From Clostridia bacterium (GTDB lineage Bacteria > Bacillota > Clostridia > Christensenellales > Aristaeellaceae), in the NCBI GenBank assembly GCA_017464305.1, contig JAFUDS010000001.1:217812-281811 (forward strand): 64,000 nt of DNA, written 5' to 3'. The position numbers and the translations under genes are program-made. Under the pieces are notes generated by a model. The model ran no database searches. It saw only the letters and a list, made by a program, of their open reading frames with translations, and was not told the DNA's origin. Position 1 is the first letter of the stretch. Each line of letters begins with the position of its first letter. This document shows, one piece after another, positions 1 to 64,000 of this stretch.

Positions 1-207
1 GAGGACAACCGTATTGATCCCACCGGGAAGAATGCCTTCGTCGCCAACGCCCAGCATGTGCTGAACGTGCATCAGTGGATCCTGGTCTGCGGTCTGGCCC
101 TGACGGCGCTGCTGCCGGTCTACAAGCCGCTGCTGAAGAAGATCAACACCAACATCAACGTGGAATCCAGCGGAGACATGGCCGCCATCGATATTTCTCA
201 GGAATAA
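1..207 (+). CDS. C-terminal end of an unidentified membrane protein (5' truncated)
   Basis: An open frame enters from the left edge and ends at the TAA at 205-207, giving 68 residues. A hydrophobic stretch (about residues 31-47, WILVCGLALTALLPVYK) looks like a last transmembrane helix, followed by a short polar tail. The next gene begins 4 bases after the stop, so the two are cotranscribed. The genes that follow (membrane protein, GH105 hydrolase, sugar ATPase) suggest a carbohydrate transporter, but the fragment is too short for me to assign a family. Confidence 0.6.
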   Translation, partial: EDNRIDPTGKNAFVANAQHVLNVHQWILVCGLALTALLPVYKPLLKKINTNINVESSGDMAAIDISQE

Positions 208-211
208 GGGT

Positions 212-913
212 ATGGCGAAGAAAAAGAAGGTTTCCTCCCCTGCCCCGAAGCACGAGAAGCTGCCCTTTCCCCATGGAGCTTCCCTGGCGGACAAGCGGGA
301 GATTCCCACAGCAGAAACGCCCACCGCTCCGGCGGAGCCGGATTATTACAAGCTGAAGCTCCAAGCGGTGGAGGATCTGGTCACCGCCAGCCCGGAGAAT
401 TCTCCCCCCGTTTCCCGGCAGGAGTTACGGAAGTACCACGCCGGGCCCAAGGTCCACGTGGCCGACTGGGTCAAAGCCATTCTGCTAAAGGTCTGGTTCG
501 CCGGCGTCATCTGCTATTTCTTCATCTGGGGGCTCAGCACCCTGGCCCTGAATCAGTGGGATCTGATCTTCATCTTGGGCGTTGTTCTGGGGGGAGCCAC
601 TCACCTGCTGACCAACAATATCTATCGCTTCACCGCGAAGCAGGAAGGCGCCTACGACCGATGGATGATGTTCCCCGGCAAGAGCCTGGCCTTCCTCCCC
701 GCTGACATTCTGTACGCCATGGTCCTCATTCTCTGTACGATCATGACCTACAACGGGATCAACCTGCTCCTGGCCGGCCCCGAAAGCGCCGCGCCGGCCC
801 TGGGGGTGGAGCCCATCCTCTTTGGCGTCATCACCACCCTGTGGGATCTCCTGTTCCTGGGCGCCAAACTGCTTTGCAAACGCATCCTCTTTGACGCGAA
901 ACAGAAAGCCTGA
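212..913 (+). CDS. Small four-helix membrane protein in a carbohydrate operon, function unknown
   Basis: This is a 233-residue protein that I do not recognise. Residues 1-85 are polar, with a basic start (KKKK) and proline/alanine-rich stretches, so the N terminus is probably a cytoplasmic tail. Hydrophobic segments lie near residues 90-112, 115-134, 157-187 and 200-220, which fits four membrane passes, and the end is basic. It starts 4 bases after the preceding membrane-protein fragment and is followed 17 bases later by the GH105 gene. Cotranscription suggests a part in uptake or sensing of the sugar handled by that enzyme, which is inference from position only. Confidence 0.65.
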   Translation: MAKKKKVSSPAPKHEKLPFPHGASLADKREIPTAETPTAPAEPDYYKLKLQAVEDLVTASPENSPPVSRQELRKYHAGPKVHVADWVKAILLKVWFAGVICYFFIWGLSTLALNQWDLIFILGVVLGGATHLLTNNIYRFTAKQEGAYDRWMMFPGKSLAFLPADILYAMVLILCTIMTYNGINLLLAGPESAAPALGVEPILFGVITTLWDLLFLGAKLLCKRILFDAKQKA

Positions 914-930
914 AAGGAAGGACCAATCCT

Positions 931-2064
931 TTGTCAAACAACGGAACCTACGCCGCCCTGGACCAATATGTCCATCGTCTGATCACCGAATCCTCCCCTT
1001 CCCATACCATCTGGAATGTGGAGAAGCTTCGCCAGGGGGTGCCCACCAACTGGAATTATATCGACGGCTGCATGATGACCGCCCTGCTCTCCCTGTATGA
1101 GATCACCGGCGAGCGGCGTTACTTCGACTTTGTGGAATCCTTCATCGACGCCTTTGTCAATGAGGATGGCTCCATCCGCACCTATAAGAGCGAGGGCCAT
1201 GCCCTGGATGACATCAACGAGGGGCGGGTGCTCTTCGCCCTGTATGCCGCCACGGGCAAGGAGAAATACCGCAAGGCGGCGGATTTCCTCCGGGCGGAAT
1301 TGGATGCCCAGCCCCGCACAGTGGAAGGCTCCTGGTGGCATAAGCAGATCTATCCCAACCAGGTCTGGCTGGATGGCATTTACATGGCCCAGCCCTTTGC
1401 CGCCCTGTATGAAAAAGCCTTCGGCGCCGGGGATTACAGCGACATCCTGCGGCAAGTCGGCGTGGTCCGCCAGCATATGCGGGATAACAAAACCGGCCTG
1501 TATTACCATGGCTACGACGCTTCCCGGTCCGCCTTCTGGTGCGATCAGGACACCGGGCTCAGCCAGAACTTCTGGCTCCGGGCCATCGGCTGGTTCTCCG
1601 TGGCGCTGATCGACCTGTGCGAAATTCTGCCGGAGCAGGATTCCGCGCCCCTGAAGGAGGTTTTCTCCCAGCTGATGCGGGATCTGCTTCCCTTCGCAGA
1701 CGAGGAGACCGGTATGTATTTCCAGGTGGTGGATCATCCGGAGGCGGAAGGCAATTATCTGGAAACCAGCGGCAGCTCCATGATCGCATACGCCATGCTG
1801 AAGGGCGCCCGCCTGGGGATTCTGGAACCCTGCTTTGCGGAGCAGGGGCAGAAGACCTTCGACGGCATCGTCCGCACCAACCTTTCCTTCACGGGAGAGG
1901 AACTGAACCTGAATCACATCTGCCTGGTGGCGGGCCTGGGCCCAGAAAAGGATCACCGCCGGGACGGCTCCATCGCCTATTACCTCTCCGAGCCCATCGT
2001 GCAAAACGACGCCAAGGGCGTCGCCCCGCTGCTGATGTGCTACACGGAGATTAAGAGGAGGTAA
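931..2064 (+). CDS. GH105 family unsaturated glycuronyl/rhamnogalacturonyl hydrolase
   Basis: This 377-residue protein resembles the YteR/YesR enzymes. They are cytoplasmic hydrolases that remove the unsaturated uronic acid left at the non-reducing end of oligosaccharides by polysaccharide lyases. The family-typical stretch NFWLRAIGWF is present, as are repeated (alpha/alpha)6-barrel patterns such as WLDGIYMAQPFAALY, and the length matches the family. The start is TTG at 931, chosen because AAAGGAAGG lies about 10 bases upstream and no ATG fits better. It sits between the small membrane protein and the MsmK-type ATPase (6-base gap), pointing to uptake and trimming of a lyase-derived oligosaccharide, perhaps from pectin. 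The exact substrate cannot be read from sequence. Confidence 0.88.
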   Translation: MSNNGTYAALDQYVHRLITESSPSHTIWNVEKLRQGVPTNWNYIDGCMMTALLSLYEITGERRYFDFVESFIDAFVNEDGSIRTYKSEGHALDDINEGRVLFALYAATGKEKYRKAADFLRAELDAQPRTVEGSWWHKQIYPNQVWLDGIYMAQPFAALYEKAFGAGDYSDILRQVGVVRQHMRDNKTGLYYHGYDASRSAFWCDQDTGLSQNFWLRAIGWFSVALIDLCEILPEQDSAPLKEVFSQLMRDLLPFADEETGMYFQVVDHPEAEGNYLETSGSSMIAYAMLKGARLGILEPCFAEQGQKTFDGIVRTNLSFTGEELNLNHICLVAGLGPEKDHRRDGSIAYYLSEPIVQNDAKGVAPLLMCYTEIKRR

Positions 2065-2070
2065 ACACCT

Positions 2071-3153
2071 ATGGCTTACTTAACCCTGAAAAACGTGAAC
2101 AAGATTTATCCCAACGGTTTCCACGCGGTGCATAACTTCAACCTGGAAATCGAAAAGGGCGAGTTCATCGTCTTCGTCGGCTCCTCCGGCTGCGGCAAGT
2201 CCACCACCCTGCGGATGATCGCCGGGCTGGAGGATATCTCCAGCGGTGAGTTCCTCATCGACGGCAAACGGGCCAACGAGATGGGCCCCCGGGAGCGGGA
2301 AATCGCCATGGTGTTCCAGAGCTATGCGCTCTATCCCCAGATGACGGTTTTCGACAATATCGCCTTCGGCCTCACCCTCCAGGGCGTGGACGAGGATATC
2401 ATTGAGGAGCGGGTCAAGAAGACCGCAGCCATCCTGGGTCTAACGGATTATCTGGACCGCTTGCCCCGGGCCCTGTCCGGCGGTCAGCGCCAGCGGGTCG
2501 CCATCGGCCGAGCCATTATCCGGAAGGTGGGCGTCTTCCTCATGGACGAACCCCTGTCCAACCTGGACGCCAAGCAGCGCGTCACCATGCGCTATGAAAT
2601 CGCCCAGATTCATCAGGAAACCGGCGCCACCACCATTTACGTTACCCATGACCAAACGGAGGCCATGACCCTGGCGGACCGCATCGTCGTCATGAAGGCG
2701 GGATATATCCAGCAGGTGGGCACGCCCTATCAGCTGTATTATGAGCCGGAAAACATCTTCGTCGCCGGGTTCATTGGCGAGCCGCCCATGAACTTCATCC
2801 GCGGCAAGGTACAGGGCGGCGCCATCTCCTTCGGCGAGAACAAGCTGGACCTAACCCGGAAGATGGGTGCCCAGGCCAAGGCCTATGAGGGCAAGGAAAT
2901 CGTTCTCGGCTTCCGGCCGGAGCATATTTCCCTGCAGCCCCGGGAGGATGCCTATCAGATCGACAGCCAGGTGGAGTTGACGGAGATGCTGGGCGATAAC
3001 ACCAACATCTACATCACCGCCAGCCAGGATCAGGCCATCCTGAAGGTGGACAGCCATGATACCCCCGAAACGGATATCCCCCTCACCTTCTACGTCCCCC
3101 TGGAAAGTGTCTACCTCTTCGACGCCGAAACCGAAAATAGGATTCATCTATAA
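2071..3153 (+). CDS. msmK: Sugar ABC transporter ATP-binding protein, MsmK/UgpC type
   Basis: This 360-residue ATPase has Walker A GSSGCGKST at about residues 37-45, the Q-loop near 83, the signature LSGGQRQR near 135, Walker B FLMDEP near 156 and a THD switch histidine near 193. A C-terminal regulatory domain of the UgpC/MalK kind follows. The start is supported by AAGAGGAGG ending 9 bases upstream. MsmK-type ATPases are known to serve several CUT1 sugar importers. The two CUT1 permease pairs in this window have no ATPase of their own, so this protein is a candidate shared motor. That last point is inference. Confidence 0.93.
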   Translation: MAYLTLKNVNKIYPNGFHAVHNFNLEIEKGEFIVFVGSSGCGKSTTLRMIAGLEDISSGEFLIDGKRANEMGPREREIAMVFQSYALYPQMTVFDNIAFGLTLQGVDEDIIEERVKKTAAILGLTDYLDRLPRALSGGQRQRVAIGRAIIRKVGVFLMDEPLSNLDAKQRVTMRYEIAQIHQETGATTIYVTHDQTEAMTLADRIVVMKAGYIQQVGTPYQLYYEPENIFVAGFIGEPPMNFIRGKVQGGAISFGENKLDLTRKMGAQAKAYEGKEIVLGFRPEHISLQPREDAYQIDSQVELTEMLGDNTNIYITASQDQAILKVDSHDTPETDIPLTFYVPLESVYLFDAETENRIHL

Positions 3154-3163
3154 GCCTACTACC

Positions 3164-3200
3164 AAAGACCGTCCCTGAAACACGGGGACGGTCTTTTTTT
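3164..3200 (+). terminator. Rho-independent terminator of the ATPase gene, built from a dispersed repeat
   Basis: AAAGACCGTCCC (3164-3175) pairs with GGGACGGTCTTT (3185-3196), followed by further Ts to 3200. It begins 10 bases after the ATPase stop codon. The right arm belongs to the GGGGACGGTC dispersed repeat, so a repeat appears to have been recruited as a terminator. Confidence 0.8.
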
Positions 3201-3229
3201 GAAACACGGGGACGGTCTTTTTCGTTTCA
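3176..3229. repeat. GGGGACGGTC dispersed repeat, two tandem units
   Basis: Two nearly identical units follow one another at 3176-3200 and 3200-3229. Each reads TGAAACACGGGGACGG followed by TCTTTTT, and the second continues into CGTTTCA. Related copies lie at 6576-6635, 14072-14096 and 22108-22136. Units are bounded by TGAAAC and GTTTCA. Confidence 0.85.
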
Positions 3230-3252
3230 TTTTGCGGACGAAACTCGAATGA

Positions 3253-3279
3253 AAGCTCCCCTGCGAAGCGGGGGAGCTT
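3253..3279 (-). terminator. Hairpin downstream of the GH31 gene (GCTCCCC repeat family)
   Basis: The arms AAGCTCCCC and GGGGAGCTT surround a small TGCGAAGCG centre. On the minus strand the hairpin follows the GH31 gene and ends in TTTC, a modest U-tract. It belongs to the GCTCCCCCGC hairpin family seen also at 20437, 46354, 57366 and 61656. Confidence 0.6.
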
Positions 3280-3344
3280 GAAAAACGTATGCAGTTCTTT
3301 CGTTTCATCCTTCCCGTAACGATGGAAGAACTTTTCCATTCCAC

Positions 3345-5411
3345 TCATTCGTAAATTGAGATATCCGCCTGGTCACGAATCATTACGGGGATGATGTCGA
3401 TAGGCGCAGGGACGGTCACCCGCTGTCCTCCGGCATAAATTTCCCCAGTGTATGCGTCTTTCCAGGTAGCCCCTAGGGGCAGATAAATGGTCCGGGTAGT
3501 GACGCCCGCTTCCATCACAGGGGCCACCAGCAGATCCGGGCCGAACATATAGCAATCCTCTGTCCGGGCGGCCGCCGGGTCCTTGGGGAAATCATAGAAC
3601 AGTGGGCGCATCACCGGTGCGCCGGTTTCATGGGCCTGGCGCATCAGCCGACGAACATAGGGTCTGATTTTCTCCCGGATAAACAGATAGCGAGCCAGCT
3701 TAGGTGTGTTTTCCTCTCCGAAGCTCCAGACCTCATTATCCTGGCCGGAGGTGAGCTGTCGCACGCCATTCCGGTATTCCTGCTCCCGTTCATACCAGGG
3801 GGAGCGCTCCCCATGCATCCGAAACACGGGCAGGAAGCAGCCCCAGGCAAACCAGCGAAGCAGAAGCTCCTTGAAGGCGGGATCGCTGATGTCTCCGCCC
3901 ATGAATCCGCCCAAATCGCAGGTCCACCAGGGAATTCCCGCCATGGACATGGATAGCCCGGCCTGCAGCTGTTCCCGCATGGCCCGGAAGGAGGAATGAA
4001 CATCCCCAGACCAGGCCAGCACCGCGTATTTCTGGCTCCCGGCCCAAGCGCAGCGAACCAGGGACAGAATATCCTCCTGGCCCTCGGCCTTCATCCCGTC
4101 ATAGAAGCCCTTGGCGTATCCCACTGGATATATATTGGAGCACTGCAGCGCCGGCCCTGCCCAGTAGCGATAGTTATCAAACTCATAGGAAGCGTATTCC
4201 GGCTCGGCCTCGTCCAACCAGAAGCAGCGGATCCCCTTCTCATAATAGTTCTGTTTGCACTTTTCCCAGACGAAACGCTGGGCGCCGGGATGGGTCGCGT
4301 CGAAATAAACCGCGTCGCCCATCCAGGTGCTGACGTCGTTGCCCCGATCCGTTTTTACCAGGTAGCCCCGATCCGCCATCTCTCCGTAGTTCTCACTCTT
4401 CTCATCGATAGTGGGCCAGACGGAAACCACGGTCTCGATACCCATTTCCCGCAGCTCCCGGATCATGCCCTCCGGGTCCGGCCAGTCCAGGGGCTCAAAT
4501 TTGAAATCTCCCTGACGAGTCCAGTGGAAGAAGTCCACCACGATGGCGTCCATGGGGAACCCCCGGCGCTTATGCTCTCGGGCGACAGCCATCAGCTCCT
4601 CCTGGGTCCGATAGCGTAGCTTGCACTGCCAATATCCCATGCCGAATTCCGGCATCATGGGTGTGCGCCCGGTGGCCAGAGTATAGTGCTCTTCAATCTC
4701 CGCCGGGGTATCACCGCAGGTGACATAATAATCCATTTTGCGAGTGGACCGAGCGATCCATTCCGTCCGATTCGTGCCAAAGGTCACCGTACCGATGGCT
4801 GGATTGTTCCAGAAGAAGCCATAGCCTCTGCTGCTGACGAAGAAGGGGACGCTGGCCTGGGAATTACGGTGGCACAGCTCCAGCAGGGAGCCCTTCTTGT
4901 TCAGCTGCCGATCCTGATATTGCCCCATGCCGAAGATCATTTCATCGTCATAGGCCTCGAAGCGGGCGGACAAGGCATAATCCGTGGTGCCGGGAATGGG
5001 CTTCAGCTCCCGGGCTGGGAAGCGCAGGGAGGTGCAGTACCGGTTCAGCCGATTGCGATTCCGCCAGTATTCCTCCGTCAGCAGCTCGCCCCGCTGATTA
5101 TAGAAGCTAATCCACCCTTCATGGTTCACCTTCACGGTAAGCTTCCCGTTACGGAAGGTGATTTCCGTTCCCTTCTGATGGTATTTGGCATATTCCTCCC
5201 CCCGATACCAGGGATCGGTGGTATCCACTTCCTTAAAAGTGATTTCTGGTTGAACCTCCGGCACCTTCTCTGTCAGCGCCCAGTCATGGCTGTCCATTTC
5301 CGCCTCCATGGTCATGCGGATGCGGACGCTGTCCGGCCCCCATGGATCGATCCAAAGCTGGCTGGCACCGCTGTGAATCAATACCCGATTCCCCTGTCTT
5401 TCGAAACGCAT
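3345..5411 (-). CDS. GH31 family alpha-glycosidase (alpha-xylosidase/alpha-glucosidase type)
   Basis: This 688-residue retaining glycosidase has an N-terminal beta-sandwich, a (beta/alpha)8 catalytic domain and C-terminal beta domains. The nucleophile lies in FWLDEAEPE (Asp about residue 400) and the acid/base in WSGDVHSS (Asp about residue 470). Other GH31 marks are DPEGM, GIPWWTCDLGGF and FRMHGERSPW. The WLDEAEPE form of the nucleophile loop occurs in xylosidase-like members, but substrate is not certain. No signal peptide is visible, so the enzyme is likely cytoplasmic. The ATG is preceded by GGGGAGGAAAAG. It lies 111 bases downstream of the aldo/keto reductase gene, probably in one transcript. 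Confidence 0.92.
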   Translation of the reverse strand: MRFERQGNRVLIHSGASQLWIDPWGPDSVRIRMTMEAEMDSHDWALTEKVPEVQPEITFKEVDTTDPWYRGEEYAKYHQKGTEITFRNGKLTVKVNHEGWISFYNQRGELLTEEYWRNRNRLNRYCTSLRFPARELKPIPGTTDYALSARFEAYDDEMIFGMGQYQDRQLNKKGSLLELCHRNSQASVPFFVSSRGYGFFWNNPAIGTVTFGTNRTEWIARSTRKMDYYVTCGDTPAEIEEHYTLATGRTPMMPEFGMGYWQCKLRYRTQEELMAVAREHKRRGFPMDAIVVDFFHWTRQGDFKFEPLDWPDPEGMIRELREMGIETVVSVWPTIDEKSENYGEMADRGYLVKTDRGNDVSTWMGDAVYFDATHPGAQRFVWEKCKQNYYEKGIRCFWLDEAEPEYASYEFDNYRYWAGPALQCSNIYPVGYAKGFYDGMKAEGQEDILSLVRCAWAGSQKYAVLAWSGDVHSSFRAMREQLQAGLSMSMAGIPWWTCDLGGFMGGDISDPAFKELLLRWFAWGCFLPVFRMHGERSPWYEREQEYRNGVRQLTSGQDNEVWSFGEENTPKLARYLFIREKIRPYVRRLMRQAHETGAPVMRPLFYDFPKDPAAARTEDCYMFGPDLLVAPVMEAGVTTRTIYLPLGATWKDAYTGEIYAGGQRVTVPAPIDIIPVMIRDQADISIYE

Positions 5412-5522
5412 TTACTTTTCCTCCCCACGATACGGTTATATTGACTTTATCCGAAGGAGACGATGAATTCGTCTTTTGTTTGCTTTGCAATAATTCTCAT
5501 GCTCTCTTGCCATGCAAGGAGA

Positions 5523-6482
5523 TCACTTCCCAAAGCTCCGCAGATGATCCCGCTGCTGATCGGTCAGCAGCGCTTCTCCGGCTTCCTGCAGCGCGTCCAC
5601 ATGGGCCATTTTGCTGGCACCCACCAAGGCGAAGGTGGGGAAAGGCTGACTGGTCAGATAGGCCAATGCTATTGCGCCGATGCTTAGTCCCGTTTCCTGC
5701 TGAAGGGCTTTCATCCGCTGATAGCAGGCCAGATTCTCCTCCGTCAGGAATTCGTCCTTCACATTCTCGGACAGCGCCTCTACGCCGCCCTGCTCCAGCT
5801 TCGTAAAGAATCCATGGGCCTGGGAGGAGAAACAGCAGCAGACCAGTCCTGCTTCCTTGTGCAGCTGCCAGGTTTCCTCATTCATGGTAACCAGGGTGGG
5901 ATCCAATGATTTCTTTTGCGCAGCCAGGCTGAACTGGGGCTGGTTGGCGATGATTTTCGTCAGCCCGTGGCGCTCGGCGTAGGCGTTCGCTTCCCGAATG
6001 CGGCTGGGCTGCCAGTTGGAGACGCCTACCATCCGGGTCCAACCATCATCAATCAAGCTCTGCAGAGTTTCCATGATCTCCCCAACTGGGCGGTTCTCAT
6101 CATCCCGGTGCAGCCAGTAGATCTCCACATGATCTGTCTGCAAATCGTTCAGGCTGTCCGCCATGTCCCCGCGAACCTCCTCTCGGCTGAGCCGGCTCTG
6201 GCGCATGGCCCACAGGCGCGGGTGCCCGCCCTTGGTGCTGAGGAAGATTTGATCCCGCAGATGCCGCGCGGACAGCCATCGGCCAATTACCTTCTCGCTT
6301 TCGCCATCCTTTGGGGTTACAAAATCCCCGTATACCCGGGCGGTGTCGATAAAGTTACCGCCTAGGGCTACGAACCTGTCCATAAATTCCCAAGCCTGGT
6401 TTTCCAGGCATTTTCCGCCAAATTCGCTGCTGCCAAGGCCAATCACAGAAACCTGATAGTTTCCGATGGGCTGCTTTCTCAT
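5523..6482 (-). CDS. Aldo/keto reductase
   Basis: This 319-residue protein has the (beta/alpha)8 NADPH-dependent oxidoreductase fold. The catalytic tetrad is visible: Asp and Tyr in FIDTARVYG, Lys in STKGG and His in YWLHRDD. The cofactor-phosphate region near the end reads LVGASKMAHVDAL. It lies directly upstream of the GH31 gene on the same strand, which suggests reduction or oxidation of a sugar released by that enzyme; this is inference from context. The substrate cannot be predicted. Confidence 0.9.
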   Translation of the reverse strand: MRKQPIGNYQVSVIGLGSSEFGGKCLENQAWEFMDRFVALGGNFIDTARVYGDFVTPKDGESEKVIGRWLSARHLRDQIFLSTKGGHPRLWAMRQSRLSREEVRGDMADSLNDLQTDHVEIYWLHRDDENRPVGEIMETLQSLIDDGWTRMVGVSNWQPSRIREANAYAERHGLTKIIANQPQFSLAAQKKSLDPTLVTMNEETWQLHKEAGLVCCCFSSQAHGFFTKLEQGGVEALSENVKDEFLTEENLACYQRMKALQQETGLSIGAIALAYLTSQPFPTFALVGASKMAHVDALQEAGEALLTDQQRDHLRSFGK

Positions 6483-6575
6483 CGCCTCTATTCTCCTCTC
6501 CTCGATTTCCGTCCATTATCTCGGGTTCTGCTTGCTGCGCCCATTATATCCGAACAAGATCAGAAACACAAGGAG

Positions 6576-6635
6576 TGAAACAGGGGGACGGTCTTTTTCG
6601 TTTCATGAAACGAAAAAGACCGTCCCCCTGTTTCA
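6576..6635. repeat. Perfect 60-bp palindrome of the GGGGACGGTC family
   Basis: The arms 6576-6605 and 6606-6635 are exact reverse complements over 30 bases with no loop (centre GTTTCA/TGAAAC). The palindrome stops exactly where the stop codon of the GH32 gene begins (6636-6638). On RNA it would fold into a perfect hairpin and could act as the 3' end of the GH32 transcript. It looks like two inverted copies of the single unit seen at 22108-22136. Confidence 0.95.
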
Positions 6636-8108
6636 TTATCCTAAACGGTGCGCGACCACCTTTACCTGGATTGGCGCGTCCGCGGCGAAGGTAATTCCCT
6701 CCGCGTCCAGCGGCGTGGGAATGAGCGAGGTGACCACCCGCTCCCCTTCATTGATGAACAGCTCGATGCTCTCCTTATCCATCAGCAGCCGCAGCGTCAA
6801 TTGCCCTTCCCGAGGCTCCGCTTTTACATGCCGGGTATGGGCAATATCTCGAACGGAACCGCCGTGACTGCGGTCAAAAATCAGCTCTCCCCGGGCCAGA
6901 TCGCATCGAATCTGGATAAAGTGGCTTTCATCCCGGGCGACCCGCAGGGTAAACCTACGGCAAGCTGAATTTTCCGCCCGTAGCGTAACCGTCATATCCA
7001 TCAACCGGCCCTGTACGCCCGGCAGGCTGATTTCCTCCTGGGCCACCGTGGCCTCCTGCAGGATGGTATCCTGCCACAGGGTTTCCATCTCCCTGACCGG
7101 CCGCTGGCAAAGCCGCCCCTCCCGCAGGAACAGCTCCCGCGGCGCGCTCATCTGGGCGTACCAGGGATGACGCCGAGGCGCTTCCTTGCAGGTTTCCCAG
7201 TTATCCATCCATCCGATCATGATCCGCCGGCCATCCGGCGCCTGCACCGTCTGGGGCGCGTAGAAGGTCAGACCATGATCAATCGGCTGAATACTCTCCC
7301 GAGTGAAACGGCAATCTTTTTCATCAAAGGCGCCCAGAATCGCCACCGTGCCGTATCCCGCGTGGAATTCCTCCCGGGCATGCATTTCCTGAGGGCTGAC
7401 CAGCAGCACCTGCTTCCCTTCCAGCGCAAAGAAATCCGGGCACTCCCACATGCGGCCATACTCGCCGCGGCTGCTATCAATCTCTCCCCGGAATTGCCAG
7501 TCCAATCCATCCGGGCTGGCAAACATAACGATGGTTCCCTGTTTCTCCGCGTGCCGATTCCCCGCCACCATGCGGAAGGAGCCATCCTCCGCCATCCAGA
7601 TCTTCGGATCCCGGAAATCAAACTCGCTGTATCCCTCCGGCAGATGCGCGTGCCGCACCACCGGATTCAGCAGGCTCTTTTCAAAATTGACCCCATCCCC
7701 AAAGGCCACGCACTGGGCCTGGGTTTCCCGCCGGAAGGTTCCCGCGGGCTGCACTCCCGTATAACACAGCATCAGGCGCCCATCCGGCAGCGGTACTGCG
7801 CTTCCGGAGAAGCACCCCCCCGCGTCCGCCGCCGTGTCCGGCGCCAGGGCGCATGGCTGATAGGTCCAGTGCAGCAGGTCGGAGCTGACCACATGGCCCC
7901 AATGCATGGGCCCCCATTGACGGGAAAAAGGATGGTATTGATAGAACAAATGGTATTGCCCCCCATAGTAACAAAACCCGTTCGGATCATTCATCCACCC
8001 CACCAAGGGGGTCAAATGGAATAGCGGCCGCTCCTGGGCGGAAATTTTCTGGGCCTGTTCTCTTTCGAATTCCCGTACCCGAACCAGGGGGAGAGGGTTA
8101 TTGCTCAT
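6636..8108 (-). CDS. GH32 family beta-fructosidase (sucrose-6-phosphate hydrolase/fructanase)
   Basis: This 490-residue enzyme cleaves beta-fructosidic bonds in sucrose (phosphate) or fructo-oligosaccharides. It shows the three GH32 signatures: WMNDPNGF with nucleophile Asp41, FRDPK (about 166-168) and WECPDF with acid/base Glu222. A C-terminal beta-sandwich follows (SIELFINEGERVVTS). No signal peptide is seen, so it acts in the cytoplasm. The ATG at 8108 is chosen over one 69 bases upstream because GAGGAGGAAC lies just ahead of it and the extra residues match no family feature. It is the last gene of the transporter operon, behind a hairpin. A decayed copy of part of this gene lies at 20470-20693. 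Confidence 0.95.
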   Translation of the reverse strand: MSNNPLPLVRVREFEREQAQKISAQERPLFHLTPLVGWMNDPNGFCYYGGQYHLFYQYHPFSRQWGPMHWGHVVSSDLLHWTYQPCALAPDTAADAGGCFSGSAVPLPDGRLMLCYTGVQPAGTFRRETQAQCVAFGDGVNFEKSLLNPVVRHAHLPEGYSEFDFRDPKIWMAEDGSFRMVAGNRHAEKQGTIVMFASPDGLDWQFRGEIDSSRGEYGRMWECPDFFALEGKQVLLVSPQEMHAREEFHAGYGTVAILGAFDEKDCRFTRESIQPIDHGLTFYAPQTVQAPDGRRIMIGWMDNWETCKEAPRRHPWYAQMSAPRELFLREGRLCQRPVREMETLWQDTILQEATVAQEEISLPGVQGRLMDMTVTLRAENSACRRFTLRVARDESHFIQIRCDLARGELIFDRSHGGSVRDIAHTRHVKAEPREGQLTLRLLMDKESIELFINEGERVVTSLIPTPLDAEGITFAADAPIQVKVVAHRLG

Positions 8109-8139
8109 GGGAGTTCCTCCTCTGTTTGATTTGAATAAA

Positions 8140-8165
8140 CCGGGAGCCGGTATTCCGGCCCCCGG
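8140..8165 (-). terminator. Strong hairpin between the binding-protein and GH32 genes
   Basis: CCGGGAGCCGG (8140-8150), loop TATT, CCGGCCCCCGG (8155-8165): an 11-bp stem with one mismatch. On the transcribed minus strand it is followed by TTTATTC. It lies in the 78-base gap and probably acts as a partial terminator or stability element, making GH32 less abundant than the binding protein. Confidence 0.65.
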
Positions 8166-8186
8166 CAAAAGGTTCAATTTATCGGC

Positions 8187-9806
8187 TTATTGGGCCGCCA
8201 GGTAACGATCATACACGTTCTGATAGATCTCCAGCAGGGTGCTCATGCCGCAGCGCTCCAGATAGCTCTTGTAGGCTTCCCATTCCTGATCGGTGGGGCC
8301 GCCATTCTTGATCCACAGGGCTTCTTGCTCGGCAACAGCCTTTTCGAAGTCCGGCCGATAGTAATCGATATCGTCCAGCTCGCTCTCCGTAAACACACAG
8401 TCCTGGGGATAGAAGGTATCATCCTTCACGAACTGCATCCAGTAATCATAAGTATCCGCCAGGCGCTCTTGGGCACGATCTTCCATGTAGAAATACTCAT
8501 TGTAGTATTCGCTCAGAATCAGCTTCGGACCGGCCACTTCCATCTGGGCCTTCAGCTCGCCGGAGGACTTGTTATACTTTTCGCGGGATTCCTCGTCCGT
8601 GATGGAGATCCACATGCCCTTCTCATCCTGAGCAGTGAAATATACGCCGATGGGGCCATACTGCAGCTGCATCACATTCTCGCCCGCATACCACAGATCG
8701 TAGAAGCTCAGCAGCTTGGCGGGATCCTTGCACTGGGCGGTGATGGACAGCTGGCCCGCGTTGGTGGCGCCGCCGGTCCGCAGGTTCACATTGCTGTCTC
8801 CGTCCGGGCCAGTCAGGATGGGCAGGTACACATAGTCCGCCGCATGCTCCCCCATGATCTCGTTGATTTCCCACCAGGTGCTGACGCCCACGCGGCCGCC
8901 GGAGCACTTGGCGATCAGCTGGTTGGTATCCTGAGAGAACATTTCCAGATCCATCAGGCCTTCCGCGAACCAGTCATGGAAATAGGTCAGGGCCGCGCGA
9001 TAGTTATCGTCGTCAGAGACGAAGTTCACCTTACCATCCTTGTCCACCACCAGGTCCATGCACACGTCATTGATCCAGTTGGTGAAGCCGAAACCGGCAT
9101 AGAACACGTTCTGACCCCAGCACCACTCGTCGAAACCGGTGCTCATGGGAATGGTGGAACCCGCTTCGTTGCCATAATACTTGGCGGACATGTCGTTCTC
9201 TTTGAAAGCGGTCAGCACCGTATGCAGCTCATCCAGGGTGGTGGGAACCTCCAGGCCCAGGTCATCCAGCCAGGCCTTGTTGATCATGGAGAACTGGGGC
9301 ACGCTGAAGATGGAATAGTCCTTCTCCCGGCCGATACCGGCGGTACCCATCTGTTCGCCCGCGGGCAGGCCGTAGATCTTGCCATCGCTCATGGTGATGG
9401 CAGCCTTCACAACGGGATGGGATTCCAAAATCGCGCTCAGGTTGGGCATGATTTCGGGGGTAATGTAGGGGGTCAGATCGATGAAGGTGCCGGCGGAGCC
9501 GTACCGCATCAGATCATAGTTGCTGAATCCTACGGCCTGGAAGGCGTCGATGGGCTCCCGGCTGGCAGCGTTGCCGCTGATGCGGGTGCCAACAACTTCG
9601 CCCAGGCTGTCAGACCAGGTGTCCCACTTAATGGTGACGCCGGCCTGTTCCTGCATGGCATTCAACACTTCGCTGTTTTCATAACCAGCGGAGAGGGCGG
9701 AGATGCCGCTCAGCACGTTGAATTCGGTCTGGCCTTCGGCGGAGGCGACTGACACCAGGGACAGCAGCAACGCCATCGCCAATACAATAGATACGAGCTT
9801 CTTCAT
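8187..9806 (-). CDS. CUT1 sugar ABC transporter solute-binding protein (fructan/sucrose locus)
   Basis: This 539-residue extracellular binding protein belongs to the large LplA/YtcQ-like group. The N terminus is a standard Sec signal peptide (MKKLVSIVLAMALLLS, then SVASAEG) with a signal-peptidase I site of the ASA kind and no lipobox cysteine. That is unusual for a monoderm Firmicute binding protein. The two permease genes lie upstream in the same direction, 184 bases away across a hairpin-rich gap, and GH32 lies downstream. The ligand is presumably a fructo-oligosaccharide or sucrose, inferred from GH32, the fructokinase and the shared operator sites. Confidence 0.9.
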   Translation of the reverse strand: MKKLVSIVLAMALLLSLVSVASAEGQTEFNVLSGISALSAGYENSEVLNAMQEQAGVTIKWDTWSDSLGEVVGTRISGNAASREPIDAFQAVGFSNYDLMRYGSAGTFIDLTPYITPEIMPNLSAILESHPVVKAAITMSDGKIYGLPAGEQMGTAGIGREKDYSIFSVPQFSMINKAWLDDLGLEVPTTLDELHTVLTAFKENDMSAKYYGNEAGSTIPMSTGFDEWCWGQNVFYAGFGFTNWINDVCMDLVVDKDGKVNFVSDDDNYRAALTYFHDWFAEGLMDLEMFSQDTNQLIAKCSGGRVGVSTWWEINEIMGEHAADYVYLPILTGPDGDSNVNLRTGGATNAGQLSITAQCKDPAKLLSFYDLWYAGENVMQLQYGPIGVYFTAQDEKGMWISITDEESREKYNKSSGELKAQMEVAGPKLILSEYYNEYFYMEDRAQERLADTYDYWMQFVKDDTFYPQDCVFTESELDDIDYYRPDFEKAVAEQEALWIKNGGPTDQEWEAYKSYLERCGMSTLLEIYQNVYDRYLAAQ

Positions 9807-9897
9807 GGGAATTCCTCCTATTTTGATTTATTTTCAGCATCTTTCTGATGCCGTGGTACAAGGGGTGGGGTGGGCGATCGTCGAATTTCTTCCGGTC

Positions 9898-9944
9898 GCC
9901 AACATAGTCGCGACTGCCCACTGGGCAGATCGCTTCTTGTTGGC
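9898..9944. repeat. ACT-loop hairpin element (copy A)
   Basis: GCCAACA (9898-9904) pairs with TGTTGGC (9938-9944). Inside, GCGA pairs with TCGC and CTGCCC pairs with GGGCAG around the loop ACT (9920-9922). It lies in the gap between the permease and binding-protein genes. The apical G/C stem with an ACT loop is shared with 9948-9995, 28359-28391 and 28480-28512. Confidence 0.8.
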
Positions 9945-9947
9945 TCT

Positions 9948-9995
9948 GTTAAAATTCGACGAGATTTCCGCCACTGGCGGTCGTCGAATTTTAAC
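9948..9995. repeat. ACT-loop hairpin element (copy B), overlapping a stop codon
   Basis: GTTAAAATTCGACGA (9948-9962) is an exact reverse complement of 9981-9995. Inside, CCGCC pairs with GGCGG around ACT, with a one-sided GATTT bulge. The right arm covers the stop codon of the permease gene (9991-9993). With copy A it probably forms an RNA processing or stability block between permease and binding-protein messages. Confidence 0.88.
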
Positions 9996-10902
9996 CCTTT
10001 ACTGCGCCGGCCATCAGGCCCTTTTCGAAGTATTTCTGCACGAAGGGATAGATGATCAGCATGGGAGCAGCTGCCACAATGATGGAGGAGAACTTAATCA
10101 TTTCCGTCATCTTGTTCAGCTCCGCGTAGCCACCGTTGATCATGCTGGCCTGGGAGGCGGAGGCGGAGGACTTGATCAGAATATTCCGCAGCACCAGGGG
10201 CAGGGGCGCCTGATCGTTGGTCATGTAAATCAGGGCGGTGAACCAATCGTTCCAGTAGGCCACCATAGAGAACACCACCATCACGGAAAGGATCGGCATG
10301 CTCAGCGGAATAATCATGGAGAAGAAAATCCGGAAATGGTTCGCGCCGTCGATGCTGGCCGCTTCCTTCAAGGATCCAGGAATGCTGGATTCGAAGTAGT
10401 TCCGGGCAATGATTGCATTGCTGACCGCCACGCCGCCCGGCAGGAACATGGCCCAAATCGTCTGCATGATTCCGGTCTTCTGCACGATCAGGTAGGTGGG
10501 AATCAGGCCGCCACCGAAGTACATGGTAATGATGAAAAAGATGCTGATAATCTTCTTGCCCGGCAGATCGCTGACGGACAGCGGATAAGCTACCAGGTAG
10601 ATCATCGCTACGGAGAAGATGGTTCCCACCACGGTGTACAGGATGCTGTTTCCATAGCCCCGCACAATGTTCTGTTCCGCAAAAACAGCCTTATATCCGT
10701 CCAGGGTGAACTGGCTGGGCAGCACAAAGGTTTTTCCGGCATAGACATCATAGGGATCCGAGAAGGAAGCCACCAGCACGTAATACAGCGGGTAAGCCAC
10801 CAGGAGAAGGATCAGCACGGAGATCACGATCAGGATGATATCGCTGGTACGGTCGCTGAAGCCTCCCAGCTTACCCTGCTTCTTGTTCGCGACAACAGAC
10901 AT
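9991..10902 (-). CDS. CUT1 sugar ABC transporter permease, LplC/YtcP type (fructan locus)
   Basis: This 303-residue inner-membrane protein has about six transmembrane helices. The cytoplasmic EAA loop that docks to the ATPase reads EAASIDGANHFRIFFSMIIPLS, matching the EAAxxDGA rule of carbohydrate permeases. The C terminus EKGLMAGAVKG is typical of the LplC subgroup. It starts 17 bases after the partner permease and precedes the binding-protein gene. Its last codon lies inside the inverted repeat at 9948-9995. Confidence 0.93.
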   Translation of the reverse strand: MSVVANKKQGKLGGFSDRTSDIILIVISVLILLLVAYPLYYVLVASFSDPYDVYAGKTFVLPSQFTLDGYKAVFAEQNIVRGYGNSILYTVVGTIFSVAMIYLVAYPLSVSDLPGKKIISIFFIITMYFGGGLIPTYLIVQKTGIMQTIWAMFLPGGVAVSNAIIARNYFESSIPGSLKEAASIDGANHFRIFFSMIIPLSMPILSVMVVFSMVAYWNDWFTALIYMTNDQAPLPLVLRNILIKSSASASQASMINGGYAELNKMTEMIKFSSIIVAAAPMLIIYPFVQKYFEKGLMAGAVKG

Positions 10903-10919
10903 TTCTTTCTCCTCCCCTC

Positions 10920-11855
10920 TTACACAAAGCTGACTTCGCCATATTTCTTGGCGACGCGGTTCACGATCAGCAGCAGCACGATATTGATGGCCGTGTTGAA
11001 CAGGCCCACCGCGGTTCCCAATTCGTACTTGGCGCTGACGATGCCCTGTTCATACACATAGATGGCGATGATATCGCTGGTGGCCCGGTTCAGATCCGTC
11101 TGCAGCAGGTAAGCTTTTTCGAAGCCCACGCTCATGAGGCCGGAAGCGCTCATGATCAGCTGCAGGATGATCATCGGCAACAGGCAGGGCACGTCGATGT
11201 GCAGAATCCTCTGGAAAACGCTGGCACCATCCACCTTGGCCGCTTCATATAGCGCGGGATCCACGCTGGACAGGGTTGCCAGATAAATGATGGTTCCCCA
11301 GCCCGCTTCCTGCCAGATTCCGCTGGCCACGTAGATGGTCCGGAAAGCGGTGGACTCCGTCAGGAAATCAATATTCGTCCCGGCAATCAGGTTGATCAAT
11401 CCGCCGGAGGGACTCAGGAAGATCCGCAGCATACCACAGACCACCATGGTGGAAATAAAGTGCGGCGCGTAGATCACGGTTTGCACCGTGCGCTTCAGCT
11501 TCTTGAACCTTAGCTGGTTCAGCGCCAGGCTCAGCAGAATCGGCACCGGGAAACTCCACAGCAGGCTGAACAGGCTCAGCTTCACCGTGTTCCACAGCAT
11601 CCGGTCGAAGGTAGGCGCCCTGAAGAAGCGCTCGAACCATTTCCACCCTGCCCAGGGACTCCCGGTAATTCCCAGCCCTGGATTGTAATTCCGGAAGGCA
11701 ATCTGGATACCGTACATGGGCCCATACTTGTACACGATGGTCAGCACCACCGGGATCAGCAGGAGCACATATAGTTGCCAGCTGTCCTTCATGCGACGGC
11801 CCAGGCTCTTTTTATGAACCTTCGGGGCCCTCGCGGTCGTTGAGGTCATGTCCAT
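10920..11855 (-). CDS. CUT1 sugar ABC transporter permease, LplB/YteP type (fructan locus)
   Basis: This 311-residue partner permease has about six membrane helices after a basic cytoplasmic N terminus (about residues 1-25). The EAA loop reads YEAAKVDGASVFQRILHIDVPCL. It is the first gene of the minus-strand operon (permease, permease, binding protein, GH32). Its promoter and operators lie in the 250-base divergent region shared with the LacI gene. AAAAGGGGG precedes the chosen ATG; a second ATG two codons later is possible. Confidence 0.93.
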   Translation of the reverse strand: MDMTSTTARAPKVHKKSLGRRMKDSWQLYVLLLIPVVLTIVYKYGPMYGIQIAFRNYNPGLGITGSPWAGWKWFERFFRAPTFDRMLWNTVKLSLFSLLWSFPVPILLSLALNQLRFKKLKRTVQTVIYAPHFISTMVVCGMLRIFLSPSGGLINLIAGTNIDFLTESTAFRTIYVASGIWQEAGWGTIIYLATLSSVDPALYEAAKVDGASVFQRILHIDVPCLLPMIILQLIMSASGLMSVGFEKAYLLQTDLNRATSDIIAIYVYEQGIVSAKYELGTAVGLFNTAINIVLLLIVNRVAKKYGEVSFV

Positions 11856-11916
11856 TCCCCCTTTTCATGAATTAATTGTCTCCCTGCTCATGAAACGTTT
11901 CATGAACTCTGCTCAT

Positions 11917-11946
11917 AAAATACCATATTCATCCCTCCTCTGTCAA
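11917..11946 (-). promoter_or_regulatory. Sigma-A promoter of the fructan transporter operon
   Basis: On the minus strand TTGACA (11946-11941) is followed after 18 bases by TATTTT (11922-11917). The 18-bp operator palindrome at 11888-11905 lies over the start region, where bound repressor would block initiation. Confidence 0.8.
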
Positions 11947-12039
11947 TCCCCTTTTGGCAAAAAATGGAAAAATTATTTCCATCCTCCATTTTCATGAAAT
12001 ACCTTGCTGGGATTAATTTTGCTTTACCGTAGAAAAGAC

Positions 12040-12068
12040 TTGACTTTATTTCATGAAAATGCTATTCT
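12040..12068 (+). promoter_or_regulatory. Sigma-A promoter of the LacI-fructokinase operon
   Basis: TTGACT (12040-12045), 17 bases, TATTCT (12063-12068). One operator (12048-12060) fills the spacer and another (12070-12080) covers the start region, the classic layout of an autoregulated repressor gene. Confidence 0.85.
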
Positions 12069-12105
12069 GTTTCATGAAATCAGCAATTCACAGGAGGGAA
12101 AGATT

Positions 12106-13095
12106 GTGGCAAAAGCAAAGAACGCCCCAACCATGGCAGATGTGGCCCGGGAAGCGGGTGTGGCTCTGGGAACCGTCTCCCGCGTCATCAATGGCCAACA
12201 GGTCGGTGAGGAATTTCGCCGCAAGGTGGAGGAAGCCATCCAGCGCCTGGGTTATCAATATAACAACAGCGGCCGCGCGCTTCGGACGGATCGGACGAAC
12301 ACCATCGCCCTGATCATTCCCAACACCATCAACCCCTACTTCGCACTCCTGGTGCATCACATTAACATCGAGCTGGAGAAGCGGAATTACCGGATGCTGC
12401 TCTGCTTTACGAAATACGACCGGGATCGGGAAACGGAATTCATCCAGATGGTTCGGCAGAATCGGGCTGATGGGATCATCGCCTTGACCTATAATCCGAA
12501 TCTAACCATCCCTGACGATATCCCCTTCGTCACCATCGACCGTTTCTTTTCCGTCTCCGTCCCCTGCATCGCGGCGGATAACTTTGGCGGTGGCCGAATT
12601 GCCGCGCAAAAGCTGGCGGAATTCGGCTGCCGAAAGGTGGCCTTCCTGCGGACCGGTTCTTCCCTGACCAATGAGCCCAGCAAGCGTAAAGATGGCTTTG
12701 TCAGCGCCTGTGTGGAGCTGGGGCTCTCCTTTGAGGTGCTGGCTCTGGAGGATGAAGCGCCCTATAGTCAATTTGAGGATTTCCTGCAGGAGCATGTCGT
12801 AGACGGAAAGCTGTCCCTGGATGGTCTCTTTCTCGGAACCGACATGCTGGCCTGGCAAATCATTCAATCGCTTCAACGGATGGGCTTCTGTGTGCCGGAG
12901 GATGTGCAGGTCATCGGCTTTGACGGCATCCGCATGTTCGGAAATCAATCCTATGTAGTTTCCACCATTGTGCAGCCAGTGCAGGATATTGCGGAAGCCT
13001 GTGTCAGCGCTGTGCTCTCCCGCCACTTGTCCACCATTCCCTCCCTGATCTGCCTGCCCGTGCATTATGCCTCCGGCGGAACAACCAAGGAATAA
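12106..13095 (+). CDS. LacI-family transcriptional repressor of fructan/sucrose use
   Basis: This 329-residue regulator has an N-terminal helix-turn-helix (PTMADVAREAGVALGTVSRV, about residues 8-27) followed by a hinge and a periplasmic-binding-protein-like sugar sensor domain (IALIIPNTINPYFALLVHH; VIGFDGIRMF). The GTG at 12106 is chosen because AGGAGGG lies 8 bases ahead and the helix-turn-helix then starts where LacI proteins usually have it. The longer frame from 12004 would run through the promoter and operators. It probably represses both itself and the divergent transporter operon until a fructose-derived effector binds. The fructokinase gene follows 32 bases later. Confidence 0.92.
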   Translation: MAKAKNAPTMADVAREAGVALGTVSRVINGQQVGEEFRRKVEEAIQRLGYQYNNSGRALRTDRTNTIALIIPNTINPYFALLVHHINIELEKRNYRMLLCFTKYDRDRETEFIQMVRQNRADGIIALTYNPNLTIPDDIPFVTIDRFFSVSVPCIAADNFGGGRIAAQKLAEFGCRKVAFLRTGSSLTNEPSKRKDGFVSACVELGLSFEVLALEDEAPYSQFEDFLQEHVVDGKLSLDGLFLGTDMLAWQIIQSLQRMGFCVPEDVQVIGFDGIRMFGNQSYVVSTIVQPVQDIAEACVSAVLSRHLSTIPSLICLPVHYASGGTTKE

Positions 13096-13127
13096 TCGTC
13101 TTAATGATAAAAAGGAGAGAAAACACT

Positions 13128-14060
13128 ATGATTGACGTCGTTGCTCTGGGAGAATTGCTGATCGATTTCGCGCCGCAGGGGGCCAATGAATCCGGCTATC
13201 CCCTGCTGTCCGCCAATCCCGGCGGCGCGCCTGGGAATTTCCTGGCTGCCCTGACAAAATATGGCTGCTCCACCGCCATGATCGGCAAGGTGGGAGATGA
13301 TCAGTTCGGTCGGCTGCTGTTGGGTACGCTGAAAGGGGCCGGCATTGACGTTTCCGCCGTCCTGTCCGATCCCTCCGTCTTTACCACCCTGGCCTTCGTA
13401 GCCCTGGATGAAAGCGGAAATCGGGATTTCAGCTTTGCCCGGAAGCCCGGCGCGGATACCTGCCTCCGGCCGGAGGAGGTTCCAGCGGCTCTGATCTCTC
13501 AGGCCCGGGTTTTTCATTTCGGCACCCTGTCCCTGACGGACGAGCCCGTTGCATCCGCCACCCGGCGAGCTGTTCAGCTGGCGAAGGAAAACGGCGTCCT
13601 CATCAGCCTGGATCCCAACCTGCGCAAGCCCCTTTGGTCCTCGGAGCAAGCAGCCAAGGAAGCCATCGAATTGAGCCTGCGCCAGGCGGATATCGTCAAG
13701 ATCAGCGATGAAGAGATTGAATTCCTCTGGGGACTTTCTCCCGAGGCGGGCGCGGCGAAGCTGCTCTCAGAGTACGGCGTATCCCTGGTCTATGTCACTT
13801 TGGGGCCCAAGGGCTGCTACGCCGCCAACCAAGTCTGCCATGTGCAGGTCGCCAGCCCCAGCGGTATTCATGTGGTGGATACCACTGGCGCCGGGGACAT
13901 CTTCGGCGGCAGCGCCATGAGCCAATTCCTGAAAACAGGAAAATCCCCCGCTGAGCTAACAGCGGAGGATCTGCAGAAAATCGTTACCTTTGCCTGTACC
14001 GCTGCCAGCCTTTCCACCCAAAAGCACGGCGGCATTACCAGCGTGCCTGACATGCCGTGA
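13128..14060 (+). CDS. PfkB-family fructokinase
   Basis: This 310-residue ribokinase-fold sugar kinase has the substrate-side motif NPGGAPGNFLAAL (about residues 29-41) and the anion-hole/catalytic-base motif DTTGAGDIFGG near residue 255. The enzyme would phosphorylate the fructose released by the GH32 enzyme for entry into glycolysis. The ATG at 13128 is preferred because AAAGGAGAG lies 8 bases upstream; an ATG 24 bases earlier has no such site. It shares the LacI promoter. Fructose as substrate is inferred from operon context and the overall match to ScrK-type kinases. Confidence 0.9.
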   Translation: MIDVVALGELLIDFAPQGANESGYPLLSANPGGAPGNFLAALTKYGCSTAMIGKVGDDQFGRLLLGTLKGAGIDVSAVLSDPSVFTTLAFVALDESGNRDFSFARKPGADTCLRPEEVPAALISQARVFHFGTLSLTDEPVASATRRAVQLAKENGVLISLDPNLRKPLWSSEQAAKEAIELSLRQADIVKISDEEIEFLWGLSPEAGAAKLLSEYGVSLVYVTLGPKGCYAANQVCHVQVASPSGIHVVDTTGAGDIFGGSAMSQFLKTGKSPAELTAEDLQKIVTFACTAASLSTQKHGGITSVPDMP

Positions 14061-14071
14061 AACAGAGAGAC

Positions 14072-14096
14072 TGAAACGGAGGGACGGTCTTCTTTT
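14072..14096. repeat. GGGACGGTC dispersed repeat, degenerate single unit
   Basis: The unit CTGAAACGGAGGGACGGTCT followed by TCTTT lies in the 35-base gap between the convergent fructokinase and nucleoside-hydrolase-like genes. It ends at the stop codon of the latter (14096-14098). It differs from the 3176-3229 units at a few positions. Confidence 0.7.
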
Positions 14097-15019
14097 CAGG
14101 GTCGATAATTGATGGCCAGCTTTGCGAAGAAATCCTCCAGCGTCAGGCGGGCATTTGCATCCTTGTAGACGCGGATTTCTCTGGGGGCATTGCCAGGAAT
14201 ATATCGGGATGTATTCGGATCAATCCGAGGCGCGGGGCGCACTTCAAACACATCCTCTCGCTCAGATTCAAACAAAAGCAATCCCACGGTCGGGGAATCC
14301 CCCAATCCCCAGATTTCTCCATGGGGCCAATGGGGGATTTCCGCGAGCTTCAGGTTAAAATCAGCCATCTGTTCAAAAAGATATTTTCCGATTTCCCCGC
14401 AGGGAGCGACCTTATATTGCAATTCCGCCAAGGAAACGGCCATCTGTTTATATACATTCTTGGGCACCTGCCAAAGGGGCATTGCAGAGGATAGCACCAC
14501 ATTGGCCGCGGCGATGTCCACATCCTGATTAAACTCATGCTCGCCCTCCGGATAAGCGCCGCCGCCAATCCAAATACAGGTGGCGCGCTCACAAATCCTT
14601 GGCTCCAGCAGGATGGCCGAGGCCAAATCCGTCAGCGTTCCCTGGCAGGCAATATACAGAGGGCGGGGATCCTCCCGCAGCGCTTCCTGGATAATGAACC
14701 GGGCACCAGGGGAATCCTGGGGCGTGTTTTCATCCTGCAGCGGCCCATCGGCTCCTTTTTCTACGGGGCAAACCCCTTCCAGATCCATGAGCTTTAAGAT
14801 CAGCTGAACCTCCTCGAAGCTGGCCTGGCAGGAGGTCCCGGTATGCCTGAAAGGGGTTTCAAAATGCGCTGGGATAATTCCCTGAACGTCGAATTTAGGC
14901 GTCATCAGATGGTGCGCAATGGCAAATTGATCGTCCGCCTCGTTCTTTGCGTCGGTGGAAATCAGCATGCGAACGCGTTTCTGCTCTGGGACAACGAACC
15001 CGTAATGAAATTGTTTCAT
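14096..15019 (-). CDS. Nucleoside-hydrolase-like (IUNH superfamily) protein
   Basis: This 307-residue protein resembles inosine-uridine-type nucleoside hydrolases. The N-terminal metal motif appears as STDAKNEADDQFA, a variant of the usual DTDxxxDDxxA. Later family marks include ACQGTLTDLASAILLEP and a conserved Asn/Asp stretch EFNQDVDIAAANVVLSS. Such enzymes cleave N-glycosidic bonds of ribonucleosides. Because the metal loop deviates and the gene follows a sugar transporter operon, the true substrate may be another glycoside. It begins 103 bases after the binding-protein gene, across a hairpin, so partial readthrough is likely. Confidence 0.8.
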   Translation of the reverse strand: MKQFHYGFVVPEQKRVRMLISTDAKNEADDQFAIAHHLMTPKFDVQGIIPAHFETPFRHTGTSCQASFEEVQLILKLMDLEGVCPVEKGADGPLQDENTPQDSPGARFIIQEALREDPRPLYIACQGTLTDLASAILLEPRICERATCIWIGGGAYPEGEHEFNQDVDIAAANVVLSSAMPLWQVPKNVYKQMAVSLAELQYKVAPCGEIGKYLFEQMADFNLKLAEIPHWPHGEIWGLGDSPTVGLLLFESEREDVFEVRPAPRIDPNTSRYIPGNAPREIRVYKDANARLTLEDFFAKLAINYRP

Positions 15020-15069
15020 CTTCTTCTCCTTTTACGGAATATCATGCTTTCTGGTTGATAAACTGGAAA

Positions 15070-15103
15070 GAGGCATCCTGCGGAAGGAACCACAGGATGC
15101 CTC
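15070..15103 (-). terminator. Hairpin after the second binding-protein gene
   Basis: GAGGCATCCTG (15070-15080) pairs perfectly with CAGGATGCCTC (15093-15103) around a 12-base loop. On the minus strand it is followed by TTTCC only, so it is more likely an attenuator or 3' stabiliser than a full terminator. Confidence 0.65.
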
Positions 15104-15122
15104 GCAAATGATGTCGAGAGGA

Positions 15123-16733
15123 TTATTTGACGGAATTGATCAGGTCCAGATCCTCCTGGGGAGTCTGGGTAGGTCCATTCTCGGCCAGCCATGCATCCAG
15201 CTGGGCCTGCTTGGCGTCGATCACAGTCTGCAGGCCGGAAGCATAGAGCGCATTGTTCAGCTGTTCGATGGTAGAATCCACATTCGCGGAGCCCACAGAA
15301 CCGGTCAGCAGCGCCGCGCGATAGGTTTCCAGGGCGCTGTTCAAAGCCGTAATCTGGGTGGCATAATCGGAGGAATCCCACATGAAACCGAAGGCGGGGC
15401 TATAATAGCTCCAGGTATTGTGGCTCTTCAGCAGATCCCAATAGTCAGCAGTCTTGCTGCCATCGTTCCAAACATATCCGATGAACTGGTTGCCAGCGGC
15501 CCAGCCGGTGTTCTGGAAATACTTGAAGTTGCCGTTATCCACGCCATCGGCGAAATAAGCGGTGCCATCGTCCAGCAGCTTGTAATCCTGGCCTTCGATA
15601 CCGAACTGCCAATAGTTCATGACAACTGGATCAGTGTACAGCGCGCGGAGGAATTTGAAAGCCATTTCCTTGTCTTCGCAGCTATCCGCGATCCCCAGGC
15701 CGAAGAAAGCAACATTGCCAGAGCTGATGCCGCCCTCCACATAGTCATTGAAGTAGAGCACATAGCCTTCCTGGCCGTTGGTGGCATTGGCTTCCGCCAG
15801 GAAACCAGGCTTAATGGCGGTGGCATAGCTGAAGGTGTTTCCTGCCTTGATCATGGTCGCAGAGCCCTGCTGATCAGTGGCGGCATCCTTGTAAATATAG
15901 CCCTTGTCGTACCAATCCGCCAACATGGTGCACAGATTCTTGAAGGTATCGGTTTCAAATTCGTTTACGACCTTGGTGCTGTCGTGATCCGCCTGCCAAT
16001 CCAGCACGCCGAAGCGATCCAGCAGCTGGTCCACGAAATAGAAGCGAGCGGTTTGATCGCTGTTGCCCATGTACAGCGGGATCATTTCTGGATGGGCTTC
16101 CTTGACGGCCTGGAAAATTTCAGCCGCTTCGGTCCAGGGACGGGCATGGCCATCATAGGTATCCTTGTTGGATTCCAGGCCGTATTTTTCCGTCAGGCCC
16201 AGTTCATCGCAGATGTCCTTCCGCATCCACAGGCCGCCCAGCTCAACGGATTCCTTGGAGGCCGGCAGGCCGTAGATGAAGCCATTGATGCTGGACACGG
16301 TGGCGTTCTGCGCACCGATGGTGTCCACGATGGCGGCGCCGTCATCGCTCTCCAGGTAGTCAGCCAGGTCTACCATGGCTTCCGCCTTGATCCAGCCGGA
16401 AACGGTGCTGTAGAACACAGGGATTACATCATAGGGATCGAAGGCCACCACGCTGGTGCCGAAGCTGGTCATAAACTCGGAATACTGCAGCGGGTTGAAG
16501 GTCACTTCGATGTTGTAATTCGGAATCAGGTATTCATTCAGCGCAGCAACAACTGCGTTACGCTCAGAGGCATCCTGGGGATAGAATTCGATGTAGCTGA
16601 AGGTTAATGGATATGGTTTGGAGGCAGAATACGTGCCAACAGCCGTCGTTGTTGTGACCTCATCCGCGGATGCAAAAGCGCAAAGGGAGAGGACCATCGC
16701 TGCAGCCAGCAGCAGGGAAAGCAATTTCTTCAT
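15123..16733 (-). CDS. CUT1 ABC transporter solute-binding protein (second transporter)
   Basis: This 536-residue binding protein has a Sec signal peptide (MKKLLSLLLAAAMVLSLCAF, then ASADE). A Cys occurs in the hydrophobic core, but the residue before it is Leu and the context does not fit a lipobox, so cleavage after ASA is more likely. It belongs to the LplA-like large binding proteins. It lies downstream of its two permeases with an 85-base gap containing a hairpin, and upstream of the nucleoside-hydrolase-like gene. The ligand is unknown; the divergent GH43 gene suggests a pentose-containing oligosaccharide. Confidence 0.9.
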   Translation of the reverse strand: MKKLLSLLLAAAMVLSLCAFASADEVTTTTAVGTYSASKPYPLTFSYIEFYPQDASERNAVVAALNEYLIPNYNIEVTFNPLQYSEFMTSFGTSVVAFDPYDVIPVFYSTVSGWIKAEAMVDLADYLESDDGAAIVDTIGAQNATVSSINGFIYGLPASKESVELGGLWMRKDICDELGLTEKYGLESNKDTYDGHARPWTEAAEIFQAVKEAHPEMIPLYMGNSDQTARFYFVDQLLDRFGVLDWQADHDSTKVVNEFETDTFKNLCTMLADWYDKGYIYKDAATDQQGSATMIKAGNTFSYATAIKPGFLAEANATNGQEGYVLYFNDYVEGGISSGNVAFFGLGIADSCEDKEMAFKFLRALYTDPVVMNYWQFGIEGQDYKLLDDGTAYFADGVDNGNFKYFQNTGWAAGNQFIGYVWNDGSKTADYWDLLKSHNTWSYYSPAFGFMWDSSDYATQITALNSALETYRAALLTGSVGSANVDSTIEQLNNALYASGLQTVIDAKQAQLDAWLAENGPTQTPQEDLDLINSVK

Positions 16734-16767
16734 CTTGGATCTCCTTTTCTTTTTATTTATCTAACAG

Positions 16768-16797
16768 ATGCTTATCCCTTTTAGGGGAAACAGCATC
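16768..16797 (-). other. Imperfect hairpin between permease and binding-protein genes
   Basis: On the minus strand GATGCT and TCCC pair with GGGA and AGCATC around a TAAAA-type loop. It lies in the 85-base gap ahead of the second binding-protein gene, the same place where the fructan operon carries its large hairpins. It may separate messages of different stability. Confidence 0.5.
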
Positions 16798-16818
16798 CAT
16801 TGATCAGTAAGGATGGCG

Positions 16819-17706
16819 TTACTTCACAGCGCCAACGGCGATCCCCTTGGCGTAGTATTTCTGGAAGAAGGGGAATATCAGCATGATGGGCAGGATCGCA
16901 ACGAAAGCGATGGCCATCTGGATTCCCGTCGCCGGCAGGGAGCCCATGGCGGAGGCCATGCCGGAGTTGGTCGTGCTGGTTGCCAGATACTGAATGTTGG
17001 ACACCATCTGGTTCAACAGGTTCTGAATGTTGTAGAATTCCTTGTGACGGGAGATGTAATACAGGCCGTTGGTCCAATCGTTCCAGTATCCCAGGCCGGC
17101 AAAGGTACCGATGGTGATCAGGATCGGCTTGCCCATGGGCAGCACAATCTTGGTGAAAACCTGCAGATGATTGGCACCGTCAATCTCCGCTGCTTCATAG
17201 ATCGCATAAGGAATACTGTTAGAGAAATAGGTCCGGACCATCATGACGTTCCAGCCGCTCAACAGCAGATTCGGAACCAGCTGCGCCAGAAGCGTGTCCT
17301 TGATTTTAAAGGTATTGGACCACATGATATAGGAAGGAACGATGCCGCCGGAGAACAGCATGGTGAAGAAGACGAAGAACATCAGCACCCGCCGCCCAGG
17401 CAGATTGTTGATGGAGAGCGGGAAAGCCATCAGGGCCGTTAGGATCACGCTGACCAGCGTTCCGATCAATGTCACCAGAATACTGATGCCATAGGCCTGC
17501 ATAATGGTATCCCCAGACTGGAAAATATAGGAATAAGACGCGGCAGAAAACTTCTTCGGGAAGAAGGAGTATCCATTGGCGACCAGCACTTGCTCATCTG
17601 TCAGCGAGGACATCAGCAATAGCAGGAAAGGAAGAATGATGATCGCAGCCCACAGGACCATAACAACATAGGAGATGATTTTATACGCTTTCGAAGTTCC
17701 AACCAT
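16819..17706 (-). CDS. CUT1 ABC transporter permease, LplC/YtcP type (second transporter)
   Basis: This 295-residue permease has about six membrane helices and the ATPase-docking loop EAAEIDGANHLQVFTKIVLPMG. It ends in the subgroup-typical YYAKGIAVGAVK. The gene follows its partner by 18 bases and is preceded by GAAAGGAGGGG. No ATPase gene accompanies this transporter, so an unlinked or shared one is needed. Confidence 0.93.
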   Translation of the reverse strand: MVGTSKAYKIISYVVMVLWAAIIILPFLLLLMSSLTDEQVLVANGYSFFPKKFSAASYSYIFQSGDTIMQAYGISILVTLIGTLVSVILTALMAFPLSINNLPGRRVLMFFVFFTMLFSGGIVPSYIMWSNTFKIKDTLLAQLVPNLLLSGWNVMMVRTYFSNSIPYAIYEAAEIDGANHLQVFTKIVLPMGKPILITIGTFAGLGYWNDWTNGLYYISRHKEFYNIQNLLNQMVSNIQYLATSTTNSGMASAMGSLPATGIQMAIAFVAILPIMLIFPFFQKYYAKGIAVGAVK

Positions 17707-17724
17707 TTTTCCGCCCCTCCTTTC

Positions 17725-18690
17725 TTAGAACAGCGCATTCTCGCTGCTGACCTTGCGGACAACGCCATTAGCAATCAGCACGACGATGAATCCGACAACG
17801 GACTGATAGAAACCAGCAGCCGCAGCCATTCCGACGTTATTTTGTACCATCAATCCGCGATACACGTAGGTGTCGATAACGTCCGTTACGGAGTACAGCA
17901 GGCCAGAATTCCGGGGGACCTGGTAGAACAGACCGAAATCAGAATAGAAGATACGGCCAATGCTCATGAGCGTCAAAGTGATGATGGTCGCTTTCAACTC
18001 GGGGAGGGTGATATGCATGATGGATTGCCATTTGGAGGCGCCGTCCAGCATGCATGCTTCAAACAGGGAAGGATCAATGCCATTGATGGTAGAGATATAG
18101 ATCAGGCATCCGTATCCTACGCCCTTCCACAGGTTGACAAAGATCAGTATCCAGGGCCAGGCGGGGGGATTGGAATACCAGTTGATGGCATCCGCTCCCA
18201 GCGCGGGCAGGATGGTATTATTCACAATGCCCGTCTGCTGGCTCAGGAAGGCGTAAACGATGTAGCCCAGAACCACGGAGCTCATCAGGTAAGGGAAGAG
18301 AATCGCGCTCTGGAAAGCTTTCTTCGAGCGTTCTCCCCTCATGTCGCAGATAAAGATGGCGAACATGATCCCCACAACGTTGTTCAGAATAATGAACGCA
18401 AGATTGTAAAGAATCGTGTTCCGGGTAATCACCTTCGCATCCGGCGTAGCAAAAAGGAACTCAAAATTCTTGAGCCCTGCCCAGTTACTTCCCCAGAGGC
18501 CGCGCTTGGCGCTGTAATCCTTGAAGGCGACCACCAGGCCGGTCATGGGGATATAGTTATTGATGATGAGATAAACCGCGCCGGGCAGAAACATCAAATA
18601 AAGAATCCAATGCTTCCGAATCGCGTCCAGAAAACGATTTTTGCTGCGGCCGGGAGCTCGCCCGGATTTGGATACAGCTTGCTGTGTCAT
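17725..18690 (-). CDS. CUT1 ABC transporter permease, LplB/YteP type (second transporter)
   Basis: This 321-residue permease begins with a basic tail, then about six membrane helices (first: HWILYLMFLPGAVYLIIN). The docking loop reads FEACMLDGASKWQSIMHITLPEL, a mild variant of EAAxxDGA with Cys for the second Ala. It is the first gene of the minus-strand operon; its promoter lies at 18783-18811, in the 242-base divergent region shared with the GH43 gene. AAAGGAGG precedes the ATG. Confidence 0.92.
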   Translation of the reverse strand: MTQQAVSKSGRAPGRSKNRFLDAIRKHWILYLMFLPGAVYLIINNYIPMTGLVVAFKDYSAKRGLWGSNWAGLKNFEFLFATPDAKVITRNTILYNLAFIILNNVVGIMFAIFICDMRGERSKKAFQSAILFPYLMSSVVLGYIVYAFLSQQTGIVNNTILPALGADAINWYSNPPAWPWILIFVNLWKGVGYGCLIYISTINGIDPSLFEACMLDGASKWQSIMHITLPELKATIITLTLMSIGRIFYSDFGLFYQVPRNSGLLYSVTDVIDTYVYRGLMVQNNVGMAAAAGFYQSVVGFIVVLIANGVVRKVSSENALF

Positions 18691-18782
18691 CTTTTCCTCC
18701 TTTGCCGGTACAGATAACTTTTTTGGGGGGACTGTTCATGTTTCGTTCAAGAATGCTCTTAAACATATAAGAGGTTTTTCTC

Positions 18783-18811
18783 ATAATAGCACAATTTGTA
18801 CCATAGCGCAA
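18783..18811 (-). promoter_or_regulatory. Promoter of the second CUT1 transporter operon
   Basis: On the minus strand TTGCGC (18811-18806), 17 bases, TATTAT (18788-18783). The -35 is weak, as expected for an activator-dependent promoter; the repeats at 18820-18849 lie just upstream of it. Confidence 0.65.
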
Positions 18812-18819
18812 GCAAAAAA

Positions 18820-18849
18820 TTGCCAATAGTCCACTTGTTTTTGCCAATA
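18820..18849. promoter_or_regulatory. Two direct repeats TTGCCAATA spaced 21 bp, likely activator site
   Basis: TTGCCAATA occurs at 18820-18828 and again at 18841-18849, exactly two helical turns apart in the same orientation. This geometry is typical of AraC-family activators. The sites lie between the two divergent promoters. No AraC-type gene is present in the window, so the regulator would be unlinked. Confidence 0.6.
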
Positions 18850-18864
18850 TATACATGTTATAAT
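18835..18864 (+). promoter_or_regulatory. Promoter of the GH43 gene
   Basis: TTGTTT (18835-18840), 18 bases, TATAAT (18859-18864). The second TTGCCAATA repeat falls inside the spacer, so a bound regulator would affect this promoter directly. Confidence 0.7.
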
Positions 18865-18932
18865 CAAATTGGTTTTACAGCAACTGAACGAAACGTAATT
18901 TCTAAACGACCGAATGGAAGGAGAACGCAGCC

Positions 18933-20414
18933 ATGGAACAAGCATATAACCCTTATTTACCCCTGGATGTTTATATTCCGGACGGAGAACCTCATGTCTT
19001 TGGCGACCGGGTTTATATTTACGGATCCCACGATAAATCAGGCGGAAAGGTTTACTGCGAAGGGCATTACGAAGTTTGGTCCGCCCCTGTGGAAGATCTG
19101 GGAAACTGGCGGAACGAGGGGATTTCCTATCTGCGTTGGCAGGATCCATCCAACGCGGATGACCGGATGCAGCTTTGGGCACCGGACGTAACCCAGGGAC
19201 CGGATGGCAGATACTACCTCTACTATTGCTTCTCCTTCTATCCGGAGATCGGCGTTGCGGTTTCGGATCAACCCCAGGGGCCGTTTACGTTTCTTGGCCA
19301 TGTGAAGAACCCCGATGGCACCATCTATGGCAAGCGATCTGGGGATTTTATGCCTTTCGATCCCGCTGTCCTGACGGATGATGATGGCCGAGTTTACCTG
19401 TATTCCGGATTTGCGCCAGCCGGCCCCAAGGAAATGAATATACCCCAGTTTTCTGACGAAGAGTTAGCGGCCATGCCAGAAGGAATGCGGGATATGGCCA
19501 GAAATCTTCGGGAAACTCGTTTTGATGAGGATTCCATGTGCGGCGAGCTGGAAGCAGATATGATCACGCTGAAGGAGGAGATGCATCCGCTGATCCCCAG
19601 CGGGAAGCATGAGAAAGGAACCAGCTTTGAGGGTCATCCCTTCTTTGAAGCTTCTTCGATTCGGAAATTCAATGGGAAGTATTATTTTGTATATTCCTCC
19701 TATTGGAGCCATGAACTTTGCTGGGCAGTATCTGATCATCCGGATCGGGATTTCCGCTTTGGAGGGATTCTTGTATCCAACTGCGATATCGGCCTGAACG
19801 GTCGGGAAAACCCCGTTAACATTCCTGGAAACAACCATGGCGGATTGATCCAGGTGGGCACGGATTATTATGTCTTCTACCATCGCCAGACAGAGGGCTC
19901 GGAATTCTCCCGGCAAGGATGCGCAGAGAAAATTACGATGCGGCCTGATGGTTCCTTCGAACAGACAGAAATCACTTCCTGTGGTCTAAATGGCGCGCCT
20001 TTGGCAGCCAAGGGTTCTTATCCGGCAGCGATCGCTTGCCATTTGACGGATGAGACGGTAACAGGGGTGATTGATTACACCGATCCGATCATGCAGGATC
20101 AGATTCAGATCACTTCGCGCCAAGGGATTTCGCTCATTACTAATATCCGAAACAACGCGGAGATTGGATATAAATACTTCCTCTTTGAGCAGGCGGGGCA
20201 GCTTCTGTTAGAACTGAAGGGAGATTTCAATGGAATAATCTCTATTTCCCATGACCTGGAGGGGCGGAACGTGATTGGTGAATTCAATGTTTCGCTGGAT
20301 GGTGATTGGCGGTATTATGCCGCAGCCATCACGCCATCGGTCGGAAAGCAAGCGCTCTATCTGCATTTTAGCGGAGCAGGGATTGCCGAACTAAAGCAAA
20401 TTGCATTCCTCTGA
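18933..20414 (+). CDS. GH43 family glycosidase (beta-xylosidase/alpha-arabinofuranosidase type)
   Basis: This 493-residue protein has a five-bladed beta-propeller with GH43 marks: the catalytic-base region IPDGEPHVFGDRVYIYGSHD near residues 16-35, WAPDV near 85, FDPAVLTDDDGRVYLYSG near 145 and the acid region FFEASSIRKFNGKYYFVYSS near 240. The final ~150 residues look like an accessory beta-sandwich. There is no signal peptide, so it would act on imported oligosaccharides. AAGGAG lies ahead of the ATG. It diverges from the second transporter, which probably supplies its substrate. Xylose versus arabinose specificity cannot be told from sequence. Confidence 0.88.
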   Translation: MEQAYNPYLPLDVYIPDGEPHVFGDRVYIYGSHDKSGGKVYCEGHYEVWSAPVEDLGNWRNEGISYLRWQDPSNADDRMQLWAPDVTQGPDGRYYLYYCFSFYPEIGVAVSDQPQGPFTFLGHVKNPDGTIYGKRSGDFMPFDPAVLTDDDGRVYLYSGFAPAGPKEMNIPQFSDEELAAMPEGMRDMARNLRETRFDEDSMCGELEADMITLKEEMHPLIPSGKHEKGTSFEGHPFFEASSIRKFNGKYYFVYSSYWSHELCWAVSDHPDRDFRFGGILVSNCDIGLNGRENPVNIPGNNHGGLIQVGTDYYVFYHRQTEGSEFSRQGCAEKITMRPDGSFEQTEITSCGLNGAPLAAKGSYPAAIACHLTDETVTGVIDYTDPIMQDQIQITSRQGISLITNIRNNAEIGYKYFLFEQAGQLLLELKGDFNGIISISHDLEGRNVIGEFNVSLDGDWRYYAAAITPSVGKQALYLHFSGAGIAELKQIAFL

Positions 20415-20436
20415 TGTAAATGAGGAAGGCTTTCTC

Positions 20437-20459
20437 GCTCCCCCGCTTTGCGGGGGAGC
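20437..20459 (+). terminator. Terminator of the GH43 gene (GCTCCCCCGC hairpin family)
   Basis: GCTCCCCCGC (20437-20446), loop TTT, GCGGGGGAGC (20450-20459), followed by TTTC. It is a perfect 10-bp stem beginning 22 bases after the GH43 stop. Confidence 0.75.
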
Positions 20460-20469
20460 TTTCATCTGC

Positions 20470-20693
20470 GCTTCCTCAGAGCAGAAACAGCTCCCGCGTC
20501 CGCCGCCGTGTCCAGAGCCAGGGCGCAGGGCTGATAGATCCAGTGCAACAGATCCGAGCTGACCGCATGGCCCTCATGCATGGGCCCCCATTGACGGGAG
20601 AAGAGATGGTATCGATAGAACAGATGGTACCGCCCCCCAATGGTAGCAAAACCCATTCGGATCGTTCATCCATCCCACCAGCGGCGTCAAATG
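20470..20693 (-). pseudogene. Decayed fragment of a GH32 gene
   Basis: Read on the minus strand, this 220-base stretch encodes HLTPLVGWMNDPNGFCY, then after a one-base insertion HLFSRQWGPMHEGHAVSSDL and ALALDTAADAG. These parallel residues 31-98 of the intact GH32 enzyme at 6636-8108. The reading frame is broken in the run of Gs near 20635. Both ends are truncated: similarity starts just after the terminator at 20694-20715 and fades near the GAAGCGCAG at about 20470. It is a remnant of a duplicated or transferred GH32 gene. Confidence 0.88.
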
Positions 20694-20715
20694 AAAAAGC
20701 ACCCGCTAGGGTGCT
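20694..20715 (-). terminator. Terminator of the serine hydrolase gene
   Basis: On the minus strand AGCACCC, loop TAGC, GGGTGCT, then a run of Ts. It lies about 100 bases beyond the serine hydrolase stop and directly abuts the GH32 remnant. Confidence 0.8.
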
Positions 20716-20811
20716 CATGTTGCAGCGCTACAGATCTTGGGTGGATTTATAAATGGAGTTTCTATATCTTTTAAACGTCACTCCCAACCCCAGGAGTTCC
20801 TTTTTTTCCGC

Positions 20812-21975
20812 TTAGCACAGGTGTGCCAGCACCACGTTCCGAACCTTTCTCGTCACCGGGCCTGTGCCGGTGTCCGCCACGTTCTGGTTCAGCAACAGGG
20901 TCAATTTCTCCTGGGGGAAGTTCGCAAAATAGGTGCCCAGCCAGCCATCCCAGCCGTATTCCCCTTTCATGGCCAGCCCAGGAACCTCGCCAGGCACATC
21001 GCAAACCCGCATCAGCTTGCCATAGCCATACCCTTCCAGGCCGCCCCAGCGCCATTTCAGATCCACCTGGCTGCTGGTCATCCACCGAACCGTCTCCTCC
21101 GAAAGAATCCGCTGTCCCTTATACTCCCCGCCCTGCAGCAGCATGGCGGCGAAATGCCGATAATCATCCAGGGTGGAAACCAAGCCTGCGCCGCCGGAGG
21201 CGAAAGCCGGCTCCCGGGTATAGTTTCCTACGTTCAGATGCTTACATTCCATGACCTGGATCCCCTCCGGCGTCCGCTTCGCACATGTCACCAGCCTGGG
21301 CAGCTTCTCCTCCGGCAGGCTGAACCCTGTATCCTCCATCTCCAGAGGCGCGAAGATCTCCTCCCGCAGGAATTCGCTGTAGCTTTTCCCGCTGGCTACC
21401 TCCACCACCGCGCCCAGCACATCCGCGCAAGTAGAGTAGCGGAAATCAGACCCCGGCTGGAAGGCCAGGGGTAGCTTCCCGATTTCGTTGGCAAATTCCA
21501 CTGTCGTATATCCCGGCTTCCCCTCATCCATGGCCTGTTGATTTGCATCGAACAGCTTGGCAGCATACTGCCCCGGAGCGTCCTCCATGGGATAGCACAG
21601 CCCCGCGCTCATGCCCATCAGATCCATCAGCTTTACAGGCCGCTGAGCGGGGATCAGCTCCCCATCCTTCCCCAGCACCTTTGATCCCGCGAAGCCTGGC
21701 AGATATTTCTCCACCGGATCGTTCATGTCGATGATTCCCCGCTCCATCAGCAGGCACACCGCCGCGGAGGTAATCGGCTTGGACTGGCTGTACAGCCGGA
21801 AGATAGTATCCCGGCTGATCTCCTCCCCCGTGCCCGGATCCTTCCCTGCCTGGGTATAGCAAACCACCTTATCCTTATGCAGCACCATCACGTTGGCGCA
21901 GGGCAGCTCCCCCGTGTCGATAGCCTCCTGCAGCACCCGATTCACTTTCTTTTCCAGTTCTATCTCCCGGGACAT
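20812..21975 (-). CDS. Serine hydrolase, class C beta-lactamase/EstB-like family
   Basis: This 387-residue protein has the penicillin-binding-protein-like fold. The nucleophile motif SxxK is in YSQSKPIT (about residues 61-68) and the Tyr motif is RYSTCADVLG. The third motif is of the esterase kind (YGWDGWLGTYFANFP). Members include esterases, D-aminopeptidases and class C lactamases; the lack of a signal peptide and the weak third motif favour an esterase or peptidase role rather than antibiotic resistance. It is a single gene with its own terminator, downstream of nothing related. Confidence 0.87.
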   Translation of the reverse strand: MSREIELEKKVNRVLQEAIDTGELPCANVMVLHKDKVVCYTQAGKDPGTGEEISRDTIFRLYSQSKPITSAAVCLLMERGIIDMNDPVEKYLPGFAGSKVLGKDGELIPAQRPVKLMDLMGMSAGLCYPMEDAPGQYAAKLFDANQQAMDEGKPGYTTVEFANEIGKLPLAFQPGSDFRYSTCADVLGAVVEVASGKSYSEFLREEIFAPLEMEDTGFSLPEEKLPRLVTCAKRTPEGIQVMECKHLNVGNYTREPAFASGGAGLVSTLDDYRHFAAMLLQGGEYKGQRILSEETVRWMTSSQVDLKWRWGGLEGYGYGKLMRVCDVPGEVPGLAMKGEYGWDGWLGTYFANFPQEKLTLLLNQNVADTGTGPVTRKVRNVVLAHLC

Positions 21976-22107
21976 TTCGATTGCTCTCCTTTTCCTCTCA
22001 TTTCAAAATGCAGAATGGGATTTCTGCGGACGTTCTGGCCCATGTGTTTGAAATCCGCTGCTTTCATCCCCGCCATCATACCACAATCGATGATTGAAAG
22101 CAAAAAA

Positions 22108-22136
22108 TGAAACGAAAAGACCGTCCCCCTGTTTCA
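22108..22136. repeat. GACCGTCCCC dispersed repeat, single complete unit
   Basis: A 29-base unit begins TGAAACGAAAAGACCG and ends TCCCCCTGTTTCA, so TGAAAC and GTTTCA form short terminal inverted repeats. It matches one arm of the perfect palindrome at 6576-6635 except for one A. It lies between the serine hydrolase and the end of the ribosomal operon. Confidence 0.85.
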
Positions 22137-22175
22137 AAACAAAAACCCGGAACCATATATTGGCCCGGGGTTTTG
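22137..22175 (-). terminator. Terminator of the ribosomal-protein operon
   Basis: On the minus strand AAAACCCCGG and CCGGGTTTTT enclose a 14-base loop, ending in TTTTTGTTTT. It lies about 15-50 bases beyond the rpmJ stop codon, so the long operon ends here. Confidence 0.75.
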
Positions 22176-22190
22176 TATCCTTGGGGGTGA

Positions 22191-22310
<120 letters not shown>

Positions 22311-22360
22311 TTACCTCCTTCATGGACTGCGGCTTTTCCTGATTCAACAGAAAGAACCGC

Positions 22361-22582
22361 TCAGTTTTTGCTGCGCCAGGTGATCCGACCACGGGTCAGA
22401 TCATAGGGCGAAAGTTCAATCGTTACTTTATCACCGGGGTAGATCCGGATAAAATTCATCCGCATCTTTCCGGAGATGTGCGCCAGGATCTGGTGGCCAT
22501 TTTGCAGCTCCACCTGGAACATGGCGTTCGGCAAGGCTTCAACCACCTTACCTTCCATTTCGATCACGTCGCTCTTGGACAA
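22361..22582 (-). CDS. infA: Translation initiation factor IF-1
   Basis: This 73-residue S1/OB-fold protein ([20 protein letters not shown]) has the family length and the conserved [19 protein letters not shown] core. It binds the A site of the 30S subunit during initiation. It sits between the KOW protein and rpmJ, the usual Firmicute arrangement. Confidence 0.98.
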
Positions 22583-22586
22583 TAGA

Positions 22587-22889
22587 TCAGCCCTCCTTGC
22601 ACAGCGAACGTTCTTCCGCGAACCCGTGCTGTATCAGCGCCCTACGCAGGTCGCTGTCCTGAATCTTTCCGCCCTCCGGACGGATCGTTTCTAAGTTTAC
22701 CACAATTGGTTTCGCGTGTAAATGCCTGGTTTTCTTTTTTTTCGGACGAGCCAGCGGATGACAATCCCCATCCGCGATGGTGACCAAATCCTTCCCCAGG
22801 GATTCCAGAATCAGGAAATACTTTCCCTTATCCCTTCCCTGGGTACTCTGCACCACTCGTCCTCTTTCCATCGGAAAAGGATCCTTCAT
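22587..22889 (-). CDS. KOW-domain RNA-binding protein (L14e/YlxR-like position between map and infA)
   Basis: This 100-residue protein carries an N-terminal KOW-type motif ([19 protein letters not shown]) and a basic middle ([14 protein letters not shown]). A small KOW protein between map and infA is common in Clostridia; its role, probably in ribosome binding or assembly, is not defined. It starts 4 bases after the map stop and ends 4 bases before the infA start, so translation is likely coupled. Confidence 0.85.
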
Positions 22890-22893
22890 CGCT

Positions 22894-23715
22894 TCAGGCC
22901 TCCCCCAGATGAGAGACGCATGGATAACCCTTTGAATTCACGGGCGTGTTTTCCCAGCTGAATTCAGGCAATGTCAGGATGTCGGGATAGCCGCTGGCGT
23001 TGATCGCGATGGTGTGCTCATAATGGGAGCACAGCTTGTGATCCCGCGTGCGCACCGTCCATCCGTCATTGTCGTTGGTAATGTGCCAATCACCTTGAAC
23101 CACCATGGGCTCTACCGCGATGGTCATGCCCTGGCGAAGCCGCAAGCCTCGCCCCGGCTCCCCATAATTGAACACGGATGGATCCTCATGCATTTCGCGG
23201 CCGATGCCGTGGCCTGTATAATCCCGGATCACAGTGAAGCCATTCGCCTGAGCGTGGCTATCCACAGCGTGGCCTACATCGCCCAGTCGTTTTCCGACCA
23301 CACACTGACGAATCCCATCCCAGAAGCATTCTTCCGTGGCAACGATTAGCTTCCTCGCCTCTTCGGAAATCTCTCCGACCCCTACCGTGAAGGCGGAATC
23401 AGCCTGCCATCCGTTCAACACCAGCGTACAGTCGATGGAGACGATATCGCCTTCCTTCAGAACCGTTTTATCGCTGGGGATGCCATGCACGACCACGTCG
23501 TTGACGCTGGCACAGATAGAGCAGGGATATCCTTCATAGCCCTTTTCCGAGGGAATACCGCCACCCTTCCGAATCAGCTGTTCCGCCAATACGTCCAGGT
23601 CCGCGGTGGTGACGCCGGGTTTAATCTGCGCGCGAACCTGCTGTTCCACTTCGTAGAGCAGCTTGCCCGCGTCCTTCATTTTCTGAATCTGCGCCGGGTT
23701 CTTTAAACTGATCAT
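22894..23715 (-). CDS. map: Type I methionine aminopeptidase
   Basis: This 273-residue enzyme removes the initiator Met from nascent proteins. The dinuclear metal ligands are present in SIDCTLVLNGWQADSA (two Asp), GHGIGREMHE (His), TIAVEPM (Glu) and SHYEHT (Glu). It is about 20 residues longer than the usual ~250, with a C-terminal tail (SWENTPVNSKGYPC). The start overlaps the adk stop by 4 bases (ATGA), indicating coupling. Confidence 0.97.
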   Translation of the reverse strand: MISLKNPAQIQKMKDAGKLLYEVEQQVRAQIKPGVTTADLDVLAEQLIRKGGGIPSEKGYEGYPCSICASVNDVVVHGIPSDKTVLKEGDIVSIDCTLVLNGWQADSAFTVGVGEISEEARKLIVATEECFWDGIRQCVVGKRLGDVGHAVDSHAQANGFTVIRDYTGHGIGREMHEDPSVFNYGEPGRGLRLRQGMTIAVEPMVVQGDWHITNDNDGWTVRTRDHKLCSHYEHTIAINASGYPDILTLPEFSWENTPVNSKGYPCVSHLGEA

Positions 23716-24341
23716 GCCTTCGCTCCCAGGGCGGTCAAAATTGCTTTGGTGGTATTCTCCAAGCCCTGCGCGCCATCGATCTTCTTCAGCAGACCCTTCT
23801 GTTCGTAGTAACCAATCAGAGGAGCCGTCTGATCATGATAGACGGTCAATCTGTTCAGCACGGTCTCCGCCTTGTCATCGTTCCGTTGAATCAGCTCTTC
23901 CCCGCAGTTGGCGCAATGGGTTTCGCCCTTCAGCATGCTCAGATGATAGGTGGCGCCGCACTTCACGCATACCCGCCGCCCGCTCAGCCGATCCACCAGC
24001 ACCTGATCCGCCACATCCAGCTCAATCACGCTGTCGATGGTGGCAAAGGTATCCAGGGCTTCCGCCTGAGGCACGGTACGGGGGAAGCCATCCAGAATGT
24101 AACCATTCTGGCAGTCTTCCATCTGCAGCCGTTCCTTCACGATGTCGATGATGACTTCGTCCGGAACCAGCTGACCGGCGTCGATAAAGCTCTTCGCCTT
24201 CTTGCCGGTTTCTGTGCCTTCCTTCATGGCGCGGCGCAGTATATCACCGGTGGAAATCTGGGGAATGTTCAGCGCAGAACAAATCTTCTGCGCCTGGGTG
24301 CCCTTACCTGCACCGGGAGGTCCAAGGAAAATGATGTTCAT
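23712..24341 (-). CDS. adk: Adenylate kinase with zinc-binding lid
   Basis: This 209-residue kinase interconverts ATP+AMP and 2 ADP. The P-loop is GPPGAGKGTQ (residues 7-16), the AMP site ISTGDILR and the nucleotide motif DGFPRT. The LID domain has two CxxC pairs (CVKCG and CANCG), typical of Gram-positive zinc forms. It lies between secY and map, overlapping map by 4 bases. Confidence 0.98.
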   Translation of the reverse strand: MNIIFLGPPGAGKGTQAQKICSALNIPQISTGDILRRAMKEGTETGKKAKSFIDAGQLVPDEVIIDIVKERLQMEDCQNGYILDGFPRTVPQAEALDTFATIDSVIELDVADQVLVDRLSGRRVCVKCGATYHLSMLKGETHCANCGEELIQRNDDKAETVLNRLTVYHDQTAPLIGYYEQKGLLKKIDGAQGLENTTKAILTALGAKA

Positions 24342-24402
24342 CCTTCTGATCTCCTTTCATAAGAATAAGGGGCGAGGATGACCTCGCCCCTTACATCCTC
24401 AA

Positions 24403-25686
24403 TTACATAAACCCAACGTTGTCCATATCCATGTCGATGCCGCGGATGCTCATCTCACCCTGCAGGGTGCGGATGGTCTCCAGGGACACGCTTACGGCGA
24501 TCAGGATGGAGCTGGCCGCGAAGGGAACGCTGACGCCGGCCACCCGGAGCAGCAGCGTAGGCACCGCGCTCAGCACTGCCAGGAACAGGGCCGCGAATAG
24601 GTTCAGCCGGTTCACGATGTTCTGCAGATACTGACGGATGTTCTTGCCGCGCTGTCCAGGAATCACCGCACCCTGCTGCTGCAGCTGCTCAGCCTGCTGT
24701 TTGGGATCAAAGCTGATGCTGGAGTAGAAGAAGGTGAAGGCGACGATCAGCAGTGCGCTGATAATCATGTACCAGACGGATCCGGTGTACATGGTGGTGG
24801 CCCACCAGTAGGTGAAGGATCCAGGCTGGGGATTCGGATTAATCAGCTGGGCAATGGTGCCCGGGAAAGCCAGGAAGCTGTAGGCGAAGATCAGGGGCAG
24901 CACGCCAACAGAAACCACTTTCAGGCTCATATGGGTGCTCTGTCCGCCGTAAACCCGACGGCCCTTCACCTGCTTGGAAATCTGCAGCGGAATTCTCCGC
25001 TCGCCCAGTTCCACAAAGGTGACAACCACAGTCATAACGATGGTGGTCACGATGATGACCAGCAGATTGATCCAACCAGAGGTGGTTCCGGTGGTCGTCG
25101 CGGTGGTGAAACCGGAGACGATGCCGTTGAACAGGTTGGAAATGATGCCCACGAAGATCAGCAGGCTGATGCCGTTGCCGATTCCCTTTTCCGTGATACG
25201 CTCGCCAATCCACATGGCCAGAGCGGTACCGCCGGCCATGGTTACGCCCACCAGGACGTAATTCAGCCAGCCGCTCTTGATGTAGCCCAGGCCGCGAACC
25301 AGACCAATGGCCTGCAGCGCAGCCAGACCCACGGTGACATACCGGGTAATCCGGTTAATCTTCTGCCGGCCGTCCTCTTCCTTGGAGAGTCTCTCCAGGG
25401 CGGGGATTGCAATGGTCAGCAGCTGCATAATAATGCTGGCATTGATGTAGGGCGTAATACCCATGGCCATCACTGTCATCTGGCTGAAGTTGTTACCGGT
25501 CATCATGTTGACCAGCTCCAACAGCGGCAGATTGCTGGTTCCGTTGGAGGCCATGACCCGCGCGGCGTCAACGCCGGGCGCGGGGATCACGCCTACCAGC
25601 CGGTACAGCACCAGCATCAGAAAGGTATAAATGAGTTTCTTGCGGATCTCGCCGATTTTCCACATCTTACGGATGTTTTCAATCAT
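24403..25686 (-). CDS. secY: Protein translocase subunit SecY
   Basis: This 427-residue integral membrane protein has ten helices and forms the channel of the Sec translocase. Family features include GITPYINASIIMQLL, the plug region after helix 1 and ITEKGIGNGISLLIF. The 61-base gap before adk carries a CGCCCCTTA-type inverted repeat (24369-24393) that may be a weak hairpin. It begins 1 base after the rplO stop, so translation is coupled. Confidence 0.98.
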   Translation of the reverse strand: MIENIRKMWKIGEIRKKLIYTFLMLVLYRLVGVIPAPGVDAARVMASNGTSNLPLLELVNMMTGNNFSQMTVMAMGITPYINASIIMQLLTIAIPALERLSKEEDGRQKINRITRYVTVGLAALQAIGLVRGLGYIKSGWLNYVLVGVTMAGGTALAMWIGERITEKGIGNGISLLIFVGIISNLFNGIVSGFTTATTTGTTSGWINLLVIIVTTIVMTVVVTFVELGERRIPLQISKQVKGRRVYGGQSTHMSLKVVSVGVLPLIFAYSFLAFPGTIAQLINPNPQPGSFTYWWATTMYTGSVWYMIISALLIVAFTFFYSSISFDPKQQAEQLQQQGAVIPGQRGKNIRQYLQNIVNRLNLFAALFLAVLSAVPTLLLRVAGVSVPFAASSILIAVSVSLETIRTLQGEMSIRGIDMDMDNVGFM

Positions 25687-25687
25687 G

Positions 25688-26128
25688 TCAGATCACCTCG
25701 GCTTTCCCACCAACGGCCTCAATCTTTTCCTTCGCGCCGGCAGTGAACTTCTGAGCCTGCACAGTCAGCTTCTTGCTCAGATCGCCACCGCCCAGAATCT
25801 TCACGCCATCCAGGGTCTTCTTGATGATTCCGGCTTCCAGCAGCTTCTCTACCGTAACAGTGTCTCCGTCGTTAAAGATCTCCAGACGCTCCACGTTCAC
25901 CTCGGCATATTCGGTGCCAAAGATGTTGGTGAAGCCGCGCTTGGGAACACGACGGTACAGGGGCATCTGGCCGCCTTCGAATCCGGGCCGCTTGCCGCCG
26001 CCGCTGCGGGCCTTGGCGCCCTTGTGACCTTTACCGGAGGTCTTGCCCAGACCAGAACCGGTACCGCGGCCCAGCCGCTTCTGCGCGGTCGTGGACCCCT
26101 CAGCGGGATGCAGTTCATGCAGTTTCAT
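25688..26128 (-). CDS. rplO: 50S ribosomal protein L15
   Basis: This 146-residue protein has the glycine/arginine-rich N-terminal extension ([20 protein letters not shown]) and the globular C-terminal fold of L15. It lies between rpmD and secY in conserved spc-operon order. Confidence 0.98.
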
Positions 26129-26142
26129 GGGGTATTCCTCCT

Positions 26143-26325
26143 TTATTCGTCAACTTCCTCAACCTTCACCATGTGTTTCACGGCGAAGATCTGTCCGCGA
26201 ATCGCGGCATTGTCAGGCTGAATCACGGTCTGTCCTACTTTGCGCAGGCCCAGAGCACGGACATTGGCCTTGTGGTTGGGAAGGCTGGCGATCGGAGATT
26301 TCACCAGAGTAATCTTCAGTTTCAT
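26143..26325 (-). CDS. rpmD: 50S ribosomal protein L30
   Basis: This 60-residue protein ([20 protein letters not shown]) has the standard bacterial L30 length and the [10 protein letters not shown] motif. It lies 13 bases downstream of rpsE and 14 before rplO. Confidence 0.97.
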
Positions 26326-26338
26326 CTCTACGTCCTCC

Positions 26339-26836
26339 TTATCCCAGAATCTCTTCCACGGTCTTGCCGCGCATCTTGGCGACCTGCTCCGCGCTGCGGA
26401 GCTTCTTCAGCGCCTCTAAGGTGGCCTTCACCATGTTAATGGGATTGTTGGTTCCATAGCTCTTGGTCCGGATATCCTTGATGCCAGCCATTTCCAGCAC
26501 GGCACGGGCCGCGCCGCCGGCGATCACGCCAGTTCCTTCCGGAGCGGGCATCAGCACGGACTTGGCGGTGGAATAATATCCGGTCATTTCATGCGGGATA
26601 GTGGTCCCGTCGATCGGCACGTTCACCAGATGCTTCTTGGCGTCCTCACCGGCCTTGCGGATGGCTTCCGGAATTTCGGCAGCCTTGCCCATGCCGGCGC
26701 CCACGCGGCCATTTTCATCGCCCACCACGACCAGCGCGCTGAACCGCATGTTGCGGCCGCCCTTCACGGTCTTGGAAACGCGGTTCACGGAAACCAGGCG
26801 CTCTTTGAACTCGCTCTCCTGTTCAAACCTTGGCAT
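26339..26836 (-). CDS. rpsE: 30S ribosomal protein S5
   Basis: This 165-residue protein has the S5 double-stranded RNA-binding fold ([20 protein letters not shown]) and C-terminal domain ([19 protein letters not shown]). S5 contributes to decoding accuracy at the mRNA entry site. Standard spc-operon position. Confidence 0.98.
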
Positions 26837-26854
26837 TTGCGTAGTCCTCCTTCA

Positions 26855-27223
26855 TCAGAATTCAAGTCCGGCTTCCCGGGCGCCGTCGGCCACGGAGGCC
26901 ACACGGCCGGTATATACATACCCGCCCCGGTCGAAGACCACGTTCTTGATGCCGGCCTGGACAGCGCGCTCACCCAGGAGCTTGCCGACCAGCTTCGCAG
27001 CACCCTTCTTGTCCACTTCTTCCAGCTGGCCCTTCAGGGCGGCATCCAGGGTGCTGGCAGAAACCAGCGTTACACCCTTGGTGTCGTCGATGATCTGGGC
27101 CTGGATGTGCTTGTTGCTGCGGTAGACGGACAGACGCGGCATTTCAGGGGTGCCGCTGATCTTTTTACGGACCCGCGCATGACGAATCACGCGAACTTCG
27201 TTCCGGTCACGTTTCTTGAACAT
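26855..27223 (-). CDS. rplR: 50S ribosomal protein L18
   Basis: This 122-residue 5S-rRNA-binding protein has a basic N terminus ([20 protein letters not shown]) and conserved [11 protein letters not shown] and GGYVYTGRV stretches. It lies between rplF and rpsE. Confidence 0.98.
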
Positions 27224-27241
27224 TTGCAGTCACTCCCTCTC

Positions 27242-27784
27242 TTACTTCTTACCGGCCTTGCCTTCCTTGCGGCGGATGTGCTCATCGTGATACTTGATGC
27301 CCTTGCCCAGATAGGGTTCAGGCTTCCGGATCGCACGAATGTCCGCGGCAAGGTTGCCGACCTGCTGCTTGTTGGCGCCCTTTACCAGAATGGTGGTCTG
27401 GTTCGGGGTCTCATAGGTGATTCCTTCCGGCGCTTCCAGCACAACAGGATGGCTAAAGCCGATGTTGATGGTCAGCGTCTTGCCCTCGGCGCTGGCGCGG
27501 TAACCGGTACCCACCAGCTCCAGGGTCTTGGTGAAGCCGTCAGTCACGCCGACGACCATGTTATGAACCAGCGCCCGATACAGGCCGTGCATGGCCTTGT
27601 GGGGCTTGGCATCCGAGGGGCGTTCGAGGGTCAGAATATTGCCCTCCTGCTTCACGGTGATGACCGGATTCACCTGCTGGCACAGGGTTCCCTTGGGGCC
27701 CTTAACCGTCACCAGGTTGTTTTCATCCACCGTAACCGTCACGCCCGCGGGGACAGTGATCGGAAGCTTTCCGATTCGAGACAT
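27242..27784 (-). CDS. rplF: 50S ribosomal protein L6
   Basis: This 180-residue protein has two tandem L6 repeats and the C-terminal signature PEPYLGKGIKYHDEHIRRKEG. It begins MSRIGKLPITVPAGV, the common start. It is 30 bases downstream of rpsH. Confidence 0.98.
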   Translation of the reverse strand: MSRIGKLPITVPAGVTVTVDENNLVTVKGPKGTLCQQVNPVITVKQEGNILTLERPSDAKPHKAMHGLYRALVHNMVVGVTDGFTKTLELVGTGYRASAEGKTLTINIGFSHPVVLEAPEGITYETPNQTTILVKGANKQQVGNLAADIRAIRKPEPYLGKGIKYHDEHIRRKEGKAGKK

Positions 27785-27814
27785 TTTGTCACACCTCCTA
27801 TAGCGTGTCGGTTA

Positions 27815-28216
27815 TTACCAGACGTAGGCCAGCACTTCGCCGCCCACATCATTCTTCCGGGCTTCCTTGTCCGTCATCAGGCCCTTGCTGGTGCTGATGA
27901 TGGCGATGCCCAGGCCGCCCAGAACCTTGGGCAGCTCGTCGCACTTGGCATACACCCGCAGACCGGGCTTGCTGATCCGCTTTAGACCAGCGATGACGGG
28001 CTGCTGCTTGCCGTTGAGATACTTCAGGGTGATTTTAATCTCGCCCTGCAGGCCGTCGTCGATAAAATCAACAGCCTTTACATAGCCTTCGTTCAGCAAT
28101 ATCTTCGCGATGGCCTTTTTGGTGTTGCTGGCGGGCACGGTCACAAAATCGTGACGAGCCACCTGTCCATTCCGAATGCGAGTGAGCAGATCGGCAATGG
28201 GATCATTGACTACCAT
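27815..28216 (-). CDS. rpsH: 30S ribosomal protein S8
   Basis: This 133-residue primary 16S-binding protein starts [18 protein letters not shown] and ends with the signature [28 protein letters not shown] precedes the ATG. Unlike in other Firmicutes, it is separated from rpsN by a 296-base block of hairpins and repeats. Confidence 0.98.
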
Positions 28217-28358
28217 GGTTTTGACCTCCTTGTAAAATCATCTCACAGACAGTTCGATTTCTCGCTTGTTCTGTGATCCGTGGGCGGTTCGAATCTGTAT
28301 ATTCGCCTTCCCACGAGTTACCAAAACCTAAGTATCTATCTAAATATAGATACTGCCA

Positions 28359-28391
28359 GCGAACGCCCCACTGGGGCGACGGTCGGTTCGC
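28359..28391. repeat. ACT-loop hairpin element (copy C)
   Basis: GCGAAC (28359-28364) pairs with GTTCGC (28386-28391); GCCCC (28365-28369) pairs with GGGGC (28373-28377) around ACT, with an 8-base one-sided bulge GACGGTCG. Including the next two Ts, 35 bases are identical to copy D. Confidence 0.9.
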
Positions 28392-28479
28392 TTTTCCGCA
28401 ACCTCAATCGTCGCATGGCCGCCTTGGAGCGGCGGCCCTGCTCGTTTCGGTTGATGCGCTTACCTTCCTTTCGCCTCCG

Positions 28480-28512
28480 GCGAACGCCCCACTGGGGCGA
28501 CGGTCGGTTCGC
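28480..28512. repeat. ACT-loop hairpin element (copy D), abutting the rpsN stop codon
   Basis: It is an exact copy of the element at 28359-28391, displaced by 121 bases. It ends at 28512, immediately before the rpsN stop codon (28513-28515), so the stop lies at the foot of the hairpin. Confidence 0.9.
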
Positions 28513-28698
28513 TTACCAGCTGGCTTTCTTGACGCCAGGAATCTGGCCCTTGTACGCCAGCTCACGGAAGCAGATACGGCACACGCCATACTTCCGCAGC
28601 ACGCTGTGAGGCCGTCCGCAGATGCGGCAACGGGTATAAGCGCGAGTGGAGTACTTGGCAGGACGAGACTGCTTGAGTTTCATGCTCAGCTTAGCCAC
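28513..28698 (-). CDS. rpsN: 30S ribosomal protein S14, zinc-binding type
   Basis: This 61-residue short S14 has two CxxC pairs ([10 protein letters not shown] and CRICFREL), marking the zinc (C+) form. It lies between rplE and the repeat block. Its stop codon touches repeat copy D. Confidence 0.98.
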
Positions 28699-28725
28699 TT
28701 TAAATTTCCTCCTTCAACCTGGTTC

Positions 28726-29271
28726 TTACGCCTGGGCAAAAGGCATGCCCAGCAGCTTCAGCAGTTCCATGCATTCCTCATCGGTCTTGGCGGTGGTAAC
28801 GAAGATCATTTCCATACCGCGGATCTTCTCTACCTTGTCATACTCGATTTCGGGGAACAGCAGCTGCTCACGGATGCCCAGCGCGTAGTTGCCACGGCCG
28901 TCGAAGGCCTTGGTGCTCACGCCGCGGAAGTCACGCACGCGGGGCAGCGCGACGGAAACCAGCTTGTCCATGAACTCTTCCATCCGCTCGCCGCGCAGCG
29001 TCACCTTGGCGCCGACGTTCATGCCCTCACGAACCTTAAAGTTCGCGATGGACTTCTTCGCCTTGGTCACCATGGGCTTCTGACCCGCGATGGTGGTCAG
29101 CTCATTGACCGCCATCTCCATGGCCTTGGCGTTGTCCTTGCAATCGCCCAGACCCATGTTGATCACGATCTTGCTCAGCTTCGGGATTTCCATAACATTC
29201 TTGTAGCCGAACTTCTGCTGCAAAGCAGGAACAGCCTCGGCCAGATATTTTTCCTTAATTCTGGTAGCCAT
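28726..29271 (-). CDS. rplE: 50S ribosomal protein L5
   Basis: This 181-residue 5S-rRNA-binding protein has the conserved [18 protein letters not shown] and [20 protein letters not shown] stretches. It occupies the usual position between rplX and rpsN. Confidence 0.98.
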
Positions 29272-29289
29272 TATGGCGCTCCTCCTTTA

Positions 29290-29625
29290 TCAGTCAATCT
29301 CCGCGTTGCACTTCTTGCACACGCGAATCATCTTGCGATGCTGCTTGCCATTGTCGTCCGCAACCTGGGTCACCTTGTGAGCCACACGAGCGGGCTTGCC
29401 GCACTTGGGGCACACCAGCATGACGTTGCTGGCGTCGATGGGCATTTCCTTGTGGATAATGCCGCCGGGCTGCATCTGATTCCGGGCCTTCTGGTGCTTG
29501 GTCACCACGTTGACGCCTTCGACAGTCACCCGGTTCAGCTTCGGGAACGCGGCGGAAATCTTCCCCTTCTTTCCCTTATCCTTGCCGGAGATGACGATGA
29601 CGGTATCATTGGACTTTACATGCAT
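29290..29625 (-). CDS. rplX: 50S ribosomal protein L24
   Basis: This 111-residue protein has an N-terminal KOW motif ([16 protein letters not shown]). Its C-terminal half carries two CxxC pairs ([10 protein letters not shown] and CKKCNAE), suggesting a zinc-binding form. It initiates 50S assembly with rplN upstream and rplE downstream. Confidence 0.97.
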
Positions 29626-29640
29626 TACCGTTCCGCCTCC

Positions 29641-30009
29641 TTACAGTACTTCGGGAGCCAGGGAGACGATCTTCATGAAATCCTTCTCACGCAGCTCGCG
29701 AGCCACAGGCCCAAAGATACGGGTCCCGCGGGGCATTTTCTGATCATTGATGATGACAGCGGCGTTATCGTCGAACTTGATGTAGCTGCCATCGGACCGA
29801 CGCTTATTCTTGCGCATCCGGACGACCACCGCCTTCACGACGTCGCCCTTCTTCACCGTTCCGCCGGGAGTCGCGCTCTTGACGCTGGCAACGATCACAT
29901 CACCGATGCTGCCGTCGCGACGGAAAGAGCCGCCCAGGACGCGGATGCACATGATTTCCTTGGCGCCGGAGTTATCGGCCACCTTAAGCCGGGTTTGCGG
30001 CTGAATCAT
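29641..30009 (-). CDS. rplN: 50S ribosomal protein L14
   Basis: This 122-residue protein ([20 protein letters not shown]) has the full L14 signature including [20 protein letters not shown]. It is separated from rpsQ by a 126-base gap that contains nested inverted repeats. Confidence 0.98.
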
Positions 30010-30135
30010 TGTGATTTTCCTCCTAATTTACAATCTTGAGGAATCCATTCTTCCGATTAAGAAACCAGCAGGCATCTGTCTGCAAAGGCCCAGACAAACC
30101 GGTTTCTAATGGGAGAGCATCCCTCGGAAGACGCC
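30010..30135. repeat. Nested inverted repeats in the rplN-rpsQ gap
   Basis: TTAAGAAACC (about 30057-30066) and GGTTTCTAA (about 30100-30108) form outer arms; GTCTG and CAGAC form inner arms; GGGA and TCCC a further small hairpin. The segment next to the rpsQ stop, on the minus strand AAGTAAGGCGTCTTCCGAGG, resembles part of the dispersed repeat at 37729-37793. It may be a degenerate copy overlapping the stop codon. Confidence 0.5.
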
Positions 30136-30393
30136 TTACTTCGCCTTTTCGAGAATCTCGACCAGACGCCAGCGCTTATCCTTGCTCAGCGGACGAGTTT
30201 CCATCACGCGGATGGTATCGCCGATGCCGCACTCGTTGTTTTCGTCATGAACCTTCAGCTTGCTGGTGCGGTTCATAATCTTGCCATACAGCGGATGACG
30301 GACGCGGGTCTTGATCTGGATGACGCAGGTCTTATCCATCTTGTCGCTGATCACGACGCCGATCCGGGTTTTACGCAGTCCTCTTTCTTCCAT
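30136..30393 (-). CDS. rpsQ: 30S ribosomal protein S17
   Basis: This 85-residue OB-fold protein contains [20 protein letters not shown] and [20 protein letters not shown], both S17 signatures. Its stop codon adjoins a possible degenerate repeat. Confidence 0.98.
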
Positions 30394-30411
30394 CTTTCAG
30401 CTGCCTCCTTC

Positions 30412-30600
30412 TTACTGTGCCTTCTGGCGCAGGATCGTCTTGCACCGTGCGATGTCGCGCTTGGTTTCGCTGATCTGCATGGTGTTCTGCAGCTGGCCTG
30501 TAGCAAGCTGGAAGCGAAGGCTGAACAGCTGGCTCTTCAGCTCCTTGACCTTTTCCTCCAGCTGCTCTGTGGTCATTGCAGTCAATTCGTTTGCCTTCAT
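30412..30600 (-). CDS. rpmC: 50S ribosomal protein L29
   Basis: This 62-residue helical-hairpin protein has the [17 protein letters not shown] motif. It lies at the tunnel exit beside the SRP/trigger-factor site. It overlaps the rplP stop by 4 bases (ATGA). Confidence 0.98.
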
Positions 30601-31040
30601 GCTTCTTCACCACCCGCTTCAGTCTTGGCCTCATTGGCCTTCATGATAAACTTGGTCTTCAGGGGCAGCTTGTGGCTGGCCAGACGGAGCGCCTCACGGG
30701 CGGTTTCTTCCGGCACGCCCTTGACCTCGAACAGTACGCGGCCGGGCTTAACCACTGCAACCCAGTATTCAGGAGCGCCTTTACCGGAACCCATGCGGGT
30801 CTCGGCGGGCTTAGCGGTGACAGGCTTATCGGGGAAGATCTTAATCCACACCTGGCCGCCACGCTTGGTGTAACGGGTCAGGGCGATACGAGCAGCCTCG
30901 ATCTGCTGACTGGTCACCCAGCAGGGCTCCATGGCCTGCAGGCCGTAATCTCCATAAGCCAGGAAATTACCGCGCTGGGCCTTTCCCTTCATGCGTCCGC
31001 GGAATACCTTGCGGCGCTTTACTCTCTTCGGCATCAGCAT
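30597..31040 (-). CDS. rplP: 50S ribosomal protein L16
   Basis: This 147-residue protein begins [19 protein letters not shown], the usual L16 start, and contains [17 protein letters not shown]16 organises the A-site region of the 50S subunit. Its stop overlaps the rpmC start. Confidence 0.98.
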
Positions 31041-31043
31041 TGG

Positions 31044-31712
31044 TTACTTTCCCTCCTTCGCGATGGGAGCCTTCTTGGACTTGGGCAGGATCTGTCCCTT
31101 GTAGATCCAGACCTTTACGCCCAGGCGACCATAGGTGGTCTTCGCTTCGGCAAAGCCGTAGTCGATGTTGGCGCGCAGCGTCTGCAGCGGGGTGGAACCT
31201 TCATGATACCGCTCGGTGCGAGCGATATCGGCGCCGCCCAGCCGGCCGCCCACGGCGGTCTTGATTCCCTTAACGCCGGGAACCTTCATGGCGCGCTGCT
31301 GGCTCTGCTTCATGGCCCGACGGAAGCTGATGCGCTTTTCCAGCTGCTGGGCGATGTTTTCCGCCACCAGCTGGGCATCCGCGTCCGGCTGCTTGATTTC
31401 CATCACGTTGATGTGGGCGGGATGGCCCAGGAAATCGTTGATGGTCTTCTTCAGCTCTTCGATGCCGGCGCCGCCACGGCCAATGATCATGCCGGGCTTC
31501 GCAGTGAAGATATTCACGGTCATGGTCTGCGCGGTGCGCTCAATGTCAATGTGAGAAATACCGGTGGAGTAATACTTTTCCTTCAGCATCTTGCGAAGCT
31601 TGTAATCTTCCACCAGATTGTCTGCGAAATCCTTCTTCCCGGCGTACCAGCGGGTGCTCCAGTCAAAGATGACACCAACGCGCGCGCCATGGGGATTTAC
31701 CTTGTGACCCAT
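31044..31712 (-). CDS. rpsC: 30S ribosomal protein S3
   Basis: This 222-residue protein has an N-terminal KH domain ([18 protein letters not shown], with GRGG) and the C-terminal S3 domain ([20 protein letters not shown]). It helps unwind mRNA at the entry channel. It lies 18 bases downstream of rplV. Confidence 0.98.
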
Positions 31713-31730
31713 GTTGAATCCTCCTTCGCC

Positions 31731-32114
31731 TTACTTCTGGTCAAGCACCACGCTGATATGGCTGGTGCGCTTGAGCATGGGAGATGCGCTGCCGCGAGAG
31801 CGGGCAACGTACCGCTTCAGGGTGGGGCCAGGATTGGCATACACCTCTGCGACATAAAGGTTCTGGCGGTTCAACTCCTGGTTGTTCACCGCGTTGGCGA
31901 TGGCGCTGTTCAGCAGCTTCGCAACAACGGGGCTGGCAGCCTTGGGGGTGTACTGCAGAATGGCCAGGGCTTCGTCCACATTCTTGCCGCGGATCAGATC
32001 AATGACGATCTTCACCTTGCGGGGAGAGATGCGAACGTACTTGGCATGAGCCTGCGGCCGCTTGTCGGCATTCGCCTTACGGGCTGCCGCTTTTTCCTTA
32101 GAACGGGTAGCCAT
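31731..32114 (-). CDS. rplV: 50S ribosomal protein L22
   Basis: This 127-residue protein has the L22 signature RAQ-type core ([19 protein letters not shown]) and the tunnel-lining hairpin ([20 protein letters not shown]-like). The N terminus has a basic extension of about 20 residues. Confidence 0.97.
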
Positions 32115-32133
32115 AGACTTTCAACTCCTCTCC

Positions 32134-32412
32134 TTATTTCCGATTGCTGTTCTTGTCGCCTGCGTGTCCACGGAAGGTGCGGGTGGGGGCGAACTCGCCC
32201 AGCTTGTGGCCAACCATGTCTTCAGTCACATAGACCGGCACATGCTTCCGTCCGTCATGAACGGCGATGGTGTGTCCCACGAAATCCGGGAAGATCGTGC
32301 TGGAGCGGCTCCAGGTCTTCACGACGCTCTTCTTACCGGAATTGTTCATCTCTGTAATGCGCTTCATCAGCGCGCCCTCTACATAGGGGCCCTTTTTAAT
32401 GGAACGACTCAT
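32134..32412 (-). CDS. rpsS: 30S ribosomal protein S19
   Basis: This 92-residue protein ([19 protein letters not shown]) contains [19 protein letters not shown] and [18 protein letters not shown], the S19 signature. Confidence 0.98.
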
Positions 32413-32436
32413 TTCCTCTCAGTAGCCTCCTTCCGA

Positions 32437-33270
32437 TTACTTCTTGCCGGCGCGCTTGACGATCATCTTGTTGGAATACTTCTTGTGCTTCCGGGTCTTG
32501 TAACCCAGCGCGGGCTTGCCCCAGGGGGTCACAGGAGCGGGCATACCGACGGGGCTCTTGCCCTCGCCGCCGCCGTGCGGGTGATCATTGGGGTTCATAA
32601 CAACGCCGCGGACGGTGGGACGGACGCCCATGTGGCGAACCCGGCCGGCCTTACCCAGACGAACGTTCTCATGATCAGTGTTGCCAACAGTACCGATGGT
32701 GGCCTTGGCGTTCAGCGGCAGCTTCCGCATTTCACCGCTGGGCAGACGCACCTGCGCGTATCCGTTTTCCTTCGCCATCAGCTGGGCGCTCATGCCCGCG
32801 CTGCGAACCAGCTGGCCGCCGCGGCCGGGCTTGATCTCCAGGTTGTGGATCAGGGTACCGACGGGGATGTTGCTGATGGGCAGGGCGTTACCGGGCTTGA
32901 TGTCCGCGTTGTCGCTGGAGATCACGGTGTCGCCCACCTTCAGGCCCAGAGGCGCCAGGATGTAGCGCTTCTCGCCGTCGGCGTAGAACAGCAGAGCAAT
33001 GAAGGCGCTGCGGTTCGGATCATACTCAATCGCGTTGACCTTGGCGGGGATGTCGATCTTATCCCGCTTGAAGTCGATGATACGATACTTGACTTTGTTG
33101 CCGCCGCCCTGGTGACGCACGGTAATCTTGCCCTGGTTGTTGCGGCCGGCGTTCTTCTTGAGGTACTCGGTGAGGCTCTTCTCGGGCTTCTTCTTCGTAA
33201 TCTCCTCGTAGGTCAGAACCGACATGAAGCGCCGGGCGGGCGAAGTCGGCTTGTAAACTCGAATAGCCAT
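32437..33270 (-). CDS. rplB: 50S ribosomal protein L2
   Basis: This 277-residue peptidyl-transferase-centre protein has [20 protein letters not shown] near the start and [19 protein letters not shown], containing the conserved His of L2, near the end. Confidence 0.98.
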
Positions 33271-33292
33271 GTTTTCGTCTCCTCCCTGCTAT

Positions 33293-33598
33293 TTACTCGC
33301 CCATGCCTTCGAAGAACTTGATGGGCTTGGAGTCCTTCTTCAGCGTGACATAGGCCTTCTTGGTCTCGGGCGTTCTGCCCTGGGTCCGTCCCTGCCGCTT
33401 GATCTTACCGATGGTCCGCAGGGTGTTCACCTTTTCCACCTTCACGCCGTCGTCCGCGAAAACGGTTTCGATGGCAGCCTTGATCTCGGCCTTGTTGGCG
33501 TGAACATCTACTTCGAAGACATAGCGCTTGTCGGCGATGCCTTCATACGCCTTTTCAGTGAGGACGGGGCGCTTGATGATATCATAGGCATTCTTCAT
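33293..33598 (-). CDS. rplW: 50S ribosomal protein L23
   Basis: This 101-residue protein (MKNAYDIIKRPVLTEKAYEG) is the tunnel-exit docking protein for trigger factor and SRP. Its ATG overlaps the rplD stop (TAATG). Confidence 0.98.
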   Translation of the reverse strand: MKNAYDIIKRPVLTEKAYEGIADKRYVFEVDVHANKAEIKAAIETVFADDGVKVEKVNTLRTIGKIKRQGRTQGRTPETKKAYVTLKKDSKPIKFFEGMGE

Positions 33599-34221
33599 TA
33601 CGCGTACACCTCCTCGACGGATTCCTTGGCGGCCTTGGTCAGCACGACCTTGCCGGCATTCAGGATGTCATACACATTCAGGGTGTTGACATAAGTGGTC
33701 TTCGCCTGGGCCAGGTTCGCGGTGGCGCGGACAACGTTTTCGTCCCGCTCCGGCAGAACCACCAGTGCCTTGCGATCGGCGTTCAGCTTCTTCAAGGCTT
33801 CCGCCATCAGCTTGGTCTTGGCTTCCTTCAGGTTCAGCGCATCCACGACGATGATCTCGCCGGCGTTGAACTTCGCGGTCAGAGCGCTGCGGAACGCCAG
33901 CCGGCGAACCTTCTTGTTCACGCCTACCACGTAATCCCGGGGCTTGGGCGCGAACACCACACCGCCGTGCTTGAACTGGGGCGCGCGGTTGCCATGGTGC
34001 CGGGCGTTACCGGTGCCCTTCTGGCGGTAGATCTTCCGGCCGCCCCCGCGAACCTCTCCGCGGGTCAGGGCGCTCTGGGTGCCCTGGCGCTGGGCTGCCA
34101 GGTAGGAACGGACGACCAGATGCATGGCGGCTTCGTTGATGGGAGCGGCGAAAATCGCGTCGCTCAGCTCCACCTCGCCAATGGTCGCTCCTTCCATATT
34201 ATAAAGAGCAGTCTTAGCCAT
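33598..34221 (-). CDS. rplD: 50S ribosomal protein L4
   Basis: This 207-residue protein has the tunnel loop with GRKIYRQKGTGNARHHGNR. In several bacteria L4 autoregulates its operon, which is of interest given the structured leader upstream of rpsJ. It overlaps rplW by one base. Confidence 0.98.
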   Translation of the reverse strand: MAKTALYNMEGATIGEVELSDAIFAAPINEAAMHLVVRSYLAAQRQGTQSALTRGEVRGGGRKIYRQKGTGNARHHGNRAPQFKHGGVVFAPKPRDYVVGVNKKVRRLAFRSALTAKFNAGEIIVVDALNLKEAKTKLMAEALKKLNADRKALVVLPERDENVVRATANLAQAKTTYVNTLNVYDILNAGKVVLTKAAKESVEEVYA

Positions 34222-34244
34222 TGTACTTTCTCCTTCCCTTCACC

Positions 34245-34886
34245 TTAGGCCTTGACGGTGTCACGGATGATCAGCAGGCCTTCGTTGGGGCCGGGCACAG
34301 CGCCCTTGACCAGCAGCAGGTTGCGTTCCGCGTCCACCTGGACGACTTCCAGATTCTGCACCGTGACCCGATCCACACCGTAGTGGCCGGCCATGTGCTT
34401 GTTCTTGAACACCCGGCTCGGGTCGGAGTTCGCGCTCAGAGAGCCAACGCCGCGGTGATACTTGGAGCCGTGCGCCATGGGGCCGGTGTGCTGATTCCAA
34501 CGCTGGATGGCGCCAGTGTAGCCGTGGCCCTTGCTGGTGCCAGTAACGTCGATTTTGTCGCCGCTGGCGAACTGATCAGCCTTCAGCACGTCGCCCACTT
34601 TATAGCCGCTGCAGTCGTCGAACCGGAATTCCCGCAGATGACGCTTGGCATCCACGCCGGCCTTCTTGAAATGGCCCAGCTCCGGCTTGTTCAGCAGCTT
34701 CTTGGCCCGAGTCTCGGTCAGATCGCCAAAACCGACCTGCACGGCATCGTAGCCATCGCTTTCCTTGTTCTTCGTCTGCACCACAGTGCAGGGGCCCGCT
34801 TCAATCACGGTGACCGGGATCAGACGTCCGTCTTCCGCGAAGACCTGAGTCATACCGATCTTTTTACCCACGATCGCTTTCTTCAT
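34245..34886 (-). CDS. rplC: 50S ribosomal protein L3
   Basis: This 213-residue protein ([20 protein letters not shown]) contains [20 protein letters not shown] and a final MAGHYG stretch typical of L3. It is one of the first proteins to bind 23S rRNA in assembly. Confidence 0.98.
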
Positions 34887-34902
34887 TCTTCTTTCCTCCC
34901 GC

Positions 34903-35211
34903 TTACAGCTTCATTTCGATTTCGACACCAGCAGGAAGATCCAGCTTCATCATGGCGTCCACCGTTTTGGGATTCGGGTTAATGATGTCGATCAAACGCT
35001 TGTGAGTCCGGCGCTCGAACTGCTCGCGGCTGTCCTTGTACTTGTGCACAGCGCGCAGGATGGTCACTACCTCACGCTCGGTGGGCAGCGGGATGGGGCC
35101 GGAGACACGGGCGCCAGTGCGCTTGGCGGTTTCCACGATCCGCTCGGCGCTCTGATCGATCAATTTGTGCTCGTAGCTCTTCAGCTTGATACGAATTTTC
35201 TGGTTGGCCAT
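34903..35211 (-). CDS. rpsJ: 30S ribosomal protein S10
   Basis: This 102-residue protein ([20 protein letters not shown]) has the S10 signature [20 protein letters not shown]. It is the first gene of the operon, preceded by GAGGAGG and a leader of about 170 bases. No tuf, fusA, rpsG or rpsL lies upstream. Confidence 0.98.
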
Positions 35212-35381
35212 TACCTTTTAACCTCCTCGATTTCGTTCTCGTTTTGCCGCTTTGGAGGGAGTTCGCAGGTGCTCCCCCGGGTTCGGCTTTTCGAGTCCGT
35301 CGCCCGATTGACGGGCTGGTCCAGGATAATTACCCGCCTGGCCTGGCGGCAACTTACCCCTTCATCCCTACACAGACAACA
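35212..35381 (-). promoter_or_regulatory. Structured leader of the S10 operon
   Basis: The ~170-base untranslated leader between the promoter and rpsJ holds several potential hairpins on the minus strand: CCGCC/GGCGG within GCCGCCAGGCCAGGCGGG, GCCCG/CGGGC around TCAAT, and GGGGGAG/CTCCC. This could be a site of ribosomal-protein feedback, but no known leader motif is recognised. Confidence 0.5.
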
Positions 35382-35386
35382 GTCGT

Positions 35387-35415
35387 ATTATACACGACTT
35401 GGTCAAGCAAATCAA
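35387..35415 (-). promoter_or_regulatory. Promoter of the S10 operon
   Basis: On the minus strand TTGATT (35415-35410), exactly 17 bases, then a perfect TATAAT (35392-35387). Confidence 0.85.
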
Positions 35416-35743
35416 TAGGGAAAACCCGGTTTTTTGAAAAAATATTTGAAAAATTTCGGACTTGTCAGCCTCCCAACCTGGCCATTTATCTTGCTTTTTG
35501 AAATTAGCATTGTACACTGTTTCATGCGTGCCTATGTTTTGAACAAATCGCGTTAATTCGTGGGTTTTCCCGCTTTTTCAGAGAATCCCTGTTTCCATCA
35601 ATCCCTTATTTTTCAACTCTTTCTCAGCTCTCATTTTGAACACTTCTCCATGCGTATCCATATCCATTTTCTTTTCACTTCCTATTTCCGACCTAAATTC
35701 CTCCTCCCCCATTATGCGGGGAATCCTTCCACCAACGTATAAA
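35416..35743. other. AT-rich intergenic stretch without a recognised feature
   Basis: About 330 bases between the S10 promoter and the ABC-F terminator. It is clearly more AT-rich than the surroundings, with long T runs, and may include upstream promoter elements. I see no convincing gene, RNA or repeat. Confidence 0.6.
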
Positions 35744-35785
35744 AGAAGAGAAGCTCCTCCCCATTCGGGAAACAGCCTCTCTTTT
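35744..35785 (-). terminator. Terminator of the ABC-F gene
   Basis: On the minus strand AGAGAGGCT and AGCTTCTCT form an outer stem with TTCCC/GGGGA inside, followed by TCTTTTAT. It begins about 10 bases beyond the ABC-F stop codon. Confidence 0.7.
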
Positions 35786-35794
35786 CCTTCCTCT

Positions 35795-37696
35795 TTATGT
35801 CTCTTCCAGCTCTGCCCAGGCTTCGTACAGCTGGTCGATCTTTTCCTTTTTCGCGTTATACTCCCGGGTAATCCGAGCCCCCTCCTCCGGATCCCTGTAG
35901 GTCTCCGGGTCGGAAAGCCGCTTTTCCATCCGCTCCGCCTCCGCCTCCGCGTCGGCAATTTCCTTCTCCAGAGCCTTCAGCCTTTCCTTCCGTTCCTTTT
36001 CCTTCCGCTGCTCTTCCCGGCTGCGCTTCTTTTCCTTGTCCGCGGCGGTCTTCGTCATCTGGGGCAGATCCCCATCCGGCTCCTGATCCCGGCTCACCTT
36101 GGCGAAATAATCATCATAGTTCCCCAGGTATTCCTTCAGCCGCCCATCCTCCAGCACGCAGACCTTCTGGGCAAAGCGGTTGATGAAATAGCGGTCATGG
36201 CTGATGGCGATAATCGTCCCATCGAATCCCTCCAGCGCCTCCTCCAGCACCTCCCGGCTGTCCATGTCCAGGTGGTTAGTGGGCTCGTCCAGCAGCAGCA
36301 CGTTATCCTTCCGCAGCATCAGCTCCGTCAGGGCCACCCGGCCCTTCTCCCCGCCGCTGAGGGTGGAGATAGGGCTGAACACCTCGTCCCCTGTGAAGAG
36401 GAATTGGCCCAGGGCGCCCCGAACCTCGTACTGCTCCAGCCGCCGGAACTTATCCCATACCTCGTCCAGGATGGTCTTTCCCTCGTCCAGCCCCGCCTGG
36501 TGCTGGTCATAATATCCGATATCCACGCCAGCGCCCCAGCGGATCATGCCGGCGTCCGGCCGCTCCTGGGCGATCAGGCACTTAAACAAGGTGGATTTCC
36601 CGGTACCGTTATCCCCGATCAGGGCGATGCGATCCCCGGCCCGGACGTGCATTTTCAGATCCTGGAACAGGGTCCGATCCTGGTATCCCTTGCGCAACCC
36701 CTCCGCGATCAGCACATCCTCCCCCGTGCGCCGCCGGGTTTCAAAATGGAAATGAATCGCCCCTTCCTCCTGGGGCTTCTCCAGCCGCTCGATTTTCTCC
36801 AACCGCTTTTCCCGGCTCTCCGCCGCCTTGATGCTCTTTTCCCGGTTGAAGCGGCGGTAGGTGGCGATGATGGCCTCCTCCCGGGCGATCTCCCGCTGCT
36901 GCATCTGCCAGGCTTTCATGCGAATCTCGTACACCTGGGTGCGCTTTTCCAGATATTCGGTGTAATTCCCATTGTAGGTCTCAATGGCGCCCATCAGCAG
37001 CTCCGCCATTCTGCCGCACACATGGTCCATGAAATAGCGGTCATGGCTGATGACCAGCACCGCCCCCCGGTAGCTCTGCAGATATTCCTCCAGCCAGGCG
37101 ATGCTCTTCAAATCCAGATGGTTGGTGGGCTCATCCAACAGCAGCAGATCCGGGTTGCTCAGCAGCATCCGCCCCAGACAGAGCCTGGTTCTTTCCCCGC
37201 CGGAGAGAATTTTCGTCCGCTGATCCTGGTACTCCCGAAGGTTCAACCCAGCCAGCACTCCCTGCACCTGGCTGCGCCATCCGTAGCCATTGCCGTCCTC
37301 AAAGGCCCGGGTCAGGCTGTCGTATTTTCCGCCCAGCCGCCGCAGCAGCTCCGGATCCCCCGCCGCCTCGGCCATCTGGGCCTCCGTCTCCCGCATTTCC
37401 TGCTCCAGGGCGACGATGGGGTCGAACACGCTTTCCAGCACCCGCAGTACGGTCTCCTCCCCGCTGAGTTCCCCCTGCTGGGCCAGGTATCCCAGCCGCA
37501 GGCCCTTCTGGATGCTGACGGTTCCATCGTCTGCGGTCTCTTGCCCGGCGATGATCTTCATCAGCGTGCTCTTGCCGCTGCCGTTGACCCCTACCAGGCC
37601 CATTCGTTCCCCCTCCTGCAGGGTAAAGCTGGCGTCCTTCAGCACCTCATGGGTGCCAAAGCTCTTCTTCACTCCCTGCAGCGATAGTATGATCAT
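35795..37696 (-). CDS. ABC-F family ATPase (YdiF/Uup type)
   Basis: This 633-residue soluble protein has two ABC domains. Walker A sites are GVNGSGKST (about residue 36) and GDNGTGKST (about 360); signatures are LSGGE, and both Walker B motifs are followed by DEPTNHLD. The interdomain linker carries the P-site tRNA interaction region, and the last ~80 residues form a charged coiled coil, as in Uup/YdiF. Such proteins act on stalled or antibiotic-bound ribosomes rather than in transport. It has no membrane segment. A repeat lies in the gap upstream. Confidence 0.93.
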   Translation of the reverse strand: MIILSLQGVKKSFGTHEVLKDASFTLQEGERMGLVGVNGSGKSTLMKIIAGQETADDGTVSIQKGLRLGYLAQQGELSGEETVLRVLESVFDPIVALEQEMRETEAQMAEAAGDPELLRRLGGKYDSLTRAFEDGNGYGWRSQVQGVLAGLNLREYQDQRTKILSGGERTRLCLGRMLLSNPDLLLLDEPTNHLDLKSIAWLEEYLQSYRGAVLVISHDRYFMDHVCGRMAELLMGAIETYNGNYTEYLEKRTQVYEIRMKAWQMQQREIAREEAIIATYRRFNREKSIKAAESREKRLEKIERLEKPQEEGAIHFHFETRRRTGEDVLIAEGLRKGYQDRTLFQDLKMHVRAGDRIALIGDNGTGKSTLFKCLIAQERPDAGMIRWGAGVDIGYYDQHQAGLDEGKTILDEVWDKFRRLEQYEVRGALGQFLFTGDEVFSPISTLSGGEKGRVALTELMLRKDNVLLLDEPTNHLDMDSREVLEEALEGFDGTIIAISHDRYFINRFAQKVCVLEDGRLKEYLGNYDDYFAKVSRDQEPDGDLPQMTKTAADKEKKRSREEQRKEKERKERLKALEKEIADAEAEAERMEKRLSDPETYRDPEEGARITREYNAKKEKIDQLYEAWAELEET

Positions 37697-37718
37697 CTTC
37701 TTTCTCCTGTCCGTACCT

Positions 37719-37804
37719 GATTAGTCGTGCGAAGGGATGTTTCACTCTGGGGCCCTTGGAAGACGCCGGCACTTAGCGGGTGTCGAACGCGCATACGACT
37801 AATC
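37719..37804. repeat. Dispersed 65-bp repeat (copy 1) framed by an inverted repeat over a stop codon
   Basis: GATTAGTCGT (37719-37728) and ACGACTAATC (37795-37804) are exact reverse complements. They enclose a 65-base core (37729-37793) that starts GCGAAGGGATGTTTCACT and contains GGGGCCCTTGGAAGACG. The right arm covers the stop codon (37799-37801) of the WalJ-like gene. The core is about 90 % identical to 58766-58830. Confidence 0.9.
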
Positions 37805-38614
37805 TGTCACTTGTCTGATGGTATATACTGGCCCCGTATGGTCCCGCAGGGCCACGTCCAGCTGCACATCCCTTCCAGGCTGAATCCCCTCCCGGGCCAG
37901 GGCCTGGATGGACACCTGCCGGGCCAGCTCCGGCGTGTTGTTTTCCCCGCTCAGATGCCCCAGCAGCACCGTGCCGGTACCGGCGGCGATCAAATGCACC
38001 AGGGCTTCGGAGCAGGCCTCGTTGCTCAGATGGCCGTGATCCCCTAAAATCCGGGTCTTCAATTGCAGGTTATAATGAGGATTGGCCCGCAGCATGTCCG
38101 GATCGTGATTGCTCTCCAGCAGAATCAGATCACTGCCGGCAATCTGGTCGTACACGAATCGGGAAAAATGCCCCAGGTCCGTGGCCGTGGCAATGCTCAA
38201 GCTCCCGCCATACAGCCGGAAACCCACTGGGTCCGCCGCGTCGTGGGGGATGGGAAAGGGCGCGACGCCGATCTCCCCTAAATAGAAATCCCGCCCCGCC
38301 TGAATCTCCTGCCGGAATTCCGGGGCAATCTTCCCGATCTTGCCGGCCATGGCCGCCCAAGTGCCCGAGGTGGCAAACAGGGGCAGATGATATTTCCGGG
38401 AGATGATCCCCGCGCCGTGGATATGATCGCTGTGCTCATGGGTAATCAGCACCCCGCTGAGAGTGGCCGGATCCACCCCGATGGACCGCAGCGCCTCCTC
38501 AATCTGCCGCCCCGGCTTCCCCGCGTCGATCAGCAGCCGCGTGTTGCCGTATTGGCAAAACAGCGCGTTCCCGCTGGAGCCGGAAAACAGGGGACAAAAA
38601 TACATCTCGTTCAT
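37799..38614 (-). CDS. walJ: MBL-fold metallohydrolase, WalJ/YycJ family
   Basis: This 271-residue metallo-beta-lactamase-fold protein has the metal motif THEHSDHIHG (HxHxDH) and further His in HDAADP and NHDPDM. The YycJ/WalJ group is linked to cell-wall homeostasis and DNA exonuclease activity and normally sits beside walRK, which is not the case here. The ATG at 38614 overlaps the licD stop (ATGA), so the longer frame from 38719 is rejected. It is the last gene of the surface-polysaccharide operon. Confidence 0.87.
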   Translation of the reverse strand: MNEMYFCPLFSGSSGNALFCQYGNTRLLIDAGKPGRQIEEALRSIGVDPATLSGVLITHEHSDHIHGAGIISRKYHLPLFATSGTWAAMAGKIGKIAPEFRQEIQAGRDFYLGEIGVAPFPIPHDAADPVGFRLYGGSLSIATATDLGHFSRFVYDQIAGSDLILLESNHDPDMLRANPHYNLQLKTRILGDHGHLSNEACSEALVHLIAAGTGTVLLGHLSGENNTPELARQVSIQALAREGIQPGRDVQLDVALRDHTGPVYTIRQVTD

Positions 38615-39354
38615 AAGTCCAAATGCTTCGCGACTCTTTCCTCCGGTGGGGGCGGCGTCATGTAGTCCGGGCCGAAGAGGATGGTCAGCACCTCTTTGTA
38701 TTTTTTCGGAATCAGGCAATCGATCCCTTCGAAGGGAACCTTAATCTTCTCGGCGAACTGCTCCGGATGCCAGACATGGGTCATCAGCTCGAAGGCTCCG
38801 TTGCTCATGTGCAGATCGTTGCCCGTCTTCACCTTCGTGGACACCTTTTCATACCGCTTAGCCTTCCATTGGTAGGAAAAGGGCAGCCCCATCAGATGGG
38901 TGACCCGCAGCAGAATCCGGTTTTTCAGCCAAAAACGACTGTAATCCACGTTCTTTTTCATCATGCCCTGTAGCAGGTGCAGATGCAGCAGATGCAGCTT
39001 TCTCCGCCAGCCCGCCGGCGGCAGCGGATCCAGGATAAACAAGTCCGTAAAGGCCGCCGCCTTTTCTGGATCCCGGTTCATGACCCGAGGAGTCCAGGTA
39101 TCCAGATAGGTCAACTCAAAGCGCTGATCGCATTCCTGGGGATAGACCTTCCGCAGCTTGGTGAACTCCTCCCGGGTCAGCAGCAGGTCCACATCATCAT
39201 CCCAGGGGATAAAACCCTTGTGGCGCACAGCCCCCAGCAGCGTGCCGCACATCAGGTTGTACTGAATCCCGTGGCGGTCGCAGACGGCGGTAATATCGCG
39301 GAGCTGCTCCAGCAGCTCCGCGTGAATCTCCTCTAAGGTCAGTTCTCTTTTCAT
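38611..39354 (-). CDS. LicD-family phosphotransferase
   Basis: This 247-residue protein carries the LicD core NLMCGTLLGAVRHKGFIPWD followed by DDVDLLL (about residues 32-58). LicD proteins transfer phosphocholine or another phospho-group from a nucleotide-activated donor onto surface sugars. The ATG at 39354 overlaps the transketolase stop by 4 bases (ATGA), which fixes the start. There are no membrane segments. With the sugar transferase upstream it points to phospho-decoration of a surface polymer. The decoration itself is unknown. Confidence 0.88.
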   Translation of the reverse strand: MKRELTLEEIHAELLEQLRDITAVCDRHGIQYNLMCGTLLGAVRHKGFIPWDDDVDLLLTREEFTKLRKVYPQECDQRFELTYLDTWTPRVMNRDPEKAAAFTDLFILDPLPPAGWRRKLHLLHLHLLQGMMKKNVDYSRFWLKNRILLRVTHLMGLPFSYQWKAKRYEKVSTKVKTGNDLHMSNGAFELMTHVWHPEQFAEKIKVPFEGIDCLIPKKYKEVLTILFGPDYMTPPPPEERVAKHLDL

Positions 39355-40277
39355 CTTTTCCCGATTATCTCCATGGTCTTTTTCACGATGGCCTCCGCGT
39401 CCATGCCGTACACATGGCGCAGATAGGCCTGATCTCCTACCACCGTGGTAAAGCAATCCTTCAGCCCCAGGCGATGGACCCGGCTGCCGGCGCCGCTCTC
39501 GGCCATGACCTCGCAGACCGCGCTGCCAAAGCCGCCGACGATGTTATGCTCCTCCACGGTGATGATGTCCCGATGGCGGGCGGCGATTTCCAGGATGGTC
39601 TCCCGGTCCATGGGCTTCAGGCAGGGGAAGCTGACCACCTCAGCGGAAACGCCTCGCTCCGCCAGCTGCTCCGCTGCCCGCTTCAGCTCCACCAGGATCC
39701 CTCCCGCGGACAGCAGGGCGATATCCTTCCCCTCCCGCAGGCGCACCGCCTGGGGGAAGGTCCAATCAATGATCTTTTCCTCATGAGCGTAGGGCTCGTT
39801 CCCCCGTCCCAGCCGCAGATAGCAGGTGCCAGGGGTGGCGAACATCACCGGCACCGCCGCCTCCGTCTCCGCCGGATCGCCAGGGGTGAAGCAGGTGATC
39901 TCCGGAATCGCCCGCAGGATAGCCATGTCCTCCGTGGCATGGTGGCTCATGCCCAGGCTGCCGTACACGAATCCGCCGCCCACGCACACGATCTTGACAT
40001 CCAGCCCGTGATAGGCGCAATCGTTCCGAATCTGCTCTAAGGGCCGCAGGGTGGGAAAATTCCCGATGGAATAGACCACCACCTTCCGCCCCGTCATGGC
40101 CAAGCCGGCCGCCAGGCCCACCATGCTCTGCTCGGCGATGCCGGCGTTGATCAGCCGGTCCGGATACTGTTCCTTCACCGGGCGCAACACCCCGAAGCCC
40201 AGATCCCCCGTAATCAGCACCACCCGGGGATCCCGGGCCATCTCCCGCAGCAGCGCCCGCACAAACGCGTCTCTCAT
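39351..40277 (-). CDS. Transketolase, C-terminal subunit
   Basis: This 308-residue protein contains the pyrimidine-binding domain (RVVLITGDLGFGVLRPVKEQ; NAGIAEQSMVGLAAGLAMTG with the catalytic Glu) and the C-terminal transketolase domain (GGILVELKRAAEQLAERG). It pairs with the N-terminal subunit encoded just upstream, overlapping it by 4 bases. Split transketolases are common in archaea and Clostridia. Location in a surface-polysaccharide operon suggests synthesis of an unusual ketose or branched sugar rather than central metabolism, which is inference. Confidence 0.9.
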   Translation of the reverse strand: MRDAFVRALLREMARDPRVVLITGDLGFGVLRPVKEQYPDRLINAGIAEQSMVGLAAGLAMTGRKVVVYSIGNFPTLRPLEQIRNDCAYHGLDVKIVCVGGGFVYGSLGMSHHATEDMAILRAIPEITCFTPGDPAETEAAVPVMFATPGTCYLRLGRGNEPYAHEEKIIDWTFPQAVRLREGKDIALLSAGGILVELKRAAEQLAERGVSAEVVSFPCLKPMDRETILEIAARHRDIITVEEHNIVGGFGSAVCEVMAESGAGSRVHRLGLKDCFTTVVGDQAYLRHVYGMDAEAIVKKTMEIIGKR

Positions 40278-41149
40278 GGCCTTTGCGCCTCCAATTCCTT
40301 CAGCGCTGCCTCATATTCCTCGCCCTGGGGCGTCCGATAATGCCAGAGAATATTGTTTTCCATAAAGCTGACGCCCTTGCCCTTGACGGTATGGGCCAGG
40401 ATGACGGAGGGCTTTCCACTGCCCGCGTTCCGCCAGGCCCAGTCGAAGGCCTCCTGCAGGGCGGGGATATCATGGCCGTCACAGCTCCGGGCGTTCCAGC
40501 CAAAGTCCCGCCATTTCGCCTCAAAAGGCTCCAGCCCCAGGGTTTTCTCCACGAAATCCAGGCTCTGCATGTGGTTATAATCCACCACTGCCACCAGCCG
40601 GTCCAGCCCATACTGGGCCGCCTGCAGCGCCGCCTCCCAGACCGCGCCCTCGTCGCATTCCCCGTCCCCCAGCACCACGCAGGTCCGCCAGGTTGCGCCA
40701 TCCATCCGCGCCCCCAGGGCCAGCCCCGCCCCGATGGGCAGCCCGTGGCCCAGGGCGCCGGTGGAAACCTCCACCCCCGGCACGCCCTTGTGGCTCACAT
40801 GGCCGCTGAGCCGGGAGCCGTTGGCGTAATGCTCTTTCAATTCCTCCACCGGGAAGAAGCCTCGCTCCGCCAGGGCGGAATAGACCGCGCTGCCCGCGTG
40901 GCCCTTGCTGAGGATCAGCCGATCCCGCTCCGGCCATTTGGGCTCCTCCGGCCGCAGGCGCAGCACCCCGCTGTAGAGCACGGCGATGATCTCCGCGACG
41001 CTGAAGATGCTGCCGATATGGCTGCCCCGGCTCAGATGGGTCATCTCCAGCCCGTTTCGCCGGATCAGCCAGGCCAGGGTTTCCGCCTCCTCCGCCCGGG
41101 GGCGCTCCCCGCCGAAGGCGCTGTGAACCCGCGCTTCGTATTCGCCCAT
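40274..41149 (-). CDS. Transketolase, N-terminal (thiamine-diphosphate-binding) subunit
   Basis: This 291-residue subunit has the transketolase start motif GSHIGSIFSVAEIIAVLYSG, SKGHAGSAVYSAL and the ThDP/Mg motif GDGECDEGAVWEA ... DYNHMQS. The ATG at 41149 is preferred because AGGTAAGG lies just ahead; the longer frame runs into the sugar transferase gene. It starts 4 bases after that gene and overlaps its partner subunit. Confidence 0.9.
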   Translation of the reverse strand: MGEYEARVHSAFGGERPRAEEAETLAWLIRRNGLEMTHLSRGSHIGSIFSVAEIIAVLYSGVLRLRPEEPKWPERDRLILSKGHAGSAVYSALAERGFFPVEELKEHYANGSRLSGHVSHKGVPGVEVSTGALGHGLPIGAGLALGARMDGATWRTCVVLGDGECDEGAVWEAALQAAQYGLDRLVAVVDYNHMQSLDFVEKTLGLEPFEAKWRDFGWNARSCDGHDIPALQEAFDWAWRNAGSGKPSVILAHTVKGKGVSFMENNILWHYRTPQGEEYEAALKELEAQRP

Positions 41150-41153
41150 ATCC

Positions 41154-41834
41154 TTACCTCTCCGCCGCGGCTTTCTCCGCTTTCTTGAACACGCCGACAA
41201 TGGTCTCCCAGAACAGCTGCCAGTCCAGGCCAAAGCTCTGGCTCTTTGCGTATTCTACCCGCAGCTGATTTTTCTTCGGCAGCACCAGCCGCTCAAAATT
41301 GCCCACCGGATCCTCCTCGCCCACGATCTCGTCCTGGGCGATGTAGACGATGCTGGATCGGTCCGTCACTCCGGGGCGGACCCACATGATGCACTGCTGC
41401 TCCTTGGTGTATTGGTTGGTGTACAGCAGCAGCTCCGGCCGGGGCCCCACAAAGCTCATGTCCCCTTTGATGATGTTGAACAGCTGGGGCAGCTCATCCA
41501 TCTTCAGCTTCCGCATGACGCGCCCTGCCCGGGTCACCCGGTCATCGTTCTTCGCGGTGGTGCCGCCGGTTTTGTCCGCCCCTACCACCATGCTGCGGAA
41601 CTTATAGATGTAAAAAGGCTGATTATGATATCCACCCCGCACCGCCTTATAAATCACCGGGCCCGGAGAATCCAGCTTTACCCAAATCGCCAGGGGAATC
41701 ATGAGGATCAGCCCGGGGATAAGCAGCACCAGGGCCAGCAGCAGATCGATGATCCGCTTGACCACCTTGCTGTAAAACGGATGGCTCAGGGGCCCGTCCA
41801 GATAGGGCAGCTGCGGCAAATCTTTCTTATTCAT
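41154..41834 (-). CDS. Bacterial sugar transferase (polyprenyl-phosphate phosphoglycosyltransferase)
   Basis: This 226-residue monotopic membrane enzyme starts with a hydrophobic segment (about residues 28-52, IIDLLLALVLLIPGLILMIP). It carries the family motifs PVIYKAVRGG, FYIYKFRSM, the catalytic Asp-Glu in KMDELPQLFNII and DMSFVGPRPEL. Such enzymes load the first sugar-1-phosphate onto undecaprenyl phosphate for capsule or glycan synthesis. It is the first gene of the surface operon, 11 bases after parB, so readthrough from parAB is possible. Confidence 0.92.
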   Translation of the reverse strand: MNKKDLPQLPYLDGPLSHPFYSKVVKRIIDLLLALVLLIPGLILMIPLAIWVKLDSPGPVIYKAVRGGYHNQPFYIYKFRSMVVGADKTGGTTAKNDDRVTRAGRVMRKLKMDELPQLFNIIKGDMSFVGPRPELLLYTNQYTKEQQCIMWVRPGVTDRSSIVYIAQDEIVGEEDPVGNFERLVLPKKNQLRVEYAKSQSFGLDWQLFWETIVGVFKKAEKAAAER

Positions 41835-41845
41835 TCTTCTCGCCC

Positions 41846-42700
41846 TTATCCCAATCCCAGCATTTCACTCAGCCGGTTCAGCTCGTCCAGGCTGGCATAT
41901 TGCAGTACGATCTTGCCCCTCTTCGGCGTGCCGGTCAGGGTGGCCCGCATACCCGTCCGCTCCAGCAGGCGCTCCTGCAGCTCCTTCAGCTCCGGTTCCA
42001 GCTCTTTTTTCTTGGCCGCGGGCTTCTTCGCCGGGCTCTTGATCTGGGCGGCCAGAGCTTCCAGCTGGCGCACGTTCAAGCCTTCCTCCGCCGCCTTCTT
42101 CCCCAGGCGAATCTGATCCTCCGCCGTGGTCAGCCCCGCCAGCACCCGGGCATGCCCCGCGCTGAGCAGCCCGTCCCGGACCATGTCCGTAATCTCCTCC
42201 GGCAGGTTCAGCACCCGCAGCAGGTTCGCCACTGCCGGGCGGCTCTTCCCCAGCCGGGCAGCCACCTTATCCTGGGTGTATCCGCATTGCTGCATCAGGG
42301 CGCGAATCCCCTGGGCCGCGTCGATGGGGTTCAAATCCTCCCGCTGCAAATTTTCGATCAGGGCGATCTCCATCTGGCGGACGATGTCCAGTTCCTTCAC
42401 CAGGCAGGGCACCTTCTCCAGCCCCGCCTGCCGGCTGGCCCGGTAGCGCCGCTCCCCGGCAATAATCCGATAGCGGCCATTGCTGGAGGCCACCACGATC
42501 AGGGGCTGCAAAACGCCCTGATCCCGGATGCTCTCCGCCAGCATGGCGATGCTCTCCTCATCAAAGGATTTTCGTGGCTGATCCGGGTTGATGTCCAGAT
42601 CCCCGATGGGTATTTCCTGCAGACCCGCGCTGTCCCACTCCTCCGTTTCCGCGAAAAGGGAGTCCAGCCCTCGGCCCAGGCCGTGCGCCTTCTTTGCCAT
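41846..42700 (-). CDS. parB: Chromosome-partitioning protein ParB/Spo0J
   Basis: This 284-residue protein has the N-terminal CTP-binding ParB domain (RRYRASRQAG within GERRYRASRQAGL), the helix-turn-helix (YTQDKVAARLGKSRPAVANL) and a C-terminal dimerisation region. It loads at parS sites. No full parS (TGTTTCACGTGAAACA) is seen in the window. It is 15 bases downstream of parA. Confidence 0.96.
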   Translation of the reverse strand: MAKKAHGLGRGLDSLFAETEEWDSAGLQEIPIGDLDINPDQPRKSFDEESIAMLAESIRDQGVLQPLIVVASSNGRYRIIAGERRYRASRQAGLEKVPCLVKELDIVRQMEIALIENLQREDLNPIDAAQGIRALMQQCGYTQDKVAARLGKSRPAVANLLRVLNLPEEITDMVRDGLLSAGHARVLAGLTTAEDQIRLGKKAAEEGLNVRQLEALAAQIKSPAKKPAAKKKELEPELKELQERLLERTGMRATLTGTPKRGKIVLQYASLDELNRLSEMLGLG

Positions 42701-42715
42701 GGATCGCTCTCCTCC

Positions 42716-43486
42716 TTATGCTTTCTTGCGGTTGCGGGATATCACTTCTTTCGCCAGCGCGTGGTAAGCCAGGGCGCCGGAGCTCTTCGGATCATAGATA
42801 TGGATGGGCTCCCCATGGCTGGGGGCCTCCCCCAGGCGAACGTTCCGCGGAATGGTAGTGGCAAAAACTTCCTTTTTAAAGTGCTTCTTCACCTGCTCCA
42901 CCACCTGCAGGCCCAGATTGGTCCGCCCGTCCAGCATGGTCAGCAGCACGCCCTCGATCTCCAGCCGGGGGTTCATGGTCTTCTTCACGCGGCTGACGGT
43001 GTTCATCAGGCTGGTGACCCCTTCCAGGGCGTAATATTCGCACTGGATCGGAATCAGCACGGAGTCCGCCGCGGCCAGGGCATTCAGCGTCAGCAGGCTC
43101 AGGCTGGGGGGACAGTCGATCATGATGTAATCATAATCCTCCCGGAGAGGGGCCAGCAGGGTCTTCAGATAATATTCCCGCTTCTCCTCCCCCACCAGCT
43201 CCACCTCCGCCCCGGCCAGGCGGATGTCTGAGCCGATGAGCTTCAGCTTTTTGACGCCGGTTTTCTGGACACAGTCCTCCATCTCGGCCCGGCCCATCAG
43301 GGCGTCATAGATGGAATTATTCTCCTTCACCCGGCAGCCCAGGCCGCTGGTAGTGTTCCCCTGCGGGTCCAGATCCACCATCAGGGTCTTCTTCCCCATC
43401 TCTGCGAGCCAGGCGGATAAATTGACAGCGGTCGTCGTCTTCCCGACGCCGCCCTTTTGATTTGTAATCGCGATGATCTTGGCCAT
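42716..43486 (-). CDS. parA: Chromosome-partitioning ATPase ParA/Soj
   Basis: This 256-residue ATPase has the deviant Walker A KGGVGKTT near residue 11, Walker B-like MIDCPPSL and the DLDPQGN motif. With parB it segregates replicated origins. The ATG at 43486 is preceded by AAAGGAAG; the longer upstream frame would run through the inverted repeat. Unlike the typical oriC-linked position beside rnpA and rsmG, the pair stands next to sigma-factor and sugar-transferase genes. Confidence 0.96.
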   Translation of the reverse strand: MAKIIAITNQKGGVGKTTTAVNLSAWLAEMGKKTLMVDLDPQGNTTSGLGCRVKENNSIYDALMGRAEMEDCVQKTGVKKLKLIGSDIRLAGAEVELVGEEKREYYLKTLLAPLREDYDYIMIDCPPSLSLLTLNALAAADSVLIPIQCEYYALEGVTSLMNTVSRVKKTMNPRLEIEGVLLTMLDGRTNLGLQVVEQVKKHFKKEVFATTIPRNVRLGEAPSHGEPIHIYDPKSSGALAYHALAKEVISRNRKKA

Positions 43487-43504
43487 GGAAGCTTCCTTTC
43501 CCTT

Positions 43505-43532
43505 CCTGTTGATTTCGACAAAAATCAACAGG
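43505..43532. promoter_or_regulatory. Perfect inverted repeat in the parA leader
   Basis: CCTGTTGATTT (43505-43515) is an exact reverse complement of AAATCAACAGG (43522-43532) with a 6-base centre. It covers the expected start of the parA transcript, between the -10 and the ribosome-binding site, so it could be an operator (perhaps for ParA itself) or an RNA hairpin. Confidence 0.7.
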
Positions 43533-43536
43533 ATCT

Positions 43537-43565
43537 ATCATACACCAACCTCCCCTGTTTTTCAA
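43537..43565 (-). promoter_or_regulatory. Promoter of parA-parB
   Basis: On the minus strand TTGAAA (43565-43560), 17 bases, TATGAT (43542-43537). Confidence 0.75.
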
Positions 43566-43594
43566 GGTTTCGGATTTTTCGTTTCCCGCCGCTC

Positions 43595-43623
43595 TTTTCA
43601 ATCTGGAAAACTCATGTTATAAT
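43595..43623 (+). promoter_or_regulatory. Probable promoter of the sigma-factor gene
   Basis: A perfect TATAAT (43618-43623) has a poor -35 (TTTTCA, 43595-43600) 17 bases upstream. A small GCTCC/GGAGC hairpin with a following T-rich run lies just downstream (about 43630-43655). The rest of the 309-base divergent region up to 43795 shows no gene. Confidence 0.55.
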
Positions 43624-43795
43624 CTCCCGGCTCCCTTCGGAGCGATCTCTTTTTCCTGCTATGCGTGAAAAATCAAAACAGTTTGCAAAACATGGCAGGG
43701 AATTTCAAACGCCGCATCGAATAAAAAAGGTAGAACCGGTTTTCCCCGGCGAGGATTATCTCCCGAAATGACCGAGCGATGGAAGGAGCTATAAT

Positions 43796-44911
43796 TTGGA
43801 TTCCCAAAAAGCGACTTTGCCCGAGCAGCTGATCAGCCAGCTGTATGCCAAAGGGCAGGAACAGGGTTTTTTAACATATGAAGAGATCACCCAGACGCTG
43901 GGGGATCTTCATCTGGATTCCGAGCAGCTGGAGCGCCTGCTGAGCACGATGGAGGAGCTGGGCGTTCCCGTGGGCACGGAGACCTCTGCGCCCAAGCCGG
44001 AGGCCACCCCTGCCGATTCCTTCTCCGAGGAGGAGTCCACGGAAGAGATGTCTCTTTCCGAGGCCGAGCTGGCCTATACGCAGGATTCGGTGCGCCTTTA
44101 TTTAAAAGAGATTGGCAACCACCCTGTGCTGACGGCGGAACAGGAATACGACATCGCCAAGCGCGCCGCCGAAGGGGATGAAGAGGCGAAGAATACGCTG
44201 ATCGTCTGCAATCTGCGGCTGGTGGTTTCCATCGCGAAGAAATATATCGGCCGCGGCCTCCCCCTGCTGGATCTGATTCAGAACGGGAATTTGGGCCTCA
44301 TGAAGGCCGTGGAGAAGTTTGAATACGATAAAGGGTTCAAATTCTCCACCTATGCCACCTGGTGGATCAAGCAATCCGTTTCCCGCTCCCTGGCGGACAG
44401 TGGCCGCATGATTCGCCTGCCCGTCCATCTGGTGGAGGGGATCAATCGGCTGACCCGAACCCAACGAGAGCTGTATCAGGAGCTGAACCGGGATCCTACC
44501 CCCGAGGAGCTGGCCCAGCGCATGGATGTTTCCGTGCAAACCGTGCTGAACTACATTAACGCCGGGGCTGATGCTGTTTCCATGGATAAGCCGGTGGGCG
44601 ATGAAGAGGATACCAGCCTGGGGGATTTCCTGGAGGATAAGAATGCCCCCAACCCCGAAACCTCCGTGGCCGAGAGCATGATGCGGGAAAAGATCAACGA
44701 AATCATGGATGAACTGCTGACGGATCGGGAAAAGCTGGTCATCACCATGCGCTACGGTCTCAACGGCGAGGATGAGCACACCCTGGAGGAGGTCGGCGCC
44801 ATGCTGGGGGTCACGCGGGAGCGGGTCCGCCAGATTGAATCCAAGGTGCTGCGCCGGCTCAGCAGCAATCCCAAGTCCCGCGGCCTGAAGGAAGCGCTGT
44901 ATATCTCCTGA
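43796..44911 (+). CDS. rpoD: RNA polymerase sigma factor, RpoD/SigA type
   Basis: This 371-residue sigma-70 protein has an acidic N-terminal region, then region 1.2 ([20 protein letters not shown]), 2.1-2.4 ([40 protein letters not shown]), 3 and 4 ([18 protein letters not shown]). It is clearly a primary-type sigma. The region 2.4/3.0 stretch [20 protein letters not shown] differs from the usual AITRALADQARTIRIPVHMV, and dnaG is not upstream. It could be the housekeeping factor or a second, group 2 factor. Start is TTG with GGAAGGAG ahead. Confidence 0.88.
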
Positions 44912-44948
44912 TCCCCTTCTCTTGGTCATCTTATCATCAATCGGTCTT

Positions 44949-44977
44949 CAGGGCTCCTTTGGGCCCTGTTTTCTTTT
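44949..44977 (+). terminator. Terminator of the sigma-factor gene
   Basis: CAGGGC (44949-44954) pairs with GCCCTG (44963-44968), followed by TTTTCTTTT. Confidence 0.85.
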
Positions 44978-45044
44978 GCGTAAAAGAATATAGAATACAA
45001 GGCATTGACGGTGTTTTTCAGCCCTATTTTTCTTCGTCATTTCA

Positions 45045-45073
45045 TTGACAATTCGGCCATTTCAGGGCATAAT
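45045..45073 (+). promoter_or_regulatory. Promoter of the ferredoxin-type aldo/keto reductase
   Basis: A perfect TTGACA (45045-45050), 17 bases, CATAAT (45068-45073), about 110 bases upstream of the ATG. Confidence 0.75.
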
Positions 45074-45184
45074 CACAAGTGGCTGTTTTCGGAACTGGAT
45101 AGCATCCCTTCGCGATGTCACCATTTCAGGATGTCGGTATCTGATTCCTTTTATCAAATTATATTGTAAAGGAGATGCAAAATC

Positions 45185-46303
45185 ATGGCTTTCATTCCCA
45201 ACCCCTTCAAGCTGGGTTTCGGCCTGATGCGCCTGCCCAAGACCCCGGAGGGTGCCATTGACGTGCCCCAGGTATGCCGGATGGTGGACCAGTTCATCGC
45301 CGCCGGCGGAACCTATTTTGACACCGCCTTTGTCTATGACGCCGGGGCCAGCGAGGCTGCCTTCCGGCAGGCGGTGGCGGATCGCTATCCCCGGGATGCT
45401 TATACCCTGGCCACCAAGCTGCATGCCACCATGATGTGCCAGGATGAGCAAAGCGCCAAGCAGGAATTCTATACCAGCCTGGAGCGTACCGGCGCCGGCT
45501 ATATCGATTATTATCTGCTCCATGCCCTGCAGCGCTCCACCTGGCAAAAATACGACGAGTACGGCCTGTGGGATTTCGTCCGGGAGCAGAAGGAAAAGGG
45601 GCTCATCAAGCATTGGGGCTTCTCCTTCCACGCGGATCCAGAGCTGCTGAAGCAGCTGCTGGAGGCCCATCCGGACGCGGAGTTTGTCCAGCTGCAGATC
45701 AATTATGCCGACTGGGAAAACCCGGGAGTCGCTTCCCGGCGCAATTGGGAAATCTGCCGTGCCCATGGCAAGCCCGTCATCATCATGGAGCCCGTCAAGG
45801 GCGGCATTCTGGCCGACCCCATTCCCACCGTTCGCCAGGTGTATGATCAGGCCGGCAGCCAGGCCTCCTATGCCAGCTGGGCCCTGCGGTTCGCCGCCGG
45901 GCTGGAGAATGTGCATGCTGTGCTCAGCGGCATGAGCAATCTGGCCCAGATGGAGGATAATCTCAAAACCATGAGCCCCTTTACGCCCCTGTCGGAGGCG
46001 GAAATGGCGCTGATTCACCAGGCCCAGCAGGCCCTGGACGCGGACAAATCCATTCCCTGCACCGCCTGCCATTACTGCACCAAGGGCTGCCCCATGGAAA
46101 TCCCGATTCCCGAGATTTTCAATGTAGAAAATCGAAAGAAGGGCAGCCCCAAGTTCCGCACCGTGCGGGAATATGACATCGTTACCCAGGGCCGGGGCCG
46201 AGCCAGCAGCTGCATCGCCTGCGGCCAATGCGAGGCTGCCTGTCCCCAGCAGCTGCCCATCATTCGCCTGCTGGAGGATTGCAAAGCGGAGCTGGAGGCG
46301 TAA
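45185..46303 (+). CDS. Aldo/keto reductase with C-terminal 4Fe-4S ferredoxin domain
   Basis: This 372-residue protein joins an N-terminal AKR barrel (LGFGLMRLPK; YFDTAFVYDAG; LATKLHA; YYLLHAL) to a C-terminal domain with two cluster motifs, CTACHYCTKGCP and CIACGQCEAACP. The fusion family is common in anaerobes and may couple reduction to ferredoxin. The usual catalytic Tyr of FDTAxxY and the Lys are present. AAAGGAG precedes the ATG. It is a monocistronic gene between two terminators. Confidence 0.92.
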   Translation: MAFIPNPFKLGFGLMRLPKTPEGAIDVPQVCRMVDQFIAAGGTYFDTAFVYDAGASEAAFRQAVADRYPRDAYTLATKLHATMMCQDEQSAKQEFYTSLERTGAGYIDYYLLHALQRSTWQKYDEYGLWDFVREQKEKGLIKHWGFSFHADPELLKQLLEAHPDAEFVQLQINYADWENPGVASRRNWEICRAHGKPVIIMEPVKGGILADPIPTVRQVYDQAGSQASYASWALRFAAGLENVHAVLSGMSNLAQMEDNLKTMSPFTPLSEAEMALIHQAQQALDADKSIPCTACHYCTKGCPMEIPIPEIFNVENRKKGSPKFRTVREYDIVTQGRGRASSCIACGQCEAACPQQLPIIRLLEDCKAELEA

Positions 46304-46353
46304 GCGCCGCCGATAAAGCTCTTGAAAAGTGGCAGAAGCGCCTAACCAAATAA

Positions 46354-46411
46354 AGCTCCCCCGCGAAGGGGAGATTCCAAAAACTTTCCCCTCCCAGAAA
46401 GGGAGGGGAAA
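46354..46411. terminator. Bidirectional hairpins between convergent genes
   Basis: An AGCTCCCCC/GGGGAGA hairpin of the GCTCCCC family (about 46354-46374) is followed by TTTCCCCTCCC/GGGAGGGGAAA with loop AGAAA (about 46385-46411) and an AATTT tail. They separate the plus-strand reductase from the minus-strand dnaJ and can serve both. Confidence 0.7.
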
Positions 46412-46423
46412 ATTTATATCTTC

Positions 46424-47566
46424 CTATGAATTAAACAGTTCCTTCACCCGGTCCATGAAGCCCTTCCGGCCCTCATATTCCTTGTCGCTGGTGGTGCCGT
46501 CGAATTCCCGCAGCAGCTCCTTCTGTCGATTGTTCAGCCGCTTGGGAATTTCTACCTTCACCCGCATGATCAAGTCACCCTTGCTGCTGGAGCGCAGCAT
46601 GGGAATGCCTTCGCCCTTGATGCGGAATTCCGTGCCCGGCTGGGTGCCTTCGGGAATCTTGTACTTCACCGGGCCGTTCAGCGTCGGCACCTCCACCTCG
46701 CCGCCCAGGGCAGCTGTCACAAAGCTAATGGGGAATTCCAGCATCAGGTTGTATCCATCCCGCTGGAAAACCTTGTGGGGCCGTACGTTCACCGTGATGA
46801 ACAGGTCGCCATTGGGGCCGCCCCGCAGCCCGGGCTCGCCCTGGTTGTTCATGATAATGGTCTGGCCATGGTCGATACCCGCAGGCACCTTCACCGTCAC
46901 GGTCCGCTTCTTGCGAACCCGGCCGCTGCCACCGCACCCGGTGCATTTGTCCGTCACCACCTTGCCGCTGCCGCCGCAGGAGGGGCAGGTCCGCACGGTG
47001 GTCATCCATCCGCTGGAGGACCGAATCTGGCCCGTGCCCTGGCAGGTGGCGCAGGTGACCGGTTGGGTCCCCGGCTTGGCGCCGTTGCCCTTGCAGGTGT
47101 CGCAGACCTCGCTGCGATTGATCTCGAAGCTCTTCTCGCAGCCCTTGGCCGCCTCCTCAAAGGTGATGCGCAGCTCGTATCGCAGGTCGTTGCCCTGCAC
47201 CGGCCCCTGGGCCCGGGTGCGGCTGCCCATGCCGCCGTTGAACAGCTGGTCGAAGATATCGCCGACGCCGCCCATGCCCCCCATGCCGCTGAAGTCGAAC
47301 CCGCCGAAGGGATTGCCGCCGCCTCCGCCCATGCCGCCCATGGGGTCGTTGAAGCCGAACTGGTCGTACCGGGCCCGCTTGTCCGGATCGCTCAGCACTT
47401 CGTTGGCCTCGTTCAGCTCCGCGAAACGCTTCACCGCTTCCTCGTCGTTGGGGTGCAGGTCTGGATGGCATTCCTTGGCCTTCTTCCGATAAGCCCGCTT
47501 GATCTCGTCCTCCGTGGCGTTCTTCCCGACGCCCAGCACCTCGTAATAATCACGCTTATCCGCCAA
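46424..47566 (-). CDS. dnaJ: Chaperone protein DnaJ
   Basis: This 380-residue type I J-protein has the J domain with HPD (HPDLHPND, about residues 34-36), a Gly/Phe-rich linker (MGGMGGGGGNPFGGFDFSG), four CxxCxGxG zinc repeats (CDTCKGNG, CATCQGTG, CPSCGGSG, CTGCGGSG) and the C-terminal substrate domain. It stimulates DnaK. It is the last gene of the HrcA-controlled operon, after a hairpin in the gap. Confidence 0.98.
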   Translation of the reverse strand: MADKRDYYEVLGVGKNATEDEIKRAYRKKAKECHPDLHPNDEEAVKRFAELNEANEVLSDPDKRARYDQFGFNDPMGGMGGGGGNPFGGFDFSGMGGMGGVGDIFDQLFNGGMGSRTRAQGPVQGNDLRYELRITFEEAAKGCEKSFEINRSEVCDTCKGNGAKPGTQPVTCATCQGTGQIRSSSGWMTTVRTCPSCGGSGKVVTDKCTGCGGSGRVRKKRTVTVKVPAGIDHGQTIIMNNQGEPGLRGGPNGDLFITVNVRPHKVFQRDGYNLMLEFPISFVTAALGGEVEVPTLNGPVKYKIPEGTQPGTEFRIKGEGIPMLRSSSKGDLIMRVKVEIPKRLNNRQKELLREFDGTTSDKEYEGRKGFMDRVKELFNS

Positions 47567-47591
47567 ATTTCTTCACCTCAGTATCGGAATC

Positions 47592-47617
47592 AAGCCCGTT
47601 CCCGAAGGAGCGGGCTG
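47592..47617 (-). other. Hairpin between dnaK and dnaJ
   Basis: On the minus strand AGCCCG and CGGGCT pair, with TCC/GGA inside and a TTCG tetraloop. A weak T-run follows, so it may attenuate readthrough and keep DnaJ below DnaK. Confidence 0.6.
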
Positions 47618-47634
47618 ATTTCGATTCGATTTTG

Positions 47635-49470
<1,836 letters not shown>

Positions 49471-49551
49471 TTATCTTTCAAAATTTGGAAAAATATCCAT
49501 CTATCCGGCCTTTCGGCCTTCCCTCAAGCCCGAAGGCTTTGTTGGCATTGT

Positions 49552-50133
49552 TTATTCTGGAACCACCTTGACCATGGCGTGCCGCAGCACCCGGTCGCCC
49601 ATCTGGTATCCCTTCTGCAGCACCTGGCACACCGTGCCCGGGGCGCCTTCCTCCTCCGTGCCCTGGAGGATCGCGTTTTCCAGATTGGGGTCGAACTTCT
49701 CCCCCAGCCGGTCGATGGGCTTCACGTCCAGCTTGGCGTAGACATCGTTCATCTGCTTCAGCACCAGCTCCACGCCGCTCTTCAGCCCTTCGTCCGCCGA
49801 CCCAGCCGCCGCTTCCGCCGCCCGCTCCAGGTTATCCAGCACCGGCAGCATGGCCGCCGCCACGTCCCGCTTGCCCTCGGCGAAGCTATCCGCCCGGACG
49901 CTTTCGTTTCTCCGGCGGAAGTTCTCAAAATCCGCCTGCACCCGCTGGGCCATGGCCAGATATTCCGCCGCCTTGGACTCCGCCTTTTCCAGCTCCGTAG
50001 GCTCCTGGGGCGCTGCCTTCACTTCCGCTTCCGCCGCCGTTTCCGCAGCCTCGTTCATGGCTTCCTCCTGGGGAATTTCCTGCAGGTTTTCCTGTGGATT
50101 CATCTTTTTCTTCCCTCTTCTCTTTTTATTCAT
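49552..50133 (-). CDS. grpE: Nucleotide-exchange factor GrpE
   Basis: This ~193-residue protein has a long acidic/coiled-coil N terminus (EAAETAAEAEVKAAPQEPTE), then the GrpE core (ADFENFRRRNESVRADSFAE) and beta domain (GDRVLRHAMVKVVPE). The ATG at 50133 overlaps the hrcA stop (ATGAATAA) and has GAGGGG 9 bases ahead. An alternative ATG at 50103 with AGAGGGAAG would remove the basic KKRRGKKK start; the choice is not decided by sequence alone. Confidence 0.94.
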   Translation of the reverse strand: MNKKRRGKKKMNPQENLQEIPQEEAMNEAAETAAEAEVKAAPQEPTELEKAESKAAEYLAMAQRVQADFENFRRRNESVRADSFAEGKRDVAAAMLPVLDNLERAAEAAAGSADEGLKSGVELVLKQMNDVYAKLDVKPIDRLGEKFDPNLENAILQGTEEEGAPGTVCQVLQKGYQMGDRVLRHAMVKVVPE

Positions 50134-51163
50134 TGGAGTCATCCCCTCCGCTGAACAGGTCCGTCAGCTGATGCCCCATGATGTTCAGGATGGACATGAC
50201 CCGGGAATATTGCATTCTGGTGGGCCCGATGACCCCGATGGTCCCCTGCTGACCGGACCGGGTAGAATAGGTCGCGGTGACGATGGAGCAGTCCACCATC
50301 TCCGGCACTCCCGTCTCCGGCCCGATGCGGACGGTGAAGGCCATCTCCCCATCCCCGGCGATGATGCTGGCCAGCTTGTCCCTGGTCTCCATCAGGCTCA
50401 GGAAGGTCCGGGCCTTCTCCACGTCGCTGTATTCCGGATAGCTCAGCATATTGCTGGTCCCCCCGATGGCCACATGGGGCCGGCTGGGAGATTCCTTCCG
50501 CTCGTTCAGGAAGCCATACAGCCCCTGGAGCAGCTCCTGGTTTTCCCGCATCCGCTGGATCATCCCCGGCAGAATCTCGCAGGCCTCGGCCAGGGTATGC
50601 CCCCGCAGCTCCTCCGTCAGCGCCCGGGAAATGGCGTACAGCGTGTCGCTGTCCATGTCCCCCGGGAGGCGAATGGTACTGTCCCGCACGATGCCGGTGT
50701 CCGTCACGATGACCACCAGTGCCGCGTCCCGGGAGACGGGCACCAGCTGCACCGTCTGCATCCGGGGCTGCTTTCCCTTCGGGGGAAGTACCACCGCGGT
50801 GTATCTGGTCAGGGCGGAGATGACGCTGGCGGCGTGATCGATCACGTCCTCCATCTGGTGCACCCGGCCGGTAAAATGCCGGCTCACCGTTTCCAGGCTG
50901 TCGTCCCGGATGCGCCCGGTTTTCATCAGGCTGTCCACATACAGGCGATAGGCCTTGGCACTGGGAATCCGCCCGGCGGAGACGTGGGGCTGATCCAGGT
51001 AGCCCAGCTCCTCCAGGTCGCTCATCTCGTTCCGGATGGTGGCGGAGGAAAGGCCCATGTCGTATTTCTTACTGATCGTCCGGGAGCCAACCGGCACGCC
51101 CGTCAGGATGTAATCATCGATGATGGCTTGCAGGATCTTCATCTTGCGATCGTCCATCTCCAT
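50126..51163 (-). CDS. hrcA: Heat-inducible transcription repressor HrcA
   Basis: This 345-residue repressor has an N-terminal winged helix (VGSRTISKKYDMGLSSATIR) and the HrcA sensor domain. It binds CIRCE, a perfect copy of which lies 85 bases upstream, so it represses its own operon (hrcA-grpE-dnaK-dnaJ). Start is ATG at 51163; a second ATG two codons on is possible. Confidence 0.97.
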   Translation of the reverse strand: MEMDDRKMKILQAIIDDYILTGVPVGSRTISKKYDMGLSSATIRNEMSDLEELGYLDQPHVSAGRIPSAKAYRLYVDSLMKTGRIRDDSLETVSRHFTGRVHQMEDVIDHAASVISALTRYTAVVLPPKGKQPRMQTVQLVPVSRDAALVVIVTDTGIVRDSTIRLPGDMDSDTLYAISRALTEELRGHTLAEACEILPGMIQRMRENQELLQGLYGFLNERKESPSRPHVAIGGTSNMLSYPEYSDVEKARTFLSLMETRDKLASIIAGDGEMAFTVRIGPETGVPEMVDCSIVTATYSTRSGQQGTIGVIGPTRMQYSRVMSILNIMGHQLTDLFSGGDDSNE

Positions 51164-51247
51164 ACGCCCATCTCCTTCCCTCTCTGATGCAGGAGACCTT
51201 CCGTCCTGGGGGATCTCCCCTTCCGGGCGACTCCTGCTTCTCGTTTG

Positions 51248-51274
51248 TTAGCACTCAAGCGAATCGAGTGCTAA
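51248..51274. promoter_or_regulatory. CIRCE operator
   Basis: TTAGCACTC (51248-51256), nine bases, GAGTGCTAA (51266-51274): the exact CIRCE consensus, placed at the start region of the hrcA promoter. Confidence 0.98.
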
Positions 51275-51285
51275 CCAACACCGAT

Positions 51286-51314
51286 AAGATAACACCATCC
51301 ACCCCAGTTGTCAA
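51286..51314 (-). promoter_or_regulatory. Promoter of hrcA-grpE-dnaK-dnaJ
   Basis: On the minus strand a perfect TTGACA (51314-51309), 17 bases, TATCTT (51291-51286), just ahead of CIRCE. Confidence 0.88.
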
Positions 51315-51386
51315 CACTTTTTTTACCTTTTTTTACCATTAATTTTTACTCCCCCCTCCAAGGCGCTGTTTCCCTTGGAAAATCAA

Positions 51387-51446
51387 CCCTTCTATGCCTG
51401 GATAGAAGGGCTGAAGGAAAGTCAAAACCCCGGCGAAATGCCGGGG
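51387..51446 (-). terminator. Double terminator of the rex-vanW operon
   Basis: The first hairpin on the minus strand is CCCCGGC/GCCGGGG (51428-51446) followed by TTTTGACTTT. A second, CCCTTCTAT/ATAGAAGGG (51387-51410), follows. Both lie just beyond the vanW stop. Confidence 0.85.
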
Positions 51447-51462
51447 TCTGGAAATGAGGAAT

Positions 51463-53100
51463 TCAATTGGAGATGGGATTATATTCGATGGTCTCCTGAT
51501 AGGCCTTATAGGTCGAGGTACACAGCAGCTCCCGGCGGGTTTCCCGGCCGTTTTGCTGCCATACTTTCCAGGTTTCCACCACGTAGCCCTTGCGCCCCGT
51601 GACGGTCTTTTTGCTCTCCCCCACCTTCAGGCTAGTGTTGATGACATAATTGGTCCCCTCCGGTTGGGGAATAGTGCGGGTAGTGACGCTCTCCAGGTCA
51701 ATGGAGGTATCCACCCCCAGGCTCATGCCATATACGCTGACGGACACCTTTCGATCCTTATAGGCTGCGATGATGAAAATGGGCCAGTCCGTGTTGTTCT
51801 TGAATTTGAAATCCAGCCCCGGCCAGTTGACAGTGGCGTCGAATCCCTTTTCTACATAATTGGAGGGCCAGGCATGGGGGCTGCGATCCACGATTTCCAG
51901 ATCCGCCCGGGCCACGGCGTTGAACAGGGTGCTGCTGGTCTGGCAAACACCGCCGCCGATCTCGTCCCGGCTCTGGCCACCGGAGATGGCCGCCGCCGGC
52001 TTGTATCCCTTCTCCGCGGTGCGCTCCCCCGTAGCGGCGTTGAAGCTGAAAATCTCCCCAGGCAGCACCGTGGTCCCGTTGATGGCCTGAGCGCTGAGAT
52101 TGATGTTTGTGTTCCGATTATTGTTGTTCGTGGTGGATGTCGTATAAGAGGAAATGAGCCCAAAGCTGTTCATCAGCTCCGTCTTGGTAACGTCGGCGAT
52201 GCGCTTTTCCGGCGTCATAAAAATGGTGTTGAAATAGTCCCCGGCGTTCAGCTTCTCCGCGATGCGGCTGTAGAGCTCCTCCGGGTCCACATACGCCCCG
52301 GGCACATCCTCCGTAAAGGTGAAGGTCTTGGTGCCGAAGTCGAAGGTGGCTACCATGCTGTTGACCGGATCCCGGTTCACATAGTTGGCGATGCCCTGGC
52401 TCATCTCCCGCAGGGCGGCAGTGTCGAAGGTCTTTTCCGAATACAGGCTGGCGGGAAAGCTCCGCAGATCCGAAGCCTTGTCCAACCGCTCCTGGAAGGG
52501 CGTTTTCCCCGTCCCCCGCAGCCCAGCCGTGTTCCCTCGGCCCAGGGCCCAGGCCTTCTCCACCAGCTCCGCGACATTCCTCCGGATGGGCACCCGCTCC
52601 GGCGTCACGTGCCAGCTCTGGTTCCCGATCGTGACGGTCAGATCAAAATCCTGGGTGGATGAATCCGCCTGGGCCGTCAGGGCGGAGAGGGCCGCCTCCC
52701 GGGTCATCCCCCCGACCTGCAGATCGTCAATATAGACCCCGGGATAGATGGCGTCGGTATAGATCTCCTGGACGCAGGCCTGGAAGGTGCGGTATTCCTC
52801 CGCTGAATATTCCAGGATGCTTCCGTTGGCAAAGGCCAGATTGGGCAGGAAGCGGAAGCGGCTGCCCGTCACCTGGGGCAGCAGAATATATCCGCAGGCC
52901 AGAATGCCCGCCAGGGAAAACAGAATGCAGGTGATCCAGGCCCCCTTGTGCCGCAGCTGTTTTTTCCGCTTCCGAGGGCGTTTGGGAAAAGGAACGGCGG
53001 GCTGATCAAAATCATCATAAAGGGAGAGGGGGGCTTCCCCCCTCTCTCCAATGATTTCTCCGTCCCCTTCGTATAGCTCGTATCGATTTCTTTTCGCCAT
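51463..53100 (-). CDS. VanW family protein
   Basis: This 545-residue protein has a polar N terminus, one membrane segment (about residues 54-75, AWITCILFSLAGILACGYIL) and a large external part. That part contains a peptidoglycan-binding-like region and the VanW core with GEIFSFNAATGERTAEKGY and GGGVCQTSSTLFNAVARADL. A final small beta domain resembles G5. VanW proteins occur in cell-wall and vancomycin-related loci; their activity is unknown. Its ATG overlaps the rex stop (TAATG), so the two are coupled. Confidence 0.9.
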   Translation of the reverse strand: MAKRNRYELYEGDGEIIGERGEAPLSLYDDFDQPAVPFPKRPRKRKKQLRHKGAWITCILFSLAGILACGYILLPQVTGSRFRFLPNLAFANGSILEYSAEEYRTFQACVQEIYTDAIYPGVYIDDLQVGGMTREAALSALTAQADSSTQDFDLTVTIGNQSWHVTPERVPIRRNVAELVEKAWALGRGNTAGLRGTGKTPFQERLDKASDLRSFPASLYSEKTFDTAALREMSQGIANYVNRDPVNSMVATFDFGTKTFTFTEDVPGAYVDPEELYSRIAEKLNAGDYFNTIFMTPEKRIADVTKTELMNSFGLISSYTTSTTNNNNRNTNINLSAQAINGTTVLPGEIFSFNAATGERTAEKGYKPAAAISGGQSRDEIGGGVCQTSSTLFNAVARADLEIVDRSPHAWPSNYVEKGFDATVNWPGLDFKFKNNTDWPIFIIAAYKDRKVSVSVYGMSLGVDTSIDLESVTTRTIPQPEGTNYVINTSLKVGESKKTVTGRKGYVVETWKVWQQNGRETRRELLCTSTYKAYQETIEYNPISN

Positions 53101-53729
53101 TAGTCGTCCTTATGATTCATCTTATAGCTGAGAATATGCAGGGAATCGCTGAGATGCACATTCACCACCTGCATATCCCGAGGATAGTGCAAATCCACTG
53201 GCGCGAAGTTCCAAATAGCGCGAACGCCCTTTTCGTACAGCAGCTCCAGCGTCTCCTGGGCGTGCTCCGCCGGCAGGGCCAACACTGCAATGTCCGGCGC
53301 CAGCTCCTCTACCCGCCAGGCCATTTCCTCCACAGGGTAGATGGGCAGCTCCTCCGTGGCGCATTTGCCCTTCTCCGGGTCCGCGTCGAACAGGGCCAGG
53401 GTTTGGAACCCCTCCCGGGCAAAGCTGGCATAGTTGGCGATGGCCAAGCCCATGCGGCCCGCGCCGACGATGATCATGCGGTGCGCCTGATCCAGGCCCA
53501 TGGTTTTGCGGATGTGCTCCCGCAGCTCATGCACCTGGTATCCATAGCCCTGCCGGCCAAAGCCGCCAAAGCTGTTAATATCCTGCCGAATCTGGGAAGG
53601 GGTCAGCTGCATTCTTTCCCCCAGCTCCTGGGAAGAAATCTGCGCCACGCCTTCTATTTCCAGCTCCCGCAGATGCCGATTGTACGCAGGCAGTCTGCGA
53701 ATAACAGCGTCTGATACATATCCGGACAT
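53100..53729 (-). CDS. rex: Redox-sensing transcriptional repressor Rex
   Basis: This 209-residue regulator has an N-terminal winged helix (GERMQLTPSQIRQDINSFGG) and a Rossmann domain with the NADH site VGAGRMGLAIANYASF. Rex senses NADH/NAD and controls fermentative and respiratory genes. The ATG at 53729 is chosen over one 57 bases earlier because AAAGGAG lies ahead and it matches the usual start. A promoter TTGCAA-17-TAAGAT lies upstream (about 53774-53802). No convincing Rex box is seen at its own promoter. Confidence 0.95.
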   Translation of the reverse strand: MSGYVSDAVIRRLPAYNRHLRELEIEGVAQISSQELGERMQLTPSQIRQDINSFGGFGRQGYGYQVHELREHIRKTMGLDQAHRMIIVGAGRMGLAIANYASFAREGFQTLALFDADPEKGKCATEELPIYPVEEMAWRVEELAPDIAVLALPAEHAQETLELLYEKGVRAIWNFAPVDLHYPRDMQVVNVHLSDSLHILSYKMNHKDD

Positions 53730-53809
53730 AACGATTCGCTCCTTTGGTGCCCCACCGGGATGTGATTCCGTTACAAATCTTAACACAGATTTAAATATTT
53801 TGCAACATA

Positions 53810-54997
53810 TTATTGGATCCCTCTGCTTTGGTCATACTGCCGCCACAGGGGGGCATAGATGGCCACCGCCTGCTCATGCTCTGCCAGGGTGCGGGAAAAA
53901 TAGAGATCCCCACTGGCTGGATCCTTGGCGCAGAAGTAGAGGTAGTTTTCCGCCACATAGGTGGGATCCGGGTTCAGCGCCGCCTGGATCGCCGCGGCGG
54001 AGGGATTGCAGATGGGCCCCACCGGCAGGCCGGGAACCACGTAGGTATTGTAGGGATTGTTGGACGTCAGGTCGCTGTCCGCCAGGGCCATTTTCCGAAC
54101 ACCGGTGATGTAATGAATGGTGACATCGCTCTGCAGCTTCATCTCCGCCTTCAGCCGGTTATGGAACACGGCGCTGACCTTGGCAAAATCATCCGCCCCG
54201 GCTTCCTTTTCGATCAGGCTGGCCAGGGTCAGGGTTTGATCCATGGTCAGCCCCAGCTCCTGGGCCCGTTCCTGGGTCTCCGCGGGGAAAACCGCCTCCG
54301 TCTGGCTCAGCAGCTTGCGGATGATATCCTCCGCCGTGGCGGTGACGTACATCTCGTAGGTGTCCGGGGCCAGGTATCCCTCCAGCACGTATTTCCGCTG
54401 GCTGGCATTTCCGCTGGAAAGCACCTCGTCCACATAGTAGTAATCTCGGAAATCCGCCCCTGTGCGGCATTTTGCCAGGAAGGCTTCGCTGCTGTCCAGC
54501 ACGCCGTTTTTCACCAGCTTGGCCGCGAATTCCTCGATGGTCTCCCCAGGGATGAGGGTGATGTTCCTCACGATAGGATTCCCATCCCCTGTGGTCAGCT
54601 GGTTGGCAATCTCCGTCATAGACATAGCCCGGTTCAGGCTGTATTGGCCGATCTGCAGCTTCTGCCCCATGCCGGCAAAGTCACAATAGTATTTGAAGAC
54701 GCTCTTGCTGTGGATCAGCCCAGCGGCCTCCAGATTGTTGGCCACCCGGGTCAGGCTCTGGCCGCTTTCGATGGCGAAATAGATCTCGCTGGCGTCCTCC
54801 GCGTCCATGGGGCCGATGTATTCATCATATAGCTTCGTCCCCAGGGCCATGGCCAGACCGATGACGATGACCGCCACCGTCAGCCCGACCAGCAGGGGGC
54901 GCACCACCCGCCAGAGGGCGCTGTACCAATAGGCCCCGTATTCCCGCTCCTTGTACAGGCCGCGATAGGTAATATCCTCTTCCTGTCGATTATTCAA
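53810..54997 (-). CDS. mltG: Endolytic murein transglycosylase MltG
   Basis: This 395-residue protein has one N-terminal membrane helix (about residues 32-54), a LysM-like region (ESGQSLTRVANNLEAAGLI) and the YceG catalytic domain. The catalytic Glu lies in LASLIEKEAG and further marks are YNTYVVPGLPVGPICNP and FSRTLAEHEQ. MltG cleaves nascent glycan strands and is thought to set their length. It is 10 bases downstream of the ylbF-like gene. Confidence 0.95.
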   Translation of the reverse strand: MNNRQEEDITYRGLYKEREYGAYWYSALWRVVRPLLVGLTVAVIVIGLAMALGTKLYDEYIGPMDAEDASEIYFAIESGQSLTRVANNLEAAGLIHSKSVFKYYCDFAGMGQKLQIGQYSLNRAMSMTEIANQLTTGDGNPIVRNITLIPGETIEEFAAKLVKNGVLDSSEAFLAKCRTGADFRDYYYVDEVLSSGNASQRKYVLEGYLAPDTYEMYVTATAEDIIRKLLSQTEAVFPAETQERAQELGLTMDQTLTLASLIEKEAGADDFAKVSAVFHNRLKAEMKLQSDVTIHYITGVRKMALADSDLTSNNPYNTYVVPGLPVGPICNPSAAAIQAALNPDPTYVAENYLYFCAKDPASGDLYFSRTLAEHEQAVAIYAPLWRQYDQSRGIQ

Positions 54998-55007
54998 GGT
55001 TTTCTCC

Positions 55008-55349
55008 TCATCCGGGCAGCTGAATATCCAGCCCCGTCGCCTCGGTCACGATTTTCATGATGTCCGCCATGGTCTGCTGCAGGCGCATCTCCGCCAGCAG
55101 GAACTGGCTCACCTCCGGCTTGGCGTACAGCAGGGTGCTGAGGGTGGTAAAGCGCTGCATCTCCTCCGGGTCGTTCTGCTGCCCGGCGATCATGTTCATC
55201 TGAATGGCCATCTGCATGCGGCGGAATTCCTTGATCAGGGCGGCCAGGGTTTCATCCGTCATGACGGTATCCTTCAGGGCATGATAGGTTTGATATTCTT
55301 CGCTGTGCTTGATTTCCTCAGCCAGCCGATAGGCGGTTGAATATTCCAA
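55008..55349 (-). CDS. YlbF/YmcA family regulator
   Basis: This ~113-residue all-helical protein resembles YlbF/YmcA (com_ylbF), partners of the RNase Y complex in Bacillus. An ATG at 55364 is open, but the only good ribosome-binding site (GGAGGG, about 55357-55362) lies inside that frame and is correctly placed for the TTG at 55349. That ATG is also only 4 bases after the RNase J terminator T-run. The TTG start is therefore preferred. Position next to RNase J suggests a link to RNA turnover. Confidence 0.82.
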   Translation of the reverse strand: MEYSTAYRLAEEIKHSEEYQTYHALKDTVMTDETLAALIKEFRRMQMAIQMNMIAGQQNDPEEMQRFTTLSTLLYAKPEVSQFLLAEMRLQQTMADIMKIVTEATGLDIQLPG

Positions 55350-55368
55350 TGCATTTCCCTCCATGGTG

Positions 55369-55401
55369 AAAAAAATCGGGAGAGGACGCTGTCCTCTCCC
55401 G
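55369..55401 (-). terminator. Terminator of the RNase J gene
   Basis: On the minus strand CGGGAGAGGAC, loop AGC, GTCCTCTCCCG, then A and seven Ts. It is an 11-bp perfect stem. The T-run ends 4 bases before a possible ATG of the following ylbF-like gene. Confidence 0.95.
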
Positions 55402-55420
55402 AATTCTATCATCATTTGTC

Positions 55421-57094
55421 TTAAACATCAAGGATGATGGGCAGGATCATGGGATTGCGCTTGATCTTCTCGAAGATGTAATTATGCACCTCGTCCTTAA
55501 TGATGTTCTTCAGGTTGGCCCAGTTATCCCCCGCCAGGCTGTTGGAGCTGAGAATCTCCCGCACCAGCTCCTGGGTATTGTCGATGATATCCTCATTCTC
55601 CCGGACGTAGATGAAGCCGCGGCTGACGATGTCCGGCCCGCTGACCAGCTTTTCCTGATCCCGGTCGATGACCACCACGATGGCCAGCAGCCCCTCCTGG
55701 CTCAGATGCTTCCGGTCCCGCAGCACCACGTTGCCCACGTCGCCGACGCCCAGGCCGTCCACCAGGATGCCCCCGGTGGGCACCTGCTCGCCCAGGGCCA
55801 GATAGTTCATGTTCATTTCAATGACCTGGCCCATTTCGGGAATGACGATATTCTGGCTCTCCACGCCCATGCTTTCCGCCAGCACCGCGTGCTGCCACAG
55901 CATGCGATATTCCCCGTGGACGGGGATGAAGTATTTCGGCCGCACCAGGGCGTGCATCAGCTTCAGCTCCTCCTGGCAGGCATGGCCAGAAACATGGACC
56001 TCCGCCAGGGTGCTGTAAACCACCTGGGCCCCCAGGCGATACAGCTGGTTGATGACCCGGGAGATGAATTTTTCATTCCCGGGGATGGGAGTGGCGGAGA
56101 TGATAACCATGTCGCTCTGGCGAATCTGCAGCTTCCGATGCTCCGCGTAGGCCATGCGGGTCAGCCCCGCCATGGGCTCGCCCTGGCTGCCCGTGGTCAG
56201 CACCAGCAGCTCGTTATCCGGGAACTGGTCCAGCACGTCCATGTCGATCAGCCAGCCCTCGGGGATTTTCAATTCGCCGATGCTCATGGCCACGCGGCTG
56301 ACGTTCACCATGCTGCGCCCAATAAAGCACACCCGCCGGCCATAGCGGATGGCGTTGTCGATCACCATCTGCATGCGGTGAATATTGCTGGCGAACATAG
56401 CCACGATGACCCGGCCCTCCGCCTGGGCGAACATCTTGTCGAAGGTCTCCCGGATCTTCATTTCGCTCATGGTGTATCCAGAGCGCTCCACGTTGGTGGA
56501 TTCGCACAGCAGGGCCATAACCCCCCGCTCGCCATAGCGGGCCAGGGTCTGCAGGTCTGTCACATGCCCATCAATGGGGGTATAGTCGATTTTGAAGTCG
56601 CCGCTGACAATCACCGTCCCCGCCGGGCAGGTAATGGCAATGGCGCAGGCGCCGGCGATGGAGTGGCTTACATGGATAAACTCGCAGGTAAAGCACCCCA
56701 GCTGAACCACATCCCGAGGCCGAACCACGTGCATAGGAATATGATCCACCCGGTATTCCTTTAACTTCAGGTCCACCAGGGCCATGGTCAGCTTCGTGCC
56801 ATAGATGTGGGAGGGAATTTGTTTCAGAATATAAGGAGTGGCGCCGATGTGATCCTCATGCCCGTGGGTAAACAGATACCCCCGCACATGATCCTTCTTG
56901 CTCAGCAGGTAGGACACATCCGGGATCACCAAGTCCACGCCCAGCATATCTTCCTTGGGGAAGACGCTGCCGCAGTCCACAATAATAATATCATCGCCAT
57001 ATTCAAAGACGGTCATGTTCTTGCCGATTTCATCCACGCCGCCTAAAGAGATAATCCGCAGCTTTCCGATTTCCTCAGTCTTTGGAGAAGTCAC
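55421..57094 (-). CDS. rnj: Ribonuclease J
   Basis: This 557-residue enzyme has the beta-CASP metallo-beta-lactamase fold: FTHGHEDHIGA (HxHxDH), HVSHSI, SGDFKID and a beta-CASP block with HVSGHACQEELKLMHALVRP. It has endo- and 5'-exonuclease activity in Firmicute mRNA decay. The start is GTG at 57094, supported by AAAGGAGG 7 bases ahead; the longer ATG frame from 57163 lacks a site. A short TGTAG/CTACA hairpin lies in the leader. Confidence 0.96.
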   Translation of the reverse strand: MTSPKTEEIGKLRIISLGGVDEIGKNMTVFEYGDDIIIVDCGSVFPKEDMLGVDLVIPDVSYLLSKKDHVRGYLFTHGHEDHIGATPYILKQIPSHIYGTKLTMALVDLKLKEYRVDHIPMHVVRPRDVVQLGCFTCEFIHVSHSIAGACAIAITCPAGTVIVSGDFKIDYTPIDGHVTDLQTLARYGERGVMALLCESTNVERSGYTMSEMKIRETFDKMFAQAEGRVIVAMFASNIHRMQMVIDNAIRYGRRVCFIGRSMVNVSRVAMSIGELKIPEGWLIDMDVLDQFPDNELLVLTTGSQGEPMAGLTRMAYAEHRKLQIRQSDMVIISATPIPGNEKFISRVINQLYRLGAQVVYSTLAEVHVSGHACQEELKLMHALVRPKYFIPVHGEYRMLWQHAVLAESMGVESQNIVIPEMGQVIEMNMNYLALGEQVPTGGILVDGLGVGDVGNVVLRDRKHLSQEGLLAIVVVIDRDQEKLVSGPDIVSRGFIYVRENEDIIDNTQELVREILSSNSLAGDNWANLKNIIKDEVHNYIFEKIKRNPMILPIILDV

Positions 57095-57332
57095 GGTAAG
57101 CCTCCTTTCACTCGATAAAAACATATACTCAAGGCTGATTACATTGTCCCCGTCAGTCTCCATATTTCGCGGATATGTAGTTCATCTACAGTTCCGCAGG
57201 TAGTTTATCATGGATTTTATTCAATTGCCATATCACATTTGGTTATTTTTACGTCTATTTTGTAGAAAATCCGTGAACATTTCATGAAAAATCCCGTCCC
57301 ACAGGAGGGATGGGCCCTTTTGCGCAGTGAAA

Positions 57333-57355
57333 ACACCCCCGTGGCGCGGGGGTGT
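57333..57355 (-). terminator. Terminator of glyA
   Basis: ACACCCCCG and CGGGGGTGT form a perfect 9-bp stem around TGGCG, with TTTTC following on the minus strand. A second hairpin of the GCTCCCC family (about 57366-57404, CTCCTCCCGC/GCGGGGGGAG) lies between it and glyA. Confidence 0.85.
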
Positions 57356-57422
57356 GAGATATTTTATGTAAAAGACTCCTCCCGCGGAGCGGGGGGAGCG
57401 AGAAAAGCATTCGCCATCGCTT

Positions 57423-58658
57423 TTAAGCGTACAAAGGATAGTTCACCATCAGGGCCTCCACCTGGGCCTTCACCTCCGGCACAGCGGCCTCTCCTTCCCG
57501 CAGGATGCGGGCGATCCAGGCGGCCACCTGACGGAAGTCCGCTTCCTTCAATCCCCGCGTGGTGGCTGCGGGGGTGCCGACCCGCAGGCCGCTGGTCACG
57601 AAGGGGCTGCGAGTCTCGTTGGGCACGGTGTTCTTGTTGGTAGTAATGTTCGCGTCCTCCAGCAGGGCTTCCATCTGTTTGCCGGTCATCTCTGTGCCGG
57701 TGAAGTCCAGCAGCAGCAGGTGATTATCCGTGCCGCCGGAAACCATCCGAACCCCTTCCTGGCGGAACTGCTCCTCCATGGCCTTGGCGTTCAGGATGAT
57801 CTGGTGTTGATATTCCTTGAATTCCGGCTTCAGCGCCTCGCCGAAGCACACCGCCTTGGCGGCGATGATGTGCTCCAGGGGGCCGCCCTGGGTGCCGGGG
57901 AAGATGGCCTTATCGATGGCCTTGGCGTATTCCTCCTTGCAGAGGATCATGCCGCCCCGGGGGCCCCGCAGGGTCTTATGGGTGGTGGTGGTCACAAAGT
58001 CCGCGTAGGGCACGGGGCTGGGATGCTCTCCCGTGGCCACCAGGCCGGCGATGTGAGCCATGTCGATCATCAGCAGGGCGCCCACCTCGTCCGCGATCTC
58101 CTTCAGCTTCGCGAAGTCGATGATCCGGGGATAGGCGCTGGCACCGGAAACGATCATCTTCGGCTTGCATTTCAGGGCGATGCGGCGCACCTCGTCGTAG
58201 TCAATGACCTCCGTATCCGGGCTAACGCCGTAGGGCACAAAGTTGAAATAGGCGCCGCTCATGTTCACGGGGCTGCCGTGGGTCAGATGTCCGCCGTTGG
58301 AAAGGCTCAGACCCATCACCGTGTCCCCGGGCTTCAGCATGGCGAAATACACCGCCATGTTGGCCTGAGCACCGCTGTGGGGCTGCACGTTGGCGTGCTC
58401 CGCGCCGAAGAGCTGACAGGCCCGGTCCCGCGCCAGATTCTCCACAATGTCCACGAACTGGCACCCGCCGTAATACCTTTTGCCCGGATAGCCCTCGGCG
58501 TATTTGTTTGTCAGGCAGGTGCCCATGGCCGCCATGACCGCCGGGGAGACGAAATTCTCGCTGGCAATCAGCTCAATATGGGTCCTTTGCCGGTTCAGCT
58601 CCAGCTCAATCGCTTCCGTCACTTCCGGGTCCGCTCCGCGGATGATGTCCAGTTCCAT
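57423..58658 (-). CDS. glyA: Serine hydroxymethyltransferase
   Basis: This 411-residue PLP enzyme converts serine and tetrahydrofolate to glycine and methylene-tetrahydrofolate. The PLP lysine lies in [15 protein letters not shown], and [14 protein letters not shown] and [10 protein letters not shown]-like stretches are conserved. AAGGAGG precedes the ATG. An extended -10 (TGCTATACT) and a CCCCGC/GCGGGG leader hairpin (about 58681-58700) lie upstream. Confidence 0.98.
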
Positions 58659-58765
58659 CTCTTTGTTCCTCCTTGCTTTATCCCCGCGCTTTCCTGCGGG
58701 GTTAGGATTCAGTATAGCATACCGCCCTTTCCCCCGCGACTGAAAAACATTAATAAATCAAACAC

Positions 58766-58830
58766 GCGAAGGGATGTTTCACTCCGGGGCCCTTGGAAGA
58801 CGTCGGCACTTAGCGGGTGGCAAGCGCGCA
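58766..58830. repeat. Dispersed 65-bp repeat (copy 2)
   Basis: It shares the core of 37729-37793 over 65 bases with about six substitutions. The flanks differ: the GATTAGTCGT frame of copy 1 is absent, and a GC-rich extension (to about 58912, including CGCGAAGGCAGCCGC and CCCGCGCGCGC) follows. It fills the gap between glyA and the SRP RNA gene. Confidence 0.85.
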
Positions 58831-58919
58831 CGCGCGAAGGCAGCCGCTTTGTGCCGCTACGTCTGGAACGGAGCGAGAGCGTGCCCCGGAGGGGAACTCC
58901 CGCGCGCGCTATACATCAT

Positions 58920-59050
58920 AAAAAACCGCCAATGCTCAGACCGGGCAACCCCGCAGCACACCCAGCTAACGCTTACTGCTGCTTCCGTCAGGACCTGACA
59001 GGGTTCACGTCGATGGATCGCACGGGACCCAATCGTCATCGCATTCGCGG
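58920..59050 (-). ncRNA. ffs: Signal recognition particle RNA (small bacterial type)
   Basis: On the minus strand the domain IV core reads CCTGTCAGGTCCTGACGGAA then GCAGCAGTAAG, the SRP RNA signature. CCGC.AATGC (59050-59041) pairs with GCATT.GCGG (58935-58926) to close the stem, and a T-run (58925-58920) ends the transcript. The apical tetraloop is UGAC (URRC class) where most bacteria have GGAA. The promoter is at 59059-59087. Confidence 0.93.
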
Positions 59051-59058
59051 CAGAAAGA

Positions 59059-59087
59059 AGTATACTGTTTTTTCTGCCAAAATGCAA
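59059..59087 (-). promoter_or_regulatory. Promoter of the SRP RNA gene
   Basis: On the minus strand TTGCAT (59087-59082), 17 bases, TATACT (59064-59059), placing the start close to 59052. Confidence 0.85.
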
Positions 59088-59096
59088 GAGAAAATC

Positions 59097-59125
59097 TTGA
59101 CCCATTTTCAATCTGCGCATAAAAT
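59097..59125 (+). promoter_or_regulatory. Promoter of the DUF1846 gene
   Basis: TTGACC (59097-59102), 17 bases, TAAAAT (59120-59125), divergent from and close to the SRP RNA promoter. Confidence 0.8.
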
Positions 59126-59169
59126 AGAATGGTTGGCATATTCCTGGAAGGAAGACGAGGGAGGCAGGC

Positions 59170-60651
59170 ATGAAGATCGGGTTTGATCATGACAAGTATA
59201 CCCGGATGCAATCGGAACACATTCTGGAGCGGATCGAGAAATTTGGTGGCAAGCTGTATCTGGAGCTGGGGGGGAAGCTGTTTGACGATTTCCACGCCAG
59301 CCGGGTGCTGCCCGGGTTCCAGCCGGACAGCAAGATGCAGATGCTGCTGCGGCTGAAGGATCAGGAGGAGATCATCATCGTCCTCAACGCGGACGATATC
59401 GAGAAGAGCAAGGTCCGGGGCGATCTAGGCATCACCTATGACGCCGACACCCTCCGGCTCATCGACGCCTTCCGGGGCATCGGGCTGTACGTAGGCTCCG
59501 TGGTGTTGACCCGGTACGCCGCCCAGCCCGCCGCCGTGGCCTTCGAGCAGCGGCTGAACGCCCTGGGGATCCGGACCTTCCGCCATTATACCATCGAGGG
59601 CTATCCCTCCGATGTGGACCATATCGTGTCCGACGAGGGCTTCGGCCGCAATGAATATGTGGAAACCTCCCGGCCCCTGATTCTGGTCACCGCGCCAGGC
59701 CCTGGCTCCGGCAAGATGGCCACCTGCCTCAGCCAGGTGTATCAGGAAAACCGCCGGGGTGTCCGGGCGGGATACGCCAAGTTTGAAACTTTTCCGATCT
59801 GGAATCTCCCCCTGAAGCATCCGGTGAACGTGGCCTACGAGGCTGCCACCGCCGACCTTAGCGATGTGAATATGATCGACCCCTATCATCTGGAGGCTTA
59901 TCAGGAAACCACGGTAAATTATAATCGGGATATCGAAATCTTCCCCGTGCTCAACGCCCTGTTCGAGCGGATGTGGGGCTATTCTCCCTATAAGAGCCCC
60001 ACGGACATGGGGGTCAATATGGCGGGCTTCTGCATCTCGGACGATGAAGCCTGCCGGGAGGCCGCTCGGCGAGAGATTCTCCGCCGCTATTATTCCGCCC
60101 GCTGCAGCTATCTCCAGGGTCATGCCACGAAAGAGGAGAGCGAGAAGATCAATCTGTTGATGAAGAACATGGACATCAGCGATGATCTCCGCCCCGTCAT
60201 CGCCGCGGCCCGCGAAAAGGCGGAGCTCACCGGGCAGCCCGCCCTGGCCATTGAACTGCCGGATGGGCAGATCGTTACCGGCAAGACCACCGATCTCTTA
60301 GGCCCCTCCGCCGCCGTAGTGCTCAACGCGGTGAAGCGCCTGGGGGGCATTGATAAGCAGACGCTGCTGCTCTCCCGGAACGTGATTGAGCCCGTGCAGG
60401 AATTGAAGTGCAAATATCTGGGGAATCATAATCCCCGGCTCCATTCCGACGAGGTGCTGGTGGCCCTGTCCGTGTCCGCCGCCATGAACCCCACCGCCGC
60501 CAAGGCCCTCTCCATGCTGCCCCTGCTGAAGGGCTGCGAGGCCCACTCGACGGTGATCCTTCCCGCGGTGGACGATAACACCTTCCGTCGCCTGGGCCTG
60601 AACCTGACCTGCGATCCCGCTTATCAAACCCATAAGCTTTATCATAAATAG
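59170..60651 (+). CDS. DUF1846 domain-containing protein
   Basis: This 493-residue protein belongs to a conserved family found in Firmicutes and actinobacteria. It starts MKIGFDHDKYTRMQSEHILE and contains a nucleotide-binding-like GPGSGKMATCLSQVY, a P-loop variant, and KFETFPIWNLPLKHPVNVAY. The function is not established. GAGGGAGG precedes the ATG. It forms a probable operon with the nucleotidyltransferase gene 62 bases downstream. Confidence 0.93.
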   Translation: MKIGFDHDKYTRMQSEHILERIEKFGGKLYLELGGKLFDDFHASRVLPGFQPDSKMQMLLRLKDQEEIIIVLNADDIEKSKVRGDLGITYDADTLRLIDAFRGIGLYVGSVVLTRYAAQPAAVAFEQRLNALGIRTFRHYTIEGYPSDVDHIVSDEGFGRNEYVETSRPLILVTAPGPGSGKMATCLSQVYQENRRGVRAGYAKFETFPIWNLPLKHPVNVAYEAATADLSDVNMIDPYHLEAYQETTVNYNRDIEIFPVLNALFERMWGYSPYKSPTDMGVNMAGFCISDDEACREAARREILRRYYSARCSYLQGHATKEESEKINLLMKNMDISDDLRPVIAAAREKAELTGQPALAIELPDGQIVTGKTTDLLGPSAAVVLNAVKRLGGIDKQTLLLSRNVIEPVQELKCKYLGNHNPRLHSDEVLVALSVSAAMNPTAAKALSMLPLLKGCEAHSTVILPAVDDNTFRRLGLNLTCDPAYQTHKLYHK

Positions 60652-60713
60652 GAGCACGGGAGTATTTTGCTCCCTGCCCCAAAGCGATTTTTCAAAGAAA
60701 GGTTTATTGATCC

Positions 60714-61640
60714 ATGAATAAAGAACCCATTCTTCTCATCATGGCTGCCGGCATGGGCAGCCGCTATGGCGGGCTGAAGCAGATGGACCCCGTAGGCCCT
60801 CATGGCGAAGCGATTTTGGATTACAGCGTCTTCGACGCCAAGCGCGCCGGCTTCAAGCGAGTCATCTTCCTCATTAAGCACGCCATCGAAGCGGATTTCA
60901 AGCGCCTGGTGGGGGATCGGATCGCCCAACATATTGAGGTCTCCTACGCCTTCCAGGAGCTGGACGCCCTGCCGGAGGGCTACGCCGTGCCGGAGGGCCG
61001 GGTGAAGCCCTTTGGTACCGGCCATGCCGTCCTCTGCTGCAAGGATCTGATCGACGCTCCCTTCGCCGTCATCAACGCCGATGATTATTATGGCCCCCGG
61101 GCCTTCCAGCAGGCCTATGACACCCTGATTCGCGTCCAGGATGATGACAAGCTGCGCTACATGATGGTGGCATATTATCTGAAGAACACACTGACAGAGA
61201 ACGGCTATGTGGCCCGGGGCGTCTGCGAGGTGGATGCTCAGGGCGCCCTGAAGGATATTCATGAACGGACCCATATCATCTCCAGCTGCGATGGCCCCCT
61301 GTATACCGAGGATGGGGAGACCTATCGTTTGCTGCCCGCAGATAGCCCCGTCTCCATGAATATGTGGGGCTTTACCCCTTCCCTGCTGCGAGAGCTGGAA
61401 GCCCGCTTCCCCGCCTTCCTGGATGCCACCCTGCGGGAGAATCCCCTGAAGGGGGAATTCTTCCTCCCCTTCGTGGTCAATGAGCTGCTGCAGGAAGGCC
61501 GCGCTACGGTCAATGTACTGAAGAGCGAGGACCACTGGTGGGGTGTGACCTATCAGGAAGATAAGCCCCAGGTCAAGGCCGCTCTCCAAGCCCTCGCCGA
61601 TCAAGGGCTCTATCCAGCACCCCTGTGGGCCGCTGAGTAA
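60714..61640 (+). CDS. Sugar-phosphate nucleotidyltransferase
   Basis: This 308-residue protein starts with the nucleotide-binding loop MAAGMGSRYGGLKQMDPVG (residues 10-28) and has the metal-binding NADDYYG (residues 122-128). It is a GT-A fold enzyme making a nucleotide-activated sugar; the variant MAAGMGSRYGG group often lies in Clostridial genomes as a stand-alone gene. The sugar is unknown. GAAAGG is the ribosome-binding site. A terminator array follows. Confidence 0.9.
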   Translation: MNKEPILLIMAAGMGSRYGGLKQMDPVGPHGEAILDYSVFDAKRAGFKRVIFLIKHAIEADFKRLVGDRIAQHIEVSYAFQELDALPEGYAVPEGRVKPFGTGHAVLCCKDLIDAPFAVINADDYYGPRAFQQAYDTLIRVQDDDKLRYMMVAYYLKNTLTENGYVARGVCEVDAQGALKDIHERTHIISSCDGPLYTEDGETYRLLPADSPVSMNMWGFTPSLLRELEARFPAFLDATLRENPLKGEFFLPFVVNELLQEGRATVNVLKSEDHWWGVTYQEDKPQVKAALQALADQGLYPAPLWAAE

Positions 61641-61655
61641 TGAAGAGATGCTGAA

Positions 61656-61840
61656 AAAGCTCCCTCGCAAGCAAGGCAAAGCAAGTATAAGCACCCCCGC
61701 GGAGCGGGGTGTCCTTAACAAAATTGCTCATAAAGACTCCCTCGCAAGCAAGGCAAAACTAACGGCACCCCCGCGGAGCGGGGGTGCCCTCAAAGATTGT
61801 CCATAAAAGACTCCCTCGCATAAAGCGGGGGAGCTTTTTT
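61656..61840. repeat. Tandem array of GCTCCC/GCACCCCCGC hairpin units with a terminator end
   Basis: Two units of about 75 bases (61656-61729 and 61731-61804) each carry CTCCCTCGCAAGCAAGGCAAA and then a GCACCCCCGC/GCGGGG hairpin. A third, short unit (61805-61840) joins CTCCCTCGC directly to GCGGGGGAG and ends in TTTTTT, a good plus-strand terminator. The array separates the plus-strand nucleotidyltransferase from the minus-strand binding-protein gene and can end both. Confidence 0.88.
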
Positions 61841-61848
61841 ATTCCCTT

Positions 61849-62814
61849 TTACCGATTCAGCGCTTCCTGCAGCACGGCCAGATTCTTCTCCATAATCCCC
61901 AGATAGCTGGCCCCGTCGTTCACGTCCCCGATGGTAATCCCCTGCATGGAATCCATCACCAGCAGCTTCTGATTCTTCTCCGCGGTGTTTTGAATAATCG
62001 TCTCCGCAATTTTGTGGTTCGTCCCCTCGATCATCAGCACCGCCGGCAGCTGCAGTTCCTGCACCTTCTGGGAAAGGAACACGATGGTCTGGAAGCTGGC
62101 TTCCGTTTCCGCCGAGCATCCGGAGAACGCCGCATAATATTGCAGCCCATAATCATCCGTCAGATAGCGGAAGGGGAACCGATCCCCGAAGAGCACGGTG
62201 TCCACATTCCCCGCCGCTACCATCTCGCCATATTGCTGGTCCAGCCCCTGCAGCGCCGCGATGTATTGCTCGGCGTTCTGCTCAAAAGTCTCCGCCTTCT
62301 CCGGCAGCAATGTGCTCAGCTCCTGGCGGATGATGGTCACGGCGGCTTCCGCGTTCCGCAGGCTCAGCCAAACGTGCTCGTCCGCCTCTTCCTCTTCTTC
62401 CTCCTCGCCCTCTTCCTCGTGTTCCGCTTCCATGCCTTCGACCATTTCTTCCAGCTTGACCGCGTCCCCCAGGGCATCGATCAAATTGATCGCCCGCATC
62501 TCCGGGTTCGCTGTTTCCTGCAAGGTGTCCTCCACCCAGTCGTCCGATTCCCCGCCCACGTAGATGAACAGATCGCAGGTAGCGATGTTCATGATGTCCT
62601 TGGCGGTGGGCTGAAAATTGTGCAGATCTACGCCACTATCCAACAGCAGCGTGATCTCGAATCCCTCTTCCTCCCCGATAATCTCCCTTGTCCAGTCGTA
62701 TAGGGGGAAGATGGTCGTCACAATGCGAACCGGCTTCTCCGCCGCCTGGGCTCCGGAGAAGAGAAGAGTAAACAGCAGGCAAGTGCACAGCAGCAATGTC
62801 GTCAGCTTTTTCAT
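61849..62814 (-). CDS. Zinc/manganese ABC transporter substrate-binding protein (ZnuA/AdcA type)
   Basis: This 321-residue cluster A-I binding protein has a Sec signal peptide (MKKLTTLLLCTCLLFTLLFS, then GAQAAEK) without a lipobox at the cleavage site. Metal-ligand regions include DLHNFQPTAKD, where the usual HxxxP His is kept, and VLMIEGTNHKIAE. A flexible acidic loop (about residues 134-149, EHEEEGEEEEEEEADE) takes the place of the His-rich loop. No permease or ATPase gene is adjacent in the window. Zinc is the most likely ligand by family. Confidence 0.88.
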   Translation of the reverse strand: MKKLTTLLLCTCLLFTLLFSGAQAAEKPVRIVTTIFPLYDWTREIIGEEEGFEITLLLDSGVDLHNFQPTAKDIMNIATCDLFIYVGGESDDWVEDTLQETANPEMRAINLIDALGDAVKLEEMVEGMEAEHEEEGEEEEEEEADEHVWLSLRNAEAAVTIIRQELSTLLPEKAETFEQNAEQYIAALQGLDQQYGEMVAAGNVDTVLFGDRFPFRYLTDDYGLQYYAAFSGCSAETEASFQTIVFLSQKVQELQLPAVLMIEGTNHKIAETIIQNTAEKNQKLLVMDSMQGITIGDVNDGASYLGIMEKNLAVLQEALNR

Positions 62815-62860
62815 AGGATACCTCCGTTGATGTCAACCAAAACTCATCGTCCCAGCTTCT

Positions 62861-64000
62861 TTACCGCTGGGCCCATCTCCCCGCCTGAACGGTTTCGGAA
62901 TCCCAGTTCAGCCGGCCATATTTCCGCGTCAGCTCAAAAATCTGCCCCTGCAGCTCCTCCGTCAGGTATTTCCCGTTCAGCCGCCAGTGCCAGTTGTTCG
63001 GCAGGAAGGAGGGATCGTTGATCCTCGCTTCGTGCCCCAGCCCCAGGTGATCCTGAATCAGAATCACGCAGGTTTCCGCCCGGCACATGAGCCCCGCCCG
63101 GACGAACACCTCATGCATTTTCCCCTTGGCCTGTTTCTCCGCGCCGAAGTATTCCCGCACCAGGCGCTGTTCGCTGTCGCTGAGGCCGGCGAACCAGCCG
63201 TTGATGGGGTCATTGTCATGGGTGCCGGGATAGACCACGCAGTGCTCCGGAATGTTATGCACCAGATAGTCGTTGCTGGCGCCCACGTCCTGCTCGTCGA
63301 AGCCGAACTGCAGCACCTTCATGTTCGGGAAGCCCGTTTCCCGAACCATCTGGCGCACGGAGTCGGTCATGAAGCCCAAATCCTCTACGATGACGGGCTT
63401 GTATCCCATGTTCTGCCACATTTGATGGAACAGGGCCATCCCCGGGCCCTTCTCCCAGTGGCCATGCAGGGCAATCTCCCCCGCCGGGATGGAGAAATAC
63501 TCGTCCAGGCCCCGGAAATGGTCAATCCGCAGCAGGTCGCATTGCTGGAAGTTCATCCACAACCGGGCCATCCACCATCCGAATTGATCCTCCTTGTGCT
63601 TTTCCCATCGGTACAAGGGCGTCCCCCAGATCTGCCCCTCCGCGGAGAAGGCATCCGGCGGGCATCCAGCCACGGCGCTCTGGCGGTTGTTTTCGTTCAG
63701 CTGGAACAGCTGGGAATGAGCCCAAACGTCCGCGCTGTCGAAAGAAACGTAGATCGGAATATCCCCGATGATCTGAATATGCCTGGCGTTGGCATAGCTC
63801 TTCAGCGCGTTCCACTGCTGGAAGAATTTGAACTGGGTATATTTGTGGAACTCGATGTCGAAATACAGCAGTTGGTTGTAATAATCGATGGCATAGCCCC
63901 AGTGCTTGCTGATATCCTCCGGCCAGTCCGGCCATTCCGCGTCCTGGAAGAAGCTCTTCAGCGCCATGAACAGGGCATAATCGTCCAGCCACCAGCTGTT
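62861..64000 (-). CDS. malQ: 4-alpha-glucanotransferase, GH77 (C-terminal part; start beyond the right edge)
   Basis: The frame stays open to the last base (NSWWLDDYALF precedes the first Met in the window), so the gene is cut by the window edge; 379 codons are visible. The GH77 catalytic residues are the nucleophile Asp in LLRIDHFRG, the acid/base Glu in VIVEDLG and the transition-state Asp in THDND. The enzyme transfers alpha-1,4-glucan segments in maltodextrin and glycogen metabolism. It lies 46 bases upstream of the binding-protein gene on the same strand, probably by chance. Confidence 0.95.
   Translation of the reverse strand, partial: NSWWLDDYALFMALKSFFQDAEWPDWPEDISKHWGYAIDYYNQLLYFDIEFHKYTQFKFFQQWNALKSYANARHIQIIGDIPIYVSFDSADVWAHSQLFQLNENNRQSAVAGCPPDAFSAEGQIWGTPLYRWEKHKEDQFGWWMARLWMNFQQCDLLRIDHFRGLDEYFSIPAGEIALHGHWEKGPGMALFHQMWQNMGYKPVIVEDLGFMTDSVRQMVRETGFPNMKVLQFGFDEQDVGASNDYLVHNIPEHCVVYPGTHDNDPINGWFAGLSDSEQRLVREYFGAEKQAKGKMHEVFVRAGLMCRAETCVILIQDHLGLGHEARINDPSFLPNNWHWRLNGKYLTEELQGQIFELTRKYGRLNWDSETVQAGRWAQR

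Follow-up and report, generated by a model that had tools for sequence, protein, structure and literature searches.

Short palindromic repeats placed exactly at stop codons in a Clostridia bacterium, including a family in which the stop forms the foot of a hairpin

Three families of short palindromic repeats, here called F1, B1 and B2, lie at gene ends in the genome of a Clostridia bacterium. B2 is the surprise among them: here the stop codon itself makes up a hairpin's foot, and the opposite arm complements it at every letter. We lean slightly towards the reading that short, REP-like palindromic DNA elements gather on stop codons by two routes, and we infer that they insert as single-stranded DNA through a tyrosine (HUH) transposase.

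Results

Repeats abut or contain stop codons in the window

We analysed a stretch of 64,000 nucleotides (the window), in which a first-pass annotation had placed five repeats at stop codons. Reading of the sequence and its open reading frames confirmed all five placements as real (Table 1), with the genes on the minus strand, PfkB excepted. The degenerate unit, described as touching one stop, contacts two, both TGA. The annotation had also counted at least three repeat families at stops; three are present, but its permease and rpsN cases probably belong to one superfamily, B2, although our B2 model (R1) gave no match at E ≤ 0.1 on the divergent element after rpsN. What is unusual about these placements is their exactness, not the presence of hairpins after stops. 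Genes were called with a home-made codon-usage caller, and a Pfam family was found in 28 of 30 proteins tested, the exceptions being those of loci L002 and L269. On contig C51, where 55 inverted repeats were listed, hairpins 0–45 nt past stops are common generally.

Table 1. Repeats and associated stop codons in the window
Feature	Positions	Strand	Remarks
F1 cluster	3164..3230		10 nt past the stop of ORF 2071-3153
F1, perfect 60-bp palindrome made up of two REP copies placed head to head	6576..6635		Abuts GH32 stop
GH32 stop TAA	6636-6638	-	Gene 6636-8177; palindrome 6576-6635 at 0 nt
B2 unit, 103 nt, two hairpins	9892..9994	-	Permease stop within 5' foot; 121.9 bits
ABC permease stop TAA	9991-9993	-	Gene 9991-10902; within right arm 9981-9995; paired with TTA of other arm
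Degenerate F1 pair	14058..14098		Between convergent genes PfkB (+) and nucleoside hydrolase (-); TGA at either end is their stop
PfkB stop TGA	14058-14060	+	One end of degenerate F1 pair
Nucleoside hydrolase stop TGA	14096-14098	-	Other end of degenerate F1 pair
Divergent B2-like element	28359..28512	-	Hairpin at both ends (28359-28391, 28480-28512), B2 hairpin-B motif between
rpsN stop TAA	28513-28515	-	Hairpin 28480-28512 at 0 nt
B1, internally deleted copy	37719..37804		Arms GATTAGTCGT/ACGACTAATC; full-length copy at matching site in close relative (L124)
WalJ-like gene stop TAG	37799-37801	-	Within B1 arm 37795-37804
B1, full-length copy	58764..58907	+	Adjoins SRP RNA gene

F1 is a REP family with a tyrosine transposase

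F1 is an ordinary REP. Its 24 matches at up to two mismatches in the genome merge into 18 clusters, inverted pairs among them. As raw counts with no formal null, and with the degenerate copy at 14058 standing outside the 18, the terminal TGA is a gene stop in five clusters, a TAA abuts the element in one (GH32), and a stop lies 1 nt away in another (L002). The genes ended by the F1 TGA encode products with Pfam domains. The REP-associated tyrosine transposase envisaged in the first-pass annotation is present for this family: an ORF at L012:501-1433(-) is flanked by inverted F1 copies at C37:4400(+) and C37:5426(-), and matches Pfam Y1_Tnp (1.3e-15) and the NCBIfam model REP_Tyr_transpos NF047646 (2.8e-20; 72.7 bits, under its cut-off of 80). 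A second Y1_Tnp match lies between F1 copies on contig C17 of genome G010.

These features recall GTAG-type REPs and BIMEs with their RAYT enzymes, which share the short palindromes near gene 3' ends, ends that supply stops and, for F1, inverted copies around a transposase gene. Passages of PMC3733652 already describe REP ends supplying the stops of flanking ORFs, through the TAG of GTAG REPs. F1 differs in that its TGA comes from TGAAAC; its ends read TGAAAC/GTTTCA and carry neither a GTAG nor a CGTC tag. In a terminator scan, the F1 palindrome at 6582-6629 scored as terminator-like.

B1 lies loosely 3' of genes

B1 is a structured repeat whose core also occurs in other Clostridia. Its outer arms differ among copies yet stay matched, and the arm consensus, TTTAGTCG, contains TAG. 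B1 lies 3' of genes but seldom exactly on a stop, the core being within 30 nt of one in 19 of 27 copies. We rejected B1 as a sense-strand RNA: the strand initially written is mostly antisense to its neighbours (27 versus 7 tandem cases; 13 versus 4 in the own genome and 8 versus 2 in RGIG4436, with some insertions common to both). On that strand the core has 8 G·T and 28 A·C cells, two columns accounting for 19 of the latter, mostly through one MAG, and its 14 further pair types fall inside the shuffled range (mean 10.8, maximum 15). The alignment held 55 of 63 cores, those above 85 nt being excluded; because the RNAalifold consensus on the MAFFT alignment was poor, pairs were assigned by hand from the sequences, and slid controls are flattered as a result. 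We also rejected an autonomous transposon with B1 ends on contig C18, since the span contains a gene read from its translation as pyruvate kinase. No B2 unit was found at E ≤ 0.01 in 20 B1-bearing loci outside RGIG4436. Among viral contigs no stretch matched B1 and one matched a B2 pattern.

B2 carries the stop in a paired hairpin foot

B2 is a double hairpin with matches in all 45 genomes of the genus, of near-constant length (exactly 103 nt in 87 of 111 matches). Genome G050, near-complete in 2 contigs, has 41 matches. In an ungapped 103-nt alignment its 36 pairs are 97.2% paired and 23 show double changes, against a shuffled mean of 11.4 (none of 500 shuffles as high) and at most 5 in slid controls. 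Alignment A2 was fitted to the structure of the B2 model and leans towards it. The loci form a non-random sample: 14 of 26 own-genome loci, the best match from each of 30 genomes, and 40 hand-picked from the higher-ranking matches.

Offsets to stops were measured in the 85 of 111 matches that remained once duplicates and later tandem units were set aside. The upstream gene is on the same strand in 67, on the opposite strand in 4, and none was called in 14. The stop falls within the left arm in 52 of the 67, a figure subject to ascertainment from the model and from the choice of matches, and 60–913 nt upstream in the other 15. Without the 8 loci behind the model, 76 first units divide into 45 with the stop inside, 15 with it upstream, 12 with no gene and 4 with an opposite-strand gene, and among matches below 92 bits the stop is inside in 17 of 40. 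The stop offset is 0–3 nt in 47 of 67 and 8 nt in 5, and all other stops lie at least 60 nt upstream.

This distribution bears on the idea that tolerance alone is at work, palindromes landing at random and surviving just 3' of genes or where they end them in frame. Such an account agrees with REPs lying less than 20 bp from gene 3' ends, as reported in passages of PMC3733652, and is still good for B1, which keeps near stops without exactness. For B2, with its discrete offsets and with the stop opposite its exact reverse complement in 42 of 46 units (37 of 40 excluding the loci behind the model), it is already hard to hold, and as an explanation of the whole we consider it very improbable.

Foot pairing was examined in the 84 matches that are exactly 103 nt long and are not duplicates. 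Foot pairs 1–4 are Watson–Crick in 155 of 160 cells of first units with the stop at 0–3. The foot is also well paired in first units away from stops (95 of 108 cells), but in the three units whose stop is offset by 8 nt only 8 of 12 cells pair, so that it tracks the junction and not the stop itself. In later tandem units foot pairs 1–4 fall to 31 of 56 cells, and inner pairs 5–14 remain 96–98% paired. The inner pairs covary too, which guide–target pairing by itself would not require.

GGG directly precedes 73 of the 85 first units, and native gene ends supply it in contexts such as AAG GGN TRA (ABC permeases) and TGG GAA TRA (GMP synthase). B2 also follows unrelated genes, among them those for GMP synthase, RuvA, FGGY kinase, MalK and a phage Dit-like protein, and is nested within B1. 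Among 97 units of 102–104 nt, the closest relative lies in the same genome for 28 (shuffled mean about 7); excluding tandem partners removed 10 of these, leaving 18 (mean 7.2; maximum of 2000 shuffles 19). Neither a target duplication nor a clean 3' junction was established, and some downstream flanks contain a partial further unit.

Some stops predate the repeats and others come with them

We compared subsets of the matching loci, the own locus included where present (rpsN 20, WalJ 20 plus L124, permease 12, GH32 12, PfkB 14, GMP synthase 30). The rpsN TAA is identical in all 20 loci read, with the B2-like element in the own genome only. In six of the eight closest relatives the counterpart of the window permease (73–93% identical) is without B2, and six relatives of GH32 (75–81% identical) have the same stop codon without the full REP. 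Two GMP synthase loci, identical at 878 of 900 upstream positions, have different B2 units and different stops. Judged from sites without the element, the stops of rpsN, permease, GH32 and GMP synthase pre-exist the repeats. The presence of B2 at some orthologous permeases and its absence from others would fit the loss of an old element just as well. By the same kind of comparison the PfkB stop is donated by the F1 element, the PfkB tail being 3 residues here versus 9–20 in 12 readable relatives, and the WalJ-like TAG was probably donated by B1. The suggestion that insertion had created the stops therefore applies to PfkB and probably WalJ, and fails for rpsN, permease and GH32, where repeat-free relatives end at the same codon.

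Discussion

DNA-level or RNA-level constraint on B2

B2 could instead function in the mRNA, as a double hairpin that begins at the stop and guards the transcript or takes part in its processing (between the permease and the downstream binding-protein genes, for instance), with selection maintaining the stems and the stop within them. Strong covariation, a strand bias of 67 to 4, near-constant length, recurrence at permease ends, and the same site occupied in three genomes with arms changed yet still paired all agree with this, and the conserved multi-stem structure resembles Rfam RNAs. However, G·U pairs show no excess over A·C mismatches (28 versus 21 of 3728 cells; 17 versus 0 of 298 in a tRNA control of only 14 tRNAs), which points to DNA; B2 is missing from most close permease relatives, and it occurs at unrelated genes and inside B1. 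Neither B1 nor B2 has an Rfam match at the gathering score, the sole overlaps being far under the cut-off. We regard an mRNA role as unlikely, if deserving of weight. Selection for repeats that end transcripts, another suggestion of the first-pass annotation, and ordinary terminators as the sole answer are both unsupported for B2: the scan gave no terminator-like site, a stem with a T run behind it, at 9892-9994, and there is no excess of G·U.

Template switching during DNA replication, which according to PMC8794818 both creates and maintains hairpins, would copy one arm, stop included, onto the other and so keep them complementary; the stop would be in the stem only because it is adjacent to a palindrome. 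Pairing nearly free of G·U intermediates, outer arms that vary between copies yet match, and the perfect F1 palindrome are what it would produce. It leaves unexplained the near-constant length of B2, the preceding GGG, and the decay of the foot in later tandem units whose inner arms stay paired, and we judge it rather improbable.

Two possible routes to a stop codon

In the reading that we favour, repeats would accumulate on stop codons because joining a gene there does no harm. By one route, the element end (the TGA of F1 or the TAG of the B1 arm consensus) would bring an in-frame stop, so that insertion in a dispensable gene tail gives a new one. By the other, B2 would insert immediately behind a GGG at the native end of a gene; the stop would then serve as the foot of the first hairpin, opposite matching bases that line the inner edge of the other arm. 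Insertion would proceed through single-stranded DNA and a RAYT/IS200-type tyrosine (HUH) transposase, such as the F1 enzyme in this genome.

Target choice by a REP-type transposase, as first proposed, is thus borne out in part: F1 has its enzyme and B2 looks targeted, with its GGG and a foot that pairs with the flank including the stop, but no mobiliser was found for B1 or B2. With an E-value limit of 0.01, model R1 gave no B2 match in any of 12 Y1_Tnp loci or in C37:1-20000; the draft genome is 68.6% complete. B2 differs from GTAG REPs and BIMEs, being a 103-nt double hairpin after GGG with a stop-containing foot that covaries with an inner partner and no adjoining transposase found. A literature search returned nothing on B1 or B2, which is not proof of absence.

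IS608, of the IS200/IS605 family, recognises a tetranucleotide target by base pairing that can be re-programmed through the element, according to PMC5934647. By analogy, the inner-foot bases of B2 would serve as a guide, so that stop codons would be chosen through base pairing; B2 differs from IS200/IS605 in that its units are without any gene. We put forward only tentatively the full form of this idea, in which B2 would be a genus-wide mobile single-stranded DNA element that locates stops by pairing, with inner-foot guides that differ between natural copies in reading frame and in the stop they fit (TAA, TGA or TAG), and that inserts after GGG; with the stop as the target it recognises, the protein would be left intact.

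Mobile elements must not break genes. If this idea is true, B2 would solve that problem naturally and compactly by reading stops through pairing, and it would offer a ready series of guide–target pairs for testing site choice by tyrosine transposases. Even without mobility of B2, stops that face their exact complement in 42 of 46 units tie a genetic-code signal to a DNA or RNA hairpin in an unusual way, and this pairing makes constraint at the DNA versus the RNA level directly testable.

Unrelated repeats lie exactly at stop codons

Reading the sequence together with its ORFs confirmed that unrelated palindromic repeats sit exactly at gene stops at all five places described in the first-pass annotation, which had understated the pattern. 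Hairpins 0–45 nt 3′ of stops are frequent on contig C51, so nearness to a stop alone is unremarkable and it is the exactness that is notable. The window corresponds to G000:C51:217812-281811. Three repeat families, designated F1, B1 and B2, were followed through the 2.53-Mb draft genome (51 contigs, 68.6% complete) and its relatives. A recurrent intergenic hairpin, GCTCCCCCGC-GRA-GCGGGGGAGC, likely represents terminators or a further repeat family.

Positions of repeats and neighboring features (window coordinates unless a contig, C, or fetched locus, L, is named; G000 is the genome under study)
Feature	Position	Strand	Remark
F1 palindrome at GH32	6576-6635		perfect, 60 bp, directly against TAA
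Degenerate F1 copy (unit near 14072)	14058-14098		TGA is the stop of both convergent genes (14058-14060, 14096-14098)
B2 unit at ABC permease	9892-9994	-	TAA within arm 9981-9995
Hairpin at rpsN	28480-28512		directly against TAA
B1 arm at WalJ-like gene	37795-37804		TAG within arm
Small SRP RNA, bacterial (RF00169, 58.8 bits)	58936-59034	-	adjoins a full-length B1 copy
Recurrent intergenic hairpin	3253-3279; 61691-61830; C30:80346-80582
147-bp direct repeat	7819-7965; 20493-20639		88% identical
IS200-like TnpA match	G000:C20:86764-87117 (L062)		one in-frame TGA
ACAGTCCAGTGGACTGT-type nested hairpin	C51:48784; C51:325010; L088; L100; L115; L196
Permease end with B2, present twice in the draft	C1:8799 (L226); C8:15206 (L229)		assembly duplicate or recent duplication

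F1 is a REP accompanied by a REP-type transposase

The F1 motif (TGAAAC..GGGACGGTCTTTTTCGTTTCA, at most two mismatches) had 24 matches in the genome, which formed 18 clusters when neighbors were merged, and matches were found in 4 of 30 relatives. A REP-type transposase, envisaged in the first-pass annotation, was indeed found for this family: a 310-aa Y1_Tnp ORF lies between two inverted F1 copies on contig C37 and scores 72.7 bits against the NCBIfam REP transposase model (cut-off, 80). In relative G010, a Y1_Tnp match is flanked by F1 copies. Besides the C37 ORF, the draft genome has a single Y1_Tnp match, the IS200-like TnpA.

The terminal TGA of F1 is itself the gene stop in five of the 18 clusters (L006, L007, L009, L015, L016); at GH32 the TAA adjoins it, and at L002 the gene stops 1 nt away from the F1 end. 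Genes ending at F1 copies contain Pfam domains, except that at L002. The alternative that insertion created the stops held for PfkB and failed for GH32. F1 donated the PfkB stop, since the tail after GGITSVP has 3 residues here and 9–20 in relatives (12 readable of 13 fetched). The GH32 stop position is older than the palindrome, because six relatives (75–81% identical) stop at the same codon position, with TAA in four and TGA in two, and lack the palindrome. One of them (L204) carries TGAAACGG at this site, and its resemblance to the F1 end may be chance or a trace. REP ends that supply the stops of flanking ORFs are described in PMC3733652, and REPs directly 3′ of the rayt stop are noted in PMC2817692; given such published placements, F1 is known biology, here in another family.

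B1 is a modular structured repeat

At WalJ, the arms come from a B1 copy of 86 bp with an internal deletion; the conserved body of the repeat spans ~120–240 bp. BLAST recovered 43 pieces in the genome and one weak match across 19 other genomes, a set without RGIG4436 (G046). At the WalJ site of RGIG4436 (L124) we found a full-length B1 with identical arms and the identical TAG; 19 further relatives read at this site had no B1, and their tails differed. Since the arm consensus, TTTAGTCG, includes TAG, the stop of the WalJ-like gene was, judging from sequence, probably given by B1. The exact core pattern occurred at 38 named loci: 18 in RGIG4436, 13 in one Eubacteriaceae MAG, 6 in Lachnospiraceae/Butyrivibrio MAGs and 1 in a MAG labelled Succinivibrionaceae. 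In the latter (L119, JAFURY010000052.1), B1 lies near the end of the fetched stretch, and the label may reflect a binning error.

B1 is a structured repeat that matched nothing in Rfam at the gathering cut-off. Among 55 core sequences, 15 hand-named pairs were 91.8% paired, and in 8 of them both partners had changed (shuffled mean 4.2, maximum 7). The longest exact match between a copy's flanks was at least 8 nt in 40 of 61 copies, compared to 4/400 for shuffled flanks and 59/400 for flanks swapped between copies. A stop lies within 30 nt in 19 of 27 copies, seldom exactly at B1. One B1 stem has B2 and another hairpin nested at its tip. Several B1 copies carry a third hairpin (ACAGTCCAGTGGACTGT type), nested each time at the same apical stem; this type also sits inside a B2 hairpin, as though the tips of hairpins served as landing sites.

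B2 is a genus-wide double hairpin with a partner for the stop codon

B2 measured exactly 103 nt in 87 of 111 matches (84 loci), and every one of the 45 genomes of the genus had matches to its search model (E ≤ 0.001), up to 41 in a single genome. Eleven units from eight loci aligned gap-free; over 36 named pairs, 97.2% of cells were paired and 23 pairs had changed on both sides (shuffled mean 11.4, 0/500 reaching 23; slid versions ≤5).

We tallied the position of 85 first, non-duplicate units. The upstream gene was on the same strand in 67 and on the opposite strand in 4, with none called in 14. The 67 same-strand stops began at offset 0 from the first B2 base in 25 cases, 1 in 16, 2 in 5, 3 in 1 and 8 in 5, the remaining 15 lying 60–913 nt upstream. 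Leaving out the model's source loci (n = 76) gave 45 stops inside, 15 upstream, 12 without a gene and 4 opposite. GGG directly precedes 73 of the 85 units, and 25 of 33 that are not at stops. When the stop lay at offset 0–2, its exact reverse complement stood at the corresponding position in the opposite arm in 42/46 units (TAA/TTA 25, TGA/TCA 14, TAG/CTA 3), or 37/40 without the model loci. Of the 52 genes with a stop inside B2, 38 end in KG, and all ten KG-ending genes tested, the window's included, encode BPD_transp_1 permeases. Other genes in this set encode GMP synthase, an amino-acid kinase, FGGY kinases, RuvA, a MalK-like ATPase, and aspartokinase-like, RelA-like and phage Dit-like proteins.

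Comparison of sites with and without the element argued against insertion as the origin of the rpsN and permease stops. The same TAA was present at all 20 rpsN loci read, with the element in this genome only, and in 8 of 12 permease loci the gene has the same KG end but no B2; three carry B2 (this genome, G031, G039) and one (G002) another repeat. At that G002 locus (L199), a ~38-bp direct repeat including the gene end and stop brackets the different element. Among 30 GMP synthase loci, 2 were cut by contig ends, 18 had TGGGAR (3 filled) and 10 had no GGG (0 filled); filling only where TGGGAR occurs is suggestive only. Two of these loci, in relatives G050 and G015, are identical at 878/900 positions before the stop and match over the 72 nt that directly follow the unit, beyond which no in-register match was found within 1000 nt. 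They hold different units, with TGA in G050 and TAA in G015, each with its matching partner, and thus units and stops change together; the native GAA codon is likewise complementary to the partner. A unit's nearest relative lay in its own genome in 28/97 cases versus ~7 when shuffled, a figure inflated by tandem partners; recounted without them, it was 18 versus a shuffled mean of 7.2 (highest of 2000 shuffles, 19).

Pairing of the B2 foot depends on its junction

An RNA stem is expected to prefer G·U over A·C. Stems of 106 distinct B2 units (3728 cells) showed no such RNA-like preference, with 3544 Watson–Crick, 28 G·U and 21 A·C cells, compared to 281, 17 and 0 in 14 control tRNAs from the same material (298 cells). 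The foot of the first hairpin (pairs 1–4) was Watson–Crick in 155/160 cells when a first unit had the stop at 0–3, 95/108 when a first unit was not located at a stop, 8/12 when the stop began at offset 8, and 31/56 in later tandem units. In the same order, inner pairs 5–14 gave 392/400, 265/270, 30/30 and 135/140, and positions −1 to −3 were paired (Watson–Crick or G·T) in 62/120, 65/81, 7/9 and 15/42. Foot and inner pairing across these classes indicate that the foot depends on the first unit's junction with its flank, whether or not a stop is there, as expected if the target is recognized by pairing.

IS608 recognizes a tetranucleotide target by pairing (PMC5934647), and the junction-dependent B2 foot may be analogous. 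The same foot pattern can be mimicked by selection, and also by template switching (PMC8794818). We lean slightly towards REP-like single-strand DNA elements whose foot pairs with the target as the best explanation, a little less so since the recount without tandem partners, which gave slightly more weight to two rivals. B2 would accordingly be mobile as single-stranded DNA and choose stops by pairing; no mobilizer was found among 12 Y1_Tnp loci and C37:1-20000 (0 B2 matches at E ≤ 0.01). That B2 is a genus-wide mobile single-stranded-DNA element finding stop codons by base pairing is a possibility we regard as rather doubtful. Among the three families, B2 is the part worth pursuing.
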